Origin: Calothrix sp. PCC 7103
GTDB taxonomy: Bacteria > Cyanobacteriota > Cyanobacteriia > Cyanobacteriales > Nostocaceae
Assembly (NCBI RefSeq): GCF_000331305.1
Contig: NZ_KB217478.1
Coordinates: forward strand, 1,967,679-2,031,678
DNA: 64,000 bases
Direction: 5' to 3'
Shown: one piece after another, positions 1 through 64,000 of the stretch
Layout of the letters: the number at the start of each line of letters is the position of its first letter
Numbering within the stretch: the first letter of the stretch is position 1
Notes under the pieces: generated by a model
The model's input: the letters and a program-made list of their open reading frames with translations, nothing else
The model's database searches: none
Told to the model about the DNA's origin: nothing
Made by a program: the position numbers and the translations under genes

Positions 1-31
1 ATTACTAGCATTTATTCGTAAAAGTCAGGAT

Positions 32-418
32 ATGACTAATATCACAGGCGAAAAAATGCACGTCAATCATATCTTGATGGCAATGGAAACAATAAGACAG
101 AAATATAATTTACCAATAGTAACATATAGATTTACACCTGATATTCCAAATCAGCGTTACAATATTAATTTAGAATTAACACAAGCCATACAAGAAAATC
201 TCTTACAGCAAATAATTACAGCAATAGACTTGCAACTGTGTAATGTCAACTGCGAATACGAACAAAAGCGACAATCAAAACGATTACATTTGCCTTGTCT
301 ATATATAATGCCTCCCGGTTGGTCAGAAGCAGAAACAAGAAAAGAAATAGCAAATTCTAAACGAAACGTCCAATATAAATGGAAAATACTTTGCCCTGAA
401 AATAATAAAAATCTATGA
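32..418 (+). CDS. Hypothetical protein, 128 aa
   Basis: Unrecognised soluble protein with no signal peptide or membrane segment and no motif I can name. Two possible starts: the ATG at 32, or a second ATG at 56 that would shorten it by eight residues; no strong ribosome-binding site decides between them. Its TGA stop overlaps the ATG of the next gene (ATGA), so the two are probably co-transcribed and translationally coupled. The C-terminal third is rich in Lys, Arg and Glu. Function unknown. Confidence 0.6.
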   Translation: MTNITGEKMHVNHILMAMETIRQKYNLPIVTYRFTPDIPNQRYNINLELTQAIQENLLQQIITAIDLQLCNVNCEYEQKRQSKRLHLPCLYIMPPGWSEAETRKEIANSKRNVQYKWKILCPENNKNL

Positions 419-861
419 AAAATTACCCTTTTACCTTATGGCTTCTTAGCTTCTTATTTTTCCTTCGAGTCCTTGGCCAAATTTTAGTAGCATATTTCAA
501 CGTTTCATTTCTACCAGCAATGCCTCATTGGTACTCAGGATTGCTACCCTATCCAATTCTACTACCAACACAGATATTAATTATAATATTACAAATAAAA
601 ATCAATATAGATATCTCTAGAAATAAAGGCTTTTTTATCAAACCAAGACGTAAATTCGGCAAAATACTGCAATGGTTCAGCTACCCTTATGCTGGTATTA
701 TGGCTATACGATATGTAATAACTATGTACTTATATCCAGAACGTCGTTGGTTTGGAGAAGGAACTATTCCGATTATTTTTCATTTTGTGCTAGCTGGATA
801 TTTATTTACTTGGGGTAAATTTTATGAGAGTATCTCAAATTGTCATGAGTCACCGGAGTGA
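415..861 (+). CDS. Hypothetical small integral membrane protein, 148 aa
   Basis: Starts inside the stop codon of the upstream gene (ATGA overlap), indicating coupling. The protein shows about four hydrophobic stretches (near residues 7-28, 42-60, 90-108 and 120-135), with a positively charged loop around residues 70-85, so it is probably an inner- or thylakoid-membrane protein. I do not recognise a family. The pair with the preceding soluble protein suggests a small two-gene unit of unknown role. Confidence 0.65.
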   Translation: MKNYPFTLWLLSFLFFLRVLGQILVAYFNVSFLPAMPHWYSGLLPYPILLPTQILIIILQIKINIDISRNKGFFIKPRRKFGKILQWFSYPYAGIMAIRYVITMYLYPERRWFGEGTIPIIFHFVLAGYLFTWGKFYESISNCHESPE

Positions 862-898
862 AGCATCTCGTAAATATTAAAAGCTTAAAGATTTTAGC

Positions 899-940
899 CT
901 TCGGCAAATGCTCCGCATTACGCTGCGCTCAAAATGACAA
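899..940. repeat. Short intergenic repeat (TCGGCAAATGCTCCGCATTA type)
   Basis: GC-rich tract reading TCGGCAAATGCTCCGCATTA then CGCTGCGCTCAAAATGACAA, lying between two genes in AT-rich sequence. Its composition resembles dispersed intergenic repeats of filamentous cyanobacteria. Only one copy is seen in this window, so the repeat call rests on resemblance. Confidence 0.35.
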
Positions 941-971
941 TTTATAATGAAAGTTTATATTTATATCAGAA

Positions 972-2729
972 ATGGCAAGAAAAAGAATAAAAAAAATACT
1001 TATAGTGACTTTCGCTTTGCTCGCATTGCTGACTACAGTTATCATCGCAGCATTTCCAATACTGGCGCCATTTTTCTTAGCTTCACAATTAGGATTTCGT
1101 TCTGCTCAATATGGAGTTTGGGTAGAGTATAGTGTTCCTCTTACTGCTTCTGATGGTATGAAGCTAGTAGCAAATATTTACCATCCGCAACAACTTGAAA
1201 AAACTCCCACTATTTTAGTACGAATACCTTATTCTAAAAATTTTACAAATACTACGTTTGCAAATGTAGTTGGACACATGTGGGCAGCGCGCGGTTATAC
1301 TGCTGTAATTCAAGGTACAAGAGGACGTTATGAATCTGAGGGAGAATATTTTCCGTTCAAAACTGAGAGGGCAGATGGAATAGAAACTTTAGCCTGGTTA
1401 GAAAAACAGCCTTGGTATAATGGCAAAATTGGCATGTGGGGTGGTTCATATTTTGGATATACACAATGGGTTTTAGCGGATAAAGTAAATCCTGGTTTAT
1501 CAGCGTTAATTTTGCAAATTTGTAGCACAGATTTTCATCGCATGTTTTATCCTGGAGGCGCCTTTTCTCTAGAAAGCGCTTTATATTGGGCAGTTACCAG
1601 CTATGGTAAACAAGATAATCCTGCATCTGAGAAAGTGCTACAACCAGGATATAAAGGTTTTCCCCTAATTAAAGCAGATGACCGAGCAGTCCAAGATATT
1701 CCATTTTTCAACGACTGGGCAAGTCATCCAGAAAAAGATGACTACTGGAAAACGATAGATGGTGAAAATAGAACCAAGACTTTACAGGCGCCAGCGTTAT
1801 TAATGGCAGGATGGTACGACCCATTCTTACCCACCCAAATTGCGGACTTTCTCAAAATTAAAAGCGAAGCTAAACCTCTTGTTGCTAAAAACACTCGTTT
1901 AATTATTGGTCCTTGGGCACACGCGCGTACCGTTACTTTCCCCAATGGTTACACACCTCGCAACTACCGTCTCGAAAGTTTGGCGCCAACTATTCCTTGG
2001 TTCGATGAGCATCTACTCGATAATCCTAAATCAGAAGCTCCTGTACAAATTTATGTCATGGGTAAAAATATATGGCGCCAAGAGCAAGAATTTCCTTTAG
2101 ACCGTACTATTTATACAAACTATTATTTGCATAGTAATGGTAAAGCCAATACTCTTAGCGGTGATGGAGTATTAAATTCAACACAACAAAAGACAGAAAT
2201 ACCAGACACTTACATATATAATCCATTAAATCCAGTACCAAGTGCAGGTGGTACAATGCTTGGACCGCGAGCTGGAATTGAAAGGCAAAACGATATAGAA
2301 AATCGAAATGATGTTTTAAATTACACAACAGCACCTCTACAAGAAGATATTGAAGTTACTGGGCCAATACGTCTAATTTTATACGTGTCAACAACGGTGC
2401 CCTCGACCGACTTTACAGCAAAACTCGTTGATGTTTATCCCGATGGTTCCGCTTATAACGTTTCTGAAGGAATTATTCGCAGACAATACACTTCAAAGCA
2501 ACCAACTCAAATAGAAATTGAATTATGGGCAACAAGTCAGGTTTTCTTTAAAGGACATAAAATCAGGCTAGAAGTATCCAGTAGTAATTATCCGCGATTT
2601 GACCGTAATCCAAATACTGGGCGCCCAATTGCCACCGAGATTAACCCAGTTACCGCAAAACAAGTTATTTACCATGAGCAAAAGGCGCCTTCATATCTTG
2701 TACTACCAATTATCCCTAATTCTACGTAA
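972..2729 (+). CDS. CocE/NonD family alpha/beta hydrolase (peptidase S15-like), 585 aa
   Basis: Predicted serine hydrolase of the CocE/X-Pro dipeptidyl-peptidase S15 class, acting on an ester or peptide substrate that cannot be named here. A hydrophobic N-terminus (about residues 8-38) after a basic KRIKK segment suggests a membrane anchor or signal peptide. The nucleophile elbow GMWGGSYFG puts the catalytic serine at Ser159; Asp283 in GWYDPF and His317 in IGPWAHAR complete the expected triad. The C-terminal 250 residues form the jelly-roll domain typical of the class. The ATG at 972 is chosen because the basic-hydrophobic N-terminus begins there; an overlapping ORF from 947 is in another frame and is a shadow. 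Confidence 0.85.
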   Translation: MARKRIKKILIVTFALLALLTTVIIAAFPILAPFFLASQLGFRSAQYGVWVEYSVPLTASDGMKLVANIYHPQQLEKTPTILVRIPYSKNFTNTTFANVVGHMWAARGYTAVIQGTRGRYESEGEYFPFKTERADGIETLAWLEKQPWYNGKIGMWGGSYFGYTQWVLADKVNPGLSALILQICSTDFHRMFYPGGAFSLESALYWAVTSYGKQDNPASEKVLQPGYKGFPLIKADDRAVQDIPFFNDWASHPEKDDYWKTIDGENRTKTLQAPALLMAGWYDPFLPTQIADFLKIKSEAKPLVAKNTRLIIGPWAHARTVTFPNGYTPRNYRLESLAPTIPWFDEHLLDNPKSEAPVQIYVMGKNIWRQEQEFPLDRTIYTNYYLHSNGKANTLSGDGVLNSTQQKTEIPDTYIYNPLNPVPSAGGTMLGPRAGIERQNDIENRNDVLNYTTAPLQEDIEVTGPIRLILYVSTTVPSTDFTAKLVDVYPDGSAYNVSEGIIRRQYTSKQPTQIEIELWATSQVFFKGHKIRLEVSSSNYPRFDRNPNTGRPIATEINPVTAKQVIYHEQKAPSYLVLPIIPNST

Positions 2730-2803
2730 TTAACGAGAAATTTAATGCTTGACGCAGAAATGTCAAGCTATACGACGAGTGATTAAATTTACATGAGTTC
2801 CTG

Positions 2804-2832
2804 AGTCAAAATCAAGAAACTTTAGGTATAAT
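2804..2832 (+). promoter_or_regulatory. Possible sigma70-type promoter for coaD
   Basis: A perfect TATAAT lies at 2827-2832, about 33 bases before the coaD GTG. The matching -35 (around 2804, GAGTCA) is poor, so this rests mainly on the -10 box. Confidence 0.3.
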
Positions 2833-2864
2833 TATCACTCTAGCAATTAAAGGCGCCTGCAACT

Positions 2865-3443
2865 GTGATTGCCATTTATCCCGGAAGTTTTGACCCCGTA
2901 ACACTGGGGCACCTCGATATCATCCAGCGTGGTGCGAAGCTGTTTGAACGAGTTATTGTAGCTGTGCTGCGTAACCCGAACAAAACACCTCTTTTTACAG
3001 TACAAGAGCGAATTGAACAAATTCGTAAATCAACCAAGCACCTACCAAACGTTGAAGCTGATAGCTTTGATGGGCTGACTGTAAACTATGCCCAAATGAG
3101 AAGAGCGGGAGTACTACTGCGGGGATTGCGTGCAATTTCCGATTTTGAAGTAGAACTTCAGATGGCACATACCAACAAAACGCTCTCAACCCAAATTGAG
3201 ACTGTTTTTTTGGCGACATCAAATGAATATAGTTTTTTAAGTAGTAGTGTGGTAAAAGAGATTGCAAAGTTTGGTGGCTCTGTCAATCACCTTGTTCCTC
3301 CGCACGTTGCCCTAGATATATACCAATGCTACGCCCACAAATACCAATCGAACCAGAGCATAACGGAAAACATCCCATCCCTCACGAATCCTCCAATGGA
3401 CACGCTGTTGGAAATTCACAACCAGACGGAGATGGATGTTTAA
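2865..3443 (+). CDS. coaD: Phosphopantetheine adenylyltransferase (CoaD)
   Basis: Penultimate enzyme of coenzyme A synthesis: transfers AMP from ATP to 4'-phosphopantetheine. The cytidylyltransferase-type nucleotide motif is at the start ([12 protein letters not shown], residues 5-16), followed by the family signatures [12 protein letters not shown] and SSSVVKEIA. Translation starts at GTG 2865, since the conserved core begins at residue 2. At 192 residues it is about 30 longer than the usual ~160. The extra C-terminal tail lies entirely where the next gene overlaps it by 118 bases in another frame, so the tail is probably not conserved. Confidence 0.95.
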
Positions 3444-4003
3444 ATATTCAGCAATCACTCGACCATTTTGAGGAAATGATTATTGCTGGTTTCCGGATTC
3501 CATTTACTAAACGTACCGTAGTAGATGAGGAAAAACTGTTTGACCTACTTGATTATATTCGTTCGACGTTACCAGCAGCGTTTAACGAAGCAACGGTTAT
3601 AACCCAGCAAAGAGAGGAAATTTTGCTCGAAGCAGAAGAGTATGGACAGCGTATCGTAGATGCTGCTCAAACCAAGCGCGCGCAAATTTTAGAAGAAAGT
3701 GATATTATTCGGCAGGCAGAACACGAAGCTTTAGAGTTAAAGCGGAAAGTTCAACAAGAGTGTGAATTATTAATGCAGCAAACTCTCGAAGAAATTGACC
3801 TGAAACGTCGTCAATGTCAACAAGAAATAGAACAAATGCGAGCTGAAGCTATGACAGAAGCTCAACAAATAGAACAAGGCGCCGATGATTATGCTGATAG
3901 TGTTCTCGAACACATCGAGCAAGATTTAAATGAAATGACACGTATCATCCGTAATGGGCGCTCCTCACTCAATGCATCAAGATTACCACCGAAGAAAAAA
4001 TAG
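3326..4003 (+). CDS. Coiled-coil DivIVA/ATP synthase subunit b-like protein, 225 aa
   Basis: Predicted cytoplasmic coiled-coil protein: from about residue 90 to 205 the sequence is an almost unbroken Glu/Gln/Ala/Arg helix with heptad character, like DivIVA or AtpF stalk proteins. Before it sits a short ordered segment ([19 protein letters not shown]). The first ATG (3326) lies 118 bases inside coaD; the next in-frame ATG is at 3476, just after the coaD stop. I favour 3326, because as I remember them cyanobacterial homologues begin MLRPQIPI, but the alternative is real. Co-transcription with coaD is likely; a role in cell shape or division is inference only. Confidence 0.75.
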
Positions 4004-4009
4004 TAAAAA

Positions 4010-4044
4010 GGGAAAAGGATAAATAATATCTCTATCTTTTTCCC
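4010..4044. terminator. Bidirectional terminator between convergent genes
   Basis: GGGAAAAGGATA (4010-4021) pairs with TATCTTTTTCCC (4033-4044) with one G-U pair. The A-rich and T-rich stem flanks let it act for both the plus-strand coiled-coil gene and the minus-strand oxoamine synthase. Confidence 0.6.
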
Positions 4045-4062
4045 CTATTAATCATTGTATTA

Positions 4063-5349
4063 TTAGGCAGCAACCAGTTCCTGTTTAATGACACCGTATT
4101 TTAAAGCTAGTTCGTGAAGCACGCTTACAGTAGTATCAATTTGTTCTATACTATGCGCTACGCTTAATATAAAGCGAATTCTTCCTTCGTGAGCTTTTAC
4201 GGCTGGATATACAACTGATACAGAAAATATTCCACGTGCGAATAATTCTTTGTTAAATGCTTGTAGCTTTTCGACATCAGGTATAAAAATAGGAATAATA
4301 GGACTTTGGCTCGTGCCCAAATCAAATCCTAAATTTGTTAAACAATGTCGCATATACTGATTTTTATCATGTAATAACTTAATCAAGTACGGGTTATTTT
4401 CAATTTCTTCAAGAGACGCTAGAATCGCTGCTGCATCACCTGGAGTTAGGCAAGCTTGGAATATATATGTATTAGCTCGCCATTGTAGTAACGGGATGTA
4501 TTTTGACTTTGTTGCAACAAATCCACCAATTGATGCGGTAGCTTTTGATAGGGTTGCAGCGATAAAATCAATTTCTTCAACAATTCCTAAATGCGAACAG
4601 TAGCCAGCGCCATTTTCGCCGTATATCCCAAAAGTGTGTGCTTCATCAACATAAACTAAAAATTTATATTTTTGCTTAAGAGCGACTATTCCTTGTAACG
4701 GCGCCAAGTCCCCACTCATTGAATAAGCAGATTCAACAACCACAAAAATATTTTGATATTCACTTTTGTACTTGCTTAATTTTTGTTCTAAATCATGCAA
4801 GTTATTGTGTTTGAATGTTACCCACTTTTTGCCGGATAATTTGACTCCATCAATAATTGATGCATGACATTCACGGTCAAATATTATTAAATCCTTTTTT
4901 CCTGGTAGAGCTGAAAGACATCCTAAATTAGCAGTAAAACCAGTTGGAAATAGTTGAACGGTTTCCTTACCCATCAAACGTTGCAGCTTCAGTTCAACTT
5001 GTTTATGCAAAATTGACATTCCACCAGATAATGCTGATGTCCCAGAACCAGTACCATACTCTTGGACAGCTTTGCAAACTTTATCAATAACTGTTTGATT
5101 GCGGTTTAAACCTAGATAATGATTAATACACCAAAGAATACACTCAGTTGTATTTCCATTACTAGAAACAACAGAAGCTTGAACGTTACTACCTGATAGA
5201 GTATATTTATTACTAGAATACAAGCCTTGTTCGACTTGATTTAGGTAATGTTGATACAAGTAATCGGATAGCTGTTCTATATCGGTTACTCCTTGGCTTT
5301 CTAGCTGCTTCATGTAGCTAAGAATAGGTACTGAAACTCCTGTCTGCAT
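4063..5349 (-). CDS. PLP-dependent alpha-oxoamine synthase-like aminotransferase (BioF/KBL/SPT type), 428 aa
   Basis: Fold-type I PLP enzyme of the alpha-oxoamine synthase group, which condense an amino acid with an acyl-CoA or acyl carrier thioester with loss of CO2. Seen motifs: GTGSGTSALSGG (residues 99-110), His162 in RECHASI, DEAHTFG with Asp235 and His238, and the Schiff-base lysine Lys269 in ATLSKATASIGG. The length fits the family, with about 60 extra N-terminal residues. No biotin genes or recognisable polyketide or sphingolipid genes lie beside it, so the substrate cannot be fixed; serine palmitoyltransferase-like and CqsA-like activities remain possible. It stands alone, convergent with the coiled-coil gene. 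Confidence 0.8.
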   Translation of the reverse strand: MQTGVSVPILSYMKQLESQGVTDIEQLSDYLYQHYLNQVEQGLYSSNKYTLSGSNVQASVVSSNGNTTECILWCINHYLGLNRNQTVIDKVCKAVQEYGTGSGTSALSGGMSILHKQVELKLQRLMGKETVQLFPTGFTANLGCLSALPGKKDLIIFDRECHASIIDGVKLSGKKWVTFKHNNLHDLEQKLSKYKSEYQNIFVVVESAYSMSGDLAPLQGIVALKQKYKFLVYVDEAHTFGIYGENGAGYCSHLGIVEEIDFIAATLSKATASIGGFVATKSKYIPLLQWRANTYIFQACLTPGDAAAILASLEEIENNPYLIKLLHDKNQYMRHCLTNLGFDLGTSQSPIIPIFIPDVEKLQAFNKELFARGIFSVSVVYPAVKAHEGRIRFILSVAHSIEQIDTTVSVLHELALKYGVIKQELVAA

Positions 5350-5732
5350 ATATTTTATTAATTATTAAGTGCAAAATCATAAATTTTGTTTACAATACTG
5401 ACAAGCACCTTTTAAATTTAACTTTTAGTGTTGCTTCATTACAGTAAACTACCTTGGTAGTCAAATTTGTAAGCTAGAAATTACTGAACTTTATTTAAAA
5501 CAATATTAAAGATGATGCTGCTAGTAACCGCATAATTATGAAGTTATCAACATGCTGCAAAAACACTCATGGCTACCAAGTATAAGTTACAACGGCGCAA
5601 TACCAAGAATAAAAAGCTTTCGTCAAGCTTTAATCTAGTTTGTAAAAGGCGCCAACAGGTATGATACAAATCCCAAATAGCTGGGAATAATATTGTAAAG
5701 ACTAAGGGTTACAAGTATAGGTAGTACTATTT
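5350..5732. other. Divergent intergenic region, 383 bp
   Basis: AT-rich spacer between the divergent oxoamine synthase and hybrid kinase genes; promoters of both must lie here. It holds one GGCGCC site (5649). I see no open frame of note, no tRNA and no clear operator. Confidence 0.4.
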
Positions 5733-8700
5733 ATGATAGGCGCAAATATAAATATTCCTGGTTATCAGATTGGTGAACAAATTTACCTGGGTTCGAGAAC
5801 GGTTGTTTGTCGCGCGCTGCGGCAGAAAGACGGACAAGCTGTTGTCGTCAAGCTGATGCGAAATGAATATCCGAGTTTCAGCGAGTTGGTGCAGTTTCGC
5901 AATCAATATATAATTAGCAAAAATCTCAATATTGATGGAATCGTTCATCCTTTAGATATATTGACACACGGGACGTTATACGCATTGGTTATGGAAGACT
6001 TTGGTGGAATCTCGCTAGACGAGTATTTCCAAGAGTCGAAGGCAAAAGTCATAGATGATTTTTTTGATGTTGCAATTAAAATAGTGACAGCACTTTCGTC
6101 ACTTCACCGTGAACGTATTATTCACAAAGATATTAAACCAGCAAATATTTTAATTAATCCTCACACGAAACAAGTTAAGATAATCGACTTTAGTATTGCG
6201 TCACTACTACCACGCGAAACGCAACAACTTAAAAACCCCAACACTCTAGAAGGAACGCTTGCGTATATTTCCCCAGAACAAACAGGAAGAATGAATCGTG
6301 GTATTGATTACCGTACAGATTTTTATTCTTTGGGTGTAACATTTTATAAATTACTTACACAGCAACTGCCTTTTACAAGTACTGACCTTGTAGAGTTGAT
6401 ACACTGTCACATAGCCAAGCAACCTTTAAGCGTTACTAATCTGAACCCAGAAATTTCCCAGGCACTTTCAGATATTGTCGCAAAACTGATGGCAAAAAAT
6501 GCTGAAGACCGTTACCAAAGTACATTAGGTATAAAATACGACTTAGAACTGTGTGAATTAAATTGGAAGTCAAGTGGCAAAATTGCACCATTTAAATTAG
6601 GGCAACGCGACATTCCTCAGTGTTTCATCATACCGGAGAAGCTTTATGGTCGCGAAACCGAAGTTGCGAAACTACTTTCGGCATTTAAAAGGGTTAGCAG
6701 CGGTAAGTGCGAATTGATGTTAGTCAAAGGAGTTTCTGGAATTGGTAAAACTGCCGTAATTAACGAAGTTCATAAACCAATAGTTGAAGCACGCGGGTAT
6801 TTTATAAAAGGTAAGTACGACCAATTTCAGCGTCAAACACCCTACTCCGGGTTTGTACAAGCATTACGTGATTTGATAACACAGTTGCTTAGTGAGAATA
6901 ATTCCCAAATTCAATATTGGAAAAGTAGTATTTTAGAAGCATTGGGAGAAAATGCTCAAGTTATTATTGACGTAATACCCGAACTAGAAGCAATTATTGG
7001 GTCTCAACCTCCTGTAATGATACTCGAAGGTAACGCCGCTCTAAATCGCTTTAATTTATTGATTCAGAATTTGATTAAAGTTTTTGCGACAGCAACACAT
7101 CCACTTGTAATTTTCCTTGATGACTTACAGTGGGCTGATTTAGAATCACTCAAATTAATACAATTATTGATGGGTAACGCAAATACAAAACACATGCTAA
7201 TAATTGGCGCCTATCGTAGTAACGAAGTATTTGCAACTCATTCATTAACTTTAACACTAGAAAATATTCGTAAAAAAGCTAATGACATAGTTCATGAAAT
7301 TACACTAAACTCACTTCAAGAAAATGATGTCAATTATTTAGTCGCGGAAAGTTTAAATTGTTCGCTAGAAATAGCTTACACATTAACTAGCTTGATGTAT
7401 CAAAAAACACAAGGTAATCCGTTCTTCTGTACACAATTTTTAAAAATGCTACATGAAGAAAAACTACTTGATTTTAATAATGAAAAGCATTATTGGCAGT
7501 GCAATATTTCTAAAATTCGAGAGCTAACGTTAACGGATGATGTTGTTGAGTTAATTACGCAACACTTAAGAAAACTACCGCCTTCAACTCAGAATATTAT
7601 TAAATTAGCTGCATGTATAGGCAACAAATTTGATTTAAACACTGTTGCAATAGTTTCAAAAACACTTCCAAATCAAGCAGCTACCGACTTATGGTTAGCA
7701 TTGCAAGAAGGTTTGATTTTACCAGTAAACGAAGCTTATAAATTTTACCAATTTGATAATGGAAATGAAATCAACCAATTTAATAAAATAGATAATAGTC
7801 ACGTAGAAAAACTTAAAAAAATTACGATTGAATATAAGTTTTTGCATGACCGAGTACAGCAAGCAGCTTATGAATTAATTTTAGATGAGCAAAGAAAGTA
7901 TACACATTTAGAAATTGGTAAGTTAATACTTGAAAATACTCTAGATGAACAACTACAAGAAAGAATATTTGATATTGTAAATCATCTCAACCTTGGGGTT
8001 GAATTAATTGAAGCAGTTTCAGAAAGAGAACAGCTAGCACAGCTAAATTTAGTTGCAGCTAAGAAAGCGAAAAAGGCAACAGCATTTGCTTTAGCAAATG
8101 AATACGTAACGCGAGGAATTGAATTACTTTCTTTACATTGCTGGGAAAAATATGAACTAGGTTTTTCACTATACCGTGAAAAGGCAGAAATAGAGTATTT
8201 AAATGGTAATTTTCCTGAGTGTACTAATACTATAAATACAGCTATCCAACATTTACAGAACAATACAGATAAAGCTGATTTGTATAATATACTAATGGTA
8301 AGCTATACACTTCAGTCCAAATATAATGATGGCATAGCAATAGGAAGAGAAGCGCTAAATCTATTAGGTATTGACTTACCCCAGGTTAATTTACAGCAAG
8401 AATTTATAAATGATTACACAAAAATAAAAGAATCTTTGGCAGAAAAAGATATTACCTCTTTAATTGATTTACCAATAATGCAGTCACGGGAAAATATTAT
8501 GGCTGCAAAATTACTAATGACTTTAGACCCCCCAACTTATATTGCAGTTCCAGAGTTATACCCGATTGTATGCTTTAAACTTGTCCAATTATCACTTCAG
8601 TATGGAAATACACCTGAATCTGCAAAAGGATACTCAAACTATGGTATAATTTTATGCTCGTTTTTCCAGGATTATAAATCAGGATATGAATTTGGTGTAC

Positions 8701-11186
8701 TAGCAGTAAATCTGAGTAATAAACTTAATAATCCAGTTCAGAAATGCCGTACATACTTTATCTTAGGAAGTTTTATTAATCACTGGTATAAACATATTCG
8801 TCTAGCAGATACCATAAACGACGAAGCATACCAGTATGGATTAGAAGTTGGAGAATTGCAAAATGCTGGATATGCACTATTTGGTAAAACATTAAATCTA
8901 TTATGTCAAGGTACAAATTTAGATGATATTTTATCTCGCATACCAGCTTATATGGATTTTGCGAAAAATACTCAAAATCAAGTAGTAATTGATACGTTTA
9001 CAGCTTTCGAGTTAATAAGTAAAAATTTGTTAGGGATTACAACAAGCCAATATGATTTTTCAATTGATGGTATTAGTGATGAAGTTTACTTGCATCAATA
9101 TAAATCGCGTCAAAGTGTAATCGCTATTTGCTGCTATTTGGTATTGAAATCTCAAGCATTATATATATATGAGGATTATGATAGCGCTTTTGAATGTGCG
9201 CTCTTATCACAACCCTATCTTCCGTATATAGCAGGTCTAATTTCAGTTGCGGTACATAATTTTTACTACTCGTTAGCATTAGTAAGCAAGTATGCTAAAT
9301 CAAATAACTTAGACGAGAAAGCGGAATATTACGATCAACTAGAAAAAAATCAAGCTCAAATGAAAATTTGGGCTTCGAGTTGTGCAGAGAACTTTTTACA
9401 CAAATATTTGTTAGTTGAAGCTGAAATGTTACAAGTTGCAGGTAAATACTCTGAAGCAATGGAGTTATACGACCTGGCAATTGAAAAAGCTAAACTTCAA
9501 GAGTTTGTTCAAGAAGAGGCGCTTGCATGTGAGCTAGCAGCAAAATTTTACCTCGATTGGGACAAACCTAAAATTGCACAGGTTTATTTAATTGATGCTT
9601 ATTATGCTTATGCACGTTGGGGCGCCAAAGCTAAAGTTGTTCAGCTTGAAAAGCAGTACCCGCATTTACTAACCTCGGTTATAATGCGTGCTGGAGCTGA
9701 AGTTAGAACAACCGAAACATTATTAATCAAAACAGCGCAAACAATAAGCTCAAGTAGTAGTTTAATGGCTTCGGTATTTGACTTAGCAACAATCATAAAA
9801 GCATCGCAGGCTATTTCTAGTCAAATTGATTTACAGCGTTTGCTGGCAGTATTAATGCAACTAGTGTTAGAAAATGCAGGCGCCACTAAAAGTGCATTGG
9901 TGTTACTCAAACAAGGAGAAATGTTTGTTGAGATCGAAGCATATGTGGCACCGACAGGAGAAATTACGCACACGAACAATATAGCATCGGTTGCAGTAAA
10001 TGATTTAGTGGCGCCAGTTTCAATACTGAACTATGTTAAAAATTCAGCGAAATATTTACTCATTGACGATATAAGCAAACAGAAAAACTGGCTCACCGAT
10101 AACTACATTCAACGCGAACAACCGCAAAGTATATTATGTCTACCAATCCATTTGCAAGGTGAATTAATAGGGTTATTATACCTAGAAAATAGCAATACAG
10201 CATATGTATTTACAACCTCGTGCCTTGAGTTACTGCAAATGATTTGTTCGCAAGCAGCAATATCAATTGAAAATGCTCAACTTTACGCACGCGCGCAAGA
10301 TTATGGCAAACAATTAGAATCTTCACTTGAAAATCTCACGCAAATGCAACTGCAACTCGTACAAAGTGAGAAAATGTCCGCGTTAGGTAGTTTAGTTGCA
10401 GGTATTGCTCACGAAATCAATAATCCAATTGGTTGTATAACAGGAAATATAGAACCAGCACAACAGTATGTAAATGATTTATTTGAAATAATAGACTTGT
10501 ACCAAAGCGAACACCTTCAACCGAGTGCAAAACTTTCTAATTACATAAAAAAATCAGACTTAGAATATATTCGTGAGGATTTGCCAAAACTAATAGAATC
10601 GATGAAACAAAGTATTGATAGAATTTACGACATCAGCATTAGTTTACGCACTTTTTCACGTTCAGATAATAAAAAACCGATTATCTGTGATATTCACGAA
10701 TGTATTGATAGTACATTGTTAATTCTCAAACATCGTCTGAAACCATCACAAAATCGCCCACAAATCGAAGTTTATAAAAATTATGGTGTATTACCAGAAT
10801 TTCAATGTTACCCTGGTCAATTAAATCAGGTATTCATGAATTTAATTGCTAATGCAATCGATGCATTAGAAGAATCAAATACAGGGATAAAATTTGAGGA
10901 AATAGAAAAAAATCCAAATACCATTACAATTACAACCAATTTAAATAAAGACAAGCAATCGATTTCAATTAGTATCAAAGATAATGGCACTGGTATACCC
11001 GAAGATGTCAAAGAAAAAATATTCGACCATTTATTTACAACTAAACCCGTAGGCAAAGGAACAGGAATAGGGTTAGCAATTGTCCGTCAAATCATTGTTG
11101 AAAAACACAAAGGTTCAATTCAAGTAAATTCATCACCAAATGCAGGCGCCGAATTTATTATTCAATTACCATTAACTATTGAGTAA
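5733..11186 (+). CDS. Hybrid serine/threonine kinase - AAA ATPase - GAF - histidine kinase, 1817 aa
   Basis: Very large signalling protein of the cyanobacterial Ser/Thr-and-His kinase (HstK-like) class. An N-terminal protein kinase (about 9-275) has Lys40, the catalytic loop [10 protein letters not shown] (Asp133) and DFS (152-154) in place of DFG. An AAA/STAND-type ATPase follows with Walker A GVSGIGKT (333-340) and a Walker B-like hydrophobic stretch ending FLDDLQWAD. About 700 residues of helical repeats (TPR-like) come next. A GAF domain lies at roughly 1360-1510, then a HisKA domain with phospho-acceptor His1560 in [11 protein letters not shown], and a C-terminal HATPase ([17 protein letters not shown]). 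No receiver domain or partner regulator is adjacent. Input signal unknown. The domain set reads intact, with no frameshift. Confidence 0.93.
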
Positions 11187-11237
11187 TCATGAGCATAAGA
11201 TAGGAGTGTATAATAGTCTTGCCGAGGCTGAGATATT

Positions 11238-12506
11238 ATGCTAACAAGGTTAAAAGTATCTGGTTTTAAGAATCTCGTCGATGTAGATGTACGTTTTAGA
11301 CCATTTACCTCTGTTGCAGGCGCCAACGGTGTAGGAAAATCTAATTTATTTGACGCGATTAGATTTTGAAGTGCTATTGCAGACCGTCCTTTGATCAAAG
11401 TTGCTTTGGCTGTTTGAGATGATGAAGGACGAACATGTGATATACGCAGCTTATTTCATCGTGTTGGTAGCACTTACACTGATATAATGTCGTTTGAAGC
11501 CGAAATGATTATACCTTTTGAAGGCGTTGACGACTTAGAACAAAAAGCCGAAGCTAGTATTACTTTTCTTCGTTACTCAATAAATTTCAGTTACAGTTCA
11601 GATGATAGCTTACGGTCATTAGGGGCCTTAGAAATACTCAAAGAAGAGCTAGTTCATATCAACTTAGGTGATGCTAAAAAAAATTGACTATTCCCTCATA
11701 CCACTGAGTGGCGAAAATCAGCAGTTAAGGGGAGACGCACTTCACCCTTTATTTCCACAGAAGACGATGAAGGCAAAACAGTTATTAAGCTACACCAAGA
11801 TGGTAGAAATGGAAAACCTTTATCTCGACTTGCAACAAATCTTCCTCGAACAGTCCTTTCTATAGCCAATGCAGCAGAAAGTCCAACAATGTTGCTGGCA
11901 CGAAGAGAAATGCAATCTTGGCGCCTGCTCCCAAGAATTATCGCCAGCTTAGAAATTTATCCATGTAATTTATTATTTATTCATCGTGATGCTGAAAGAG
12001 AACCATACGAAAAGCGTATATAGCGTTTCCTAAGCAACTGAGTTACACTTAATTCTTTACCAATAAAATAAGCGACTTTAAAAACGTACTTTACTAGACC
12101 GGGAAACGCTATAGTTGAAATAAAAGAAGCTGTAGAAGCGGCAATAAAGAAATCTGTAGTTTTGCCACCAGTTGTTTCTGTAATTCCAGCACGTATGCAG
12201 GAAGCATGGCTTTTATTTGACGAATTAGCAGTGCGTACCGCAGCAGGAAATCCTCGTGCTAATCAACGGTTACAATTACCAAATATTAATAAGCTTGAAC
12301 AATTACCAGACCCTAAAGAAATTCTTCATGGACTTCTATACGAAGCTAGTGGTTTAACAGGTCGCAGGTTAAAACAATTTTCTGTACACGAACGAGTTCA
12401 TAGAGTATCAGAGCTTATTGATGATTTTTCCCCATTGCGAGCTTTGTCTACTTTTCAAGCTCTTAAAGCTGACATCCAACAAATTATTCAAGAACAAGGT
12501 TGGTAG
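11238..12506 (+). pseudogene. Broken AAA ATPase / DUF4276-like relic
   Basis: One reading frame runs from ATG 11238 to 12506 and is recognisable throughout, but it is interrupted. The N-terminus is a RecF/OLD-like ATPase (KVSGFKNL, then Walker A GANGVGKS at codons 28-35). Three in-frame TGA codons occur at 11367, 11415 and 11685 (codons 44, 60 and 150), and a 91-bp MITE at 12021-12111 adds a TAG. Sequence after about 11930 (LYPCNLLFIHRDAE-like, then VIPARMQEAWLLF to the end) resembles DUF4276-type proteins usually encoded by a separate gene next to such ATPases. A deletion has therefore probably fused the 5' half of the ATPase to the 3' part of its neighbour, losing Walker B. The last part (12162-12506) is open but unlikely to be expressed as a functional protein. 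Confidence 0.8.
12021..12111. mobile_element. 91-bp MITE with TA target duplication (IS630/Tc1-like type)
   Basis: Terminal inverted repeats TAGCGTTTCC (12021-12030) and GGAAACGCTA (12102-12111) are perfect. The element is flanked on both sides by TA (12019-12020 and 12112-12113), as made by IS630/Tc1-type transposases. Removing the element plus one TA rejoins the host frame in phase (KRI-VEIKEA), which fixes the boundaries. It has no coding capacity and no related transposase is in the window. Confidence 0.8.
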
Positions 12507-12593
12507 TTTACAGATAGAGAATAAATAATAAACTTTATTTTACTTTATTTTATTTTATGTGTATTTACTTATTTATTAAATGCATTAAATGTT

Positions 12594-12822
12594 GCAGGGC
12601 AAACGCATCTTAAATGGGCTGTGAGCAAGGAATAGCGGTCAAATGATGGCGCCGATTCTATTTGAATATAACTATTATTCATTACCAACTATTTAACTAT
12701 ATCAATATTTAATTAATTCATCATTAAACAATAACTTATATCAATACATAACTACTACAAATAAATTAACAAACAAATAAAGGCGAAGGGTATGGCATCG
12801 CCATGCCCCAGCCACGGGCGCC
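12594..12822 (+). repeat. Left 229-bp inverted arm of the ISAs1-type element
   Basis: Matches the reverse complement of 14262-14490 over the full 229 bp without gaps. I count about 11 substitutions by eye (about 95% identity). It contains two GGCGCC sites and the near-palindrome ATGGCATCGCCATGCC. Confidence 0.85.
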
Positions 12823-12877
12823 GAAAAAAATATGGGCATGTGATGATAATCTTTATTCATATTTCTTAGGTGCAGCT

Positions 12878-14066
12878 ATGACTGATTTAATGATGGAACC
12901 GAAACAAAAACGAACAATCGCAGATTTTTTTGAAAATGTAAAAGACCCAAGAGTAGAACGCACCAAGCGACACAAGCTGATAGATATAATTACGATTGCG
13001 ATTTGTGCGGTTATTTGCGGAGCCGAAACTTGGATAGCAATAGAAACGTATGGGCAAGAAAAACAAGAATGGTTAGGAAAGTTTTTAGAGTTATCTAATG
13101 GTATTCCTTGAAGCTCGCCGGGGGAAGCTTCCCCCGGCAGACTTCTCTCATGATACCTTTGCAAGAGTTTTTGCAAAAATTAATCCTGCTTCATTTCAAG
13201 AATGCTTTTTGGAGTGGATAAAATCAATAGCACAAATAACTAATGGCGAAGTTATTGCGATTGACGGAAAACAATTAAGACGTTCGTATAATAAAAAATC
13301 ATCTCAGCGTGCGATTAATATGATTAGTGCTTGGGCGGTGAGCAATAGATTAGTTATGGGTCAGCTAAAGGTAGATAATAAATCCAATGAAATAACAGCA
13401 ATTCCAGAACTGATAAAAGTATTAGATATTTCTGGCTGTATTGTTACAATTGATGCAATTGGTTGTCAGAAAGAAATAGTTAAAACTATAACGAAACAAG
13501 AAGGAGATTATGTAATTGCACTTAAATCTAACCAAGGAAACTTATATCAAAATGTAGAGCAGCTATTTAAGGAAGCTATTTCCTCCAGATGCAGAGGATT
13601 CAAATCAAGTAGCTATAGCACTCGTGAATCAGGACATGGACGTGAAGAAATACGTAATTATCTAATGCTTACAGATATTTCAAATCGCATTGTAGATAGT
13701 AAGGAATGGGAAAATTTTCAAAGTATAGGCATGGTTGAATCGGTAAGAATTGTGAATGGAGAAACAACAGTTGAGACACGCTACTATATCAGTAGTTTAA
13801 ATCGAAACGCAAAAAAATTTGGGAATGCAGTTCGCAGTCATTGGGGTGTTGAAAATTCATTACATTGGATATTAGATGTTGGATTTAACGAAGATGAATG
13901 TCGCATTCGTAAAGATAATGCACCACAAAATTTTGCAGTTTTACGTCGAATAGCAGTTAATATCTTAGGTAAAGATAAAAGTCGAAAATTTGGAACAAAA
14001 AATAAACAGTTTTTGGCATCCATGAATAACGAATACTTGGCTGATATCTTGGGACTAAGTTTATAA
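12878..14066 (+). pseudogene. ISAs1-family DDE transposase, frameshifted
   Basis: Transposase in two frames. 12878-13111 encodes the N-terminal domain (IADFFENVKDPRVERTKRHK, then ICAVICGAETW, up to ELSNGIP). 13146-14066 in another frame continues SHDTFARVFAKINP through the catalytic region (AIDGKQLRRS, IVTIDAIGCQ, RSHWGVENSLHWILDVGFNEDECRIRKDNAP). The break is a 37-bp palindromic insertion exactly between the Pro and Ser codons; without it the two parts join in phase. The start is taken at ATG 12878, since earlier in-frame codons lie in the inverted arm. The catalytic residues look intact, so loss of function is due to the frameshift alone. Confidence 0.85.
13109..13145. repeat. 37-bp palindromic insertion inside the transposase gene
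   Basis: The inserted sequence is centred on AAGCTT with perfect arms GCCGGGGG and CCCCCGGC (22-bp perfect palindrome), extended by GAAG and CTTC at the ends. It is far more GC-rich than its surroundings. Boundaries follow from the conserved transposase reading GIP-SHDTF on either side. No second copy is seen in this window. Confidence 0.75.
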
Positions 14067-14261
14067 TCATTTGTTAAATAGTGAATTCGTTATAAATGTT
14101 AGTAAATCTCTAACTATGTTGACTGATGACTTTCAAAAATAAACAGTCATCTCTGTTGAACTTCAGAGTTAATTCCGCTCCTTATTAAGTAGAAAGCATA
14201 TAGGATAAAAGAGCGATTACTTCTTGTTAAATATACTATTTATCAGGGCAAACTTATTACA

Positions 14262-14490
14262 GGCGCCCGTGGCTGGGGCATGGCGATGCCATACCCTTCG
14301 CCCTTATTTGTTTGTTAATTTATTTGTAGTAGTTATGTATTGATATGAGTTCGTGTTTAATGATGAATTAATTAAATATTAATATAGTTAAATAGTTGAT
14401 AATGAATAATAGTTGTATTCAAATAGAATCGGCGCCATTGTTTGACCGCTATTCCTTGCTCACAACCAATTTAAGATGCGTTTGCCCTGC
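14262..14490 (-). repeat. Right 229-bp inverted arm of the ISAs1-type element
   Basis: Inverted partner of 12594-12822. Immediately inside it, at 14244-14253, a second CAGGGCAAAC occurs in the orientation of the left end, suggesting an earlier rearrangement of the element's right side. Confidence 0.85.
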
Positions 14491-14603
14491 TTTCTCTGCC
14501 CATCCCACAAGAATGTAAGAGTGTAGAATAATGTGGGAGCAAGGCGAAAATATCTTGGGTAATGAGAATCTAAGAAACGTTTCTTAGTTGTTCTTGACGA
14601 TGT

Positions 14604-15483
14604 TTATTTTTGTAATTTTTCAACTTCTGCGACACTTAACCCCGTAGTTTGGCTAATCGTTTGTACATCTAAAACACCAAGCAGCGAACGTGCAATAGCA
14701 AGTGCTTTTTCTTTTGCTCCTTCTTCTCTACCTTCTGCTCTACCTTCTTTTCGGTCCTTCGCTTCACCGTCCTGTTGTGCTTTTAAAATTGCATTTTTGC
14801 TGTCGTGAAGAAACATTTCTCGTTTTTCTAGCACATCTAGCTCCTTTCTAGTTAATTTACTTTCTCTTGCAACTTCAAACGCATGATTTATTTCTGGAAC
14901 TTCTTCCATGCTAGCAGGAACAGACTGGAGCGTATTTGCTGCTTTCAGGAAGTACAGCCATTTATCTGATAACGTTTATAATTCTGAAAGTTGTTTATTG
15001 AATTTGGGCAACTCGACAAATACTAGTTCAATATCATCGCTATAATCTGTTAAATCGTCCTTTTCTTTTAATCGGTAGCGAGATATAACTTTATTATTTC
15101 CTTCAAACATGTCAAAATCAGTAATAGTCAAGGCTATCACTGGATTTAATAGTGTATAGTCCTCACCAAGTCTAAGCTGAATTGAAAAGGCTATGTCGGC
15201 TGCATTATATAGCACCCGCTTCTCGAAACCCAACACATTTAAAACCTGCATCTCAATAATAACGGTTTTATTTCCTGTGATAGTCGCTTTTACGTCTAAG
15301 TATGAATCTTTCATACCCGCATAGGCGCGGCGCCTGATAAGGGTCAATAATTTCTAAATCTAAAATAACAGGTTTTTCTTGATACAAAATCGCATTCAGA
15401 AAACCAATTAGAATATCTTTACTTTGTTTAGAACCAAAGATTTTTTTAAAAGCAAAATCAGTTTTAGGATTTATAAAGGTCAC
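14604..15483 (-). pseudogene. Rpn/PD-(D/E)XK nuclease family protein, broken
   Basis: Remnant of a recombination-promoting nuclease (Rpn, PD-(D/E)XK 'transposase'-like) protein. It begins at GTG 15483 (VTFINPKTDFAFKKIFG), six bases after the good ribosome-binding site GGAGGG. The first part ends in a +1 frameshift near 15315-15335, around a GGCGCC site: DPYQAPR in one frame, GMKDSYLDVKATI in the next. The second part (with the nuclease-type IIEMQV segment) runs to an in-frame TAA at 14976, and the same frame continues with SDKWLYFLKAANTLQ and the typical Lys/Glu/Gly-rich tail (EGRAEGREEG) to 14604. Two lesions make an active product unlikely. Confidence 0.8.
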
Positions 15484-15556
15484 AATAAACCCTCCCAATT
15501 AGTATTCATTTAAGAACAATAGTATCATTTGTATGGGTTATTGGCGCCAATAAATT

Positions 15557-15983
15557 TTAGGCAGTTTTCTTATCAGCGTCATTTTGAATATGACGACGTA
15601 ATATAGAATTGATAGTTGCTTTGTATTGTCCGCCCTGTGCTTCAAACCAAGCCATTACATTAGGGTCAAGCTGCACGCTTATTTTTTGCTTGAGCAACAG
15701 GAATCCTTAATGTAGCCTTATTAAAAAATTCCGAAGTCAGTGGTGGAATATCACTATAGTCAATATTATCATCAGACATTGACTCTAATGCTTCCCAATT
15801 AGTACGAGAGGTACTCTTCAAATTTTTGTCGCTCATATCGATTTGCCTGTGTTCACCGTAGTCAAAAAGGCCATCTAACTCAGTTAGCATAGAACCATCA
15901 AACATCTGAGGAACGTGCGCGAAGTCAATTTTGTGTTTACGAATGTTTTCGAGGTTTTTGGCTTCGTCCCACTCAAAAAGCAT
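15557..15983 (-). pseudogene. Collapsed BrnT toxin - BrnA antitoxin pair
   Basis: The frame from ATG 15983 starts as a BrnT/DUF497 ribonuclease toxin (MLFEWDEAKNLENIRKHKIDF). At about residue 48 (after DYGEHR) it passes directly into a BrnA-type antitoxin beginning MSDKNLKSTSRTNWEALESM, so the C-terminal half of the toxin has been deleted in frame. The antitoxin is then frameshifted at a run of six A near 15680: the original frame ends in a stop at 15666, while the next frame carries the conserved SVQLDPNVMAWFEAQGG and NSILRRHIQ to the stop at 15557. Both proteins of the module are therefore broken. Confidence 0.75.
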
Positions 15984-16087
15984 GAAGGTTTAGGAAGATA
16001 GTTGCAGGTTTATAGCTATTATCGCTCTTGAAGGGTGAATTTGGCGATAAAATATAAATTGACGTAGTACAAATTCAGGCGCCACCT

Positions 16088-16294
16088 ATGACTCGCGCAT
16101 TAACAGCGATTGTGTATTGGGAAGAAGATGTTTATGTAGCTGAGTGCCCAGAAGTAGGGACAGCTAGCCAAGGTGAAACGATTGAAGAGGCAATTGCTAA
16201 TCTTAAGGAAGCCACCGAACTTTATTTAGAAGAATTTCCTTTGCCTAAAGCAAGCCCTCGTTTATTAACTACATTTGAGGTGGCAAGTGCCTAG
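16088..16294 (+). CDS. hicB: HicB-family antitoxin, 68 aa
   Basis: Short HicB-type antitoxin with the partial RNase H-like fold: TAIVYWEEDVYVAECPEVGTASQGETIEEAIANLKEATELYLEE is the family core. It should bind and silence the downstream HicA toxin. No separate C-terminal DNA-binding domain is present, as in many short HicB proteins. Its stop overlaps the start of hicA by eight bases. The reading frame is intact, unlike the other toxin-antitoxin genes of this island. Confidence 0.85.
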   Translation: MTRALTAIVYWEEDVYVAECPEVGTASQGETIEEAIANLKEATELYLEEFPLPKASPRLLTTFEVASA

Positions 16295-16535
16295 ACTACC
16301 ACGGATTAAAGGTTCTGAGGTTATTCGCGTTTTAGAACAGTTAGGTTTTGTCCAAGTAAGACAGCGCGGAAGCCATGTAATTTTGAAAAAGCAAATTATT
16401 GATGATAATCAAGAAGTAATAAATGAAATAGGTTGTGTTGTACCTTTACATCGTAAAACAGTAGCTCTTGGAACACTTAGAAATATTTTGAACCAAGCAG
16501 GCATTTCAGACGAGGAGTTTCTTGAAAATTTGTAA
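16287..16535 (+). CDS. hicA: HicA-family mRNA interferase toxin, 82 aa
   Basis: HicA/YcfA toxin, a double-stranded-RNA-binding-fold ribonuclease that cleaves mRNA. The core PRIKGSEVIRVLEQLGFVQVRQRGSHVIL contains the catalytic His of the GSH motif. I place the start at GTG 16287 (VPRLPRIKG), inside the end of hicB; TTG at 16275 would add four residues. The order hicB-hicA is the reverse of the classical one but is common in cyanobacteria. The gene looks complete. Confidence 0.85.
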   Translation: MPRLPRIKGSEVIRVLEQLGFVQVRQRGSHVILKKQIIDDNQEVINEIGCVVPLHRKTVALGTLRNILNQAGISDEEFLENL

Positions 16536-16638
16536 AAGTAAAAAGTGATGCCCCTTCTACAATACCGTTGGCAAATGGTTTATCTAACCGCTCAATTAAC
16601 AATTCCCTTCGGCAGTGAATGTGTCATTTCAGACCATG

Positions 16639-16664
16639 TAGAGACCGGATTAATCCGGTCTCTA
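16639..16664. repeat. 26-bp perfect palindrome, TAGAGACC family
   Basis: TAGAGACCGGATT followed by its exact complement. It sits downstream of both hicA (plus) and tldE (minus), where it could act as a terminator. Related palindromes lie at 22999, 47603 and 48846. Confidence 0.75.
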
Positions 16665-16705
16665 TCAACCAATTTGTGTGAAACGAGGGGTTCGGGGGAT
16701 CAAAT

Positions 16706-18052
16706 CTATAAAGTATAAGTAAAATTATCTACCAACATTCCCGGCACCATATTACCCCCTAGTTGTCGGGAGTCATAAGTACCAACTTCGGGAATAAATT
16801 CTTGGAAATTAGTAAAATCAACTAAATTTTCACCCCAGAATTTATAAAGAGTCTCATCAAAGCGCAAATTCTCAATAGGCACCACAATTTCGCCATTTTC
16901 TACCCAAAAGCAAGCATAGCGAGTCATTCCGGTAATTCGACCAGTAGGTAAGTCACTCCAATTTAGATAGTGCAAATTAGATACATATAAACCTGTACCT
17001 AACTGAGTAAGAATGTCATCGAATGCAAGATTTCCGGGAGAAATTTCTGGGGAGCGTAATGACTCTGTACTGTTGGCGCCGTTAGCTACTTTGTCATATT
17101 CTTTAGCAGTACGGGAATTTACAAGTGTCGAAGCCAAAGTACCTTTTTCGATAACATATAATTCAGGTGCTGCCATTTCACCTAACTCATTAAATCGTGG
17201 TACTAAGCCAAGCTGAAAGTTTTCTTTAAGATTTAATAACGGAGAAAGTTGTTTTTCACCGCGCCATAGTAAAGCTAAAGAACTATGTCCCTGTTGAATA
17301 TCCGCTTCGCTAACTCCACCCCATGACAGCATTGATATTAAATCAGAAACTGCTGCGGGAGCAAAATAGGTTCTATATTCTCCTCTTGGTAATTCTTTTG
17401 GTGGATGCGCTAGCAATTTTAACAGTTTTTTCGCATCATTTATTTTAGCAATATAAGCATTATCATCCCATTTACTGCCTGCGTAAAACCCTTTTACAGC
17501 TTGTCCTTCAGAACTAAAAATCGAGTAGTCTAATGTAAAAGAATTTGTGACAAACCAGTGTTTTTGTCCGCAAGAATCAGCATATCCTTTAATAACTATA
17601 CCACCTGCATAAATACCTGTAAAATCTAATTCCGAAACAGGCGCCAATATAGTTGATACAACAGCATCTAATTCTAATAGCTGACCAGTATTAACTTCGC
17701 TACTAGTATTATTCCCTGACGGTAACACTAAATAAGGGTCAATTGGTAAATAAGGTAATTCTTCACGCAATTCTAATAAAGCAGCATATGCAGTTTGCCA
17801 ATCAATTTCCCAATTTCCCGTGAACGAAAAGTGACGATAGCAAGTGCGCTGATTATCCATTAAAGTAAGTTGAACATAGCCATCAGCAACACTACCTGTT
17901 TGGCGAACTTTCGCATTATTAAAACGAGTAAATTGACTGCGCTCACTACTTAATTTAACAGTGAATGCTTCGCTCTCTAATTTCTTAGCGATTAGTGTTT
18001 CAACTAACTTATTAAAGCTTGTTTCTAAAGTAGATAGTTCAGATATACTCAT
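16706..18052 (-). CDS. TldD/PmbA family protein, TldE-type subunit, 448 aa
   Basis: Member of the TldD/PmbA (TldE) family, the non-zinc partner of the heterodimeric TldD/TldE protease that processes peptides such as microcins or modified peptides. It lacks the HExxxH zinc motif of TldD and keeps the C-terminal family features (SRTAKEYDKVANGAN, GLYVSNLHYLNWSDLPTGRITGM split across the end of the barrel, and GNMVPGMLVDNFTYTL at the C-terminus). The tldD-like gene lies just upstream on the same strand, 103 bp away, so the two form an operon tldD-tldE. Natural substrate in cyanobacteria unknown. Confidence 0.85.
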   Translation of the reverse strand: MSISELSTLETSFNKLVETLIAKKLESEAFTVKLSSERSQFTRFNNAKVRQTGSVADGYVQLTLMDNQRTCYRHFSFTGNWEIDWQTAYAALLELREELPYLPIDPYLVLPSGNNTSSEVNTGQLLELDAVVSTILAPVSELDFTGIYAGGIVIKGYADSCGQKHWFVTNSFTLDYSIFSSEGQAVKGFYAGSKWDDNAYIAKINDAKKLLKLLAHPPKELPRGEYRTYFAPAAVSDLISMLSWGGVSEADIQQGHSSLALLWRGEKQLSPLLNLKENFQLGLVPRFNELGEMAAPELYVIEKGTLASTLVNSRTAKEYDKVANGANSTESLRSPEISPGNLAFDDILTQLGTGLYVSNLHYLNWSDLPTGRITGMTRYACFWVENGEIVVPIENLRFDETLYKFWGENLVDFTNFQEFIPEVGTYDSRQLGGNMVPGMLVDNFTYTL

Positions 18053-18074
18053 GGTTCAATTTAATTAGGAGTAG

Positions 18075-18134
18075 GGTGCGTGACGCTACCAATAATCTTA
18101 AAACGAAGCCAGCTATCCAGTAGCGTCACGCACC
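18075..18134. repeat. Inverted repeat between tldD and tldE
   Basis: GGTGCGTGACGCTA (18075-18088) and its exact complement (18121-18134) form a 14-bp stem with a 32-base loop. It resembles GC-rich dispersed hairpins of Nostocales intergenic regions. In the mRNA it could set the ratio of the two subunits. Confidence 0.6.
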
Positions 18135-18155
18135 GGAGCGAGGCGCAAAGCGAAG

Positions 18156-19598
18156 TTACGTCCCTCCACCAAACACTTCAACATCGGCAAACAAACAAAC
18201 AGGAGAACCATGTCCTACCCATATTGCCTGATTTGGTTCACCTTTGCCGCAAAATGGAGTACCATACATTTCCCAAGTTGGGGCGCCACCTACCTTAACT
18301 AAACTTCCCCAAAATTCGGGAGTAGTCGCGCGGTAGTTAGGATTACGAAGCGTTTTGGTTAATTTCCCGTTTTCAATGAGCTTGGCATACTCACAGCCAA
18401 ACTGGAACTTATAGCGACGGTCGTCTATCGACCAAGAACGATTCGATTCCATGTAAACGCCATGTTCGATATCTTGGATAACATCATCAAATGTACCTTC
18501 ACCCGGCTCCAGATTCAAATTTGCCATGCGGTCAATTGCTGGACGGTTCCACGAACATGCACGCGCGCAGGCAACACCAGGAATATCTGCCCGTGCTTGA
18601 CTTTCTAAACTACCTACACCTCGTTGCAGTACTCCTTCTTTAATTAAATACTCCCGTGTAGCAACGGCGCCTGTATCATCAAAAGCATAACTAGCTATTT
18701 CACCTGGAACAGTTGGGTCAAAGGTGATATTCATCAACTTAGAACCATAGACCAAATTACCAAAATCGCTCTTCTTAACAAAACTACCACCTGCGTAGTT
18801 GCGCTCATCCCCCAATATTCGGTCAATTTCTAAAGGGTGTCCTACGCTTTCGTGAATTTGTAGCATCATTTGGTCAGGCGCCAAAACCAAATTCGTGCGA
18901 ATATCTGGACACTCTTCGGCAATGAGTAATTCGATAGCTTCCTCACCAATACGCTGTACACGCTGCCAAAGCTTATCATCTTGGAAACGTTCTAATCCAC
19001 CTTGATATGTGTGTGCTTGCCAACCGTTATTAGTACGCTGTTGAACTACTCCACTATCTTGGGCAGTTGTACCATAATACGTACTAATAAATAGAAATTT
19101 TTGATATACTTCCGAACCGTTACTGCTTACAAACCAAGTTTCTTTGTCAGTAGTAACAACTTCTGCAACAGTTTGAACTATTTTGTCGCTAACTTTGAGA
19201 GTTTTGCAGGTGCGGACGAGTATATCATTGATTTCTCCAGAACTAATTGCATCAAACGGTTGTGTATAAGGAGAAACATATTCACCTACCACCTTTGGAC
19301 GCGCGGTTGTCAGTGCAAATTTATATACCGACCATTGTTGTGCTGAACGAGCTTGTTTATATGCAGTTTCTGCCGCTAATTGTAAAGCATTATGTTGTAA
19401 CGAATTTGTTGCAGCATAACCAATACAGCCATCAACTAAAACTTCAATCATTGCTCCAAGAGTAGTTGATTTGCCGTTGCGCTGTGGTATTCCATCACGA
19501 ACATTCCGCGTAGCAGATGTATCTTTTACTGCTCTAATACCAACCCAATCAGCTGCAATATCTATATTGTTTATTGCTTTTGTTAGTTCAGTTAACAT
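18156..19598 (-). CDS. tldD: TldD family metalloprotease, catalytic subunit, 480 aa
   Basis: Catalytic half of a TldD/TldE protease. The zinc-binding motif HESVGH (His249-Glu250-His254) is present inside LQIHESVGHPLEIDR, followed by the family signatures GSKLMNITFDP and DDTGAVATREYLI. The C-terminus (GSPVCLFADVEVFGGG) matches the family end. Length is usual. It is the first gene of the pair with the TldE-type protein; the heterodimer forms a closed chamber that digests unfolded short peptides. No peptide-modification genes lie nearby. Confidence 0.9.
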   Translation of the reverse strand: MLTELTKAINNIDIAADWVGIRAVKDTSATRNVRDGIPQRNGKSTTLGAMIEVLVDGCIGYAATNSLQHNALQLAAETAYKQARSAQQWSVYKFALTTARPKVVGEYVSPYTQPFDAISSGEINDILVRTCKTLKVSDKIVQTVAEVVTTDKETWFVSSNGSEVYQKFLFISTYYGTTAQDSGVVQQRTNNGWQAHTYQGGLERFQDDKLWQRVQRIGEEAIELLIAEECPDIRTNLVLAPDQMMLQIHESVGHPLEIDRILGDERNYAGGSFVKKSDFGNLVYGSKLMNITFDPTVPGEIASYAFDDTGAVATREYLIKEGVLQRGVGSLESQARADIPGVACARACSWNRPAIDRMANLNLEPGEGTFDDVIQDIEHGVYMESNRSWSIDDRRYKFQFGCEYAKLIENGKLTKTLRNPNYRATTPEFWGSLVKVGGAPTWEMYGTPFCGKGEPNQAIWVGHGSPVCLFADVEVFGGGT

Positions 19599-19705
19599 AT
19601 CAATTTATTAATTTAAGTAAATAACTATTCTTGGCGCCAACTTATTGCCATAAGTAATAACATAAGTGCTTTTATCAAAAGTAGCAGAATTTGGCAGCAA
19701 ATTAT

Positions 19706-19758
19706 GAACGGATGTAACGGATAAACTTTCTGTTACATCCGTTACATCTGTTACATCC
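19706..19758. repeat. (GGATGTAAC)n 9-mer repeat at the cysS stop codon
   Basis: ACGGATGTAACGGATA on one side and TGTTACATCCGTTACATCTG plus TTACATCCG on the other form an inverted hairpin. The repeat includes the last codons and the TAA stop of cysS (minus strand), so it doubles as a terminator-like structure. Confidence 0.65.
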
Positions 19759-21217
19759 GATGCCAGGTTGTGCCTTCTTTGGTGTCTATTAAGGTGATAC
19801 CTTGTGCTTGTAGTTCGTTGCGGATGCGGTCGCTTTCGGCAAAATTTTTGTTTGACCTTGCTTCGGTACGTTGTTTGATTAATTTATCAATGTCCGCATC
19901 GCTTAGTCCAGTACTACTGGTTTCGTCAACTTCTAACTTGGCTTCTAAACCGAGAACGTGCGCGAGTGTGACTAATGTGTTCCAAGCTGTCTGTAGTTCT
20001 GCGGTGGGAGTTTCGATTTTACCTTGATGTACCAAGATGTTACCTTCGCGAATCAACTTTTTAGCTAGTTCAAAAAGCACAGCTAAACTACCCGAAAAGT
20101 TGAGGTCGTCATCCCCAAATTCCTCAAAGCGCTGGATAAGAGTTTTATCAACTTGATTATCATTATCGGTAAAACAAAGCTTTTCACCAAACTGTTCGCC
20201 AAATAGTAACCCTTCTTGAAGAGTTTTCCAGTTATTGACGGCGCCTACAATTGCTTCTTCGGTAAAATCTAAGGGTTTGCGGTAATGTGCCTGCAAAACA
20301 AATAACCTTATCGCCATTGGGTCGATGGGTTGTGGGTACTTTGCCCATTTGCCATCTAGCAGTTCGCGGATGGTTATAAAATTACCCAGCGACTTCGACA
20401 TTTTTTTGCCATCTACAACCACCATGCCATTGTGCATCCAATAGTTTGCTAGTGGTTTGTGTGTGGCACCCTCTGACTGAGCTATTTCATTTTCGTGGTG
20501 CGGAAATACTAAATCTCCACCACCGCTATGAATATCAATTGTTTCACCAAATTGCGCGCGAATCATCGCTGAACATTCGATGTGCCATCCTGGGCGTCCT
20601 TTACCCCACGGTGAGTCCCAACTTGGTTCACCAGGTTTAGCAGCTTTCCACAAAGCAAAATCAAGCGGATATTGTTTTTTCTGACTTTCTGCATCTTCTA
20701 CGTCTACCCTACCACTGGCGCCTGCTTGCATTTGTTCGAGATTGCGTCCTGATAACTTTCCATAAGTATGGAAACTGTGAACTCGGTAGTAAACATCACC
20801 ACCTGCTGCATAAGCCAAATCTTGCTCTTCAAGATTCTTAATTAAAGCTTCAATTTCTGAAATATGTTCAGTTGCACGGGGGTAAAAATCCGCATCCATG
20901 ACATTCAAACGGCGGATATCCTCGAAGTAGGCATCAATAAAACGATTCGATACTGCCTCCATCGTCGAATCTTGTTCGCGCGCACGGTTAAGAATTTTAT
21001 CGTCAATATCAGTAAAATTTTGAATGTAGCGTACTTGATACCCGCGCCATTGGAGATAACGACGAAGTACATCCCAAACGATGTACGAACGCGCATGACC
21101 TAAGTGGCAGTAGTCATACACTGTCACTCCGCAGCAATACATTTTTACCAAACCTGGTTCAACAGTCTCAAAAGGTTCCTGGCGCCGGGTGAGGGTATTG
21201 TAAACGGTTAGGGTCAT
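19751..21217 (-). CDS. cysS: Cysteinyl-tRNA synthetase
   Basis: Class I aminoacyl-tRNA synthetase charging tRNA-Cys. Zinc ligands include Cys29 (MYCCGVTVYD), Cys215 and the PHHENE segment (240-244). The HIGH motif appears as HLGH (38-41) and KMSKS at 272-276. Length of 488 is normal and the start ATG 21217 gives the typical MTLTVYNTLTRR opening. The last residues (HRM and stop) are encoded by a copy of the GGATGTAAC repeat, so the extreme C-terminus is lineage-specific. Confidence 0.97.
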   Translation of the reverse strand: MTLTVYNTLTRRQEPFETVEPGLVKMYCCGVTVYDYCHLGHARSYIVWDVLRRYLQWRGYQVRYIQNFTDIDDKILNRAREQDSTMEAVSNRFIDAYFEDIRRLNVMDADFYPRATEHISEIEALIKNLEEQDLAYAAGGDVYYRVHSFHTYGKLSGRNLEQMQAGASGRVDVEDAESQKKQYPLDFALWKAAKPGEPSWDSPWGKGRPGWHIECSAMIRAQFGETIDIHSGGGDLVFPHHENEIAQSEGATHKPLANYWMHNGMVVVDGKKMSKSLGNFITIRELLDGKWAKYPQPIDPMAIRLFVLQAHYRKPLDFTEEAIVGAVNNWKTLQEGLLFGEQFGEKLCFTDNDNQVDKTLIQRFEEFGDDDLNFSGSLAVLFELAKKLIREGNILVHQGKIETPTAELQTAWNTLVTLAHVLGLEAKLEVDETSSTGLSDADIDKLIKQRTEARSNKNFAESDRIRNELQAQGITLIDTKEGTTWHRM

Positions 21218-21358
21218 AGCGATTTCTGAGTCTCAACAAGAAATGAGCAATAATATGTTTAGCCATTGGGACGATGCCGCCCCTGCATCCCTATGCTAAT
21301 GTTTTCGGTACTATTTACGCTACAAATTTATTTAAATTAAATTCCTTTGTGTCGCATT

Positions 21359-22510
21359 ATGCAAACACTTACCTCTGAATCTCAAACAATGGACGCAGCC
21401 AAACAAGGATTACCAGTAACAATTATTACTGGATTCCTAGGTAGCGGAAAAACAACATTACTGAATCACATTTTGACAAACCAGCAGGGTTTGAAAACTG
21501 CTGTATTAGTAAACGAATTTGGCGAAATTGGTATTGATAACGAATTAGTAGTCTCCACCGACGAGAACATGGTGGAATTAAGCAACGGTTGTATTTGCTG
21601 CACCATCAACAGCGATTTAGTCGATGCTGTCTACAAAGTACTCGAACGCGACTCTAATATCGATTATTTGGTAGTAGAAACAACCGGACTCGCCGACCCC
21701 TTACCAGTTGCACTAACCTTCCTAGGCACCGAACTACGCGATTTAACTCGCTTAGACTCAATTATCACCGTAGTTGACGCAGCAAATTACAGCTTAGATT
21801 TATTCAACTCCGAAGCAGCACACAGTCAAATTGCCTACGGTGACGTAATATTACTTAACAAAACCGACTTAGTAACAGAAACCGAATTAACCGACTTAGA
21901 AAGAAAAATCAACGAAGTCAAAGAAGGTGCCCGTATCATCCGCACCAAAAACTCACAAGTACCCCTAGGGTTAATACTCAGCGTCGGTTTATTCGAGTCA
22001 GATAAATACTTTGAAGTTGACGACCACGAACACGACCATCACGAACACGACCACGACCACTCAGCTTGCGGTCATGATCATAGTCACGACCATCACGAAC
22101 ATAACCACGATGAACATGACCACGACCATTCAACCTGTGGTCATGACCATAGTCACGACCACGACCACCATCATCACTCCGACCATTTAGAAAATGATGG
22201 GTTTACATCAATTTCCTTCCAAAGCGATAAACCCTTCATAATCAGAAAATTCCAATATTTTCTAGACAACCAACTACCCACAAACGTATTCCGAGCCAAA
22301 GGAATAATGTGGTTTGAAGAAAGTCCCAAACGCCACATATTCCACTTATGCGGCAAACGTTTCACAATGGATGACTCCGAGTGGCAAGGCGCCAAGAAAA
22401 ACCAAGTAGTCCTAATAGGTCAAAACCTAGACAAAGAAACACTACTCAAACAAATTGAAAACTGCTTAAAAACACCTTCCACAACACGCGGTCAAGGATT
22501 CGGCAAATAG
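21359..22510 (+). CDS. CobW/COG0523 family GTPase with His-rich metal-binding tract
   Basis: G3E P-loop GTPase of the CobW/ZNG1 group, predicted metal chaperone or insertase. Walker A is GFLGSGKT (residues 25-32) and the metal-binding CxCC motif GCICC lies at about 77-81. Residues about 219-278 are an exceptional His/Asp tract made of HDH, HEHD and CGHDHSHD repeats, probably a zinc (or nickel/cobalt) store. The CobW C-terminal domain follows (ISFQSDKPF, then FRAKGIMWF). The start is ATG 21359; an upstream TTG at 21347 adds four residues. It is not in an operon with cobalamin, urease or nitrile hydratase genes. No convincing Zur box is seen upstream. Confidence 0.88.
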   Translation: MQTLTSESQTMDAAKQGLPVTIITGFLGSGKTTLLNHILTNQQGLKTAVLVNEFGEIGIDNELVVSTDENMVELSNGCICCTINSDLVDAVYKVLERDSNIDYLVVETTGLADPLPVALTFLGTELRDLTRLDSIITVVDAANYSLDLFNSEAAHSQIAYGDVILLNKTDLVTETELTDLERKINEVKEGARIIRTKNSQVPLGLILSVGLFESDKYFEVDDHEHDHHEHDHDHSACGHDHSHDHHEHNHDEHDHDHSTCGHDHSHDHDHHHHSDHLENDGFTSISFQSDKPFIIRKFQYFLDNQLPTNVFRAKGIMWFEESPKRHIFHLCGKRFTMDDSEWQGAKKNQVVLIGQNLDKETLLKQIENCLKTPSTTRGQGFGK

Positions 22511-22550
22511 TGCTGAGTGCTAAGTGTTGATAAAATGATAAGTTAACTCT

Positions 22551-22578
22551 TGTGGAACGGGCATCCTTGCCCGTCCCC
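22551..22578. repeat. GGAACGGGCATCCTTGCCCG hairpin repeat
   Basis: ACGGGCATCCTTGCCCGT forms a short stem-loop between convergent genes. The same motif type (CTTGTGG...CGGGCATCC) recurs at 63840 and in part near 29978, so it is a dispersed repeat. Confidence 0.5.
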
Positions 22579-22579
22579 T

Positions 22580-22933
22580 TTACGATTTTATTAAAGGCTC
22601 TGAAGCTGAATTAAATAATTCGGATTGAAAATGGTTGTGTTCTAAATATTCTTGAAATAACTCAAAAAAACGCTCTAATGCCTTACGTTCATCTTCAGAG
22701 TAAAAAAGGATTATCTTGTCCCAAGACTGACTAGAAGTAACATCAAACTTTTCTTTAACCCATGATTGAAATTCGGTAAAATGTTTTTCCTGCTCAGTTT
22801 GAGTAATTCCTAATTCGCGACGAGCAAGGATATAACCAGCTATACAAGAGCGGAGATTACTAATTGCTGGTTTACCCAGATACATAGAAGGTCTTTTTTG
22901 AATTTTAGAGATGAGTTCGTAAAGGTTGCTCAT
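22580..22933 (-). CDS. Hypothetical protein, 117 aa
   Basis: Small soluble protein, unrecognised by name. It has a conserved-looking N-terminus (LYELISKIQKRPSMYLGKP) followed by a helical, Glu-rich body ending in EHNHFQSELFNS. The RPSMYLG opening resembles small uncharacterised bacterial proteins, but I cannot assign a role. Its own promoter is likely, because the neighbours are convergent or separated by repeats. Confidence 0.65.
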   Translation of the reverse strand: MSNLYELISKIQKRPSMYLGKPAISNLRSCIAGYILARRELGITQTEQEKHFTEFQSWVKEKFDVTSSQSWDKIILFYSEDERKALERFFELFQEYLEHNHFQSELFNSASEPLIKS

Positions 22934-22998
22934 ATATATATTCCCTATTTAAAAATCAATAGTTTACTATTCATTCATGATTTTGCAAAACATACGAA

Positions 22999-23028
22999 TG
23001 TAGAGACCGAATTAATTCGGTCTCTACA
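22999..23028. repeat. 30-bp perfect palindrome, GTAGAGAC family, downstream of pilQ
   Basis: TGTAGAGACCGAATT followed by its exact complement. It lies just past the end of pilQ (minus strand) and may terminate the pil operon. Same family as 16639. Confidence 0.75.
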
Positions 23029-23057
23029 CAATTAAATCAAATTTTACAAATGTTTCA

Positions 23058-25472
23058 CTACTTTCTTGGTACCTGTAAACCGCGACGTTCGAGCATTTGC
23101 CGTACTTCAGGACTTGGGTTGTAGTTGTAACCGTAAGAAGAACGCTCAGAGTCATCAAGAACTTGAGGTGTTAATAAAACAATTACCTCGTTACGTGTAT
23201 TCTCTCGGTTTGTTCTTCTAAACAAAGAACCAAGAATTGGAATATCCCCCAAAATAGGAAGTTTTGAAACAGTTGTTCTGTCTTGGTCTTGAATAATACC
23301 GCTAAGAATCAGTGTTTGTCCATCACGCAAACGAACTAAGCCAGAATTCAAGGAGCGTTCAGAAACTAAGAAAATTCTGTTACTACTGCCGTTACTTAAA
23401 TTTACATTTTCTGAAGCTTGAGGCGCCCGAACGTTTGGAGCAACTGACAAAGAAACAAAGCCGTTGTCATCAATCCGGTCTACTTTAACTGCTACAGTTA
23501 AACCGACATTTTCTTTCTCAACGGTGATTGTTTCAGTCGAAGTACCATCACCTCGCGATATTTCACGCTTAAAGTTACCAACAACTTGCTGTGTCAAGTT
23601 TACATTTGCTGTTTGACCTTCTTGAACAATTAAGGTTGGGTCAGTCAAAATCTTCGCATTGCGGTTTTGTACCTGTGCCTGTATCGAAGCAAGAAAACGT
23701 TTGGGAAATTGATATAGTGATGGTAATCCGAACTGGGAGGTAGCACGAGTACCTTCAGCAAAAGCAGCTGTTTGCCTTCCGGTAGTAGGGTCAGTAGTAA
23801 TAGTGACTGTATCTGGTGTACCAGGTGTAAAGTCTGTTAAACCAGGAGTTGTAGGTGAATTAGTTGTTGGAGAAATTGGATTAAGAAATGTTGCGTTACC
23901 TGGTATGTCAGTTACAACCCGACCATCCTGAAGAACTCTTAAACCTGAACCTCCATTAGGTACTGTAAAAGTACCATTCGCATCGAGTAATGGTGCAGAA
24001 CCAGCGTATGGGTTAGCAATTGTTGGTGTGCTAGTTAAACTACCGCTTGCTTCAGCGCTGGTTGCTGGTCTGGAACCGCCAAAGTTTAAATTTGCAGAAC
24101 CACCATCACTAGTGAAGAAATTGTTCCCAATACCAAAAGAGAAACTGGTATTAAAATCCTTTATTCCTGACAAGTTAACGTCAACAATTTTGACGTTGAC
24201 TGCTACTTGGCGCCGCCTCACATCCAGCTGACTTAACTGTGCCATTGCTAGTTCAACGTGTTTGGGCGTACCAATTAAAGTAATAGAATTAGTACGCTGG
24301 TCACCTAGTGCTTGCAAACCTCGAAGTAAAGGTGAAGAGTATTTAGAATCTTCTAATGATAAACGTTCAACTCTTGTTTCTGTAGTGGTTTGAGTCTGAG
24401 TTACAGGGTTGGCGCCTTGTCCTACAGGTATTGCACTGACGCTAGTAACTTGACGCTCTCTGCTGATGGCACTTTCGGCACCCAAACCAACTAAAAAGTT
24501 CAGTGCTACATCGACTGTTACTTGGTTCAGTCGTAAGTTCCGCATTACTGTATCGCGGCTAGAGTTTGGCAGTCTGGGACCTACGAAGATTGTGCGTCCA
24601 CTGCGGTTTGCTTCTAGTCCGCTTAAGCGTAAAACGTAATTAAATACGTCTTGTACGGGTTCGTTTTGAATGTCGAGCGATACTTTAAGTCCTTCTCCTG
24701 GTCCAGATGCTGCTGGTTGTCCACCACCTGCTGCGGTTGGGTCTACTGAAGAGTATGCCAAGTTCATGTTGGCAGCGCGCGCAAGTAATGATAGGACTTC
24801 ACGAACTGGTGCATCGCGTAGTACTAAGCGAGGTACTCGTTCTTGTGTTCCTAAATCAATTACGCTGGGTGATGCGTCTATTGCGGAAATTGCAATGTCT
24901 CCTACTGGTGGCGCCACTGCACGAGGTAAGAATGGTGGTGCGACGTTGGAAGGTTGACCGGGTTCTGTTATGGGTGCGGTTTGAGCGTTGCTAATGCCAG
25001 CAGGTGGCGCCAGTGGTGCTGTGGGTACTGTGGGAGGTGTTGCTGCTACAGTTCCATCACCAGGTGTGAAACTGAGGGTTAAACCGTCGCGACTGCGTTC
25101 TACTGGTTGGGCGCTTGGAGTTCCATTGCTACCTGTAACTACGACGCGAACGCTGTTGGCATCAAGTTGGTTAATTGCGACTGAGGCAATACCAGGGGCA
25201 GGATTATCTTGACGAAAGTTATTGCCTTCTGGTAAACGTAATTGGGTGTTAATTATGTCGGCGACTAGGGTGTTGCCGCGTTTGGTTGTAAATACTTGGG
25301 CACGTTCTCCAGAAGATGCTTCTAATACTAGGTTGACTCCTGAATCAACGGGGTTTATTTTTACGCGGGTTACTTGTGTTACTTGCGCGAAAACTGGCTG
25401 TGCTGCGAAGATTGCAGCGGTGGCGCCAAGGACGAAAGCACTATTTATATTACCGTGAAGTTTCACGTTCAT
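23058..25472 (-). CDS. pilQ: Type IV pilus secretin PilQ with AMIN domain, 804 aa
   Basis: Outer-membrane secretin through which type IV pili are extruded; in cyanobacteria needed for motility and DNA uptake. Seen in order: signal peptide (residues 1-29, ending AAQPVFAQ), AMIN domain (about 35-130, peptidoglycan binding), a Pro-rich linker (about 140-200), STN/secretin N domains (about 215-430), a Gly/Thr/Pro-rich insert (about 470-580), and the secretin core (590-775) with the signatures NVNLTQQVVG, GQTLILSGII and PILGDIPILGSLF. Last gene of pilM-pilN-pilO-pilQ. The 240-bp gap before it, with a dispersed repeat, is larger than the other gaps in the operon. Confidence 0.95.
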   Translation of the reverse strand: MNVKLHGNINSAFVLGATAAIFAAQPVFAQVTQVTRVKINPVDSGVNLVLEASSGERAQVFTTKRGNTLVADIINTQLRLPEGNNFRQDNPAPGIASVAINQLDANSVRVVVTGSNGTPSAQPVERSRDGLTLSFTPGDGTVAATPPTVPTAPLAPPAGISNAQTAPITEPGQPSNVAPPFLPRAVAPPVGDIAISAIDASPSVIDLGTQERVPRLVLRDAPVREVLSLLARAANMNLAYSSVDPTAAGGGQPAASGPGEGLKVSLDIQNEPVQDVFNYVLRLSGLEANRSGRTIFVGPRLPNSSRDTVMRNLRLNQVTVDVALNFLVGLGAESAISRERQVTSVSAIPVGQGANPVTQTQTTTETRVERLSLEDSKYSSPLLRGLQALGDQRTNSITLIGTPKHVELAMAQLSQLDVRRRQVAVNVKIVDVNLSGIKDFNTSFSFGIGNNFFTSDGGSANLNFGGSRPATSAEASGSLTSTPTIANPYAGSAPLLDANGTFTVPNGGSGLRVLQDGRVVTDIPGNATFLNPISPTTNSPTTPGLTDFTPGTPDTVTITTDPTTGRQTAAFAEGTRATSQFGLPSLYQFPKRFLASIQAQVQNRNAKILTDPTLIVQEGQTANVNLTQQVVGNFKREISRGDGTSTETITVEKENVGLTVAVKVDRIDDNGFVSLSVAPNVRAPQASENVNLSNGSSNRIFLVSERSLNSGLVRLRDGQTLILSGIIQDQDRTTVSKLPILGDIPILGSLFRRTNRENTRNEVIVLLTPQVLDDSERSSYGYNYNPSPEVRQMLERRGLQVPRK

Positions 25473-25599
25473 TCCTCACTGAAAATAAAGTAAAAGTTTG
25501 TTTAGTTTTGTGGGGCGTTAGATTTGAATCAAATTTTCACATTGCTGCAATTGTTTGAATTGAATTGAACCTGTTCGCGTGTTTTTTTTACGTATATAG

Positions 25600-25655
25600 A
25601 AATAGAGAGACGAACCGCAAAGGACACGAAGGACGCAAAGGAAGGGAAGAAAGAA
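25600..25655. repeat. ACCGCAAAGGACACGAAGGA type dispersed repeat between pilO and pilQ
   Basis: GACGAACCGCAAAGGACACG followed by AAGGACGCAAAGGAAGG. A diverged inverted copy lies at about 46345-46393. It occupies the only large gap in the pil operon. Confidence 0.6.
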
Positions 25656-25712
25656 GCTACTCGGCAGGAAAACTACGTTTACGTTCCTCAGCATCACACT
25701 CAGCATTCCTAA

Positions 25713-26480
25713 CTATTTCGGCGGTTCAGCTGGTTTTACTTGCGCTGCTGCTGTTTCTTGGGGTGTGAGTGGCATTAGCGCTTGTAGTTGGAAGTTTGTA
25801 GAAATTTGGACTGGCCCAATCATTCGGATTGGTTTTCCTAGTGCGTCGTTAGCTACTTCTTGGTTGAGTTTTGAGTCGTAGTCTTTAACTAGCAATAATG
25901 GCTGTAATCGCTCGATATTGCGAAGAATTGACTGGGTTTGATCGTATGTACCCGTAAATTCAATGTTTATTTTGCTACGTTTTAATTTGCCGTTGACTAA
26001 CGGGCCAAAAGTTCCATCGCTAATGATTTCACTCTTTTGAGCGTCAGGTGTGTATTTCCGCATTTTGGCTTTGACGGCGTTTCCTGGTAACAAATCGTTA
26101 CCTGATTCTACTAGTCGGTTCAAATCAATTAGCAGCGTGTCTAAGGTGTTTTCGTTGGCAAATAGACCTAAAACCTGTGTTTGCTGAACTTTAGCTTGAG
26201 CTAGTTCTTTTTTTACAGTGTCAATCTGTTTGATGCTGTCTTTTTTCTGCTGAATTTGACCTTGTAAGTCGGTTTGCTTGGTTTGCTGCTGTTGGAATGT
26301 TTCCCAACTTGGTAAAACCATGTTCATTCCTACAAAAGCTGCTCCACCAAGTCCTAGCAGACCGATTAAGATACCGCCGATTTTTGGTGTAAAACTTATA
26401 CCAAAAATGACGGGATACGGAGGGGCGGCTTCTTCAAACCCTCCACCACCTTCAAAATCTAAATCTTCACTATAAGTCAT
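25713..26480 (-). CDS. pilO: Type IV pilus assembly protein PilO, 255 aa
   Basis: Inner-membrane alignment-complex protein that dimerises with PilN. A cytoplasmic acidic N-terminus (SEDLDFEGGGGFEE) precedes one membrane helix (about 33-53, IGGILIGLLGLGGAAFVGM), a coiled-coil (about 58-100, rich in Gln/Lys), and a ferredoxin-like C-terminal domain. A Pro/Ala tail ends the protein. ATG overlaps the pilN stop by four bases, so translation is coupled. Assigned by position and topology more than by sequence signature. Confidence 0.85.
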   Translation of the reverse strand: MTYSEDLDFEGGGGFEEAAPPYPVIFGISFTPKIGGILIGLLGLGGAAFVGMNMVLPSWETFQQQQTKQTDLQGQIQQKKDSIKQIDTVKKELAQAKVQQTQVLGLFANENTLDTLLIDLNRLVESGNDLLPGNAVKAKMRKYTPDAQKSEIISDGTFGPLVNGKLKRSKINIEFTGTYDQTQSILRNIERLQPLLLVKDYDSKLNQEVANDALGKPIRMIGPVQISTNFQLQALMPLTPQETAAAQVKPAEPPK

Positions 26481-27256
26481 CGCTGAAGCGCTCCTGTTTG
26501 TTGCAAACTACGAATACGAGCCACTAGTCCAACTGTACCTTTTTGTTCTAATTCGCGCATCAGTTCAGATGCTGGAACATCACTCAGACTAGATTGGATA
26601 GTGTATTTCACTACCTTTGGTAGCTTTGCTCCTTGGGGGAGTCCACCAGGAGGCGCCGGAGCTTCTGCTAACTCGGCGTTTGTAATTCGCACTTCTTTCG
26701 CTTTTAAAAATCGCGACTGTTGTAATGTCACTAAGAAATCATTGACATCAGCAAACGAACGCGCGAATCCTCCTAGTTCGATTGCTCCTGCTTGGCTTTG
26801 TGTTTGTCCTGCTGGTGGAGGTGTTGATGCTGCCGCAGGTGCCGCTGCTGCAATATGTTTAACGTTTTCCAACTGTACTGAGGCAGGAATACGCTCTCGA
26901 ACATCCTGAAGTATGGCAGACCAAGGACGAATTTGGTCGAATACTGTCACCAGAGCTTGGGTTTCACTCTTAACTTGAGTGATTTCTTGTCTGATTTTAT
27001 TAATATTCCCAATTTCAGCTTCCAATTTTTGGTTTTCTTGCTCTAATTGGGCAATATTTTGCTGTAATTGTTCGTTTTGCGATTGCAAAAACCACCAGCC
27101 AGTTCCAACTAGTGCCAGTGTGAAAGCTGCAACTGCTCCACCAATGTACAACGGAGTTAAATCTCCTGGTGACATGGGAGCTTTCTTGATTCTGGTGCCA
27201 TCGTTCTTTGGAACTGGCGCCCGGTCTTTGAGAAAATTAATATCTAAACTGTACAT
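26477..27256 (-). CDS. pilN: Type IV pilus assembly protein PilN, 259 aa
   Basis: Partner of PilM and PilO. The N-terminus MYSLDINFLKDR is the PilM-binding INxL-type motif (here INFLKDR), followed by one membrane helix at about 34-54, a coiled-coil (about 56-100) and a periplasmic domain. Only three bases separate it from pilM, and it overlaps pilO by four. An Ala/Pro-rich insertion near residues 135-155 breaks the periplasmic domain. Confidence 0.88.
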   Translation of the reverse strand: MYSLDINFLKDRAPVPKNDGTRIKKAPMSPGDLTPLYIGGAVAAFTLALVGTGWWFLQSQNEQLQQNIAQLEQENQKLEAEIGNINKIRQEITQVKSETQALVTVFDQIRPWSAILQDVRERIPASVQLENVKHIAAAAPAAASTPPPAGQTQSQAGAIELGGFARSFADVNDFLVTLQQSRFLKAKEVRITNAELAEAPAPPGGLPQGAKLPKVVKYTIQSSLSDVPASELMRELEQKGTVGLVARIRSLQQTGALQR

Positions 27257-27259
27257 TGC

Positions 27260-28366
27260 TTATACCTCCCTCATTCCAAGACCAAGAACTATCCCTAGTC
27301 CAGGACGTTGCATTGTTGGGTATTTTTCATCGTCGATAGCAAGAGAATTGGCGCCAACTGGGTCGATTTGGGTAGTAGGCAAACTCAAGCGTTGAGTAAA
27401 GAACTCATCCATCTGTGCTAGTCCACCACCAGGCCCTGCCAGCAATATTTGCGCGACCTCTAGGTTTTCACTTTGATTCAAGTAGAAATCTATCGAACGA
27501 CGCAATTCATCGGTGAGTTCTCCTAAAACCCTCATCATCGCTGCCATACCAGGGTTAACAGCGGTTTGCCCAGTTTTACCACCATCCATTCCACTCGAAG
27601 GAATTGTCATTCCTTGTAAGAGTTCCATATCGCGCGATGCTGGTAAATTCATCGCACGCGATAACGCCATTTGCATCTGATATGTACCAATTGGTACTGT
27701 TCGTGAGAACTGCGGTACACCGTTGACAATAATCGCAATTTCCGTGCTGTCGAACTCAATATCAACCAACACAGCTGCTTCCTGTGGACCAAATTGACGT
27801 AATTGTTCACGAATCGTCCGAATCAGCGCAAAACTGCTTATCTCCAGAACATCGACTTGTAACCCTGCCTGCTCAAATGTCCTGATATACGTATCAGTTA
27901 CATCCTTGCGCGTTGCTACAAGTAATACCTGAACTTTTTCAATACCATCTTCATCGACAAAGTAACCTAGTTTCTGATAATCTACATCAGCTTCTTCGCG
28001 AGGATATGGCAAATACAGCCCTGCTTCGTGGTTAAGCACCATTTCTCGCAGTTCTTTATCGTCTAACTCTGCTGGCACAGGTATTAGACGCACAATAGAA
28101 TCACGACCAGGTACGGCAGTTGCGACTCTAGAAACTTTGATTTTACTCTCAGCAAGTGCCTGCTGGATAATTTGTGCCATCGCTGGTGGGTCGGCAATTT
28201 GACCGTCAACGAAAACACCTTCGGGAACAGGCACCGATGTTAAAGCATCTAGTTTTAAACCTTGACGCTGTTTGCGAATGCGGGCAATATTAACCCGTTG
28301 TGGCGCCAGTTCGATGCCCACCCCTTTATTCGATTTCCCAAATTGACTGTTAAAGCGTTTAAGCAC
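27260..28366 (-). CDS. pilM: Type IV pilus assembly protein PilM (actin-like ATPase), 368 aa
   Basis: Cytoplasmic actin/FtsA-like protein that binds the tail of PilN and joins the pilus base. ASKHA-fold signatures: GVGIELAPQRVNIARI (phosphate 1-like, about 15-30), AAVLVDIEFDSTEIAI (about 195-210), and ILLAGPGGGLAQMDEF (adenosine-like, about 308-323). The start is GTG 28366; no in-frame ATG gives a full N-terminus. First gene of pilMNOQ. pilP, found in many proteobacteria, is absent, as is usual in cyanobacteria. Confidence 0.93.
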   Translation of the reverse strand: MLKRFNSQFGKSNKGVGIELAPQRVNIARIRKQRQGLKLDALTSVPVPEGVFVDGQIADPPAMAQIIQQALAESKIKVSRVATAVPGRDSIVRLIPVPAELDDKELREMVLNHEAGLYLPYPREEADVDYQKLGYFVDEDGIEKVQVLLVATRKDVTDTYIRTFEQAGLQVDVLEISSFALIRTIREQLRQFGPQEAAVLVDIEFDSTEIAIIVNGVPQFSRTVPIGTYQMQMALSRAMNLPASRDMELLQGMTIPSSGMDGGKTGQTAVNPGMAAMMRVLGELTDELRRSIDFYLNQSENLEVAQILLAGPGGGLAQMDEFFTQRLSLPTTQIDPVGANSLAIDDEKYPTMQRPGLGIVLGLGMREV

Positions 28367-28561
28367 AGTTTTGACCGCAGAACTGAAGAACTATGAAATA
28401 TTTTTATGATTAAAGTACGAACTATCCAGAAACCGGGTTTCTTTGGTTTCAATAATGATTTAGTTACACATACCCACTTACGAATTTATTTATTTAACCT
28501 ATAATCACCGCAATTCTGTATTCGTCTTTTACCCTCATTAACCTAAAAACCATCTCTTACA

Positions 28562-29866
28562 ATGATTCCTGTCCAAAAGTTAAAAAAACTAACAGTGTGT
28601 GCCCTACTTGGCTTATTGACAACCTGGATTGTCAGTTGTAGTACAGGCAACACCTCCAATACCACAAGCCAAACCTCAGAAAGCGGTGCCAAAATCGAGT
28701 TTTGGACCATGTCGTTGAAACCAAAGTTTAACGACTATTTTCAAAACTTGATTACGAGTTTTGAATCACAAAATCAAGGTATAAAGGTTAACTGGGTAGA
28801 TATACCCTGGGATGGGATGGAGAACAAAATCTTAACAGCTGTTTCCGCAAAAACGCCACCTGATGTGGTGAATCTAAATCCTGGCTTCGCATCGCAATTA
28901 GCTGGACGAAACGCTTGGTTAGACTTAGACGCGAAAATTCCTAATGATGTTCGTTCCTCCTATCTGCCCAACATATGGAAAGCGAGTACGTTAAACGGCA
29001 AGAGTTTCGGTATACCCTGGTACCTCACGACTCGGTTAACCATTTATAACACTGATTTATTAAAACAGGCAGAGATAGCAAAAGTGCCCAGTACATATAC
29101 TGAACTCGCACAAGTTGCTAAACAAATTAAAGACAAAACGGGTAAGTATGCCTTTTTTGTAACATTTGTCCCACAAGATTCAGGGGAAGTACTTGAGTCT
29201 TTCGTACAAATGGGAGTAAATTTGCTGGATGCATCGAACAAAGCAGCATTTAACACCCCCCAAGGCAAAGCAGCATTTCAGTATTGGGTAGACATGTATA
29301 AAAACGGCACTCTTCCCAAAGAAGCACTTACGAAAGGACACCGACACGGCATAAATTTGTACCAGTCAGGAGAAACAGCAATGTTAACTTCTGGCCCAGA
29401 GTTTCTTAAAACAATTGCCCAAAATGCGCCTAAAATAGCTCTAGCAAGTTCCATAGCACCTCAGCTTACAGGTGAAACAGGCAAGAAAAACGTCGCAGTT
29501 ATGAACGTCGTTATCCCCCGCGACACCAAAAAACCTGACGCAGCAGTAAAATTTGCCCTATATCTAACCAACGAACAAAACCAATTAGCTTTTGCCAAAG
29601 CAGCCAACGTCTTACCCTCAAACGTAAAAGCTCTAGCTGACAGCTACTTCTCATCTGTACCAACAAATGCTGAAACCTATGACAAAGCGCGCACAGTCAG
29701 TGCCACTCAACTACAACAAGCAGAAGTACTAACACCAACATTAAAGAACTTCAACGTTCTACAAAAAGCAATCTACGACAATCTCCAAGCAGCAATGCTA
29801 AATGAAAAAACCGTAGACCAAGCAATCGCAGACGCAGAAAAAGAATGGAATAGTCAACAAACTTAA
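28562..29866 (+). CDS. ABC transporter sugar-binding lipoprotein (family 1), 434 aa
   Basis: Extracellular solute-binding protein of family 1 (MalE/UgpB-like), the substrate receptor of a carbohydrate ABC importer. A lipoprotein signal peptide ends in IVSC with Cys26 as the lipidated residue. The mature part has the expected two-lobe features (IEFWTMSLKPKF, then NLNPGFASQLAGRNAWLDLD, and GIPWYLTTRLTIYNTDLLKQA). No permease or ATPase gene is adjacent, so partners must be elsewhere. The sugar cannot be told from sequence. Flanked on both sides by GAAACCGGGTTTC-type repeats. Confidence 0.9.
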   Translation: MIPVQKLKKLTVCALLGLLTTWIVSCSTGNTSNTTSQTSESGAKIEFWTMSLKPKFNDYFQNLITSFESQNQGIKVNWVDIPWDGMENKILTAVSAKTPPDVVNLNPGFASQLAGRNAWLDLDAKIPNDVRSSYLPNIWKASTLNGKSFGIPWYLTTRLTIYNTDLLKQAEIAKVPSTYTELAQVAKQIKDKTGKYAFFVTFVPQDSGEVLESFVQMGVNLLDASNKAAFNTPQGKAAFQYWVDMYKNGTLPKEALTKGHRHGINLYQSGETAMLTSGPEFLKTIAQNAPKIALASSIAPQLTGETGKKNVAVMNVVIPRDTKKPDAAVKFALYLTNEQNQLAFAKAANVLPSNVKALADSYFSSVPTNAETYDKARTVSATQLQQAEVLTPTLKNFNVLQKAIYDNLQAAMLNEKTVDQAIADAEKEWNSQQT

Positions 29867-29871
29867 AACAC

Positions 29872-29937
29872 AGAAACCGGGTTTCTTTCACACTAAGTAC
29901 AACAATCTTCAACCAAACAAAAAGAAACCCGGTTTCT
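29872..29937. repeat. 66-bp double-palindrome repeat, copy 1
   Basis: AGAAACCGGGTTTCT (29872-29886) and AGAAACCCGGTTTCT (29923-29937), centres 51 bp apart, directly after the binding-protein gene. Same architecture as 47682-47747 and 49868-49934. A single 15-mer is at 28428-28442 before the same gene, and another at 59143-59157. Confidence 0.7.
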
Positions 29938-30029
29938 CAAACTCAACGCAAAAACTCAAATAACCGAATTAAGAGTACGGTTCGGGATGCCCATCCCACA
30001 AGATTTTACAACCCATAAAATTTAATAAA

Positions 30030-30236
30030 TTATTTCCACCGCACCAACATAACCACAGTAATCAAACTCATCACCAACATCATTACAGCTCCGGCGCCAT
30101 AAGTAGTAGTCACCATCACACCTGCCACACTCATCCTTAACAAAGCACGTCCAACTAAAATAAAACCTAAAGAATTTAGCCATAACCCAGAACTTCCACC
30201 TATACTATATATTGCTAAATCAACTGTTGAATATGA
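30030..30236 (-). other. Possible small membrane-protein frame after folC, start unclear
   Basis: A minus-strand frame of about 68 codons, hydrophobic throughout (SGLWLNSLGFILVGRALL, MSVAGVMVTTTYGAGAV), ends at TAA 30030. It begins at the folC stop but has no ATG until midway (MSVAG). A good AGGAG stands before an ATG in a different frame at 30237. A one-base loss just after that ATG would give a complete protein, so this may be a frameshifted small membrane protein. Unproven. Confidence 0.35.
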
Positions 30237-30237
30237 C

Positions 30238-31545
30238 TCATTTTTCTGCTCCTAAAAAGTTACCGATTAAATACAACGAACCACACAGAACTACTAAATC
30301 TTTCGGTGCCTTATCTGTAAAATTATCAAAGTCAAAATAATTTAGTTCAGGTAAGACAAAAGCAGCATTAAGTGCTGATTGTAAATCTGTATAAGTTTGG
30401 CAACTTTTTAATGGGCAAATTTGATTAGCAAGTTGTGCTAACTCTTCAGTTTTTGCTGAACTATGGTCTGGGACGGGGACTATATATAATCGGTCTGATG
30501 GTCGTAGTAATGCTTTGAATACTTCGTCATGTTCTTTGGTCGAAAGCATCCCTATTACCCAACTCACTGATTTGAAATTTAGGGAATCTATGTAATTACG
30601 TAATACTACAGCAGCAGCTGGGTTATGGGCACCATCAAGCAGCAATTTATAGTTTGTATTATTGTATTGCCAATGAGTCCACTGCATTCGACCCAGCCAT
30701 TTTGTTTTTGCCATTCCCCCAATAATGGCGCCTTCTGTAATTTGCCAGCCCAGGTTCTGTAAAATTTCTAATGCAGCTAATGCTAAAACCGAATTGGATA
30801 ACTGAATTTGCCCTGCTAATGCCAAAGGATATTTAATTGATTTTGAATCAAATATTGATGAATATTGTGCCCATCCATCATCTAGCTGACGTGCTGGTTG
30901 CGGAATATAAGTAGGACAATCTACTTTTTTTGCCTGCGTCAGTACTACTTCTTTAGCATCAAGTGGTAATTGTCCAACCACTACAGGACAACCTTCTTTG
31001 ATGATTCCGGCTTTTTCACGAGCAATATCAGCAACAGTTGGGCCAAGCTGCTGCCAATGTTCTCTACTTATAGATGTAATTATAGATACTAATGGTTGAG
31101 GACTAACATTAGTAGCATCTAGACGCCCTCCTAACCCAACTTCAAAAATTGCAATATCAACGTTTTGCAGGGCAAAATATAACCAAGCTGCTGCGGTAAT
31201 TACTTCAAACTGTGTGGGTGATTCTTCATTCGGGTCAATTTTGGCTTGTACTTGAAGTATCACACTAGATAAATCTTGCTTTGATATTGGCTCCTGGTTT
31301 AGGGTAATACGCTCTGTCCAATCAACAAGATGAGGAGAAGTATAGCGTCCTGTTCGATAACCAGCTTCTGTAAGAACCGAAGACAGGTAAGCGCATACTG
31401 AACCTTTACCGTTTGTTCCCGCTACGTGAATAACAGGAACTTGCAGGTGAGGATTTCCTAAGTTCTCTAAAAGCTTATCAATCCTTTGGAGTCCAAGATG
31501 CACTCCAAAGCGCTGGAATGGTTTGATTATGGCGTCGATGTTCAC
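30238..31545 (-). CDS. folC: Bifunctional folylpolyglutamate synthase / dihydrofolate synthase
   Basis: Mur-ligase family enzyme that joins glutamate to dihydropteroate and extends folate polyglutamates. ATP-binding P-loop GTNGKGS at residues 43-49, substrate-loop TSPHLVDWTERI just after, and GLGGRLDATNV (about 136-146), with the C-terminal LLDGAHNPAA signature. Length 435 is normal. Start ATG 31545 matches the family opening. It lies 45 bp downstream of psbY on the same strand and could share its transcript. Confidence 0.95.
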   Translation of the reverse strand: MNIDAIIKPFQRFGVHLGLQRIDKLLENLGNPHLQVPVIHVAGTNGKGSVCAYLSSVLTEAGYRTGRYTSPHLVDWTERITLNQEPISKQDLSSVILQVQAKIDPNEESPTQFEVITAAAWLYFALQNVDIAIFEVGLGGRLDATNVSPQPLVSIITSISREHWQQLGPTVADIAREKAGIIKEGCPVVVGQLPLDAKEVVLTQAKKVDCPTYIPQPARQLDDGWAQYSSIFDSKSIKYPLALAGQIQLSNSVLALAALEILQNLGWQITEGAIIGGMAKTKWLGRMQWTHWQYNNTNYKLLLDGAHNPAAAVVLRNYIDSLNFKSVSWVIGMLSTKEHDEVFKALLRPSDRLYIVPVPDHSSAKTEELAQLANQICPLKSCQTYTDLQSALNAAFVLPELNYFDFDNFTDKAPKDLVVLCGSLYLIGNFLGAEK

Positions 31546-31590
31546 AATTTATAATGAATGCCCACAGGCGCTTTGCCTGGGGCTTTGATT

Positions 31591-31716
31591 TTATGCTTCT
31601 CTGTTCAAAAAGGCTTGAACCTGTCTTAATGCAGCCGCTCCGATGTTGAATGCTGCCCAACCTGCTGCAACTGCGATAGGCGCCAACACTACTGCTACAC
31701 GATAATCGATATCCAT
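31591..31716 (-). CDS. psbY: Photosystem II protein Y (PsbY), 41 aa
   Basis: Tiny thylakoid protein at the edge of photosystem II near cytochrome b559. The frame starts [20 protein letters not shown], a single hydrophobic helix, and ends with the family tail [10 protein letters not shown]...FLNREA. This matches PsbY of other cyanobacteria in length and in the conserved NIGAAALRQ segment. The gene has its own short leader and a GGCGCC site inside the helix-coding part. A hairpin (31560-31583) lies between it and folC. Confidence 0.9.
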
Positions 31717-31840
31717 TATCAAATCCCCTCTTTTAAGTTAAAGATTTAAGTTTTGTCAATTCTTCTCATTTTATTTTTAGCTAAAATGGTAAATTTTTCA
31801 AATTCTTCCTCGGTTTTATGTAAAGAATATTTACAATTTC

Positions 31841-32359
31841 CTAAAATCCCAGGTCTATTCCTTTACCTGCATGTACCAAAGCTAACTTTTTGTAACGTTC
31901 GGCGTGTTCGATTAATTCTGCTGCTTCAAGAGAAGAAACCTCGCGCACGACTTTTCCGGGAACTCCCATAACGAGTGACTGAGGTGGTACATTTTTTGTT
32001 ACAACAGCACCCGCACCGATGATACTGCCCGCTCCTACCCTGACACCATCCAAAACAATGGCGCCAATGCCAATTAAACAGCCCCGCTCAATATAAGCTG
32101 AGTGAACTACCGCACGATGCCCAACGGTAACATAGTCTTCTAATATCGTTGGCTTTCCTGGGTCACCATGCAAAATGGCTCCGTCCTGAATGTTCGTACA
32201 TTCGCCAATCTCAATTCGCTCGACATCTCCCCGCACTACGGCAGAGTACCAAATGCTTGCACCTGCTTTCACTGTTACAGAACCAATAACCGAAGCAGTA
32301 GGAGCGACGAAAGAAGCTTGAGAAATATCGCTTAAAGACCAGTAGGAAGATGTTGACAC
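31841..32359 (-). CDS. Gamma-class carbonic anhydrase-like hexapeptide protein, 172 aa
   Basis: Left-handed beta-helix protein of the gamma carbonic anhydrase/YrdA family. Hexapeptide repeats run from about residue 18 to 130 (ASVIGSVTVKAGASIWYSAV and so on). The three zinc-ligand histidines are present: His64 (ILHGD), His81 and His86 (VGHRAVVH). It is a single-domain protein, without the RbcS-like repeats of CcmM. Activity is uncertain, because many such proteins are inactive and some belong to complex I. Start is GTG 32359 in front of STSSYWSLSD. Confidence 0.88.
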   Translation of the reverse strand: MSTSSYWSLSDISQASFVAPTASVIGSVTVKAGASIWYSAVVRGDVERIEIGECTNIQDGAILHGDPGKPTILEDYVTVGHRAVVHSAYIERGCLIGIGAIVLDGVRVGAGSIIGAGAVVTKNVPPQSLVMGVPGKVVREVSSLEAAELIEHAERYKKLALVHAGKGIDLGF

Positions 32360-32636
32360 GATAGAATATAGGTAAATTAAGGAACGAAAGTGCTGATAGC
32401 CAAGTGGAAAGAATTAGTTATAAGTATTAGATTATAGTTTTTATTTGTAAATCTAAACTTAAAGCTAAAAACTAACGAACCAAAACCATGAAATGCTATA
32501 TGTGTGTTACGTTCGCAACTTCTTCCACCCCAGTTCATTACTTTTATATTGGTGATTATGCTTATGTAGTAAGTTAAAAATATAACTAGTATTATTCAAT
32601 GCTGGTGATTAACTGGTGATAAAAAAATATGTTTAA

Positions 32637-33158
32637 ATGCACTTCATGATGAACTCAGCTTTGCAGTACCCAATATTTGGTCCCGAAATTCAGTGTCCTC
32701 ATTGCCGTCAAACTATTCCGGCACTGACACTTACTGACACCTATTTGTGCCCTCGACATGGTGCATTTGAAGCCAACCCCAAAACAGGAGAACTCATCCA
32801 TCTCCAGTCAGGACGACACTGGCGCCGATGGAACAACGAATGGTATCGCCAGCACACGCACCCAGATGGAATTCGTTTTGAAATTCATGAAGCCTTGGAT
32901 AAACTTTATACACAAGGTTATCGGGCAACACGAGTTATTATCGCCCGACGTTATCAGGAATTAATGGGTGGGTATTTAGAGCGAAGTACTCCCTGGCGTT
33001 CTGGACAGTCAGAGGGAGCATCTGCGCGACTTTACGGTTTACCCGTAGAGTTCAGCCCCGACCCAGATACTGAACCTTGTTGGGAAGTTATTAATTTTGA
33101 TTTAGAAAAAGAACCAGGAGTCCCTGTTAGGTATCCGTACTTCCGGTTATTTGAATAA
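32637..33158 (+). CDS. TIGR02652 family protein, 173 aa
   Basis: Conserved cyanobacterial protein with an N-terminal zinc-ribbon-like CPHC and LCPRHGAF pair (about residues 20-43) followed by a compact domain with many aromatics (RHWRRWNNEWYRQHTHPDG). Function unknown. ATGs at 32637, 32646 and 32649 are all possible; I keep the first. Stand-alone gene. Confidence 0.8.
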   Translation: MHFMMNSALQYPIFGPEIQCPHCRQTIPALTLTDTYLCPRHGAFEANPKTGELIHLQSGRHWRRWNNEWYRQHTHPDGIRFEIHEALDKLYTQGYRATRVIIARRYQELMGGYLERSTPWRSGQSEGASARLYGLPVEFSPDPDTEPCWEVINFDLEKEPGVPVRYPYFRLFE

Positions 33159-33165
33159 GTTCAGA

Positions 33166-33300
33166 GTGCTGAGTGCTGAGTAATAAGTTATGAGTTAACT
33201 TAATAACTTCTGAAAGTATAACCAACTTGAGCATCTCCACTCCTAACTCCGGGCTTTCTAACTCCTAACTCCTGATTTATAACTCAGCACTTTTAACTCT
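33166..33300. repeat. Heptamer STRR region (GAGTGCT / TAACTCC types)
   Basis: Tandem AGTGCTGAGTGCTGAG at the left and CTCCTAACTCC / CTAACTCCTAACTCCTGA at the right, typical of the short tandemly repeated heptamers of heterocystous cyanobacteria. A short GTGCTGAGTGCTAAGTG run is also at 22511. Confidence 0.65.
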
Positions 33301-33301
33301 T

Positions 33302-33751
33302 ATGCATCATGCTTCGATTCGGACGGCAAATATTCATCGCGCTATTGCTTTCTACGAGCAATTGGGCTTTTCTATTGCTGAACGTTTTACTACTGGTTAC
33401 ACATTGGCTTGTTGGATGGAAGGATTAGGTAGCAGAATTGAATTAATTCAAATCCCTGAACCAAATCCGGCTCCAGATGCATTTGCAGATGAACACTATG
33501 TAGGGTATTATCATCTCTCATTCGATTTAACTGAATTGGCGCCTGATTTGCCCAGTTGGTTGGCTTCGTTACAAGAACGCTTTGCTGTACCTTCTCAAAG
33601 TTATCCTGATGGATTATTACCATTTAAAGTTCTTTTAGAGCCAACACAGCAGCAAATAGGCAGCAGCATCTACGAAGTTACTTTTATTGCCGATGCAGAC
33701 GGTTTGCCTTTAGAATTTATTCGTGTTCTTCCAAAAATAAATTCTCAGTAA
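33302..33751 (+). CDS. VOC (glyoxalase/bleomycin resistance) family protein, 149 aa
   Basis: Vicinal-oxygen-chelate fold protein with two beta-alpha-beta-beta-beta modules. Opening MHHASIRTANIHRAIAFYEQLGF is the family start with a metal-ligand His, and the C-terminus DADGLPLEFIRVLP carries the usual Glu ligand. Substrate unknown; glyoxalase I activity cannot be claimed from this sequence. Stand-alone. Confidence 0.82.
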   Translation: MHHASIRTANIHRAIAFYEQLGFSIAERFTTGYTLACWMEGLGSRIELIQIPEPNPAPDAFADEHYVGYYHLSFDLTELAPDLPSWLASLQERFAVPSQSYPDGLLPFKVLLEPTQQQIGSSIYEVTFIADADGLPLEFIRVLPKINSQ

Positions 33752-34015
33752 TTATTACGACATCCAAGTTAGAAGAGTAGCTTATTTTACGTGTTCCCAC
33801 TGCTATTAATTTTGTTATTATAATTCTCTTAGATAGATGTTAATGGGCTAAATATGGCTATCAACTCGAATTTAACCGTATTTCCTGTGTTTCATCTTCT
33901 GTCTTTACAATAATCTTATATGTAATGTTGCTAAGGCGACATAATCTCTGTTTAAGATTATACTATAGTCATAAAAAAATCTGTAGTTGAGTTTACAGAT
34001 AATATCGTAAGATGC

Positions 34016-36925
34016 ATGTTCGTGTTTTATAAATTATACCAGTATCGTTTTCCACTGCTGCTATTAAGTCTTTGGTTGATTGTAGTTGTGCTACTAAACA
34101 ATTATTCTGTTAGTGGCGAATCAAATGCTGCGTTTAATCAAATATCTAATCAAGCATATACACGTAAAGAGATAACATCTAACTTTAAAAGTTTAAATAT
34201 AAATAATCAACAAAAGCAATCAATGAATGAAGATGCACGTAAAGTAGTATTAGAAAATGGTCTTACTGTAATCACGAAAGAAGTTCACACCGCTCCAGTC
34301 GTAACAGTGCAAGTTTGGTATAAAATTGGTTCCCGAAACGAAGAAAAGGGTGTCAATGGTATTGCTCACCAACTTGAGCATATGATGTTTAAAGGTACTG
34401 CTCGGCGCCCAATTCAATTTGGAAGATTATTTAGTACACTCGGTAGCGACTCCAACGCTTTTACAAGTTACGACCAAACAGCTTACTACAACACTGTTGA
34501 ACGTACAAAGTTAAACGCGTTGCTCGAGTTAGAAGCTGATAGAATGCACAACTCTCTCATTGATGCTCATGCACTCGCAAGCGAAAAACGAGTCGTCATT
34601 TCTGAATTACAAGGTTATGAAAATAATCCCGAATATCGTCTTAGCCATGCTGTAATGCACGCTGCATTCCCTCACCATCCTTACGGACTATCGGTAGGGG
34701 GTACAAAATCTGATGTTGAAAAATTTACAGTTGAGAAAGTTCAAGAGTACTATAAAAAATTTTATAGACCAGATAACGCCGTTTTAGTTATTGTCGGTGA
34801 TTTTGAAACGGAATCAACCATCACTAACATTAAAAGAATATTTAATCACAGTACTGAAAATAAGAAAAGTGCTGAGACAAACGTACTGAGTTATAAGTAT
34901 AAAGAAGAACGCAAGACTTATGACTCAGCACTCAAAACTCAGCACTCAAAACTCAGCCCTATAATTCTAAAAGAACCAGGCGCCGCATCAATATTGCAAA
35001 GTGTTTATCCTCTGCCAGATATAAAACATCCAGATGCACCTGCGTTAGATGTAATGGACTATATTTTGTCAGATGGTAGAAATTCCAGACTTTATCAAGC
35101 GTTGGTTGATTCAGGTATCGCAACTGATGTTGATGCTTCGGTTGCAAGTCTCAAAGACTTTGGCTGGTATGAGATTACTGTATTAGCGACTCCTAAGCAA
35201 GATTTAAAAAAAATTGATTCGATAGTTACAAAAGTAATTAGTAAATTTACTGAAGAGGGTGTTGACGAGTCGGAGTTAGAACGCGCAAAAGCACAGTTTG
35301 AGTCTTCTGTAATTTTGGGTAATCGCGATATTACTAGTCAAGCGATGCAGTTGGGTAACGATGAAGTCGTCACAGGTAATCATCTATTTATGGATAATTA
35401 CTTGGATGCTGTTCGCAAGGTGACAGCACAGGATGTACAGCGTGTCGCTAAACATTATCTTAATATTGAGTCACGAACCTTTGGTTACTTTTTACCTACC
35501 CAGGCGCCAGTAAATACCAAGAATAGTAGTAGTAATAATAATAAAATTAATTCAAACCAAACTCACGAAAGTTTTACTTCGTCAAGTGGTGGTGTTTTAG
35601 ATAAAGCTGATGTGTTGAAATATTTACCTCAGTTTGAGGCACCGTCAGAAACTTTACAAAGTGTACCAGAACTAGTAGTGTTTCCAAATGGGTTGCGAGT
35701 ATTGATGTTGCCTGATAAAAGCACTCCAACGGTGACACTAAGTGGCTATATTAAAGCAGGCTCAGAATTTGACTGCGATAATAAAGCTGGACTTTCTGAG
35801 TTAGTTGCCGATAACTTACTTAGTGGCACTAAAACCAAAGACGTATTAGAACTTGCCAAAGCTTTAGAAGAACGTGGAGCTTCTTTAGATTTTAACCCCT
35901 CGCGCGAAGGTGTACGAATTGAGGGTGATAGCTTGGCAGGAGATTTATCTGTACTGCTTCATACCTTAGCTGATGTAATTAAAAATCCGACTTTCCCTAA
36001 CCGAGAACTCGAATTAAGTCGTAAACATGCTTTGAGTGCCTTAGAACAAGATCTAGATGACCCATCAGAAGTAGCAAGACGAACATTTGTACAATCCATT
36101 TATCCAAAACCGCATCCGCTGCATAGATTTCCTACAAAACAAAGTTTACGGCGAATTATTCGTAAAGATTTGATTGATTTTAAAGCTAAGTATTATCGTC
36201 CTGATGCGATGGTGTTGGCTTTAGTTGGAGATTTTAACCCAGCAGAAGTAAAATCACGCCTAAAAACTGAGTTAGGTGATTGGTCAGTTGATGGCAAAGC
36301 AGAAACATTACTGTATCCAAGTGTATCAATGCCTGATAACGTTATTCGCGTGAATTCGGTGTTGCCAGGTAAAGCCCAAGCAATTACTTATATGGGTAAT
36401 ACTGCAATAAATCGTAATGACTCACGTTATTATTCTGCGCTGGTTTTAAATCAGATTTTGGGTGGTGACACTTTATCGAGTCGCTTAGGCGCCGAATTAC
36501 GTGACCGTCAAGGGTTAACTTACGGTATTTTCAGTAATTTTCTAGCTGGTAAAAACTCCGGCACGTTTTTAATCGAAATGCAAACCAGCCCGCAGGACAC
36601 AGCGAAAGCTATTGCTAGTACACGTCAATTACTTCAAGATATTCACAAGCTTGGTGTAACAGAACAAGAAGTTGAAAGTGCAAAACGCACGGTAGTTAGT
36701 AACTATATTGTGTCTCTAGCAAATCCTGAAGAATTGGTACACCAAATTTTAATGAATCAAGTTTATGGGTTAGATGTAGAAGAATTACGTAATTTTACAG
36801 AAAAAATAAATCAGGTGGGTCTTTCTCAAGTTAACCAAGCTGCACGCGAGTTACTGCACCCAGATAAAATTGTGGTTGTCACTGCAGGACCTGCTGTAGC
36901 AACGCAAGGTATACAGCCAAATTAA
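34016..36925 (+). CDS. M16 family zinc metallopeptidase (pitrilysin-like), two modules, 969 aa
   Basis: Secreted or membrane-anchored M16 peptidase with two tandem halves. An N-terminal hydrophobic segment (about 10-28) acts as signal or anchor. The inverted zinc motif HQLEH (His118, Glu121, His122) with third ligand near Glu197 (VVISELQGYENN) makes the first half catalytic. The second half (from about 555, VFPNGLRVLMLPDKSTP) lacks HxxEH, as expected of the inactive partner domain. Residues about 285-315 are encoded by an in-frame heptamer repeat insertion and should form an unstructured loop. Start ATG 34016. Confidence 0.9.
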   Translation: MFVFYKLYQYRFPLLLLSLWLIVVVLLNNYSVSGESNAAFNQISNQAYTRKEITSNFKSLNINNQQKQSMNEDARKVVLENGLTVITKEVHTAPVVTVQVWYKIGSRNEEKGVNGIAHQLEHMMFKGTARRPIQFGRLFSTLGSDSNAFTSYDQTAYYNTVERTKLNALLELEADRMHNSLIDAHALASEKRVVISELQGYENNPEYRLSHAVMHAAFPHHPYGLSVGGTKSDVEKFTVEKVQEYYKKFYRPDNAVLVIVGDFETESTITNIKRIFNHSTENKKSAETNVLSYKYKEERKTYDSALKTQHSKLSPIILKEPGAASILQSVYPLPDIKHPDAPALDVMDYILSDGRNSRLYQALVDSGIATDVDASVASLKDFGWYEITVLATPKQDLKKIDSIVTKVISKFTEEGVDESELERAKAQFESSVILGNRDITSQAMQLGNDEVVTGNHLFMDNYLDAVRKVTAQDVQRVAKHYLNIESRTFGYFLPTQAPVNTKNSSSNNNKINSNQTHESFTSSSGGVLDKADVLKYLPQFEAPSETLQSVPELVVFPNGLRVLMLPDKSTPTVTLSGYIKAGSEFDCDNKAGLSELVADNLLSGTKTKDVLELAKALEERGASLDFNPSREGVRIEGDSLAGDLSVLLHTLADVIKNPTFPNRELELSRKHALSALEQDLDDPSEVARRTFVQSIYPKPHPLHRFPTKQSLRRIIRKDLIDFKAKYYRPDAMVLALVGDFNPAEVKSRLKTELGDWSVDGKAETLLYPSVSMPDNVIRVNSVLPGKAQAITYMGNTAINRNDSRYYSALVLNQILGGDTLSSRLGAELRDRQGLTYGIFSNFLAGKNSGTFLIEMQTSPQDTAKAIASTRQLLQDIHKLGVTEQEVESAKRTVVSNYIVSLANPEELVHQILMNQVYGLDVEELRNFTEKINQVGLSQVNQAARELLHPDKIVVVTAGPAVATQGIQPN
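34868..34957. repeat. STRR insertion inside the M16 peptidase coding sequence
   Basis: Five tandem heptamers alternate ACTCAGC and ACTCAAA at 34923-34957. Upstream, AGTGCTGAG and ACTGAGTTATAAGT are their inverted partners, so a long hairpin can form. The reading frame stays open through it. Confidence 0.75.
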
Positions 36926-37056
36926 GTAGTTTTGCAAGCACACAAAACATTAGCACCCAAAATAAGTTAAGTTAAGTACAGATGATATTGTTGCTTAACT
37001 ACAGAATTTTACTCAAAAAGTCTCTGTGGCAAAGATAAAGATAGTTATTGGTAATC

Positions 37057-37881
37057 ATGAACATTTTAAGCAATCTGCTTTCTCAACCAGTTAGAACCGC
37101 TCCGAAACGCCAACGTCGAGGTATTGAAATTAAATCACCGCATGAAATTGAGATTATGCGGCAATCTGCCAAAATTGTGGCGACTGTACTCAAAGAAATT
37201 TCTGAACTGGTCAAACCAGGAATGACGACAGCAGACTTGGATGCTCATGCAGAAAAGCGGATTCGCGAAATGGGTGCAACCCCCAGTTTCAAGGGTTATC
37301 ATGGTTTTCCAGCTTCAATTTGTTCGAGTATAAACAATGAAGTTGTACATGGTATTCCTAGCGCTAAAAAAGTTATTCGTGCTGGAGACGTTTTAAAGGT
37401 TGACACAGGCGCCTATTACGAAGGCTATCATGGTGACTCATGTATAACGATTGCCGTTGAAGAAGTAACACCACAAGCAGCCAAGTTAATTCGCGTTGCT
37501 GAAGAAGCTTTATATAAAGGTATCGAGCAAGTAAAAGCGGGGAAAAGTTTACTTGATTTAGCAGGCGCCATCGAAGACCATGTAAAAATGAATGGTTTTA
37601 GTGTAGTAGAAGATTTTACTGGACATGGAGTTGGACGCAATTTACACGAGGAACCTGCGGTATTTAACTATCGCACTCGCGAAATGCCCAACGTCAAACT
37701 GCGTGCGGGTATGACATTAGCAATAGAGCCAATTTTAAATGCCGGTTCTAAAGTTACACGTACCTTAGCAGACCGTTGGACAGCAGTAACAGTAGATAAT
37801 TCGCTCTCAGCACAATTCGAGCATACCGTATTAGTTACTGAAACCGGGTATGAAATTCTAACCGACCGCAACAATCTTTAA
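37057..37881 (+). CDS. map: Type I methionine aminopeptidase
   Basis: Removes the N-terminal methionine from nascent proteins. All five metal ligands are present (numbered from ATG 37057): Asp116, Asp127, His190, Glu224 and Glu255. Conserved segments include [19 protein letters not shown] and [15 protein letters not shown]. An N-terminal extension of about 25 basic residues (TAPKRQRRG) precedes the catalytic core. A TTG nine bases upstream is an alternative start. Converges with acyP, with a four-base overlap of the two ends. Confidence 0.95.
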
Positions 37882-38192
37882 GAGCGTTTGACCTCAAATC
37901 TCTCAAAAGCTTCTGGCGCCAAATACTCAACTTTGACAGTTTCAACAAGTGCTGCTGGTGGTCCTTCGTGACACCAGCGAATCATTTGTTCTACAATCTC
38001 ACGTTTACCTTCAAATACTGCTTCAACGCGCTTATCTGGTAAGTTACGTACCCAACCTTTTAGCCCTAATTGTGTTGCGGTTTCAACTGTTGAGTAACGA
38101 TAACCAACACCTTGAACTCGTCCAGAGATATATACATGAGCGCATATTATGTCTGTTGGTAGTGAAGAATTTGACATACGCTGATTTGGCAA
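37878..38192 (-). CDS. acyP: Acylphosphatase, 104 aa
   Basis: Small enzyme hydrolysing acyl phosphates. Signature [12 protein letters not shown] holds the phosphate-binding loop and catalytic Arg32, with Asn50 in [17 protein letters not shown]. Ends [17 protein letters not shown] as usual. The real start may be ATG 38177 (MSNSS), since the first five residues are not conserved in the family. The 3' end overlaps map by four bases. Confidence 0.92.
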
Positions 38193-38251
38193 CGGATAAA
38201 GCGGATTTAACGGATATATATAATTATCCGTTACATCCGTTACATCTGTTG
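38188..38251. repeat. (GGATGTAAC)n repeat hairpin upstream of acyP
   Basis: GGCAACGGATAAAGCGGATT on the left and TATCCGTTACATCCGTTACA on the right form an inverted repeat. Its right edge abuts the stop codon of the Asp/Arg-rich gene. Confidence 0.65.
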
Positions 38252-38548
38252 CTAATCGTCGTCATCATCATCACGGCGCCGTTTTGACCTACGGCCATAC
38301 TCTTCGTCATCGTCGTCATCGTCATCATCTTTTTCACGACGATAATCAGAATCGGGATAATCGCGGTCATCATCTCTATCACGATAGTTAGACGCGCGGT
38401 CGTTATCGTAGTCTCTATCACGGTAGTAACGCTCGTCTTGATTATCTTCGCGCTCATCACGACGATGGTACGAACGTTCGTCTTGATAATCGTCGCGTTC
38501 GCGTCTTTCACGTCCAACTGCTTTTCTAAAAAAATCCCCTAGTCCCAT
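38252..38548 (-). CDS. Asp/Arg-rich low-complexity protein, 98 aa
   Basis: Begins with a plausible ordered head (MGLGDFFRKAVGRERR) followed by a disordered tail of DRD, RDYD and DDDD repeats, about half Asp plus Arg. A second frame is also open through the same stretch because of the triplet-like composition, so only the N-terminal head favours this frame. Likely an intrinsically disordered protein of unknown role. It ends in an Asp run and stops at the edge of a repeat. Confidence 0.6.
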   Translation of the reverse strand: MGLGDFFRKAVGRERRERDDYQDERSYHRRDEREDNQDERYYRDRDYDNDRASNYRDRDDDRDYPDSDYRREKDDDDDDDDEEYGRRSKRRRDDDDDD

Positions 38549-38705
38549 AATATTCCTGCTTTAGTTAAATAAAATTGAAAATTAATTCAGATAAAGCACT
38601 ATTAATGCAATGCTTATGAATGTAGTTTGCATCCAAGCTGTCAATTAAAACTCTCCCTTTGGATGTAAATATTTGTGTTTATAATTCTCTATAAGTCAGA
38701 ATTGT

Positions 38706-39077
38706 ATGAATGAATTACCACCTCTTAATACCGAAACACTTTGGGCGATTCTAAATGAAACAGTTGATGAGGCTACTGTTAACCAGTTAGTTTGGTATTA
38801 CTTAGGCTACAGATACAATGAGGCATCAAGTCGCTGGGAACCTACATATGCTGAAGAATGGCGCCAAGATTTTCCAGAACCTCCAGATTTTTTTGATAGT
38901 CGTCCCGCAGCAATGAAGCTAACTCGTTCAATTCCTCAAGAGAATAAACAGTTACTTAAAGAAAAGCTGGGATTCAAAGGTTATAAAATAGGTGAGTTTG
39001 GACCAAAACAAACACGCAGAGCTACTGCTGCTAATTGGTTACTAAGTTACATGGAAATTAATGGTATTCAATATTAA
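38706..39077 (+). CDS. DUF1823-like conserved cyanobacterial protein, 123 aa
   Basis: Small soluble protein beginning LPPLNTETLWAILNETVDEA and carrying VNQLVWYYLGYRY and PQTRRATAANWLL-like segments (here PKQTRRATAANWLLSYM). This resembles the DUF1823 family of cyanobacteria and plastids. Function unknown. Single gene with its own leader; the downstream GH13 gene is 275 bp away. Confidence 0.65.
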   Translation: MNELPPLNTETLWAILNETVDEATVNQLVWYYLGYRYNEASSRWEPTYAEEWRQDFPEPPDFFDSRPAAMKLTRSIPQENKQLLKEKLGFKGYKIGEFGPKQTRRATAANWLLSYMEINGIQY

Positions 39078-39352
39078 TCGTGCTGGGTATGAATATTTAA
39101 ACTTTTTTTACACACCTATACCTTGTTTCTTTCTCTAGATAGAGGCAGCCATAACTTAATTATTTCTACAGCGAGATAGGCAAATCCCCACTCGAAAGCT
39201 GAAAATACTATTAATAATTGTGGGTAATTAAATAAACATTCAATTTGCCTATTATTGCTATTTTATTCCCGTTCTTTAACCGTTTAATAGGCAATCAAGT
39301 GTTTATTTATACCCCAACATTTAGTTTACAATTATATAATAGTATTTCTGTT

Positions 39353-41008
39353 ATGGCATCCATTGAATTTAATCTATTTGCGCCTTATAACAAAGGCGCC
39401 GCTTTAATTGGTTCGTTTTCAAATTGGCAACCAATTGAGATGGAAAAAGGGGATGATGGTTATTTCCGCACAAAAGTAGAATTAAAAGACGGCGAGTATC
39501 AATATAAATTTCGGGTTCAGTCAAAGTCTTGGTTTTTTGAAGAAGACCAATGGGTTGACGTAACAGACCCTTATGCAACAGACATCGATGAGTCTACAGG
39601 ACAAGATAACGGTGTCGTCAAAATTAAGGATGGAGAACGAATTCTTGATACTTACGTTTGGCAGCACGATGATAAAGCATTACCTCCCGACCATGAGTTA
39701 GTAATATACGAAATGCATATTGCTGATTTTTCTGGTGGTGAAGATGACCCTAACCCACGCGGACAGTATAAGCACGCAATAGAGAAGTTAGATTATATTA
39801 CCGAACTAGGAATCAATGCAATTGAGTTGATGCCAGTTAAAGAATATCCTGGTGAATATAGTTGGGGTTATAACCCACGCTTTTTTTTTGCTACCGAGTC
39901 AAGTTATGGTTCAACGGCAGACTTGAAACGCTTTGTTGATGAGTGTCATGCTAGAGGTATTCGGGTAATTCTCGATGGTATTTATAATCACTCAGAAGCA
40001 GGAAGTCCTTTAACACAAATCGACCATGATTTTTGGTATCACCATGAACCACGTGACCCTGACAACAACTGGGGTCCAGAGTTTAACTATGAACTTTATG
40101 ACGAAAAGTTAGAGACTTATCCTGCACGTAAGTTTATTGGGGAGACAGTTAGATATTGGGTTAGTGAGTTCCATCTTGATGGTATTCGCTACGATGCTGC
40201 ACGGCAAATTGCTAACTATGACTTCATGCATTGGATTGTGCAAGAAGCTAAAAACGCTGCTGGCGCCAAACCGTTTTATAATATTGCGGAACACATTCCT
40301 GAAACTACCAGTATTACCAATATTGATGGTCCAATGGATGGTTGTTGGCATGATAGTTTTTATCACTGTATAAAAGAACATGTTTGTGGTGACAAATTTG
40401 ACTTAGAACAACTCAAAGATGTTATCGACTGTAAGCGTCAAGGTTTTATGGGCGCCACAAATGTAGTAAATTACCTAAGCAACCACGACCATGACCATTT
40501 GATGGTTGAGTTAGGAAATCGTCAGATTTTTGATGAAGAAGCATTTCGTCGAGTTAAGTTAGGCACCGCACTTTTAATGACTGCTGTGGGTGTACCGTTA
40601 ATATGGATGGGTGAAGAGTTTGGCGAATATAAACCAAAAACACCTGATGCATCTAAAATCGATTGGACGCTACTTCAAAATGATTTAAATCATGGTTTAT
40701 TTGAGTATTTTAAAGGCTTGATTAATTTACGTAAAAATAATCACGCGCTATATACAGAAAATATTGACTTTATCCATGAAAACCCAGAGGCAAAAGTGTT
40801 TGCTTTTAGTCGTTGGAACGATGAAGGTTCACGAGTGGTTCTTGTAGCTAATTTCTCTGAAAACTTCCTTGCTGGATACCATGTACCTGGTTTTCCATCA
40901 GCTGGTACTTGGCACGAGTGGACAGCTAATTACGACGTTGAAGCTGGTGATGATGGAATTATGACCGATTTGGGGCCATACGAAGCAAAAGTTTTTGTTT
41001 GGCAATAA
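39353..41008 (+). CDS. GH13 alpha-amylase family enzyme with N-terminal CBM48, copy 1
   Basis: Alpha-glucan active enzyme. A CBM48-like beta-sandwich comes first (residues 1-105, GAALIGSFSNWQPIEMEKG), then the GH13 barrel. Catalytic residues, numbered from ATG 39353: nucleophile Asp281 (DGIRYDAARQ), acid/base Glu313 (NIAEHIPE) and Asp379 (LSNHDHDH). The domain order resembles branching and debranching enzymes, but it is shorter than GlgB and the reaction cannot be fixed. The ATG at 39353 is chosen over one at 39245 because the conserved N-terminus MASIEFNLFAP starts there and is shared with the paralogue at 44636. Its end meets a hairpin shared with cphA2. Confidence 0.88.
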   Translation: MASIEFNLFAPYNKGAALIGSFSNWQPIEMEKGDDGYFRTKVELKDGEYQYKFRVQSKSWFFEEDQWVDVTDPYATDIDESTGQDNGVVKIKDGERILDTYVWQHDDKALPPDHELVIYEMHIADFSGGEDDPNPRGQYKHAIEKLDYITELGINAIELMPVKEYPGEYSWGYNPRFFFATESSYGSTADLKRFVDECHARGIRVILDGIYNHSEAGSPLTQIDHDFWYHHEPRDPDNNWGPEFNYELYDEKLETYPARKFIGETVRYWVSEFHLDGIRYDAARQIANYDFMHWIVQEAKNAAGAKPFYNIAEHIPETTSITNIDGPMDGCWHDSFYHCIKEHVCGDKFDLEQLKDVIDCKRQGFMGATNVVNYLSNHDHDHLMVELGNRQIFDEEAFRRVKLGTALLMTAVGVPLIWMGEEFGEYKPKTPDASKIDWTLLQNDLNHGLFEYFKGLINLRKNNHALYTENIDFIHENPEAKVFAFSRWNDEGSRVVLVANFSENFLAGYHVPGFPSAGTWHEWTANYDVEAGDDGIMTDLGPYEAKVFVWQ

Positions 41009-41010
41009 TT

Positions 41011-41058
41011 GCAACGGATGAAACGGATAGCAAACAATTTATCCGTTTCATCCGTTGC
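41011..41058. terminator. Hairpin terminator between convergent GH13 and cphA2
   Basis: GCAACGGATGAAACGGAT (41011-41028) pairs perfectly with 41041-41058 over 18 bp around a 12-base loop. It is built from the GGATGAAAC variant of the 9-mer repeat. No long T-run, so its terminator role is inferred from position. Confidence 0.6.
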
Positions 41059-41064
41059 CAAAAT

Positions 41065-42993
41065 TTATACAATAGTACCAATTTCCTTCAAATAAACCCG
41101 TGTAAACGGTTCATCTTCTCCTAGCGAATACTCTTCAATTAGTCCTTTGCGGTGCAGCATAATACTGTCACCTTTTTTCACGACTAATGTGGAGCCATCT
41201 AAAATATCACGCGATAGCATCATTTCGGTTTCAGTAGGATTATCTAAAACAACCATATTGCTACCGTAATAAAACATCCCATCGCGTTCTAAAATTTCTT
41301 CGCTGTATTCAACGATGAGTAAATCAAGCTTGGGATTTCGCAGTAAGCTTTGAACGTTGGTATTGTAATCTGGATTTGAAATTTTTCGCGAACGATTTAC
41401 AAACACCGCATCTTGACAAACGGCGCCGACTGTCCAGTCAGGATGTTGTGAGAGAATATAGTCGATAGTCTCTTGCAAATCATGAATTGAAACTTTATTA
41501 AACGTAATAATTGGAATTCTGGCATCATCCTTTGAACTAAAGAATGTTTCCAAAATGTGGGAAGGTACATCAACACTGTCACCTACCGCCGGGTTGAGAT
41601 GCATCATAACACCAGGCGCCGCATTAATTTCTAAAATAGCAAAGTTGCCTTCTTTCCAAGATTTGCCTAAATTTTCAGAAATAACATCGATACCCAAACA
41701 AGTCAAACGAAAATGCTGGGCTATATCCTGCGCCAAGATAATATTATCAGGGTGCATTGTGGGTGTGGCATCAATACTGACTCCTCCTGCTGAAAGATTT
41801 GCTACTTTACGTAGAAAAACGCGCTTACCCTTTTCGATGACACTAGCTAACGATAACTCTTGTTCTTCTAAGTAAATCTCCATTGCTTCGTCGCATTGAA
41901 TTTTACTCATCGGTGAAGTTGGAGTGTCACGACGTACAGGTTTTTGGTTTTCTTTTTGAATCAACTCGTCTATTGTTGAGTAACCATCACCAATAATCGA
42001 AGCAGGACGACGTTCAATAGCTGCGACAAACCTACCGTTAACGCACAATAAACGAAAATCACTTCCCTTTATACTTTTTTCGACGATTATTCGAGTCGGT
42101 TGGTCTTCGGGTATTGCTTTAAGCGCACGTTCGTATGCTGCTTCAAGCTCTTTGGGTCCCTGAACATCTGCTGTTACACCAATACCTTTGTGACCTACTA
42201 CAGGTTTTATGGCAATAGGATAACCAATTTCACGCGCAACAGATAGCGCTTCGCGTTCGCTAACTATAATGTCACCTTGGGGAACAGGGAATCCTAAAGT
42301 CTTTAAAAACGCTTTGCAGTCATCTTTACGAGTGGTAAAGTCGGAATCTAAATGGCTATCACCATCGAAAGTTGTTGCCACACCTCGAACATGCTTTTTA
42401 CCAAAACCATATTGCATTAACCCTTCTTCCCATAGGTAAAAAGCTGGAATACCCTTTTTATCAGCAGTTCGCAGCAAAGCATAAACAGTAGGGCCACCGT
42501 AAACAGAGGAGCGAAAACGATTTTGCAGTGTCGTCAACTGTTCTTCAAAAGCAACATCGCTATCTCTGGTAATTGCTTCAAACCAATCCCAAACAAAATA
42601 AATCACTCCACGGGTAGTACGTGCGTATAGTGATTGAATTGCAATTTGATGGTGATTTCCATGTTCTCTAATACTCCAATGGTTGACGTGCAAATCCATA
42701 TCTAGTTTTGCCACTTCAGAAGCTGTACGTGCAAACAGATGAGCATGTGAAGAGTATTCTTCGTCACGTAACTCAGGGTAGCGTTCGGATATAGCTTTGA
42801 CGTAATCTTCCAAAGCAAGGACTTCTCGGTCGTCAGTCAAAGCAAAATCGAATACAAGTGCCCCTGTCTCTAGATAAGGGTTAGGACCTGCGTAATTGTG
42901 AAAGTTGAAAATATCAAAAACATCTGTTTTACGCGCGTTAACACGAATTGCTTCGGTGGTATTATCTTGAATCATTGTATAAACCCTTGGCAA
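41065..42993 (-). CDS. cphA2: Cyanophycin synthetase 2-type protein (CphA2), 642 aa
   Basis: Predicted to polymerise beta-Asp-Arg dipeptides into cyanophycin with ATP. N domain about residues 1-210, then an ATP-grasp (G) domain (about 220-480) with KDDCKAFLKTLGFPVPQGDI, IAIKPVVGHKGIGV and ILEINAAPGVMMHLNPAVG. The C-terminal Mur-ligase-like (M) domain is cut to about 150 residues. Where CphA1 has the P-loop GTNGKTTT, this protein reads TFNKVSIHDL, so the Arg-adding site is lost. This and the length separate it from CphA1 (about 870-900 aa). The start ATG may be MIQDNTTEA a few codons inside. Divergent from a small ORF and cphB, from a common 160-bp region. Confidence 0.87.
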   Translation of the reverse strand: MPRVYTMIQDNTTEAIRVNARKTDVFDIFNFHNYAGPNPYLETGALVFDFALTDDREVLALEDYVKAISERYPELRDEEYSSHAHLFARTASEVAKLDMDLHVNHWSIREHGNHHQIAIQSLYARTTRGVIYFVWDWFEAITRDSDVAFEEQLTTLQNRFRSSVYGGPTVYALLRTADKKGIPAFYLWEEGLMQYGFGKKHVRGVATTFDGDSHLDSDFTTRKDDCKAFLKTLGFPVPQGDIIVSEREALSVAREIGYPIAIKPVVGHKGIGVTADVQGPKELEAAYERALKAIPEDQPTRIIVEKSIKGSDFRLLCVNGRFVAAIERRPASIIGDGYSTIDELIQKENQKPVRRDTPTSPMSKIQCDEAMEIYLEEQELSLASVIEKGKRVFLRKVANLSAGGVSIDATPTMHPDNIILAQDIAQHFRLTCLGIDVISENLGKSWKEGNFAILEINAAPGVMMHLNPAVGDSVDVPSHILETFFSSKDDARIPIITFNKVSIHDLQETIDYILSQHPDWTVGAVCQDAVFVNRSRKISNPDYNTNVQSLLRNPKLDLLIVEYSEEILERDGMFYYGSNMVVLDNPTETEMMLSRDILDGSTLVVKKGDSIMLHRKGLIEEYSLGEDEPFTRVYLKEIGTIV

Positions 42994-43153
42994 AACACCC
43001 TTCCTTCACAATAATAACCCGCTTAAATTAATGTGAGTATCAAGTTTTTACATCTCTACCGGGCTTGTTAAAATTTATATCCATTGAGAGGTGTTATTAT
43101 ACACGTATTTCTGTTAAAATTTTAAAATACTATAAAAAAGTTGGACACAGCGT

Positions 43154-43369
43154 ATGAATGCAACAGAAGCTAGCCTCAGAAATGAAGTCAGACAGCTTGC
43201 TGAGGAAGCTTTTCATCGCAAACTGATTTCCGGATATGGTGATGGTCCAGATGTATCGGAGTATCAAATTGTTATTGAGGGAAAGCCAAGACATCTAACA
43301 TTAGAACATGCCAAGTCATTTTTAAACGCTTTATTAGAAGGGAATGGGGATGCTGAGGAATTAATGTGA
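43154..43369 (+). CDS. Small conserved hypothetical, 71 aa, upstream of cphB
   Basis: Acidic small protein (EASLRNEVRQLAEEAFHRKL, then VIEGKPRHLTLEHAKSFLNALL) with predicted helix-strand-helix content. No name assigned. It sits between cphA2 (divergent) and cphB (same strand, 218 bp downstream), so it may belong to cyanophycin metabolism. That link is only positional. Confidence 0.65.
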   Translation: MNATEASLRNEVRQLAEEAFHRKLISGYGDGPDVSEYQIVIEGKPRHLTLEHAKSFLNALLEGNGDAEELM

Positions 43370-43587
43370 TAAAATTCATAAAATTTAATTAGATAAGTGA
43401 AACCCGGTAATTCCAAACCCGGGTTTCCTGTTTGTATGAAATTTAATCAAATAATGTGCCGTTGGAATGAGAGCAAAATATCATCAATCTGTGACAATAT
43501 AATTGCAAGGCGCCTTCATTGTAGTCGTCAACCAAAGTTTTTAACAGCTTTATTAAGCATTATCAATATTTATCAGGAGGCAATGCT

Positions 43588-44442
43588 GTGGCAAACGAAA
43601 TTCAACGTCAACTAGTGATTATTGGAGGAGCAGAGGATAAGGAAGGAGATTGTATTATTCTTCGCGAATTTGTGCGGCGTGCTGGAGGTACAAAAGCGAA
43701 AATTGTCATCATGACCGCAGCCACAGAGTTACCAAGAGAAGTTGGTGAGAATTATATTCGTATTTTTGAGCGTCTTGGTGCCGAACAAGCTCGCATTATT
43801 GATACTGAAACGCGCGAAGATGCTTCTTCATCTACTGCATTAAAAGCTGTTGAAGAGGCTACAGGTGTATTTTTCACAGGTGGGGACCAAGCACGTATTA
43901 CTAATATTCTTAAAGATACTGACCTTGATGCTGCAATTCATAAACGTTATGCCGAAGGAATAGTAGTAGGAGGAACGAGTGCAGGAGCAGCGGTAATGCC
44001 TGATATAATGATTGTTGAGGGAGACTCAGAAACTAATCCTCGGATAAATATTGTAGAACTTGGGCCCGGTATGGGATTTTTGCCTGGTATTGTAATTGAC
44101 CAGCACTTCTCACAACGCGGACGTTTAGGGCGCCTAATATCAGCACTTGCCCAACAACCAGCAGTATTAGGTTTTGGCATCGATGAAAATACCGCAATGG
44201 TAATAACAGGTGACAAAATGGAAGTAGTAGGTGAAGGTGTTATCACCGTAGTGGATGAAAACGAATTAGTCCACAATAACGTAGATGAAATACTTCGGGA
44301 TGAACCTCTTGCATTTTGCGGCGCCCGTCTTCATATATTACCACACGGTTATAAATTTGACCTCAAAACTCACAAGCCAATTTTAGATGGTCGTTCTGTG
44401 GTAAATAACGAAGGTAATGAATTAGCTGCAAGTGTAAGTTAA
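43588..44442 (+). CDS. cphB: Cyanophycinase (CphB), 284 aa
   Basis: Serine exopeptidase of family S51 that degrades cyanophycin to beta-Asp-Arg dipeptides. The nucleophile is Ser131 in GGTSAGAAVM, with the FTGGDQ (96-101) and DQHFSQRGRLGRL segments typical of the family. Start is GTG 43588, eight bases after AGGAGG, a strong ribosome-binding site. Length fits CphB. A perfect factor-independent terminator follows at 44488. Adjacent cphA2 would reuse its dipeptide product. Confidence 0.95.
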   Translation: MANEIQRQLVIIGGAEDKEGDCIILREFVRRAGGTKAKIVIMTAATELPREVGENYIRIFERLGAEQARIIDTETREDASSSTALKAVEEATGVFFTGGDQARITNILKDTDLDAAIHKRYAEGIVVGGTSAGAAVMPDIMIVEGDSETNPRINIVELGPGMGFLPGIVIDQHFSQRGRLGRLISALAQQPAVLGFGIDENTAMVITGDKMEVVGEGVITVVDENELVHNNVDEILRDEPLAFCGARLHILPHGYKFDLKTHKPILDGRSVVNNEGNELAASVS

Positions 44443-44487
44443 ATAATTAATTATAAAGACTAAAAAGTTTAGTAGATGCATTAACTG

Positions 44488-44518
44488 GAGAAGTAGTTAA
44501 TTTTACTTCTCTTTTTTT
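44488..44518 (+). terminator. Rho-independent terminator after cphB
   Basis: GAGAAGTA (44488-44495), eight-base loop, TACTTCTC (44504-44511), then seven T. Textbook structure. Confidence 0.85.
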
Positions 44519-44635
44519 ATGTAGTGGAGGAACGGAACCCAACATTAACATATTATTAGCACATCTATCGCTAGCAGGAATCGGATTTTAAGCAATTCAA
44601 CGAATATATAAATATTTACACTCATATTAAGATAC

Positions 44636-46327
44636 ATGGCAAGCTCAATCGAATTCAGTCTTTTCGCTCCTCGCATCAATGGGGCAGCTTTAATTGGGTC
44701 TTTTTCTGAATGGAAAGAAACACCCATGCAAAAAGGAGAAGATGGTTATTTCAGGGTTCAAGTAAATATAGAAGACGGTACTTATCAATATAAATTTCGA
44801 GTACAAACCAAAAGTCCAAACTTTAAACCAGATGAATGGATTGATGTCATAGACCCCTACGCTACAGATGTTGATGATGAGCGTACTGTCGGTATAGTTA
44901 GAATTAAAGACGGTGAAAGAATTGTAGATACTTATGTTTGGCAGTACGATGACCAACCGTTACCTGAAAATCAGGAGTTAGTAGTATATGAAATGCATGT
45001 CGCAGATTTTACAGGTGGAGAAGTTGACGAGCATAGACGTGGTAAATATATTGATGCCATTGAAAAATTAGATTACCTTAAAGAACTTGGTATTAATGCA
45101 ATTGAATTAATGCCTGTAAATGAGTACCCTGGTGATTATAGTTGGGGTTATAAAGTACGTCACTTTTTCGCGACTGAATCAAGCTATGGTTCTACAGAAG
45201 ATTTAAAACGGTTTATTGATGAGTGTCACAAACGTGGAATTCGTGTATTAATGGATGGAATTTATAACCATACCGATGAAGAATGTCCATTAATGTTAAT
45301 CGACCGTAATTACTGGTATTACGAACACATGCACTATCCAGAGGATCCTGATAACTACTGGGGTCCAGAGTTTAATTACAGTAATTACGATGAAAAGTTA
45401 GATGTCAAGCCAGCGTGGAAATATGTAGGTGATGTCGTAAAATATTGGGTAGAAGAATATCATATAGATGGAATTCGCTATGATGCAGTGCGACAGTTAG
45501 CTGACTTTGAATTTTTGAATTGGTTAGCCACTCAAGCTAAGAAAAATTATACAGTTCAGGGGGCGCCGAAACCGTTTTATAATATTGCCGAACACATTCC
45601 TGATACAAGTGATGTGACAAAGCCAGATGGCCCATTAGATGCGTGCTGGCATGAAAGTTTTCGTTATTTTGCTATTCCCACTATTTGTGGTGAAGAGTTT
45701 GATTTAGAAAATCTCAAACAAGTGCTAGACCCTAGAAAACAAGGATATGATAGCACAGTGAACGTCATAAATTATTTGGCAACCCACGACCGAGAACATC
45801 TTTTTCGGGAATTAGGGGATAGAGGCATTTTTGATGAAGCAGCATTTACACGTGCCAAGTTAGCAGCAGTATTATTAATAACGGCAATGGGTGTGCCAAT
45901 GCTGTGGATGGGAGAAGAGTTTGGAGAACACAAGCGTAAGAGTCAAACTGTTACCCAACCCAAAAAGATAGCTTGGGCATTATTAGAACGCCAGGAAAAC
46001 AAAGATTTATTTGAATACTACAAAAAATTGATTCACTTGCGAGTCAATAATCCGGCTTTACAATCTGACAATATCGAATTCTTCCATGAAAACCCTGATG
46101 CAAAAGTACTCGCTTTTGTACGTTGGAATGACCAAGGAGGACGCCTGGTAGTAATACTGAATTTTTCAGATCAAAACTTTAGCGAGTATAAAATTACTCA
46201 CTTCCCCGATGCTGGCACATGGCAAGATTTTATGGCAGAGCGCAATGTTGAAGCAATCTCTGAAGAAAACCAAAATGTTTTGATAACAGAGTTAAAGCCA
46301 TACGAAGCAAAAGTTTTCATTAATTAA
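44636..46327 (+). CDS. GH13 alpha-amylase family enzyme with N-terminal CBM48, copy 2, 563 aa
   Basis: Paralogue of the enzyme at 39353, clearly alignable end to end and with the same domain order. CBM48 (1-105), GH13 barrel with nucleophile Asp283 (DGIRYDAVRQ), acid/base Glu319 (NIAEHIPD) and Asp385 (LATHDREH), and a small C-terminal beta domain ending KPYEAKVFIN, as in copy 1. The catalytic set is complete in both copies. The two differ mainly in the loops after residues 215 and 300, so they may have different chain-length preferences. Lies after the cphB terminator, so it has its own promoter. Confidence 0.88.
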   Translation: MASSIEFSLFAPRINGAALIGSFSEWKETPMQKGEDGYFRVQVNIEDGTYQYKFRVQTKSPNFKPDEWIDVIDPYATDVDDERTVGIVRIKDGERIVDTYVWQYDDQPLPENQELVVYEMHVADFTGGEVDEHRRGKYIDAIEKLDYLKELGINAIELMPVNEYPGDYSWGYKVRHFFATESSYGSTEDLKRFIDECHKRGIRVLMDGIYNHTDEECPLMLIDRNYWYYEHMHYPEDPDNYWGPEFNYSNYDEKLDVKPAWKYVGDVVKYWVEEYHIDGIRYDAVRQLADFEFLNWLATQAKKNYTVQGAPKPFYNIAEHIPDTSDVTKPDGPLDACWHESFRYFAIPTICGEEFDLENLKQVLDPRKQGYDSTVNVINYLATHDREHLFRELGDRGIFDEAAFTRAKLAAVLLITAMGVPMLWMGEEFGEHKRKSQTVTQPKKIAWALLERQENKDLFEYYKKLIHLRVNNPALQSDNIEFFHENPDAKVLAFVRWNDQGGRLVVILNFSDQNFSEYKITHFPDAGTWQDFMAERNVEAISEENQNVLITELKPYEAKVFIN

Positions 46328-46366
46328 CTTCCACATCTTGTTCTTCTTAATTCTTCCTTAGCGTCC

Positions 46367-46555
46367 TTAGCGTACTTTGCGGTTCGTTGTTTTAAATAAA
46401 AATTCGATACGGTTGAGGATACACGCGACTATTTCGAGACCAACTAGAGGTTTTCTAACATAATCATCAGTCCCAGCGTCTAAACCAATTATTTTATTAT
46501 CCGTATGATGCGACTGAGTGAGCGTAGCAACAAGCGATTCTACTAGAATTCTCAT
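46367..46555 (-). pseudogene. Response-regulator receiver-domain fragment
   Basis: The frame contains DNKIIGLDAGTDDYVRKPLVGLEIVACI, the second half of a receiver domain, with the conserved Lys-Pro (KPL) of OmpR-type regulators. The phosphorylation-site half and the output domain are missing, and the end runs into a dispersed TTAGCGTCC repeat. A dead remnant. Confidence 0.65.
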
Positions 46556-46663
46556 AACTTCACGGCTCGTACTACGTGCGTAAAAGCGGCACGTTTATAC
46601 TTCGTATTTAAACTAATTTATGAGCAATATACTTGCTGGATGATAAATTTAGGGTAACACTTG

Positions 46664-46700
46664 GCAACAGATGTAACGGATGTAACGGATGTAACGGATA
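46664..46700. repeat. (GGATGTAAC)n tandem repeat upstream of rpsO
   Basis: GGCAACAGATGTAACGGATG followed by TAACGGATGTAACGGATA: four units in direct tandem, 110 bp before rpsO. Direct rather than inverted, unlike the other copies. Confidence 0.7.
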
Positions 46701-46812
46701 AATTTGTTGTCGGCGCCGATTTTTGACTTTGTTTTTCCCGAAGCCAATACATTGTGATAATATTAGAAACTGCTGCATTAGCTCAAAACTGTCAATTTAA
46801 AAATATTCAATC

Positions 46813-47082
46813 ATGGCTCTGACGCAACAGCGAAAACAAGAAATCATTACACAGTACCAAGTACACGAAACCGATACTGGGTCTTCTGATGTTCAAGTAG
46901 CAATGCTGACAGCACGCATAATGCGTCTATCAGAACACTTGCAAGGTAATAAAAAAGACCATTCCTCCCGTCGTGGTTTGTTGAAGTTAATCGGTCAACG
47001 CAAGCGCCTTCTATCATATATCATGCAAGAAGACCGCGAACGTTACCAAGCTTTAATTGCTCGTCTAGGTATCCGTGGTTAG
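46813..47082 (+). CDS. rpsO: 30S ribosomal protein S15
   Basis: Small-subunit protein binding 16S rRNA and S6/S18. Typical 89-residue length and sequence ([44 protein letters not shown]). Followed by the PAM68-type gene 17 bp downstream, so probably one transcript. Confidence 0.98.
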
Positions 47083-47099
47083 AGTATAAAATTTAGCCT

Positions 47100-47585
47100 A
47101 TGAGCGCCAAATCAGAACGTAACAACTTGCCATTTGAACCGAAAAGCAAACCAAAGAAAGCTAACAAAAAAGCAAGTGGACAGAAAGAACAACCTGTTAA
47201 ACAAGCTGTTGTAAAGCAATCGGAGAAAAAAGAAAATAGAAAAGCTCCTTATAAAAAAGAGGAGATGGCTATTCCAAAAGTAGTTAGTGACCGAATGGTT
47301 AAGCGTGTAGCGGCATTTTCTGGTATTCCCACATTTTTGGGTATTGCCAGTTTAGTTGTTAGCTACTTGCTTTCTGCATACGCTCATATCAAACTGCCCC
47401 CCATCGCGGTTTTGTTGGTCAATATGGGCTTATTTGGTCTAGGAGTGTTGGGTATTACCTATGGTGTTCTATCAGCTTCGTGGGACACCGAACATCCTGG
47501 AACTTTATTTGGGTTTAGCGAATTTAGTACCAACTGGGGACGAATGGTGGAGGGTTGGCGCGCAACTAGGCAAAAAAAAGTCTAA
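47100..47585 (+). CDS. PAM68 family protein (DUF3464), photosystem II assembly factor, 161 aa
   Basis: A basic, Lys-rich disordered N-terminus (1-60) is followed by two membrane helices (about 78-96 and 105-127) and a conserved tail (SASWDTEHPGTLFGFSEFSTNWGRM). This is the PAM68 layout; the protein helps insert chlorophyll into CP47 and assemble photosystem II in thylakoids. Directly after rpsO, an arrangement seen in other cyanobacteria. Confidence 0.88.
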   Translation: MSAKSERNNLPFEPKSKPKKANKKASGQKEQPVKQAVVKQSEKKENRKAPYKKEEMAIPKVVSDRMVKRVAAFSGIPTFLGIASLVVSYLLSAYAHIKLPPIAVLLVNMGLFGLGVLGITYGVLSASWDTEHPGTLFGFSEFSTNWGRMVEGWRATRQKKV

Positions 47586-47602
47586 TTTCATAGTGCTGAG
47601 TA

Positions 47603-47654
47603 GTAGAGACGTGTAATCCGGAGGATTTCCCGAAGGGATTAATCACGTCTCTAC
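47603..47654. repeat. GTAGAGAC-family hairpin after PAM68
   Basis: GTAGAGACGTG (47603-47613) pairs with CACGTCTCTAC (47644-47654), 11 bp, with an inner GGATTTCC/GGGATT part. Probably terminates the rpsO transcript. Confidence 0.65.
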
Positions 47655-47681
47655 AATAATTTTCGATAAATATAAAATCCT

Positions 47682-47747
47682 AGAAACTGGGTTTCCTCGT
47701 TGAAATCTGTTATAAAAATGAAAATTTTGCGTAGAAACCCGGTTTCT
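47682..47747. repeat. 66-bp double-palindrome repeat, copy 2
   Basis: AGAAACTGGGTTTCC (47682-47696) and AGAAACCCGGTTTCT (47733-47747). The 36-bp core (TCGTTGAAATC...ATTTTGCGT) is homologous to the inverted core of 49868-49934. It lies just before aroF, inside its leader. Confidence 0.75.
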
Positions 47748-47781
47748 TAGTAAAAAATTTATGAAATCAGGGAAAATAACC

Positions 47782-48840
47782 ATGATTGTAGTTATGAAAA
47801 TCGGTTCCCCAGAAGCGGAAATAAACCGCATCAACGAGGAACTAACCACTTGGGGACTGACACCCGAAAAAATTGTTGGTAAACACAAAATTGTAATTGG
47901 TTTGGTTGGTGAAACTGCTGACTTAGACCCTTTACAAATACAAGAAGTCAGTCCTTGGATAGAGCAGGTGTTGCGGGTTGAGCAACCTTACAAGCGTGCG
48001 AGTCGGCAATATCGTCAGGGTGAGGCATCAGAAGTAATAATTAATACTCCTGATGGCGCCGTTATTATTGGTGAGAATCATCCAATATCGGTAGTTGCGG
48101 GGCCTTGTTCGGTTGAAAACGAGGAAATGATTATTGATGTGGCGTTACGTGTGAAAGCGGCAGGCGCCAAGTTTTTGCGTGGTGGTGCATACAAACCAAG
48201 AACATCGCCTTACGCTTTTCAAGGACATGGTGAAAGTGCGCTTGAACTTTTGGCAGCAGCGCGTGCAGCGAGTGGGCTGGGAATTATTACTGAAGTAATG
48301 GATGCTGCTGACCTAGATAAAATTGTAGAGGTTGCTGATGTTATCCAAGTCGGCGCTCGTAACATGCAAAATTTTTCTCTGCTCAAAAAAGTTGGCGCCC
48401 AACCGAAGCCAGTATTATTGAAGCGAGGAATGGCGGCGACAATTGAAGATTGGTTGATGGCTGCTGAGTATATATTGGCAGCAGGAAATCCAAACGTAAT
48501 TTTATGTGAACGTGGTATTCGGACTTTTGACCGTCAATATACTCGTAACACCCTTGATATATCGGTAGTACCTGTATTACGAAAGCTAACCCACCTGCCA
48601 ATAATGATAGACCCTAGTCATGGTACAGGCTGGTCAGAATTTGTACCTTCAATGGCAATGGCATCAATTGCAGCGGGTACAGATTCGTTAATGATAGAAG
48701 TTCACCCCAACCCTAAGAAAGCACTATCTGATGGGCCACAATCATTGACACCTGAAGCTTTCGACAGACTCATGCAAGAATTAGCTGTTATTGGTAAAGC
48801 TGTTGGACGTTGGCGCCAACCTGTTGCTGCAACATTTTAA
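47782..48840 (+). CDS. aroF: 3-deoxy-7-phosphoheptulonate synthase (DAHP synthase, AroF type I-beta)
   Basis: First enzyme of the shikimate pathway: condenses phosphoenolpyruvate and erythrose 4-phosphate. A short N-terminal ACT-like regulatory domain (about 1-70, MIVVMKIGSPEAEINRI) precedes the barrel with VVAGPCSVENEEM, LRGGAYKPRTSPYAFQGHG, LKRGMAATIEDWLMAAEYI and IDPSHGTG. Start ATG 47782 (MIVVMKIGS) is the family start; ATG 47761 would add seven residues. Feedback control by an aromatic amino acid is plausible from the ACT-like domain. Confidence 0.95.
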   Translation: MIVVMKIGSPEAEINRINEELTTWGLTPEKIVGKHKIVIGLVGETADLDPLQIQEVSPWIEQVLRVEQPYKRASRQYRQGEASEVIINTPDGAVIIGENHPISVVAGPCSVENEEMIIDVALRVKAAGAKFLRGGAYKPRTSPYAFQGHGESALELLAAARAASGLGIITEVMDAADLDKIVEVADVIQVGARNMQNFSLLKKVGAQPKPVLLKRGMAATIEDWLMAAEYILAAGNPNVILCERGIRTFDRQYTRNTLDISVVPVLRKLTHLPIMIDPSHGTGWSEFVPSMAMASIAAGTDSLMIEVHPNPKKALSDGPQSLTPEAFDRLMQELAVIGKAVGRWRQPVAATF

Positions 48841-48845
48841 CTAAT

Positions 48846-48874
48846 GTAGAGACGCTTGGGTATCGCGTCTCTAC
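48846..48874. repeat. GTAGAGACGC hairpin after aroF
   Basis: GTAGAGACGC (48846-48855) pairs with GCGTCTCTAC (48865-48874). Same family as 16639, 22999 and 47603. It sits between convergent genes and may end both transcripts. Confidence 0.65.
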
Positions 48875-48881
48875 GATATTA

Positions 48882-49769
48882 TTATCTTCTTCTGCTACCG
48901 AAACCGCCGGAACGAGGAGCTCTCGCAGGTCTGCCGCTTCCGAAACCACTCGACGGATTTCTTCTTACGGAACTAGAATTTCCAGATGGTCGTAAAGTAC
49001 TGCTACCAAAACCGGAACCTGTAGCACGACTACCAGTGTTAACTCTTGGTTGAGTTCTTACTGTTGGGTTATTCGGATAATTTCTTCGTAAGTTGCCTGT
49101 GGTACGGAACGCTGTGCGATTTCTTTCTACTGCAGGAGGTGCGTTATAGCGTGAGCGGTAGCTTGAAACTGCATCGCCATATGTACGACCGTAACCACCG
49201 TAACCAGTAATTAAACCGCCTGGTTGATACGCAGGGGGTACGTAATACTGCGGTCTAAATAATAAGCTGCCAATTGCTTGACCAGCTATTGCACCCGCAA
49301 ACGGCGCCCAGAAACCACTTTGCTGACGAACAACGACAGTCTCTTGCTGTCCAGTTTGAGGATTAAAACGATTTTCGGTAACGTTATGAACGTATTCGAT
49401 TTTGAAATCCTCTGTTATGTATAAAGCAGGTTTGCCATTTTCGACTTTAAGGTAACTCTTCTTACCTTGCTTTACTTCGTCATCGGTCAAGCGTGCCATT
49501 TGTAAATTTTCGGTTCTATATGTTGGTGGTGTGCTGTTCAACAAAAACAGCGTGTACACACCATCACCATCATTGTAGCTCGCTTGTTGTACTTCGTATT
49601 GACCGTCTGCAAGGTTTGCCGAAACCTGAGAAACTGAGTTTGCACTTTGGTTTCGAGCTTGTGGTGTTGCCTGTGAACTAACTTGATTAGCTCCACCACC
49701 ACAACCTACGGTTGTAACACACAACGACAGCGCCAAAACAACGACTGTAAATTTACGCAAAACTTTCAT
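48882..49769 (-). CDS. Hypothetical lipoprotein with Arg/Ser/Gly-rich tail, about 295 aa
   Basis: Starting at ATG 49769 the protein has a lipoprotein signal (VLALSLCVTTVGC, Cys23). A globular part follows (about 55-160, QYEVQQASYNDGDGVYTLFL and LKVENGKPALYITEDFKIEY), then a Tyr/Gly-rich stretch and a tail of Arg, Ser, Gly and Asn repeats ending RSGGFGSRRR. A longer frame from 49817 adds 16 residues without a signal, so I prefer 49769. The basic tail could bind the cell envelope. Function unknown. Confidence 0.75.
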   Translation of the reverse strand: MKVLRKFTVVVLALSLCVTTVGCGGGANQVSSQATPQARNQSANSVSQVSANLADGQYEVQQASYNDGDGVYTLFLLNSTPPTYRTENLQMARLTDDEVKQGKKSYLKVENGKPALYITEDFKIEYVHNVTENRFNPQTGQQETVVVRQQSGFWAPFAGAIAGQAIGSLLFRPQYYVPPAYQPGGLITGYGGYGRTYGDAVSSYRSRYNAPPAVERNRTAFRTTGNLRRNYPNNPTVRTQPRVNTGSRATGSGFGSSTLRPSGNSSSVRRNPSSGFGSGRPARAPRSGGFGSRRR

Positions 49770-49867
49770 GATTACATTCAGGAGCATATTAAAGTCATCC
49801 CATTTTGAGCTTAACAAAATTTTACATTCTTTATTCAGTGTGGGCTACCGAACAACGTTTTTAATTT

Positions 49868-49934
49868 AGAAACCCGATTTCTACGCAAAATCATCGTTTT
49901 TATTACAATATCTCAACGAAGAAACCGGGTTTCT
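49868..49934. repeat. 66-bp double-palindrome repeat, copy 3 (inverted relative to copy 2)
   Basis: AGAAACCCGATTTCT (49868-49882) and AGAAACCGGGTTTCT (49920-49934), 52 bp apart. The reverse complement of its core matches copy 2 closely. Confidence 0.75.
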
Positions 49935-50069
49935 CTTTCATTCTAAGAGTATGAGTAGCAAAAAGAAGAGGGGTTGGTTGTAGTATTCTTTCTACCTTTT
50001 CCTGGTTAAGGTAAAATTTTGCTGCCTGTATCTGTATATATAGATTTCTTTAATTGCATAATTTCAAAT

Positions 50070-51803
50070 ATGTTAATTCCTCAATTAGAAAGATTTTTAA
50101 CGGAAAATTTAAGTGAAAATAAAAGCAAAAATAGAATATATTTATTATTTTGGTTGATTTTAAGCTTGTGTTTTGGCGCTGTTTATATTGCTTTAGGAAT
50201 ACGGCAAGGTTTTAGTAGTGACTATGTCATTGGAGATGATGCACGGGAATATATATCTTGGATGTATCGTTATTCAAACCCAGAGTTATTCCCTAATGAT
50301 TTAATTGCCGATTATTTTCAATCTGTTACACCAATTGGATATGGTGGAATTTATCGGTTGATGATGAGTTTAGGCGTTGATGCGATTGTACTGATTAAAA
50401 TTTTACCAATCGTATTAGGGTTAACTACAACAGGTTATGGGTTTGCTGTTTGTATGCAAATATTGCCAGTACCTATAGCAGGATTTTTGGCAACTTTAGT
50501 ATTGAATCAAAGTCTTGGTCTTCACGATGACCTTTTCTCCGGTTGTCCAAGAGATTTTACTTACCCGTTATTTTTAGCATTTTTGTATTATTTAATGCGG
50601 GGTTCGGTGCCAGGAGTTATAGTAGCGTTTATAATCCAAGCATTGATTTACCCTTTAATTGCATTTATCGAATTGGGAATTTTGTTTTTGCGACTATGGG
50701 ATTGGCAAAACATGCGTTTTCGCTTTTCGCAACAGAGGCAAAATTATATACTATTTGGCTTTGCTTTGGCTGCTGCGTTGATTACAGTTACACCTTATGC
50801 TTTGCAGTCCTCACAGTTTGGACCAACAATTACCGATGCGATGGCAAGAACAATGCCCGACTATTTTAGAGGTGGCAGAGTCAGTTATTATAACGATAAT
50901 ATTGTCAGTTTTTGGCTTGATGGTAGAGACAGTGGTCTTTTTGCTTTGCTAAACCCAGTTCAACTTTTGATTGGGCTTTTGTTGCCAGTAATACTTGTAT
51001 ACAAGCAAAAATTTTCAGCCAAGTTAAAAATAACGAATCAAGTAAAAGTATTATTACAGGTTGTTTTAGCATCTACTGGGATGTTTTTTATTGCTCATGC
51101 TTTATCATTCAAGCTGCACTTTCCCAGTCGATATACCCATCACACCTTTAAGATAGTACTTGCAATTGGCGCCGGAGTTGTGTTAAGCGTGTTATTAGAA
51201 TCCGCTTTTGATTGGGTAAGACAAACCCAGTCGAATAAAAGTATAAAGCGAATTTTGGTATATTTAGTTACTGGGATAGTAGGCGCCGCACTAGTTTTAT
51301 ATCCAACGACTCTAAAAACTTTTCCCAAAACTTTATATGTAGTAGGTAGCGCACCAGCACTATATGAATTTTTACAAAAGCAACCGACCAATAGTTTAGT
51401 TGCTTCGTTAGCAGAAGAAGCAGATAATATACCACCTTTTGCAAAGCAATCAATTTTAGTAGGTAGAGAATATGCTTTACCTTTCCATACAAAGTATTAT
51501 GCTCAGTTTAGTCAACGTATGATTGACTTAATTAATGCTCAATATACTCAAGATATTAGCCAGGTGGTTAATTTTATAGATAAATACCGTGTTAAATACT
51601 GGCTTTTAGAGCGTAATGCTTTTGAACCGGAGTATATAAGTAAAAATACTTGGATTCAGCAGTATCAGCCTGCTGCAAAAATAGCTGATTCTAAGCTTTT
51701 ACAAGGAAGTGATTTTGTTTTGCCTAAGTTGATAAAGTCTTGCAGTGTGCTTGAAAGTGGGGATTTGTTTTTGCTGGAGGCTGAGTGTATAAAAAAAGGG
51801 TAG
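50070..51803 (+). CDS. Polytopic membrane protein, GT-C-like, 577 aa
   Basis: About 10-12 membrane helices between residues 25 and 420, then a soluble C-terminal domain of about 150 residues (PALYEFLQKQPTNSLVASLAEEADNI, KYRVKYWLLERNAFEPEYI). An acidic motif early in the first external loop (GDDAREYISWMYRY) and the many-helix-plus-soluble-tail layout resemble GT-C glycosyltransferases, but I cannot confirm a family. I use ATG 50070 (MLIPQLERFL); a TTG-initiated frame from 50019 adds 17 residues. Single gene. Confidence 0.65.
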   Translation: MLIPQLERFLTENLSENKSKNRIYLLFWLILSLCFGAVYIALGIRQGFSSDYVIGDDAREYISWMYRYSNPELFPNDLIADYFQSVTPIGYGGIYRLMMSLGVDAIVLIKILPIVLGLTTTGYGFAVCMQILPVPIAGFLATLVLNQSLGLHDDLFSGCPRDFTYPLFLAFLYYLMRGSVPGVIVAFIIQALIYPLIAFIELGILFLRLWDWQNMRFRFSQQRQNYILFGFALAAALITVTPYALQSSQFGPTITDAMARTMPDYFRGGRVSYYNDNIVSFWLDGRDSGLFALLNPVQLLIGLLLPVILVYKQKFSAKLKITNQVKVLLQVVLASTGMFFIAHALSFKLHFPSRYTHHTFKIVLAIGAGVVLSVLLESAFDWVRQTQSNKSIKRILVYLVTGIVGAALVLYPTTLKTFPKTLYVVGSAPALYEFLQKQPTNSLVASLAEEADNIPPFAKQSILVGREYALPFHTKYYAQFSQRMIDLINAQYTQDISQVVNFIDKYRVKYWLLERNAFEPEYISKNTWIQQYQPAAKIADSKLLQGSDFVLPKLIKSCSVLESGDLFLLEAECIKKG

Positions 51804-51830
51804 GGTGGGTCGAAGCCCACCTTACGGTAA

Positions 51831-52412
51831 TTATAGGGGAATTAGTTCGGGGTAATGTTGTAATAGTTGGTCGTTAGTAAGTTCATCACCGAACTGTGCG
51901 GGTGAGAAGTGTACTTGTGCGGCGCGGATTTTATTTTTGTAATGTAAGCTAATTAATGCTTTTAAACCTTCTTTTAATGCTTGGATATTGGATAAGTCGG
52001 TTTCAAGCTCAGGTACTTCTCCTTCAAAAGCTGCTGTTAGCATAACAACAACGTTGCGGGTAGCAGGCGCCGATAATGGTTCGTTGGTATTTGGCGAAGT
52101 ATAATCAGGTTCACTCAGGTAACGTTGGGCAGAGTCTGTAAATAGTTCATTGACAAAATCTCCCGCTTCCCCTTCACTCCAAAATACATCGCCTTCGTTA
52201 GCTGCGGATGTCCAATATTCATCGTATTGCAGCAAACTCTCGCAAACCCTTACCAGTCCTTCACTTACTGTTTGCATGTCACCCTCGTTTTGCAAAACGA
52301 AGCGCGCGACATCGTTTAATGTACCTAATATTGGCGCCACTTCTGACCCAGCTAAATGTACAAACAAGCGGCAAACTACATAACGAGTCTTGCCTAGCAT
52401 TCGGTTGAACAT
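51831..52412 (-). CDS. DUF1517-like protein, 193 aa
   Basis: Soluble protein with the segments TRNVVVMLTAAFEGEVPELETDLSN-type (about 120-145) and LKALISLHYKNKIRAAQVHFSPAQFGDELT, matching the conserved end of DUF1517 proteins of cyanobacteria and plastids, but without their N-terminal membrane region. ATG 52412 (MFNRMLGK) is preferred to 52427. It follows the pentapeptide gene closely, so the two form an operon. Confidence 0.75.
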   Translation of the reverse strand: MFNRMLGKTRYVVCRLFVHLAGSEVAPILGTLNDVARFVLQNEGDMQTVSEGLVRVCESLLQYDEYWTSAANEGDVFWSEGEAGDFVNELFTDSAQRYLSEPDYTSPNTNEPLSAPATRNVVVMLTAAFEGEVPELETDLSNIQALKEGLKALISLHYKNKIRAAQVHFSPAQFGDELTNDQLLQHYPELIPL

Positions 52413-52434
52413 AAATACTCCTTTCAAAAATTAT

Positions 52435-54000
52435 CTATTGACCTATATAGTGAAACCCTTTAACAAAATCAATAACTGTACTTACAGAGAAAGGTATAAA
52501 TTTTACAGCTTCGTCATATTTATCATCATAGACAGCATCGCTAACATCAGAACGATTGATTAGACGCTTGCCAAAATTCGGGTGTTCATGAACTATAAGA
52601 TTTTGCGAACTCGAATTTGTTAAAATCACTTGTGTTGGCGCCTGAAAGAAAGAGAGGCGCTGTGTAAGTGCAAGAATATTCTTGACCTGTTTAATTGTAT
52701 CAGCTTGACGAAGTGCTTCTTCTAGCTGTTGGTTAAAACTTTGAATGCGATGGAATGGGATGGAAGCATCGTTGGATGTATCATCACTCTTCATCATCTC
52801 GACTACAGAAATTAGATTGCGCTGGGTACTTTTAGCATCTTGAAAGGGCAAAACTGCAATACACGCTGTAGGTAATAATGCTTCATCGCTATCGATTCGG
52901 AATGTAAAAACTGTTCGACGTCTACTATTTTCTACGCTTGGTGGTTGTTTTAACTTTAAATACTGCTGTGCAATTTGGAAGTAAGCTCCCGATATGGCAA
53001 AGTTTGCTTCATGGTCAAGTGGTTTATCAACGATAATGCTAATTGTTGGCGAAGTGGCGTTAAAAAAGTCACGTGACCCTTCAGGAGTGAAATATTGAAT
53101 TATCGAAGAGTCTCCTGTTGGACTTAAATCAATCCACTCGCAAATTATGCCATCTGTCTTTAATCCAAAGCGAGTTGTTGCATAAAGTTTGGCGCCTGTC
53201 AATGTTGCACCCGTTAAATCAGCGCTTACCCATTCGGCTTTAATTAATTTCGCACTTGTTAAATTCGCATGAACTAAACTGGCACCTGTTAAATTGGCGT
53301 TACTAAGATTAGCATTATTCAGGTTTGCACCACTCAATTTTGCACAGCTTAAATCTGCCCAACTTAAGTCTGTATCTGATAAATCTACCCAACGGAGGTT
53401 GGCACCGCTAAGGCAGGCACCACTAAGATTTGCTCGACTGAGGTTAGCTTGCCGAAGTTCAGCATCACGAAGATTGGCGCCACTTAAGTCGGTGCGACAT
53501 AAATCACTATTAATTAAATTTACTTGTTCTAAATTCGCTCCTGTTAAAAAACCACCTCTAAGACAAACATCACTCATATTTGCTCGACTGAGATTTGCTT
53601 GTCGCAATGTCGCTTCGCGGAGGTCAGCATTTTTGAGATTCGCTTGCACTAGGTCGGTATGGCTAAGATTCGCACGAATTAATTCGGTACGAACTAGCGA
53701 AGCTTTACGAAGTATGGCATGACTGAGGTCAGCGCGAATCAGATTTGCAACATTAAGGCTAGCACCTTTAAGGTCAGCACCCATTAAATGGGCACCGCTA
53801 AGTCTCGCAACATTTAATTTGGCGTACCTCAAATTGGCGGTATTAAGATTGGCGCCTGATAAATTAACAACACTTAAGTTTGCTTGGCTCAAGTTGACAC
53901 CGTTGAGCTTTGCACCACTTAAGTTTGCTTCGCTGAGGTCAACACCGCTAAAGTCTCGCACCCCCATCGCATATTTTTCTAGGAACTCCTCTGCCTTCAT
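52435..54000 (-). CDS. Pentapeptide repeat protein with C-terminal extra domain, 521 aa
   Basis: Residues about 15-275 are A(D/N)LSx pentapeptide repeats (LSEANLSGAKLNGVNLSQAN and similar), forming a right-handed quadrilateral beta-helix about 50 repeats long. Residues about 290-521 form a separate globular domain (GSRDFFNATSPTISIIVDKPL, NFGKRLINRSDVSDAVYD) that I cannot name. No signal peptide or kinase domain. Operon with the DUF1517-like gene downstream. DNA-mimic or scaffold roles are known for some pentapeptide proteins but are not shown here. Confidence 0.88.
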   Translation of the reverse strand: MKAEEFLEKYAMGVRDFSGVDLSEANLSGAKLNGVNLSQANLSVVNLSGANLNTANLRYAKLNVARLSGAHLMGADLKGASLNVANLIRADLSHAILRKASLVRTELIRANLSHTDLVQANLKNADLREATLRQANLSRANMSDVCLRGGFLTGANLEQVNLINSDLCRTDLSGANLRDAELRQANLSRANLSGACLSGANLRWVDLSDTDLSWADLSCAKLSGANLNNANLSNANLTGASLVHANLTSAKLIKAEWVSADLTGATLTGAKLYATTRFGLKTDGIICEWIDLSPTGDSSIIQYFTPEGSRDFFNATSPTISIIVDKPLDHEANFAISGAYFQIAQQYLKLKQPPSVENSRRRTVFTFRIDSDEALLPTACIAVLPFQDAKSTQRNLISVVEMMKSDDTSNDASIPFHRIQSFNQQLEEALRQADTIKQVKNILALTQRLSFFQAPTQVILTNSSSQNLIVHEHPNFGKRLINRSDVSDAVYDDKYDEAVKFIPFSVSTVIDFVKGFHYIGQ

Positions 54001-54042
54001 TCGCGCTACCCTTAAATTGCCAACTTACTTTTTTTATAACTT

Positions 54043-54879
54043 GTGAATATCGGTATATTAGGACTTGGATTAATTGGTGGCTCCTTGGGTTTAGATTTAC
54101 GAGCTTGCGGACATCGTGTAATTGGTGTGTCGCGACGTGCTTCAACTTGTCAGACAGCAGTTGCCATCGGTTGTGTTGACTCTTCGTCAGTTGACATTGA
54201 TGTACTTGGCGCCGCAGAGGTGGTATTTATATGTACACCTCTTGGGCTTATTGTGCCCAGTATTGAGCAATTGATAACGGTATTGCCAAAATCTACTGTT
54301 TTAACGGATGTCGGCTCAGTAAAAACACCGATAGTTGAAGCAGCATCACCACTATGGCCTAATTTCGTTGGTGGTCATCCAATGGCAGGAACGGCTGATA
54401 GTGGTATTGAAGCAGCCTTAAAAAATTTATTCGTACAAAGACCATACGTATTAACACCAACATCGGCAACACCAGCGTCTGCTGTTGAGATAGTATCCGA
54501 ATTAGTAAAACAATTAAACTCCAATATTTACTACTGCGCTCCAGAACAGCACGACCGAGCGGTCAGTTGGATTTCTCATTTACCCGTAATGGTGAGTGCT
54601 TCGTTAATAGCTTCATGTATGGGAGAAACAGATAATCAAGTTTTACAGCTAGCGCAAAACTTAGCAAGCTCTGGTTTTAAAGATACAAGTCGTGTTGGTG
54701 GGGGTAATCCCGAATTAGGCGTAATGATGGCAAAATATAATCGTGAAGCTTTATTAACATCAATGCATCAATATCGCCACAAGTTTGATGAGATTATTAA
54801 TTTAATCGAGCAAGAAAATTGGGAGAGCTTAGAAAATATATTAAAGTCTAATCAAAACAGGCGCCCGGACTTTTTGTAA
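54043..54879 (+). CDS. tyrA: Arogenate/prephenate dehydrogenase (TyrA)
   Basis: NAD(P)-dependent dehydrogenase of tyrosine synthesis. Rossmann motif GLGLIGGSLG at residues 6-15, FICTPLG, VGSVKTPIV, GGHPMAGT and the catalytic-His region around QHDRAVSWISHLPVMVSA. In cyanobacteria this enzyme usually prefers arogenate with NADP. Start GTG 54043. Divergent from the pentapeptide gene by 42 bp, so the promoters are back to back. Confidence 0.93.
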   Translation: MNIGILGLGLIGGSLGLDLRACGHRVIGVSRRASTCQTAVAIGCVDSSSVDIDVLGAAEVVFICTPLGLIVPSIEQLITVLPKSTVLTDVGSVKTPIVEAASPLWPNFVGGHPMAGTADSGIEAALKNLFVQRPYVLTPTSATPASAVEIVSELVKQLNSNIYYCAPEQHDRAVSWISHLPVMVSASLIASCMGETDNQVLQLAQNLASSGFKDTSRVGGGNPELGVMMAKYNREALLTSMHQYRHKFDEIINLIEQENWESLENILKSNQNRRPDFL

Positions 54880-54891
54880 ATATTAAGACAC

Positions 54892-54921
54892 TGGCAACGG
54901 ATATAGCGGATGTAACGGATG
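54892..54921. repeat. (GGATGTAAC)n repeat after tyrA
   Basis: GGCAACGGATATAGCGGATG then TAACGGATGA, a degenerate copy of the 9-mer family 12 bp past the tyrA stop. Confidence 0.55.
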
Positions 54922-54978
54922 AGGGAATATAAATTGTAAAATTAGATAAAGCACGCTTTGTGAATAGAGGTTAGGGAA

Positions 54979-55104
54979 ATGGTGTTACAAACTGAAAAAG
55001 GTTATTATACTCTAGAGGAATATTTAGAGCTTGAGTTTGTAGAATTTGAAATTAGCTTTAAAGATATTTACACACGGGTTGATTTTAATTTGGTTGAAGA
55101 ATGA
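54979..55104 (+). pseudogene. Uma2/DUF820 endonuclease N-terminal remnant, 41 codons
   Basis: Starts MVLQTEKGYYTLEEYLELEF, the typical opening of Uma2-family (DUF820) PD-(D/E)XK proteins so common in cyanobacteria, then passes into unrelated-looking residues and stops after 41. Full proteins have about 190 residues, so an internal deletion has left only the head and perhaps the tail. Has no catalytic residues. Confidence 0.6.
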
Positions 55105-57261
55105 TTAATTAGTCAATTGTTCTTGTAATGGTGGGATTCTAATAATAAATGTTGTACCTTCACCCGGCGCCGAAAGGCATTGTATAGAGCCATTATGTTT
55201 TTGGGTAACTATTTGATGACAAATAGATAAACCCATACCTGTACCTTTACCGACTGGTTTAGTGCTAAAGAAAGGATCGAATATTTTAGCTAGTGCTTCT
55301 TTAGGGATTCCAATTCCGTTATCAGAAATGCAAATAGCTATGTTATTATTGTTTGTAAGTTCAGTGGCTATGTATATTGTCGGTTTATTATTTATCGAGT
55401 TGTTTACTAGTGATGCGTTGGTAATTAAAGATTTATCAAATGCATCGATTGCGTTAGTTAGAAGATTCAAAAATACTTGATTCAACTGTCCTGCATAACA
55501 TTCAATTAAAGGTAAATCACCGTACTCTTTAACTACTTCAATATGGAGACGATTATTTTGTTTGAGACGATGTTCTAATATCATTAAAGAACTATCAATA
55601 CCTTCGTGTATATTAACTTTTTTATACTCTGCTTCGTCCATTCTGGAAAAATTACGCAGGGAAAGGACTATTTTTTTGATACGGTCTGCCCCAATTTTGA
55701 TAGATTTAAGTAATTTGGGCAAATCTTCCATTATATATTCTAGTTCGGTAGTTTCAATTTGAGGTATACTTTGATTATTTATAATTGAACGATTTAAATT
55801 TTCTTGGTAAGCGATAATTAAGTTAAATAAGTATTGAACATATTCACGCGCAGGTTCAATATTCCCATATATAAAACTAATCGGGTTATTTATTTCATGT
55901 GCAATTCCTGCTACGAGTTGTCCTAAAGATGACATTTTTTCATTGTGAATAAATTGGGTTTGTGTACGCTGTATTTCTTGAAGCGCATTTGCTAATTCTT
56001 GTGATTGCTGTTTTATTTTTTCTTGCGCTAGTTTTTGCTCGGTAATATCAATAAATATGCCATTATGCAATGCATGTCTAGATTTTTCTCCAACTGGTTC
56101 AGATTGACCGTAAATCCACTTTTGCTTACCAGAACGAGTAATAATGCGAAATTCATAAACCCAAGGTGCATGTTGATGTACAGCAGAGTTTATAGAAAAT
56201 ATTAATGAAGTAAAATCTTCTGGATGAATCAAAGGCAAAATAGGATTACTCCCTTCTGTAAGCTCTGATTCATCTAACTCAAATATCATTTGAGCTTTAG
56301 AGCTTAAATAATTAAAATGTGATTCTCCAGTTTTTAAGTCAAACTCATGCTGATAAATTGTTCCAGGTACTAAGCTATTGATATTAATCAGACGTTGTTC
56401 TCGTTCTCTCAATGCAATTTCTGCTTGCTTACGCTCGCTAATATCACGCACAACTGCTAAAAGGTGAGGTTTTCCACTATAAATACATCTACTAGCGTTA
56501 ACTTCCACGTCAAAATTAGTACCGTCTTTACGTATATCAACAGCTTGGCACCTATAATCATTCCCATTTCTAACAGTTTCCATAAATTGCTCAAATTTAT
56601 GCTGGGAGTCAGGATGAATGTATGCTGTTGGTGGTAATTTAATAAATTCGTCGTAAGAATAACCGTGCATTTTACAAGTTGCAGGATTAACTTCTACTAA
56701 ATTTGCTGTTTCCATATCGAAAATGAATATTCCGTCGGTGACAGCTTCAAAAATATTACGGTATTCTATAGCTTTTTTTTCGAGTGCTTTTTTCGTTGCC
56801 ATCTCGACTGTAACATCACGTGAAATACCCACAGTCATGACAACTTCGCCATTTTCATTGTGTACAGCAGATTTTGTGGTATTCAAGATACGCACTTTTC
56901 TATCATGTCTTAACGCGCGTTCTTTGGGAATAACTAGAGTTTGTCCGGTTTCAAAAACATACTGATCGTCTTTTATGTATTTTTGCGTATGTTCGGGTTC
57001 ATCAAAAGGTATATCAGTAATACCTTGTAACTCATCCTTGGTCATGCCATAAAATTCACAAAATGCTTTATTCGCCCATATAATTTGTGAATCGGCGCCT
57101 TTAATTAGAACCAAGTCATTGATAGCATCTAATATTTGATGATATGTACTTTCTGTCTGGCGTAGTGCTGCTTCTAACTGCGTTTGCTGTGAGAAGGCGG
57201 TTTCTAGCTCAGAAATGCGCGCTTGCAAAGTATTTAATTTATGAAGCAGTTCAGTAGACAT
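55105..57261 (-). CDS. PAS-domain sensor histidine kinase, 718 aa
   Basis: Soluble hybrid-free histidine kinase with an N-terminal coiled coil (1-36), three PAS domains (about 38-150, 165-275 and 290-408, the last two with PAC ends ISERKQAE and ITEQKLAQ), a HisKA domain with His455 in [12 protein letters not shown], and HATPase motifs (DNGIGIP, GKGTGMGLSI). No membrane segment, so it senses an internal signal. The kinase core is close to that of the giant kinase at 5733 (both have [10 protein letters not shown] and GNIEPA), indicating shared ancestry. No partner regulator adjacent. Confidence 0.92.
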   Translation of the reverse strand: MSTELLHKLNTLQARISELETAFSQQTQLEAALRQTESTYHQILDAINDLVLIKGADSQIIWANKAFCEFYGMTKDELQGITDIPFDEPEHTQKYIKDDQYVFETGQTLVIPKERALRHDRKVRILNTTKSAVHNENGEVVMTVGISRDVTVEMATKKALEKKAIEYRNIFEAVTDGIFIFDMETANLVEVNPATCKMHGYSYDEFIKLPPTAYIHPDSQHKFEQFMETVRNGNDYRCQAVDIRKDGTNFDVEVNASRCIYSGKPHLLAVVRDISERKQAEIALREREQRLININSLVPGTIYQHEFDLKTGESHFNYLSSKAQMIFELDESELTEGSNPILPLIHPEDFTSLIFSINSAVHQHAPWVYEFRIITRSGKQKWIYGQSEPVGEKSRHALHNGIFIDITEQKLAQEKIKQQSQELANALQEIQRTQTQFIHNEKMSSLGQLVAGIAHEINNPISFIYGNIEPAREYVQYLFNLIIAYQENLNRSIINNQSIPQIETTELEYIMEDLPKLLKSIKIGADRIKKIVLSLRNFSRMDEAEYKKVNIHEGIDSSLMILEHRLKQNNRLHIEVVKEYGDLPLIECYAGQLNQVFLNLLTNAIDAFDKSLITNASLVNNSINNKPTIYIATELTNNNNIAICISDNGIGIPKEALAKIFDPFFSTKPVGKGTGMGLSICHQIVTQKHNGSIQCLSAPGEGTTFIIRIPPLQEQLTN

Positions 57262-57551
57262 AATAGCACACTCAAATATTTTTTTGCTATGAAAGCTTAT
57301 TTATAGAGTGCCCAGGTTTTAAGCAAAATACACATAATAGCGTAAATCTTCATTGATAAAGCTGGATGGGAGAGGAAAAAACAGGTTGTTTCAAATAATG
57401 AAACGACATAGGGACTTGGACAAAGTATGGCTTAAGGTAGAAGCGAATATACGTATCGCAGTTCAAACAGTCTTAATACCCGTGCAACAAAAGCTTCACA
57501 ACGAGTATCTAGATTGGAAGTACTTCTTCTAAAATATATCGCTTACACCAA

Positions 57552-58808
57552 ATGTTAAACAAAGAACCAAACGACCAATATAGTAACGAAAGTAACAAAT
57601 CAAATAATCAAACTCTCAGTTCTAAGGGTCATCGACTTTGGGGAAGAGCTATTTTTAATCTATCCCTGGTATTAGTCGGGTCAGGTATGACGCTCGCAGG
57701 TGGTTATATTGCTGGAAACCAACAAAAAGATGCATCGAATCTTGTTGTTGGGTCGGTGAAAGCTGCTTCTGCACCCGTTGGGGAGGCAAATTTTGTAACC
57801 AACGTTGTGAACAAAGTTGGACCTGCGGTTGTTCGGATAGATTCTGCGCGTACCGTCAAAGCTTCGTTACCTGATGAATTCAATGACCCGTTTTTCCGTC
57901 GCTTTTTTGGCGCCCAAGGACAAATTCCTTCGCAAAAGCGAGTCGAGCGTGGTACAGGTTCAGGGTTTATACTCAGTGCAGATGGTCGCATTTTGACGAA
58001 TGCCCATGTAATTGACGGCGCCGATACAGTAAAAGTAACGTTAAAAGATGGTCGTAGTTTTCAAGGTAAAGTTATTGGTAAAGACGAATTAACTGATGTT
58101 GCGGTTGTAAAGATTCAGGCAAACAACTTACCAACAGTAACAATTGGAAATTCCGACCAACTGCAAGCTGGTGAATCAGCTATTGCCATTGGTAATCCGC
58201 TTGGTTTGGATAATACAGTTACTACAGGGGTAATTAGTGCTACTGGTCGTAGTAGTAATTCAATTGGCGCCCAAGATAAGCGTGTTAGTTACATTCAAAC
58301 CGATGCAGCAATTAACCCAGGTAACTCAGGTGGTCCATTGCTCAACTCTAGGGGTGAAGTTGTGGGGATGAATACCGCTATTATTCAAGGAGCGCAAGGT
58401 TTAGGATTTGCAATTCCAATTGCCACAGCACAGCGCATCTCGAACCAATTAATTGCAACAGGTAAGGTTCAACATCCTTACTTGGGTATTCAAATGCAAG
58501 CTTTAAGCCCAGAGTTAAAAGAAAATATTAACTCTGACCCTAATAGCGGTTTAAATGTTGACAGCGATAAAGGTGTTTTGATACGTCGGGTAGTTCCCAA
58601 CTCTCCCGCAGCGCAAGCAGGAATTCGTGCAGGTGACATTATTGAAAAACTCAATGGTCAACCCGTCGCTGATGCATCGAGCGTTCAAAAAGTCGTCGAA
58701 GATAGCAAAATCGGCGCCGATTTACGTATGGATGTACGTCGCAACGGTCAAAATGTAGTTATTTCTGTTCGTCCTGGAGCTTTCCCAACTCAAGCACAAC
58801 CACAATAA
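57552..58808 (+). CDS. HtrA/DegP-type serine protease (HhoA/HhoB/HtrA group), 418 aa
   Basis: Periplasmic or thylakoid-lumen quality-control protease. A membrane anchor lies near residues 35-54, followed by a trypsin-like domain with His152 (LTNAHVID), Asp182 (ELTDVAVV) and Ser259 (NPGNSGGPL), then one PDZ domain (about 305-405, GVLIRRVVPNSPAAQAGIRAGDII). It cannot be assigned to HhoA, HhoB or HtrA by sight. Start ATG 57552 gives the usual cytoplasmic tail before the anchor. Confidence 0.93.
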   Translation: MLNKEPNDQYSNESNKSNNQTLSSKGHRLWGRAIFNLSLVLVGSGMTLAGGYIAGNQQKDASNLVVGSVKAASAPVGEANFVTNVVNKVGPAVVRIDSARTVKASLPDEFNDPFFRRFFGAQGQIPSQKRVERGTGSGFILSADGRILTNAHVIDGADTVKVTLKDGRSFQGKVIGKDELTDVAVVKIQANNLPTVTIGNSDQLQAGESAIAIGNPLGLDNTVTTGVISATGRSSNSIGAQDKRVSYIQTDAAINPGNSGGPLLNSRGEVVGMNTAIIQGAQGLGFAIPIATAQRISNQLIATGKVQHPYLGIQMQALSPELKENINSDPNSGLNVDSDKGVLIRRVVPNSPAAQAGIRAGDIIEKLNGQPVADASSVQKVVEDSKIGADLRMDVRRNGQNVVISVRPGAFPTQAQPQ

Positions 58809-58838
58809 CAATTACCTACGGTACACTCAGTGAACGCA

Positions 58839-58867
58839 ATGATGTAGAGACGTTACTCTACATCATT
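58839..58867. terminator. Hairpin after the HtrA gene
   Basis: AATGATGTAGA (58839-58849) pairs exactly with TCTACATCATT (58857-58867). It contains a GTAGAGAC half-site, linking it to the palindrome family. No strong T-run. Confidence 0.55.
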
Positions 58868-59100
58868 GTAATTTTAAATACGCTCAAACTCTAGAATCGC
58901 TCAATATGTCAAGGTAAACGAGATAAGTAAATCTTATATTTTGCATTAGTTTTTTATTGTCAAGTACTCTTGCTAAATTGTTACAAAAATTTTAATATCT
59001 TAACAAAACAAACCCTGTTTATGACAAAAACCTGGTTTATAAGGTTTTAAGTTGTAAATATAGTAAAAGCTTTATTAATTATTACATTTTCTCCCAATCT

Positions 59101-59131
59101 CCTCGATTCACTCAAAGAATCGAGGTTTTTT
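59101..59131 (+). terminator. Strong Rho-independent terminator with no obvious gene
   Basis: CCTCGATTC, seven-base loop, GAATCGAGG (59117-59125), then six T. It lies 290 bp after the HtrA stop. Either the HtrA transcript has a long 3' tail or a small RNA from 58.9-59.1 kb ends here. Confidence 0.8.
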
Positions 59132-59320
59132 GTCTATTTCAAAGAAACCGGGTTTCTAGGATTTGAGGTTTTTTGAAGCGCTATCTATCGTCAAATTTTA
59201 TTTTTGTAATGGAAATAAATCTAAGCTTTATAGCATACCAATAGGGTTACAAATAATATCAAACGGGTGGTGTGCAAGAAGACGGGGCAAAATCCAAAAC
59301 AAAGTGTAAAGCAGAAATTG

Positions 59321-59596
59321 CTAATTCAGGTATAGTGACAAGCTTAAAGCAAGAACGGCGCCTGCGACAGGAACAGCTGTGCCAAACTCTAATCTACGCT
59401 TTTTGAGAATCTCAAGCACAGAGATTGGAATGATGAGGGGCCACAGAATAGTAGTGATGCAACACATAACGAAAGATAAGAAAGTATCTTCTACAGACGA
59501 ACTGGGGTGACGCAACGCAAATATTATCCAATTAAAGAAAAAGCAGAAGGTCACTAGCACATAACTAATAAACATAATCAGTTCAGTTTTGTTCAC
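59321..59596 (-). CDS. Hypothetical small membrane protein, 91 aa
   Basis: Three predicted membrane helices (about 8-28, 40-62, 73-90) and a short polar loop (RHPSSSVEDT). No recognised family. The start ATG 59596 gives MNKTELIMFISYVLVTF. Isolated in a gene-poor stretch; function unknown. Confidence 0.6.
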   Translation of the reverse strand: MNKTELIMFISYVLVTFCFFFNWIIFALRHPSSSVEDTFLSFVMCCITTILWPLIIPISVLEILKKRRLEFGTAVPVAGAVLALSLSLYLN

Positions 59597-60318
59597 CGTG
59601 GACTCTCCTTAATATTGTGGTATTGACATCAGATAGAAGGCGAAATTAGCTGTATTGAACATATACGCGCTTATTGAATAGATGTTAGTTGAATTCTTGA
59701 GACTAATAAATCAGTACATTCACTTATTTTAACTCACTATACATCAATCCAAAATTATACTTGTTGACTTATTTTTACTTAACTAACTTTTAGTCTAAAA
59801 TTTACAAGGACAAAGTGTAAATATCATCATCTAATTAGTTTTGGATAATAATCGGTCAAATTCTTACTTACAAAGACTTATGTCGTCAAAAATACTTCAT
59901 ATTAGCTTTATATTTCATTCAAAAAAACCTGTATAATTTGTATTATTTTTTTCAACCAAAATAGTAATAACATGTAGTTACTGAATACTCTCTTCGTAAA
60001 TAAAGAGACTAGACAGGATGAAAATAATAGTTATAATTACATCTTGAGAAGGTATTAAAGATATTTTTTTCCTTGCCGAAAATCATTAGTAATGCTTATA
60101 CATGCAGTGTGGTGTTACGTGAGTTACCAATTACACAACATAAACACTATTAAACAATTAACTTGATAGTATTATACAAAATCAATCATATGTTCAAGTT
60201 CTTGCCGAGCTTGAAAAAGGTTTGTAATAATAAATGCTAACTATAGATTTGTTGTATTGAAAATGAACGAAGCAAGGTTATTTAGGTAATGGAGTTGACT
60301 TGACTTAAAAGGCGCCAG
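59597..60318. other. AT-rich intergenic region, about 720 bp
   Basis: Very AT-rich, no open frame of note. Isolated promoter-like boxes occur (TTGACT at 59763; TATAAT near 59933) but no convincing pair. No tRNA or clear hairpin. May carry an untranslated RNA or just regulatory sequence. Confidence 0.35.
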
Positions 60319-60420
60319 TTAATCGTGATAGTTGTCGTGTGGAAATAGGTAGGCAAGGGCAGCCCAACCAGATACAGTCAGTAGACTAACTAGAAATGCA
60401 GATAAGAACAAAGTGAACAT
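60319..60420 (-). CDS. Candidate small single-helix membrane protein, 33 aa
   Basis: Frame from ATG 60420 reads MFTLFLSAFLVSLLTVSGW, then AALAYLFPHDNYHD and stop: one membrane helix with a short acidic and His-containing tail, the profile of cyanobacterial photosystem or NDH-1 small subunits. It does not match any small subunit I know. No strong ribosome-binding site, so it is only a candidate. Confidence 0.4.
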   Translation of the reverse strand: MFTLFLSAFLVSLLTVSGWAALAYLFPHDNYHD

Positions 60421-60578
60421 AGGATTAGCCAAATAGATTAGGTAATGAGTCATTAGCGCCAAGCTTTGGTTTTATCTTTAAATTCTCTTTAGCACTATAT
60501 TCCCAAGCTACCAATCAGATATGACATCGCTATGGCCACCCTATGTCAATAGCTTGTAGATAAGATAGTTGAAGATAC

Positions 60579-61685
60579 TTAATATGCTGGAAGTAAAGAA
60601 AAGCGAAATGTGCTACCAATACCTAATTCGCTATCAACTTCGATTTTACCACCTTGTAATTCAACTAAGCGACGGGTAATAGCAAGCCCAATTCCTGTTC
60701 CTCCTGAGTTACGGTTACGCGATTTATCCGCACGCCAAAAGCGTTCAAACACATGGGGTAAGTCTTGGGTTGCAATTCCTACTCCTGTATCTACCACTGC
60801 AATCCACAGTTGTTCATCAAACCATGTACGTATAGAAATTGAACCGCTACAAGTATAACGAATGGCATTACCAATTAAGTTGATTAATATTTGTTCGGTG
60901 CGGTCGATGTCAGCGAGTACAAGCGGTATTGATGGCGAAGACTCTAAAAGCAAAACTGGGCCATCATCAAGTAGCTGGTCTTTGAATCTTTGTACAAGTG
61001 ATTCAAGTAATGGGTATACATTAACTGGTTTGATATTAGTTGGTAGATAACCTGCTTCTGCTTTTGAAAGTTCTTGCAAATCGTTGACTAATCTTTCCAG
61101 GCGCCTGGTTTCTTTTATCAACTGCTGGTAAACTTGCTGTTGTTCATCGATACGTCCATCAGCAAGTTCTTCTAAGTATCCACGTACTACTGTGAGTGGG
61201 GTTCTAAGTTCATGGGTCATATCGCTAACTAAATCACGGCGCCGAACCTCAACATCTTGGATACTAGCAGCCATGCGATTAAAACTACTTCCCAAACGAT
61301 TAAATTCAGGAATATCTGACAGGGGTAGTCGCGCATTAAATTGTCCAGCAGCAAATTTTTGGGTGATAGACTCCATTTCAGTTAGCTGCTGCATTATTCG
61401 TAGAGAAACCCAATAACTCAATCCCCCAGCAGCACTGGCGCCAACTAACAATGACCAGAGATTACTACTTTGCCAAGCAGAGTCAAAAGAATGCACCAAG
61501 TCAGTTTTGATGTTGTCAATATTAAATCCTTTGCTCTCTAACCTTTGAAGATGCACCCCGAAATAGTGTGGTGATGAAATTTTGCTAATAACCACATAAC
61601 TTAATACACCAACTATCATGACTACAAGGTGCGAGAGAAACAGACGCGATGCTAAAGGCAAAGATTTTCGCTTACGCACTTTCAT
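60579..61685 (-). CDS. Membrane sensor histidine kinase (HAMP-HisKA-HATPase), 368 aa
   Basis: Sensor kinase with two membrane helices (about 13-33 and 78-98) around a short periplasmic loop of about 45 residues, a HAMP linker (about 98-150), HisKA with His158 in SDMTHELRTPLTV, and HATPase motifs ([26 protein letters not shown]). The start ATG 61685 gives a basic N-terminus (KVRKRKS). Lies 42 bp after the response regulator on the same strand; the two form a two-component system. Confidence 0.93.
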   Translation of the reverse strand: MKVRKRKSLPLASRLFLSHLVVMIVGVLSYVVISKISSPHYFGVHLQRLESKGFNIDNIKTDLVHSFDSAWQSSNLWSLLVGASAAGGLSYWVSLRIMQQLTEMESITQKFAAGQFNARLPLSDIPEFNRLGSSFNRMAASIQDVEVRRRDLVSDMTHELRTPLTVVRGYLEELADGRIDEQQQVYQQLIKETRRLERLVNDLQELSKAEAGYLPTNIKPVNVYPLLESLVQRFKDQLLDDGPVLLLESSPSIPLVLADIDRTEQILINLIGNAIRYTCSGSISIRTWFDEQLWIAVVDTGVGIATQDLPHVFERFWRADKSRNRNSGGTGIGLAITRRLVELQGGKIEVDSELGIGSTFRFSLLPAY

Positions 61686-61727
61686 TATTTTTTTATGTTT
61701 AATTTTTAATTTTTTAGGGTAAAAATT

Positions 61728-62435
61728 CTAAGGTGCGGTATCTTCAAATTTATATCCAACTCCAACAACAGTTTTGATAAAAGTTGGATTTGCGGGGTCT
61801 GGTTCAATTTTCTTTCGCAAGCGTGCTACATGGGTATCTACAACTCGCTCATCTCCAAAGAAATTATCGCCCCAGAGCTTATCAATTAATTGACTACGGT
61901 TCCAAACACGACCAGGGTTACTGAGTAAAGTACTTAGAAGATTAAACTCTAAAGTTGTTAAATCTAGTTCTCCAACTGGCTTTGAGTCAAGCAAACGGTT
62001 AGCGATGCGTTGCTCTAAATCAACTAAAAAATGCTTAGTGCGGTGTTCTTGTCGCTGTACTGAGGAGCGCATACTGCGACGTAACAGCGCTCTCGTGCGT
62101 GCCACAAGTTCTCTAGGGCTGAATGGTTTTGCCATGTAATCATCGGCGCCTGTAGAAAGGCCAATTACACGATCAATTTCTTCTGCCTTAGCAGTCAATA
62201 TCATTATATATGGGTCTTTGGCGCCAGGTTTTTGGCGAATACGCGCGCAAACCTCAAGTCCATCAAGTCCAGGAATCATTAAATCCAGAATAATTAAATC
62301 GGGTGGAAGTTCTGTAAACATTCGTAACGCGGTTACGCCATCGCGACTGACACGACAAGAAAACCCTTCTTTTTCGAGAGTCAGTTGGATTAACTGAGCA
62401 ATTTCTGCTTCGTCTTCAACAATTAAAATATCCAT
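61728..62435 (-). CDS. OmpR/PhoB-family response regulator, 235 aa
   Basis: Receiver domain with the acidic pocket (VEDEAE), phospho-acceptor Asp51 (IILDLMIPG), Thr/Lys switch residues (LTAKAEE, AKPFSPRE), then a winged-helix DNA-binding domain (LTTLEFNLLSTLLSNPGRVW, VDTHVARLRKKIEPDP, VVGVGYKFE). First gene of the regulator-kinase operon. Target genes and signal cannot be inferred from this window. Confidence 0.95.
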   Translation of the reverse strand: MDILIVEDEAEIAQLIQLTLEKEGFSCRVSRDGVTALRMFTELPPDLIILDLMIPGLDGLEVCARIRQKPGAKDPYIMILTAKAEEIDRVIGLSTGADDYMAKPFSPRELVARTRALLRRSMRSSVQRQEHRTKHFLVDLEQRIANRLLDSKPVGELDLTTLEFNLLSTLLSNPGRVWNRSQLIDKLWGDNFFGDERVVDTHVARLRKKIEPDPANPTFIKTVVGVGYKFEDTAP

Positions 62436-62669
62436 TCAAGTTTAAGGCAATTCTGTACAAGGCAGCGTCTTAAATCGCGGTTTTATTGTAATCTATAAAT
62501 CTCAAGTAGTCGTGTATTAGAACTTATTTTTGTTTTTCTCTTGAAGATTATGTAGAAATATTGCGAAAATTTAAAGATTTTAAGTTTTTATCGTGTAGAT
62601 AAGAAATCGCGGTTAGCTTTGAAGAAAGAAATTTTCACTCACAAAAATTTTGTTACCTACTATACACTT

Positions 62670-62825
62670 ATGAATTCTTGTCCCTGTTGTTCTGACAGAC
62701 TTTTGCGACACGTCCGAAAGACTGAAGTTTACTGGTTCTGTCGTAACTGTCGCCAAGTTATGCCTGTGCTAATCTGGAAAAAACACGCATCTTCATTAGA
62801 ATCAGTAAAGACTATAACCAGCTAG
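62670..62825 (+). CDS. Small zinc-ribbon protein, 51 aa
   Basis: Two CxxC pairs, CPCC near residue 4-7 and CRNC near 25-28, on a short basic protein (SDRLLRHVRKTEVYWFCRNCRQVMP). The ATG at 62670 sits right before the first pair; an upstream ATG at 62619 would add 17 residues and is less likely. Such tiny Zn-ribbons are common in cyanobacteria; function unknown. Divergent from the response regulator, about 230 bp apart. Confidence 0.65.
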   Translation: MNSCPCCSDRLLRHVRKTEVYWFCRNCRQVMPVLIWKKHASSLESVKTITS

Positions 62826-62835
62826 TTGACTTAAT

Positions 62836-63702
62836 TTAAGATGCTTCGCTTTCTAGAACAGCTTTGGCTTTGAGAAGTTGTTGACGGTGTTCGTCGCTAA
62901 GAGTTGGGTATTCCAAATCGAGTTGTTTGAGCTTGCTACAAATAATGTCGGCAACTGCAAGACGTGCAAACCACTTGTGATTACTTGGGATAATATGCCA
63001 AGGCGCCCAGTCTGTACTAGTATGATTGAATACGTCCTCATAAGCTTCCATATAATCGTCCCAATATGCGCGTTCTTCAACGTCGCTCATAGAAAACTTC
63101 CAATTTTTTTCAGGCAATTCAATTCGCCGCAAAAACCGCCTTTTTTGTTCAGATTTTGATATATTTAGAAAAAATTTGAGAATAACAGTACCATTGTTTG
63201 TCAAGTATTTTTCATAATTATTAATATCCTCAAATCGCTGTTTCCATATTTTTTTACCTGGTGAATGAGGCAAACGCTCGTTTAGCAGAATATGAGGATG
63301 AACACGAGCAATTAGTACTTCTTCGTAATACGAACGATTAAAAATACCAATTCGACCGCGTTCGGGTAGAGCTTTTGTACTGCGCCATAAAAAATCATGG
63401 TCTAATTCTTCTGTACTTGGAGACTTAAAGCTGTAAACTTGACACCCTTGAGGATTAATTCCTGACATCACATGTTTTATTGTACTGTCTTTGCCTGCTG
63501 CGTCCATTGCTTGGAATATTATTAATAGAGCGTATTGATCATGAGCATAGAGAATATCTTGGTATTTTCCTATTCGCTCGATACCTACTCGTAGTTTTTC
63601 CGAAGCATCGGTTTTATCTCCATATTGCGCTGTGTATTCAGGATCACAATCTTTGAGAGAAAATTTGGCGCCTGGTTTTGCAATAAAATTGTCGTGGTTC
63701 AT
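62836..63702 (-). CDS. Polyphosphate kinase 2 (PPK2) family protein, 288 aa
   Basis: Polyphosphate:nucleotide phosphotransferase using polyphosphate to phosphorylate nucleotides. Walker A MDAAGKDS (residues 66-73), the PPK2 signature IGIFNRSYYEEVLIARVHP, and Walker B-like segments. Length near 290 matches one-domain PPK2. The class (I, II or III; ADP or AMP as acceptor) cannot be set from sight. Single gene. Confidence 0.92.
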   Translation of the reverse strand: MNHDNFIAKPGAKFSLKDCDPEYTAQYGDKTDASEKLRVGIERIGKYQDILYAHDQYALLIIFQAMDAAGKDSTIKHVMSGINPQGCQVYSFKSPSTEELDHDFLWRSTKALPERGRIGIFNRSYYEEVLIARVHPHILLNERLPHSPGKKIWKQRFEDINNYEKYLTNNGTVILKFFLNISKSEQKRRFLRRIELPEKNWKFSMSDVEERAYWDDYMEAYEDVFNHTSTDWAPWHIIPSNHKWFARLAVADIICSKLKQLDLEYPTLSDEHRQQLLKAKAVLESEAS

Positions 63703-63839
63703 ATTATGCCTTAGAGTGGGTCAGGTTTACATATGCCCAATTCTTGTAACTTGATTCTTACATCATCCCACTCGGCGCCGCAGTAATAGTACTTTTTATC
63801 AAGAATGTTCGCTAGGTAGTAAATAATTTTTCTTTTCTC

Positions 63840-63920
63840 TTGTGGAGCGGGCATCCTACCCACCCAGTAAGTAATGTGTGAGAAATGTATGGGACGGGCA
63901 AGGATGCCTATCCTACAAGG
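63840..63920. repeat. TGGAGCGGGCATCCTACCCA / GGGACGGGCAAGGATGCC repeat pair
   Basis: CTTGTGGAGCGGGCATCCTA and the inverted GGGACGGGCAAGGATGCCTA about 50 bp later; same family as the single hairpin at 22551. Could form a long stem between PPK2 and the gene at the right edge. Confidence 0.5.
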
Positions 63921-63934
63921 ATGGTTAATTATGT

Positions 63935-64000
63935 TTAGATTACGTTTGCTACTGCTGCGTATTTGGTAGCTAAATCAGCTGGCGCCATTGTTTCGTATGG
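63935..64000 (-). CDS. 3' end of an unidentified gene, 21 codons seen
   Basis: The right edge enters a minus-strand frame ending PYETMAPADLATKYAAVANV-I and stop at 63935. A GGCGCC site lies inside it. Too short to identify. Confidence 0.5.
   Translation of the reverse strand, partial: PYETMAPADLATKYAAVANVI

Follow-up and report, generated by a model that had tools for sequence, protein, structure and literature searches.

The window examined here, a 64,000-base stretch of the Calothrix sp. PCC 7103 genome, contains 102 copies of the palindrome GGCGCC, against a mean of 5.55 and a maximum of 11 in 100 dinucleotide shuffles. No other hexamer in the window comes near this degree of over-representation; the next palindrome, CGCGCG, was observed 20 times against 5.7 expected. 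When ORFs of at least 120 amino acids were considered and overlapping ORFs removed, 80 of the 102 sites were placed within ORFs and the other 22 were not wholly inside them, which corresponds to 1.61 sites per kb of ORF and 1.55 sites per kb of the remaining sequence. An earlier sequence-only reading had described about 100 sites running evenly through genes and spacers where a handful would be expected, and the counts agree with it on each point. Its statement that most copies have T/A or C/A flanks was overstated, as the flanks are mixed (TTGGCGCC, 23 of 102; CAGGCGCC, 17; TGGCGCCA, 21) and the extended form TTGGCGCCAA is found just 5 times; the conserved unit is the 6-mer GGCGCC. The sites, the extended copies, and the stretch used for ortholog comparison are located as follows.

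1064..63986, no strand: GGCGCC sites, iterated palindrome, n = 102 (first at 1064-1069, last at 63981-63986)
1980..1989, no strand: extended copy TTGGCGCCAA, genome position C7:1969658
15541..15550, no strand: extended copy TTGGCGCCAA, genome position C7:1983219
19631..19640, no strand: extended copy TTGGCGCCAA, genome position C7:1987309
27348..27357, no strand: extended copy TTGGCGCCAA, genome position C7:1995026
48810..48819, no strand: extended copy TTGGCGCCAA, genome position C7:2016488
20001..40000, plus strand: stretch for the ortholog search and site-turnover tests, with 6 congeners and 22 other family members

The gaps between GGCGCC sites have a coefficient of variation of 0.75 within the window, and of 0.90 when 13 further stretches are added to it; since long gaps are cut by the stretch ends, regular spacing is not claimed. 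The window also encodes a protein of 1,817 amino acids with kinase, AAA, GAF, and histidine-kinase ATPase domains (5733-11186) and holds dispersed repeats (29861-30112 and 38185-38257) with many matches of approximately 74 to 90% identity in this genome and those of its congeners.

Across the whole genome (11.58 Mb), GGCGCC occurs 17,704 times, or once per 654 bp, with an observed/expected ratio (O/E) of 21.9 in a 324-kb sample and about 21 across samples. The reversed word CCGCGG, taken as a control, has 8 copies in the entire genome and is avoided in its own right (0 observed against 41 expected on both strands of the 324 kb), so the fair yardsticks are the shuffle and first-order expectations. 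In the same 324 kb, GTCGAC, GCATGC, and GTGCAC are also at zero, AGCGCT has an O/E of 1.10, and CGCGCG is enriched as well, though more weakly than GGCGCC (4.3-fold). Among the forms of GRCGYC, enrichment is limited to GGCGCC (O/E of 0.04 for GACGTC and 0.36 for GGCGTC and GACGCC). HIP1 (GCGATCGC) is missing from the window, as the sequence-only reading had noted; only 0.34 copies are expected there, so this zero is weak evidence by itself. Genome-wide, HIP1 numbers 163 (14 per Mb), many of them clustered. The proposal that this genome has swapped its iterated palindrome therefore holds at full scale, with GGCGCC enriched outside the window as well and HIP1 far from equally frequent. As a GC-rich palindrome that is hugely over-represented genome-wide, at a density close to one per kb both within genes and between them, GGCGCC has the abundance and spread of a HIP. 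It resembles the HIP1 of cyanobacteria in being a GC-rich palindrome found roughly once per kb and, probably, in an association with methyltransferases, and differs from it in the word, the putative enzyme, and the positions of the sites.

The exchange of HIP1 for GGCGCC is already published for one strain and for fragments of another. Elhai 2015 (PMC4390886), a study of 97 genomes, names GGCGCC as the alternate HIP of Calothrix PCC 7103, places HIP1 there at 14 per Mb, describes two GRCGYC-type methyltransferases together with GATC depletion and a possible GATC nuclease, and reports the word again from 19 kb of D253, a close strain. It further presents exceptional HIPs as sporadic and not in clades, stresses the second enzyme copy, puts forward a G-m5C mismatch-repair model, and lists the methylated base of enzymes with GRCGYC specificity as unknown. 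HIP1 itself was reported to be maintained by selection (Xu 2018, as cited in PMC6604393). Our search on GGCGCC as a HIP or in Calothrix and on GRCGYC in cyanobacteria returned Elhai 2015 alone from the literature covered, and it turned up no account of genus-wide fixation, of a shared solitary enzyme with nuclease-linked relatives, of a deamination trace, or of constraint on individual sites. The present results share with Elhai 2015 the word, the loss of HIP1, the depletion of GATC, and the GRCGYC-type methyltransferases, and add that the word is genus-wide, that one enzyme is shared, and how the sites are substituted.

The family sample comprised 192 genomes, 7 of the genus and 185 others; the congeners are Dulcicalothrix desertica PCC 7102, Calothrix PCC 7716, NIES-4105, HK-06, FI2-JRJ7, and MAG C42_A2020_038. 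High GGCGCC counts were found in 7/7 genomes of the genus (7,475 to 20,380 copies, about one per 0.6 to 0.9 kb) and in 0/185 of the others (at most 1,053, in a genome that also holds 1,270 copies of the control word). HIP1 is reduced to 31 to 163 copies in the seven genomes, near the control word at 37 to 75, while 182 of the 185 other genomes have at least 990 and 181 have at least 1,000. The low-HIP1 exceptions outside the genus are G022 (535), G082 (30, in a 3.2-Mb genome that is 88% complete), G154 (574), and G083 (990). GATC has an O/E of 0.08 to 0.28 in all seven genomes of the genus (stretches of 60 to 484 kb), and CGATCG is likewise scarce in stretches sampled from all seven. Among 388 genomes of the class, one more strong GGCGCC candidate emerged, G410, from another family of the same order, in which CGGCGCCG occurs 78 times against 3.2 expected in 75 kb (L193-L197) and HIP1 is at background. 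G410 is like the genus in its enriched GGCGCC core and background HIP1 in the sample, and unlike it in its 54% GC and longer preferred form, as judged from the sampled part; it may be an independent case of a GGCGCC-cored HIP. One of two other genomes of its genus, sampled at 20 kb each, carries HIP1 and the other neither word. Some members of f16, a family of small genomes, are rich in GGCGCC, but these also contain many copies of the control word, and the class-wide outliers G423 and G536 were rejected, as they carry HIP1 in samples of 34 and 14 kb.

Methyltransferases were surveyed as PF00145 matches, of which there are 15 in the PCC 7103 genome and 9 to 17 per congener, fragments counted. 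Clustering of the fetched matches, with several fragments and lower-scoring ones left out, gave two groups of C5-methyltransferases present in 7/7 genomes, one of 370 to 398 amino acids and another that we refer to as alpha, encoded in PCC 7103 at G000:C7:8004469-8005407. Alpha is 79 to 99% identical among the congeners and forms a single clade (support, 100/99). A RuBisCO-like gene lies upstream of an alpha copy in 7/7 genomes; in HK-06, this copy is a contig-end piece (residues 1 to 85, 96% identical), and HK-06 is represented in the tree by a further copy, 83% identical, from another place in that genome. The PCC 7102 copy matches PF00145 (E value, 7.9e-66), and with the GPPCQ and ENV motifs alpha has the fold and motifs of a C5-methylase. 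More distant extra methyltransferase copies in the genus are not common to all members; PCC 7103 itself has a second GRCGYC-type enzyme with a Tn3 transposase gene nearby. In L245, L246, and L247, an extra methyltransferase lineage sits amid 53 to 64 GGCGCC per 18 to 20 kb, approximately twice the genome density. Two routes to specificity were abandoned: NCBIfam gave general families only, with dcm best, and the nearest solved structures, the HaeIII and HhaI methylases among them, matched over the N-terminal half only, for which reason specificity was not drawn from structures. Because the seven genomes share one ancestor, the link between alpha, HIP1 loss, and GGCGCC counts as a single event. 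G022, with its 535 HIP1 in 10.7 Mb, has no dominant palindrome in 80 kb (L206-L209) and no alpha relative at an E value of 1e-60, which indicates that HIP1 may be lost without replacement.

The likely target of alpha can be approached through its relatives. Alpha is 64 to 72% identical to three enzymes that have a nuclease as upstream neighbor (L090, L091, and L093), the nuclease being called by a PF09519 scan for L091 and by similarity to the L091 nuclease for L090 and L093. In Calothrix elsteri, whose genus is the best DNA match among 21 genera compared, the alpha relative is preceded by the gene for a HindVP nuclease (PF09519; E value, 1.9e-123). Fifty-one other family genomes contain an alpha relative at an E value of 1e-60; 38 of them also match PF09519, and in 37 of the 38 the match adjoins the alpha relative on the same contig. 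The family-wide profile search, which supplied a positive control, matched PF09519 in 42/192 genomes (41 above the cutoff, some as fragments or with stops) and in 0/7 of the genus; a scan of the PCC 7103 genome alone had been uninformative for want of such a control. The genus thus differs from organisms with HindVP-linked type II enzymes in having no PF09519 match and in a target word that is enriched, not avoided. Among 19 loci around alpha relatives outside the genus, 16 lack GGCGCC and 14 lack any GRCGYC form, while L102 shows no avoidance. Together with the HindVP (GRCGYC) neighbors, the missing words suggest that GGCGCC is a subset of the likely target. The GGCGCC-specific methyltransferase that the sequence-only reading proposed to look for thus has a candidate in alpha, though one whose target is probably GRCGYC and not GGCGCC specifically. 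Alpha and one nuclease-linked enzyme have most of the segment in common in which target choice usually lies in such methyltransferases. In the sister genus, a mutS gene is found beside the GRCGYC-type restriction-modification pair (L091 5556-8156, minus strand; also L090).

Median GGCGCC densities per Mb are 0.7 in genomes with both genes (n = 38), 6.1 with the methylase only (n = 13), 1.2 with the nuclease only (n = 4), 4.5 in the 130 genomes with neither, and 1,545 in the genus, in a comparison that retains five partial matches and in which members of the same genus are not independent data points. The control word CCGCGG is lower as well in genomes with both genes (3.3 versus 8.4 per Mb), so the GGCGCC deficit there is partly general. 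In the 13 family genomes with an alpha relative and no PF09519 match (3 of the 13 matches being partial or broken), GGCGCC is not raised and HIP1 is retained at 1,751 copies or more, from which it follows that alpha alone is not sufficient.

Site turnover was followed in 224 kb of PCC 7103 sequence and the orthologous DNA of six congeners (82 to 95% identical where aligned). GGCGCC is retained at 223/250, 151/170, 124/140, 236/271, 73/99, and 27/51 sites, compared with 570/881, 393/594, 344/520, 653/970, 129/383, and 42/217 for GC-rich control hexamers with a CG core in the same order of congeners. Divergence is 0.007 to 0.023 at motif positions 1, 2, 5, and 6, against 0.034 to 0.073 in the flanks. 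At fourfold sites, these four positions differ in 23/716 comparisons (0.026 to 0.043 by position) and G or C elsewhere in 2,975/14,611 (0.204), so that they are about 6 times less divergent than comparable synonymous sites. The sites are therefore kept beyond chance and protein constraint, a pattern that suggests maintenance by selection. The two central positions behave differently: divergence at positions 3 and 4 is 0.046 to 0.048, with C>T or G>A making up 73/78 differences, and at fourfold sites it reaches 0.098 and 0.078, with 54/57 transitions.

The direction of change was assessed at the 218 positions where four or more of the five close genomes could be aligned. GGCGCC is intact in all at 103 of them; 65 single-step and 7 multistep losses in one genome stand against 1 single-step and 3 multistep gains, and 39 positions show other patterns. 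Control losses and gains number 158 versus 150 for CG-core hexamers and 121 versus 63 for GC-only hexamers. C3>T or G4>A accounts for 51/65 single-step GGCGCC losses (controls, 62/158) and for 32/42 of those polarized with an outgroup (controls, 30/78), in counts pooled over four close relatives that are not independent. Such an excess is what 5-methylation of the inner C would produce, and the substitution trace suggests cytosine methylation at this base. Static counts of the deamination product GGTGCC, with O/E of 0.74 to 1.27 over the seven genomes, were weak and uneven and were replaced by the substitution counts. With gains nearly absent, either the sites are now slowly decaying or the singleton losses are mostly transient, and the sites need not be at a steady state.

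The GGCGCC sites do not stand where HIP1 stands in relatives. In two sister-genus genomes, a small sample whose members are related to each other, 27 and 29 PCC 7103 sites could be aligned; none is GGCGCC there, and most are two bases off. HIP1 sites of these genomes overlap a PCC 7103 GGCGCC in 0/15 and 0/14 cases (chance, about 0.35). In-place replacement would give many overlaps, and their absence indicates that GGCGCC lies at new positions. The HIP1 that remains in PCC 7103 is found in part in patches. Seven stretches chosen for HIP1 clusters contain runs of HIP1 and GATC and 5 to 20 GGCGCC per 14 to 20 kb; in the background, sampled as 13 stretches, the range is 29 to 55 per 20 kb. The following are rich in HIP1 and GATC and poor in GGCGCC.

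G000:C7:650001-668000, 2098001-2112000, 2860001-2877000, and 2950001-2970000: patches L045, L046, L049, and L050

The sharpest patches have clear-cut borders; one of them, L046 6315-10034, encodes a sensor kinase of 1,239 amino acids and contains 8 HIP1, 33 GATC, and 1 GGCGCC; named relatives of the kinase are mostly Nostoc among the 120 matches listed. L047, L048, and L050 are mixed patches with both words. One HIP1-bearing patch carries YcaO and PatG-like genes, another the sensor kinase. These features fit recent import of the HIP1-bearing patches from HIP1-bearing cyanobacteria, and such GGCGCC-poor patches may mark recent imports in genomes of the genus.

The reading we consider likely is that GGCGCC is an alternate HIP, in a lineage that lost HIP1 and has a solitary methyltransferase of the GRCGYC family, alpha, and that its methylated sites are held by purifying selection. 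HIP1 would have been lost in the ancestor of the genus, and alpha would have been kept as a fixed gene from a GRCGYC-type restriction-modification family without its nuclease. Alpha would methylate the inner cytosine, GG(m5C)GCC. Dense methylatable palindromes, approximately one per 0.6 to 0.9 kb, would then have arisen at new positions before the radiation of the genus, and purifying selection would since have held them against constant loss by m5C deamination. The methylated sites may mark the chromosome for replication, for repair, or for maintenance of the nucleoid.

A rival account follows the model of Elhai 2015, in which G-m5C-directed mismatch repair fixes GGCGCC-creating mutations wherever a GRCGYC methyltransferase acts, so that the sites accumulate as a side effect and are not themselves selected. 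The deamination trace would put the methylation at the inner C, directly behind a G, where that model needs it; GGCGCC alone of the GRCGYC forms is enriched; and PCC 7103 has its second enzyme of this type. That copy, however, lies near the Tn3 transposase gene, and in G101 and G127 only one such enzyme each was found at an E value of 1e-60, so two copies are unnecessary for keeping the sites. New GGCGCC sites are almost absent and constraint is limited to the six motif bases. A mismatch-repair effect of proximity was not seen overall in synonymous divergence, which stays level however far away the nearest GGCGCC lies (0.121, 0.128, 0.129, 0.124, and 0.121 in bins to 1,000 bases and 0.118 beyond, on 558 comparisons); C alone rises from 0.197 nearest to 0.230 at 600 to 1,000 bases and 0.322 beyond 1,000, and G alone falls from 0.189 to 0.179 and 0.091, though on few sites at the far end. 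Some of the turnover pattern could also come from biased repair, and we hold this account to be a minority possibility and unlikely.

The remaining alternatives are much less probable. Known DNA uptake words are similar in density and even spread, and preferred uptake of word-bearing DNA might enrich GGCGCC; yet the word has just 6 bases and no fixed flank, and the partly import-like HIP1 stretches are GGCGCC-poor, with almost none in the sharpest patches, which makes this very improbable. We give equally little credence to the idea that an active restriction-modification system protects GGCGCC as its target: the family of alpha pairs with HindVP nucleases elsewhere, but the search, limited to the PF09519 family, found no such nuclease in the genus while matching other family members, and genomes with both genes are GGCGCC-poor (median of 0.7 per Mb versus 4.5 with neither). 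An origin in codon usage or Gly-Ala-rich protein composition, or in the spread of a mobile repeat, is the least plausible of all; the frame GGC GCC is used in 176/305 coding sites, but density is equal inside and outside ORFs, the flanks diverge normally, and fourfold positions within the motif are constrained. We thus favor selection on methylated sites over repair bias, with alpha as the putative enzyme.

A whole genus in which word, putative enzyme, and positions all differ from those of HIP1 helps to separate what matters, perhaps the density of methylatable palindromes, from the particular sequence and places, and the C>T trace gives a testable prediction of the methylated base. More tentatively, and with slightly less than an even chance in our estimation, HIP function would be independent of the HIP1 sequence, with any abundant G-m5C palindrome sufficing, and the genus would be a natural replacement experiment for the role of a HIP; a methyltransferase would have been domesticated, its target built at thousands of new positions, and selection would have outlasted m5C hypermutability.
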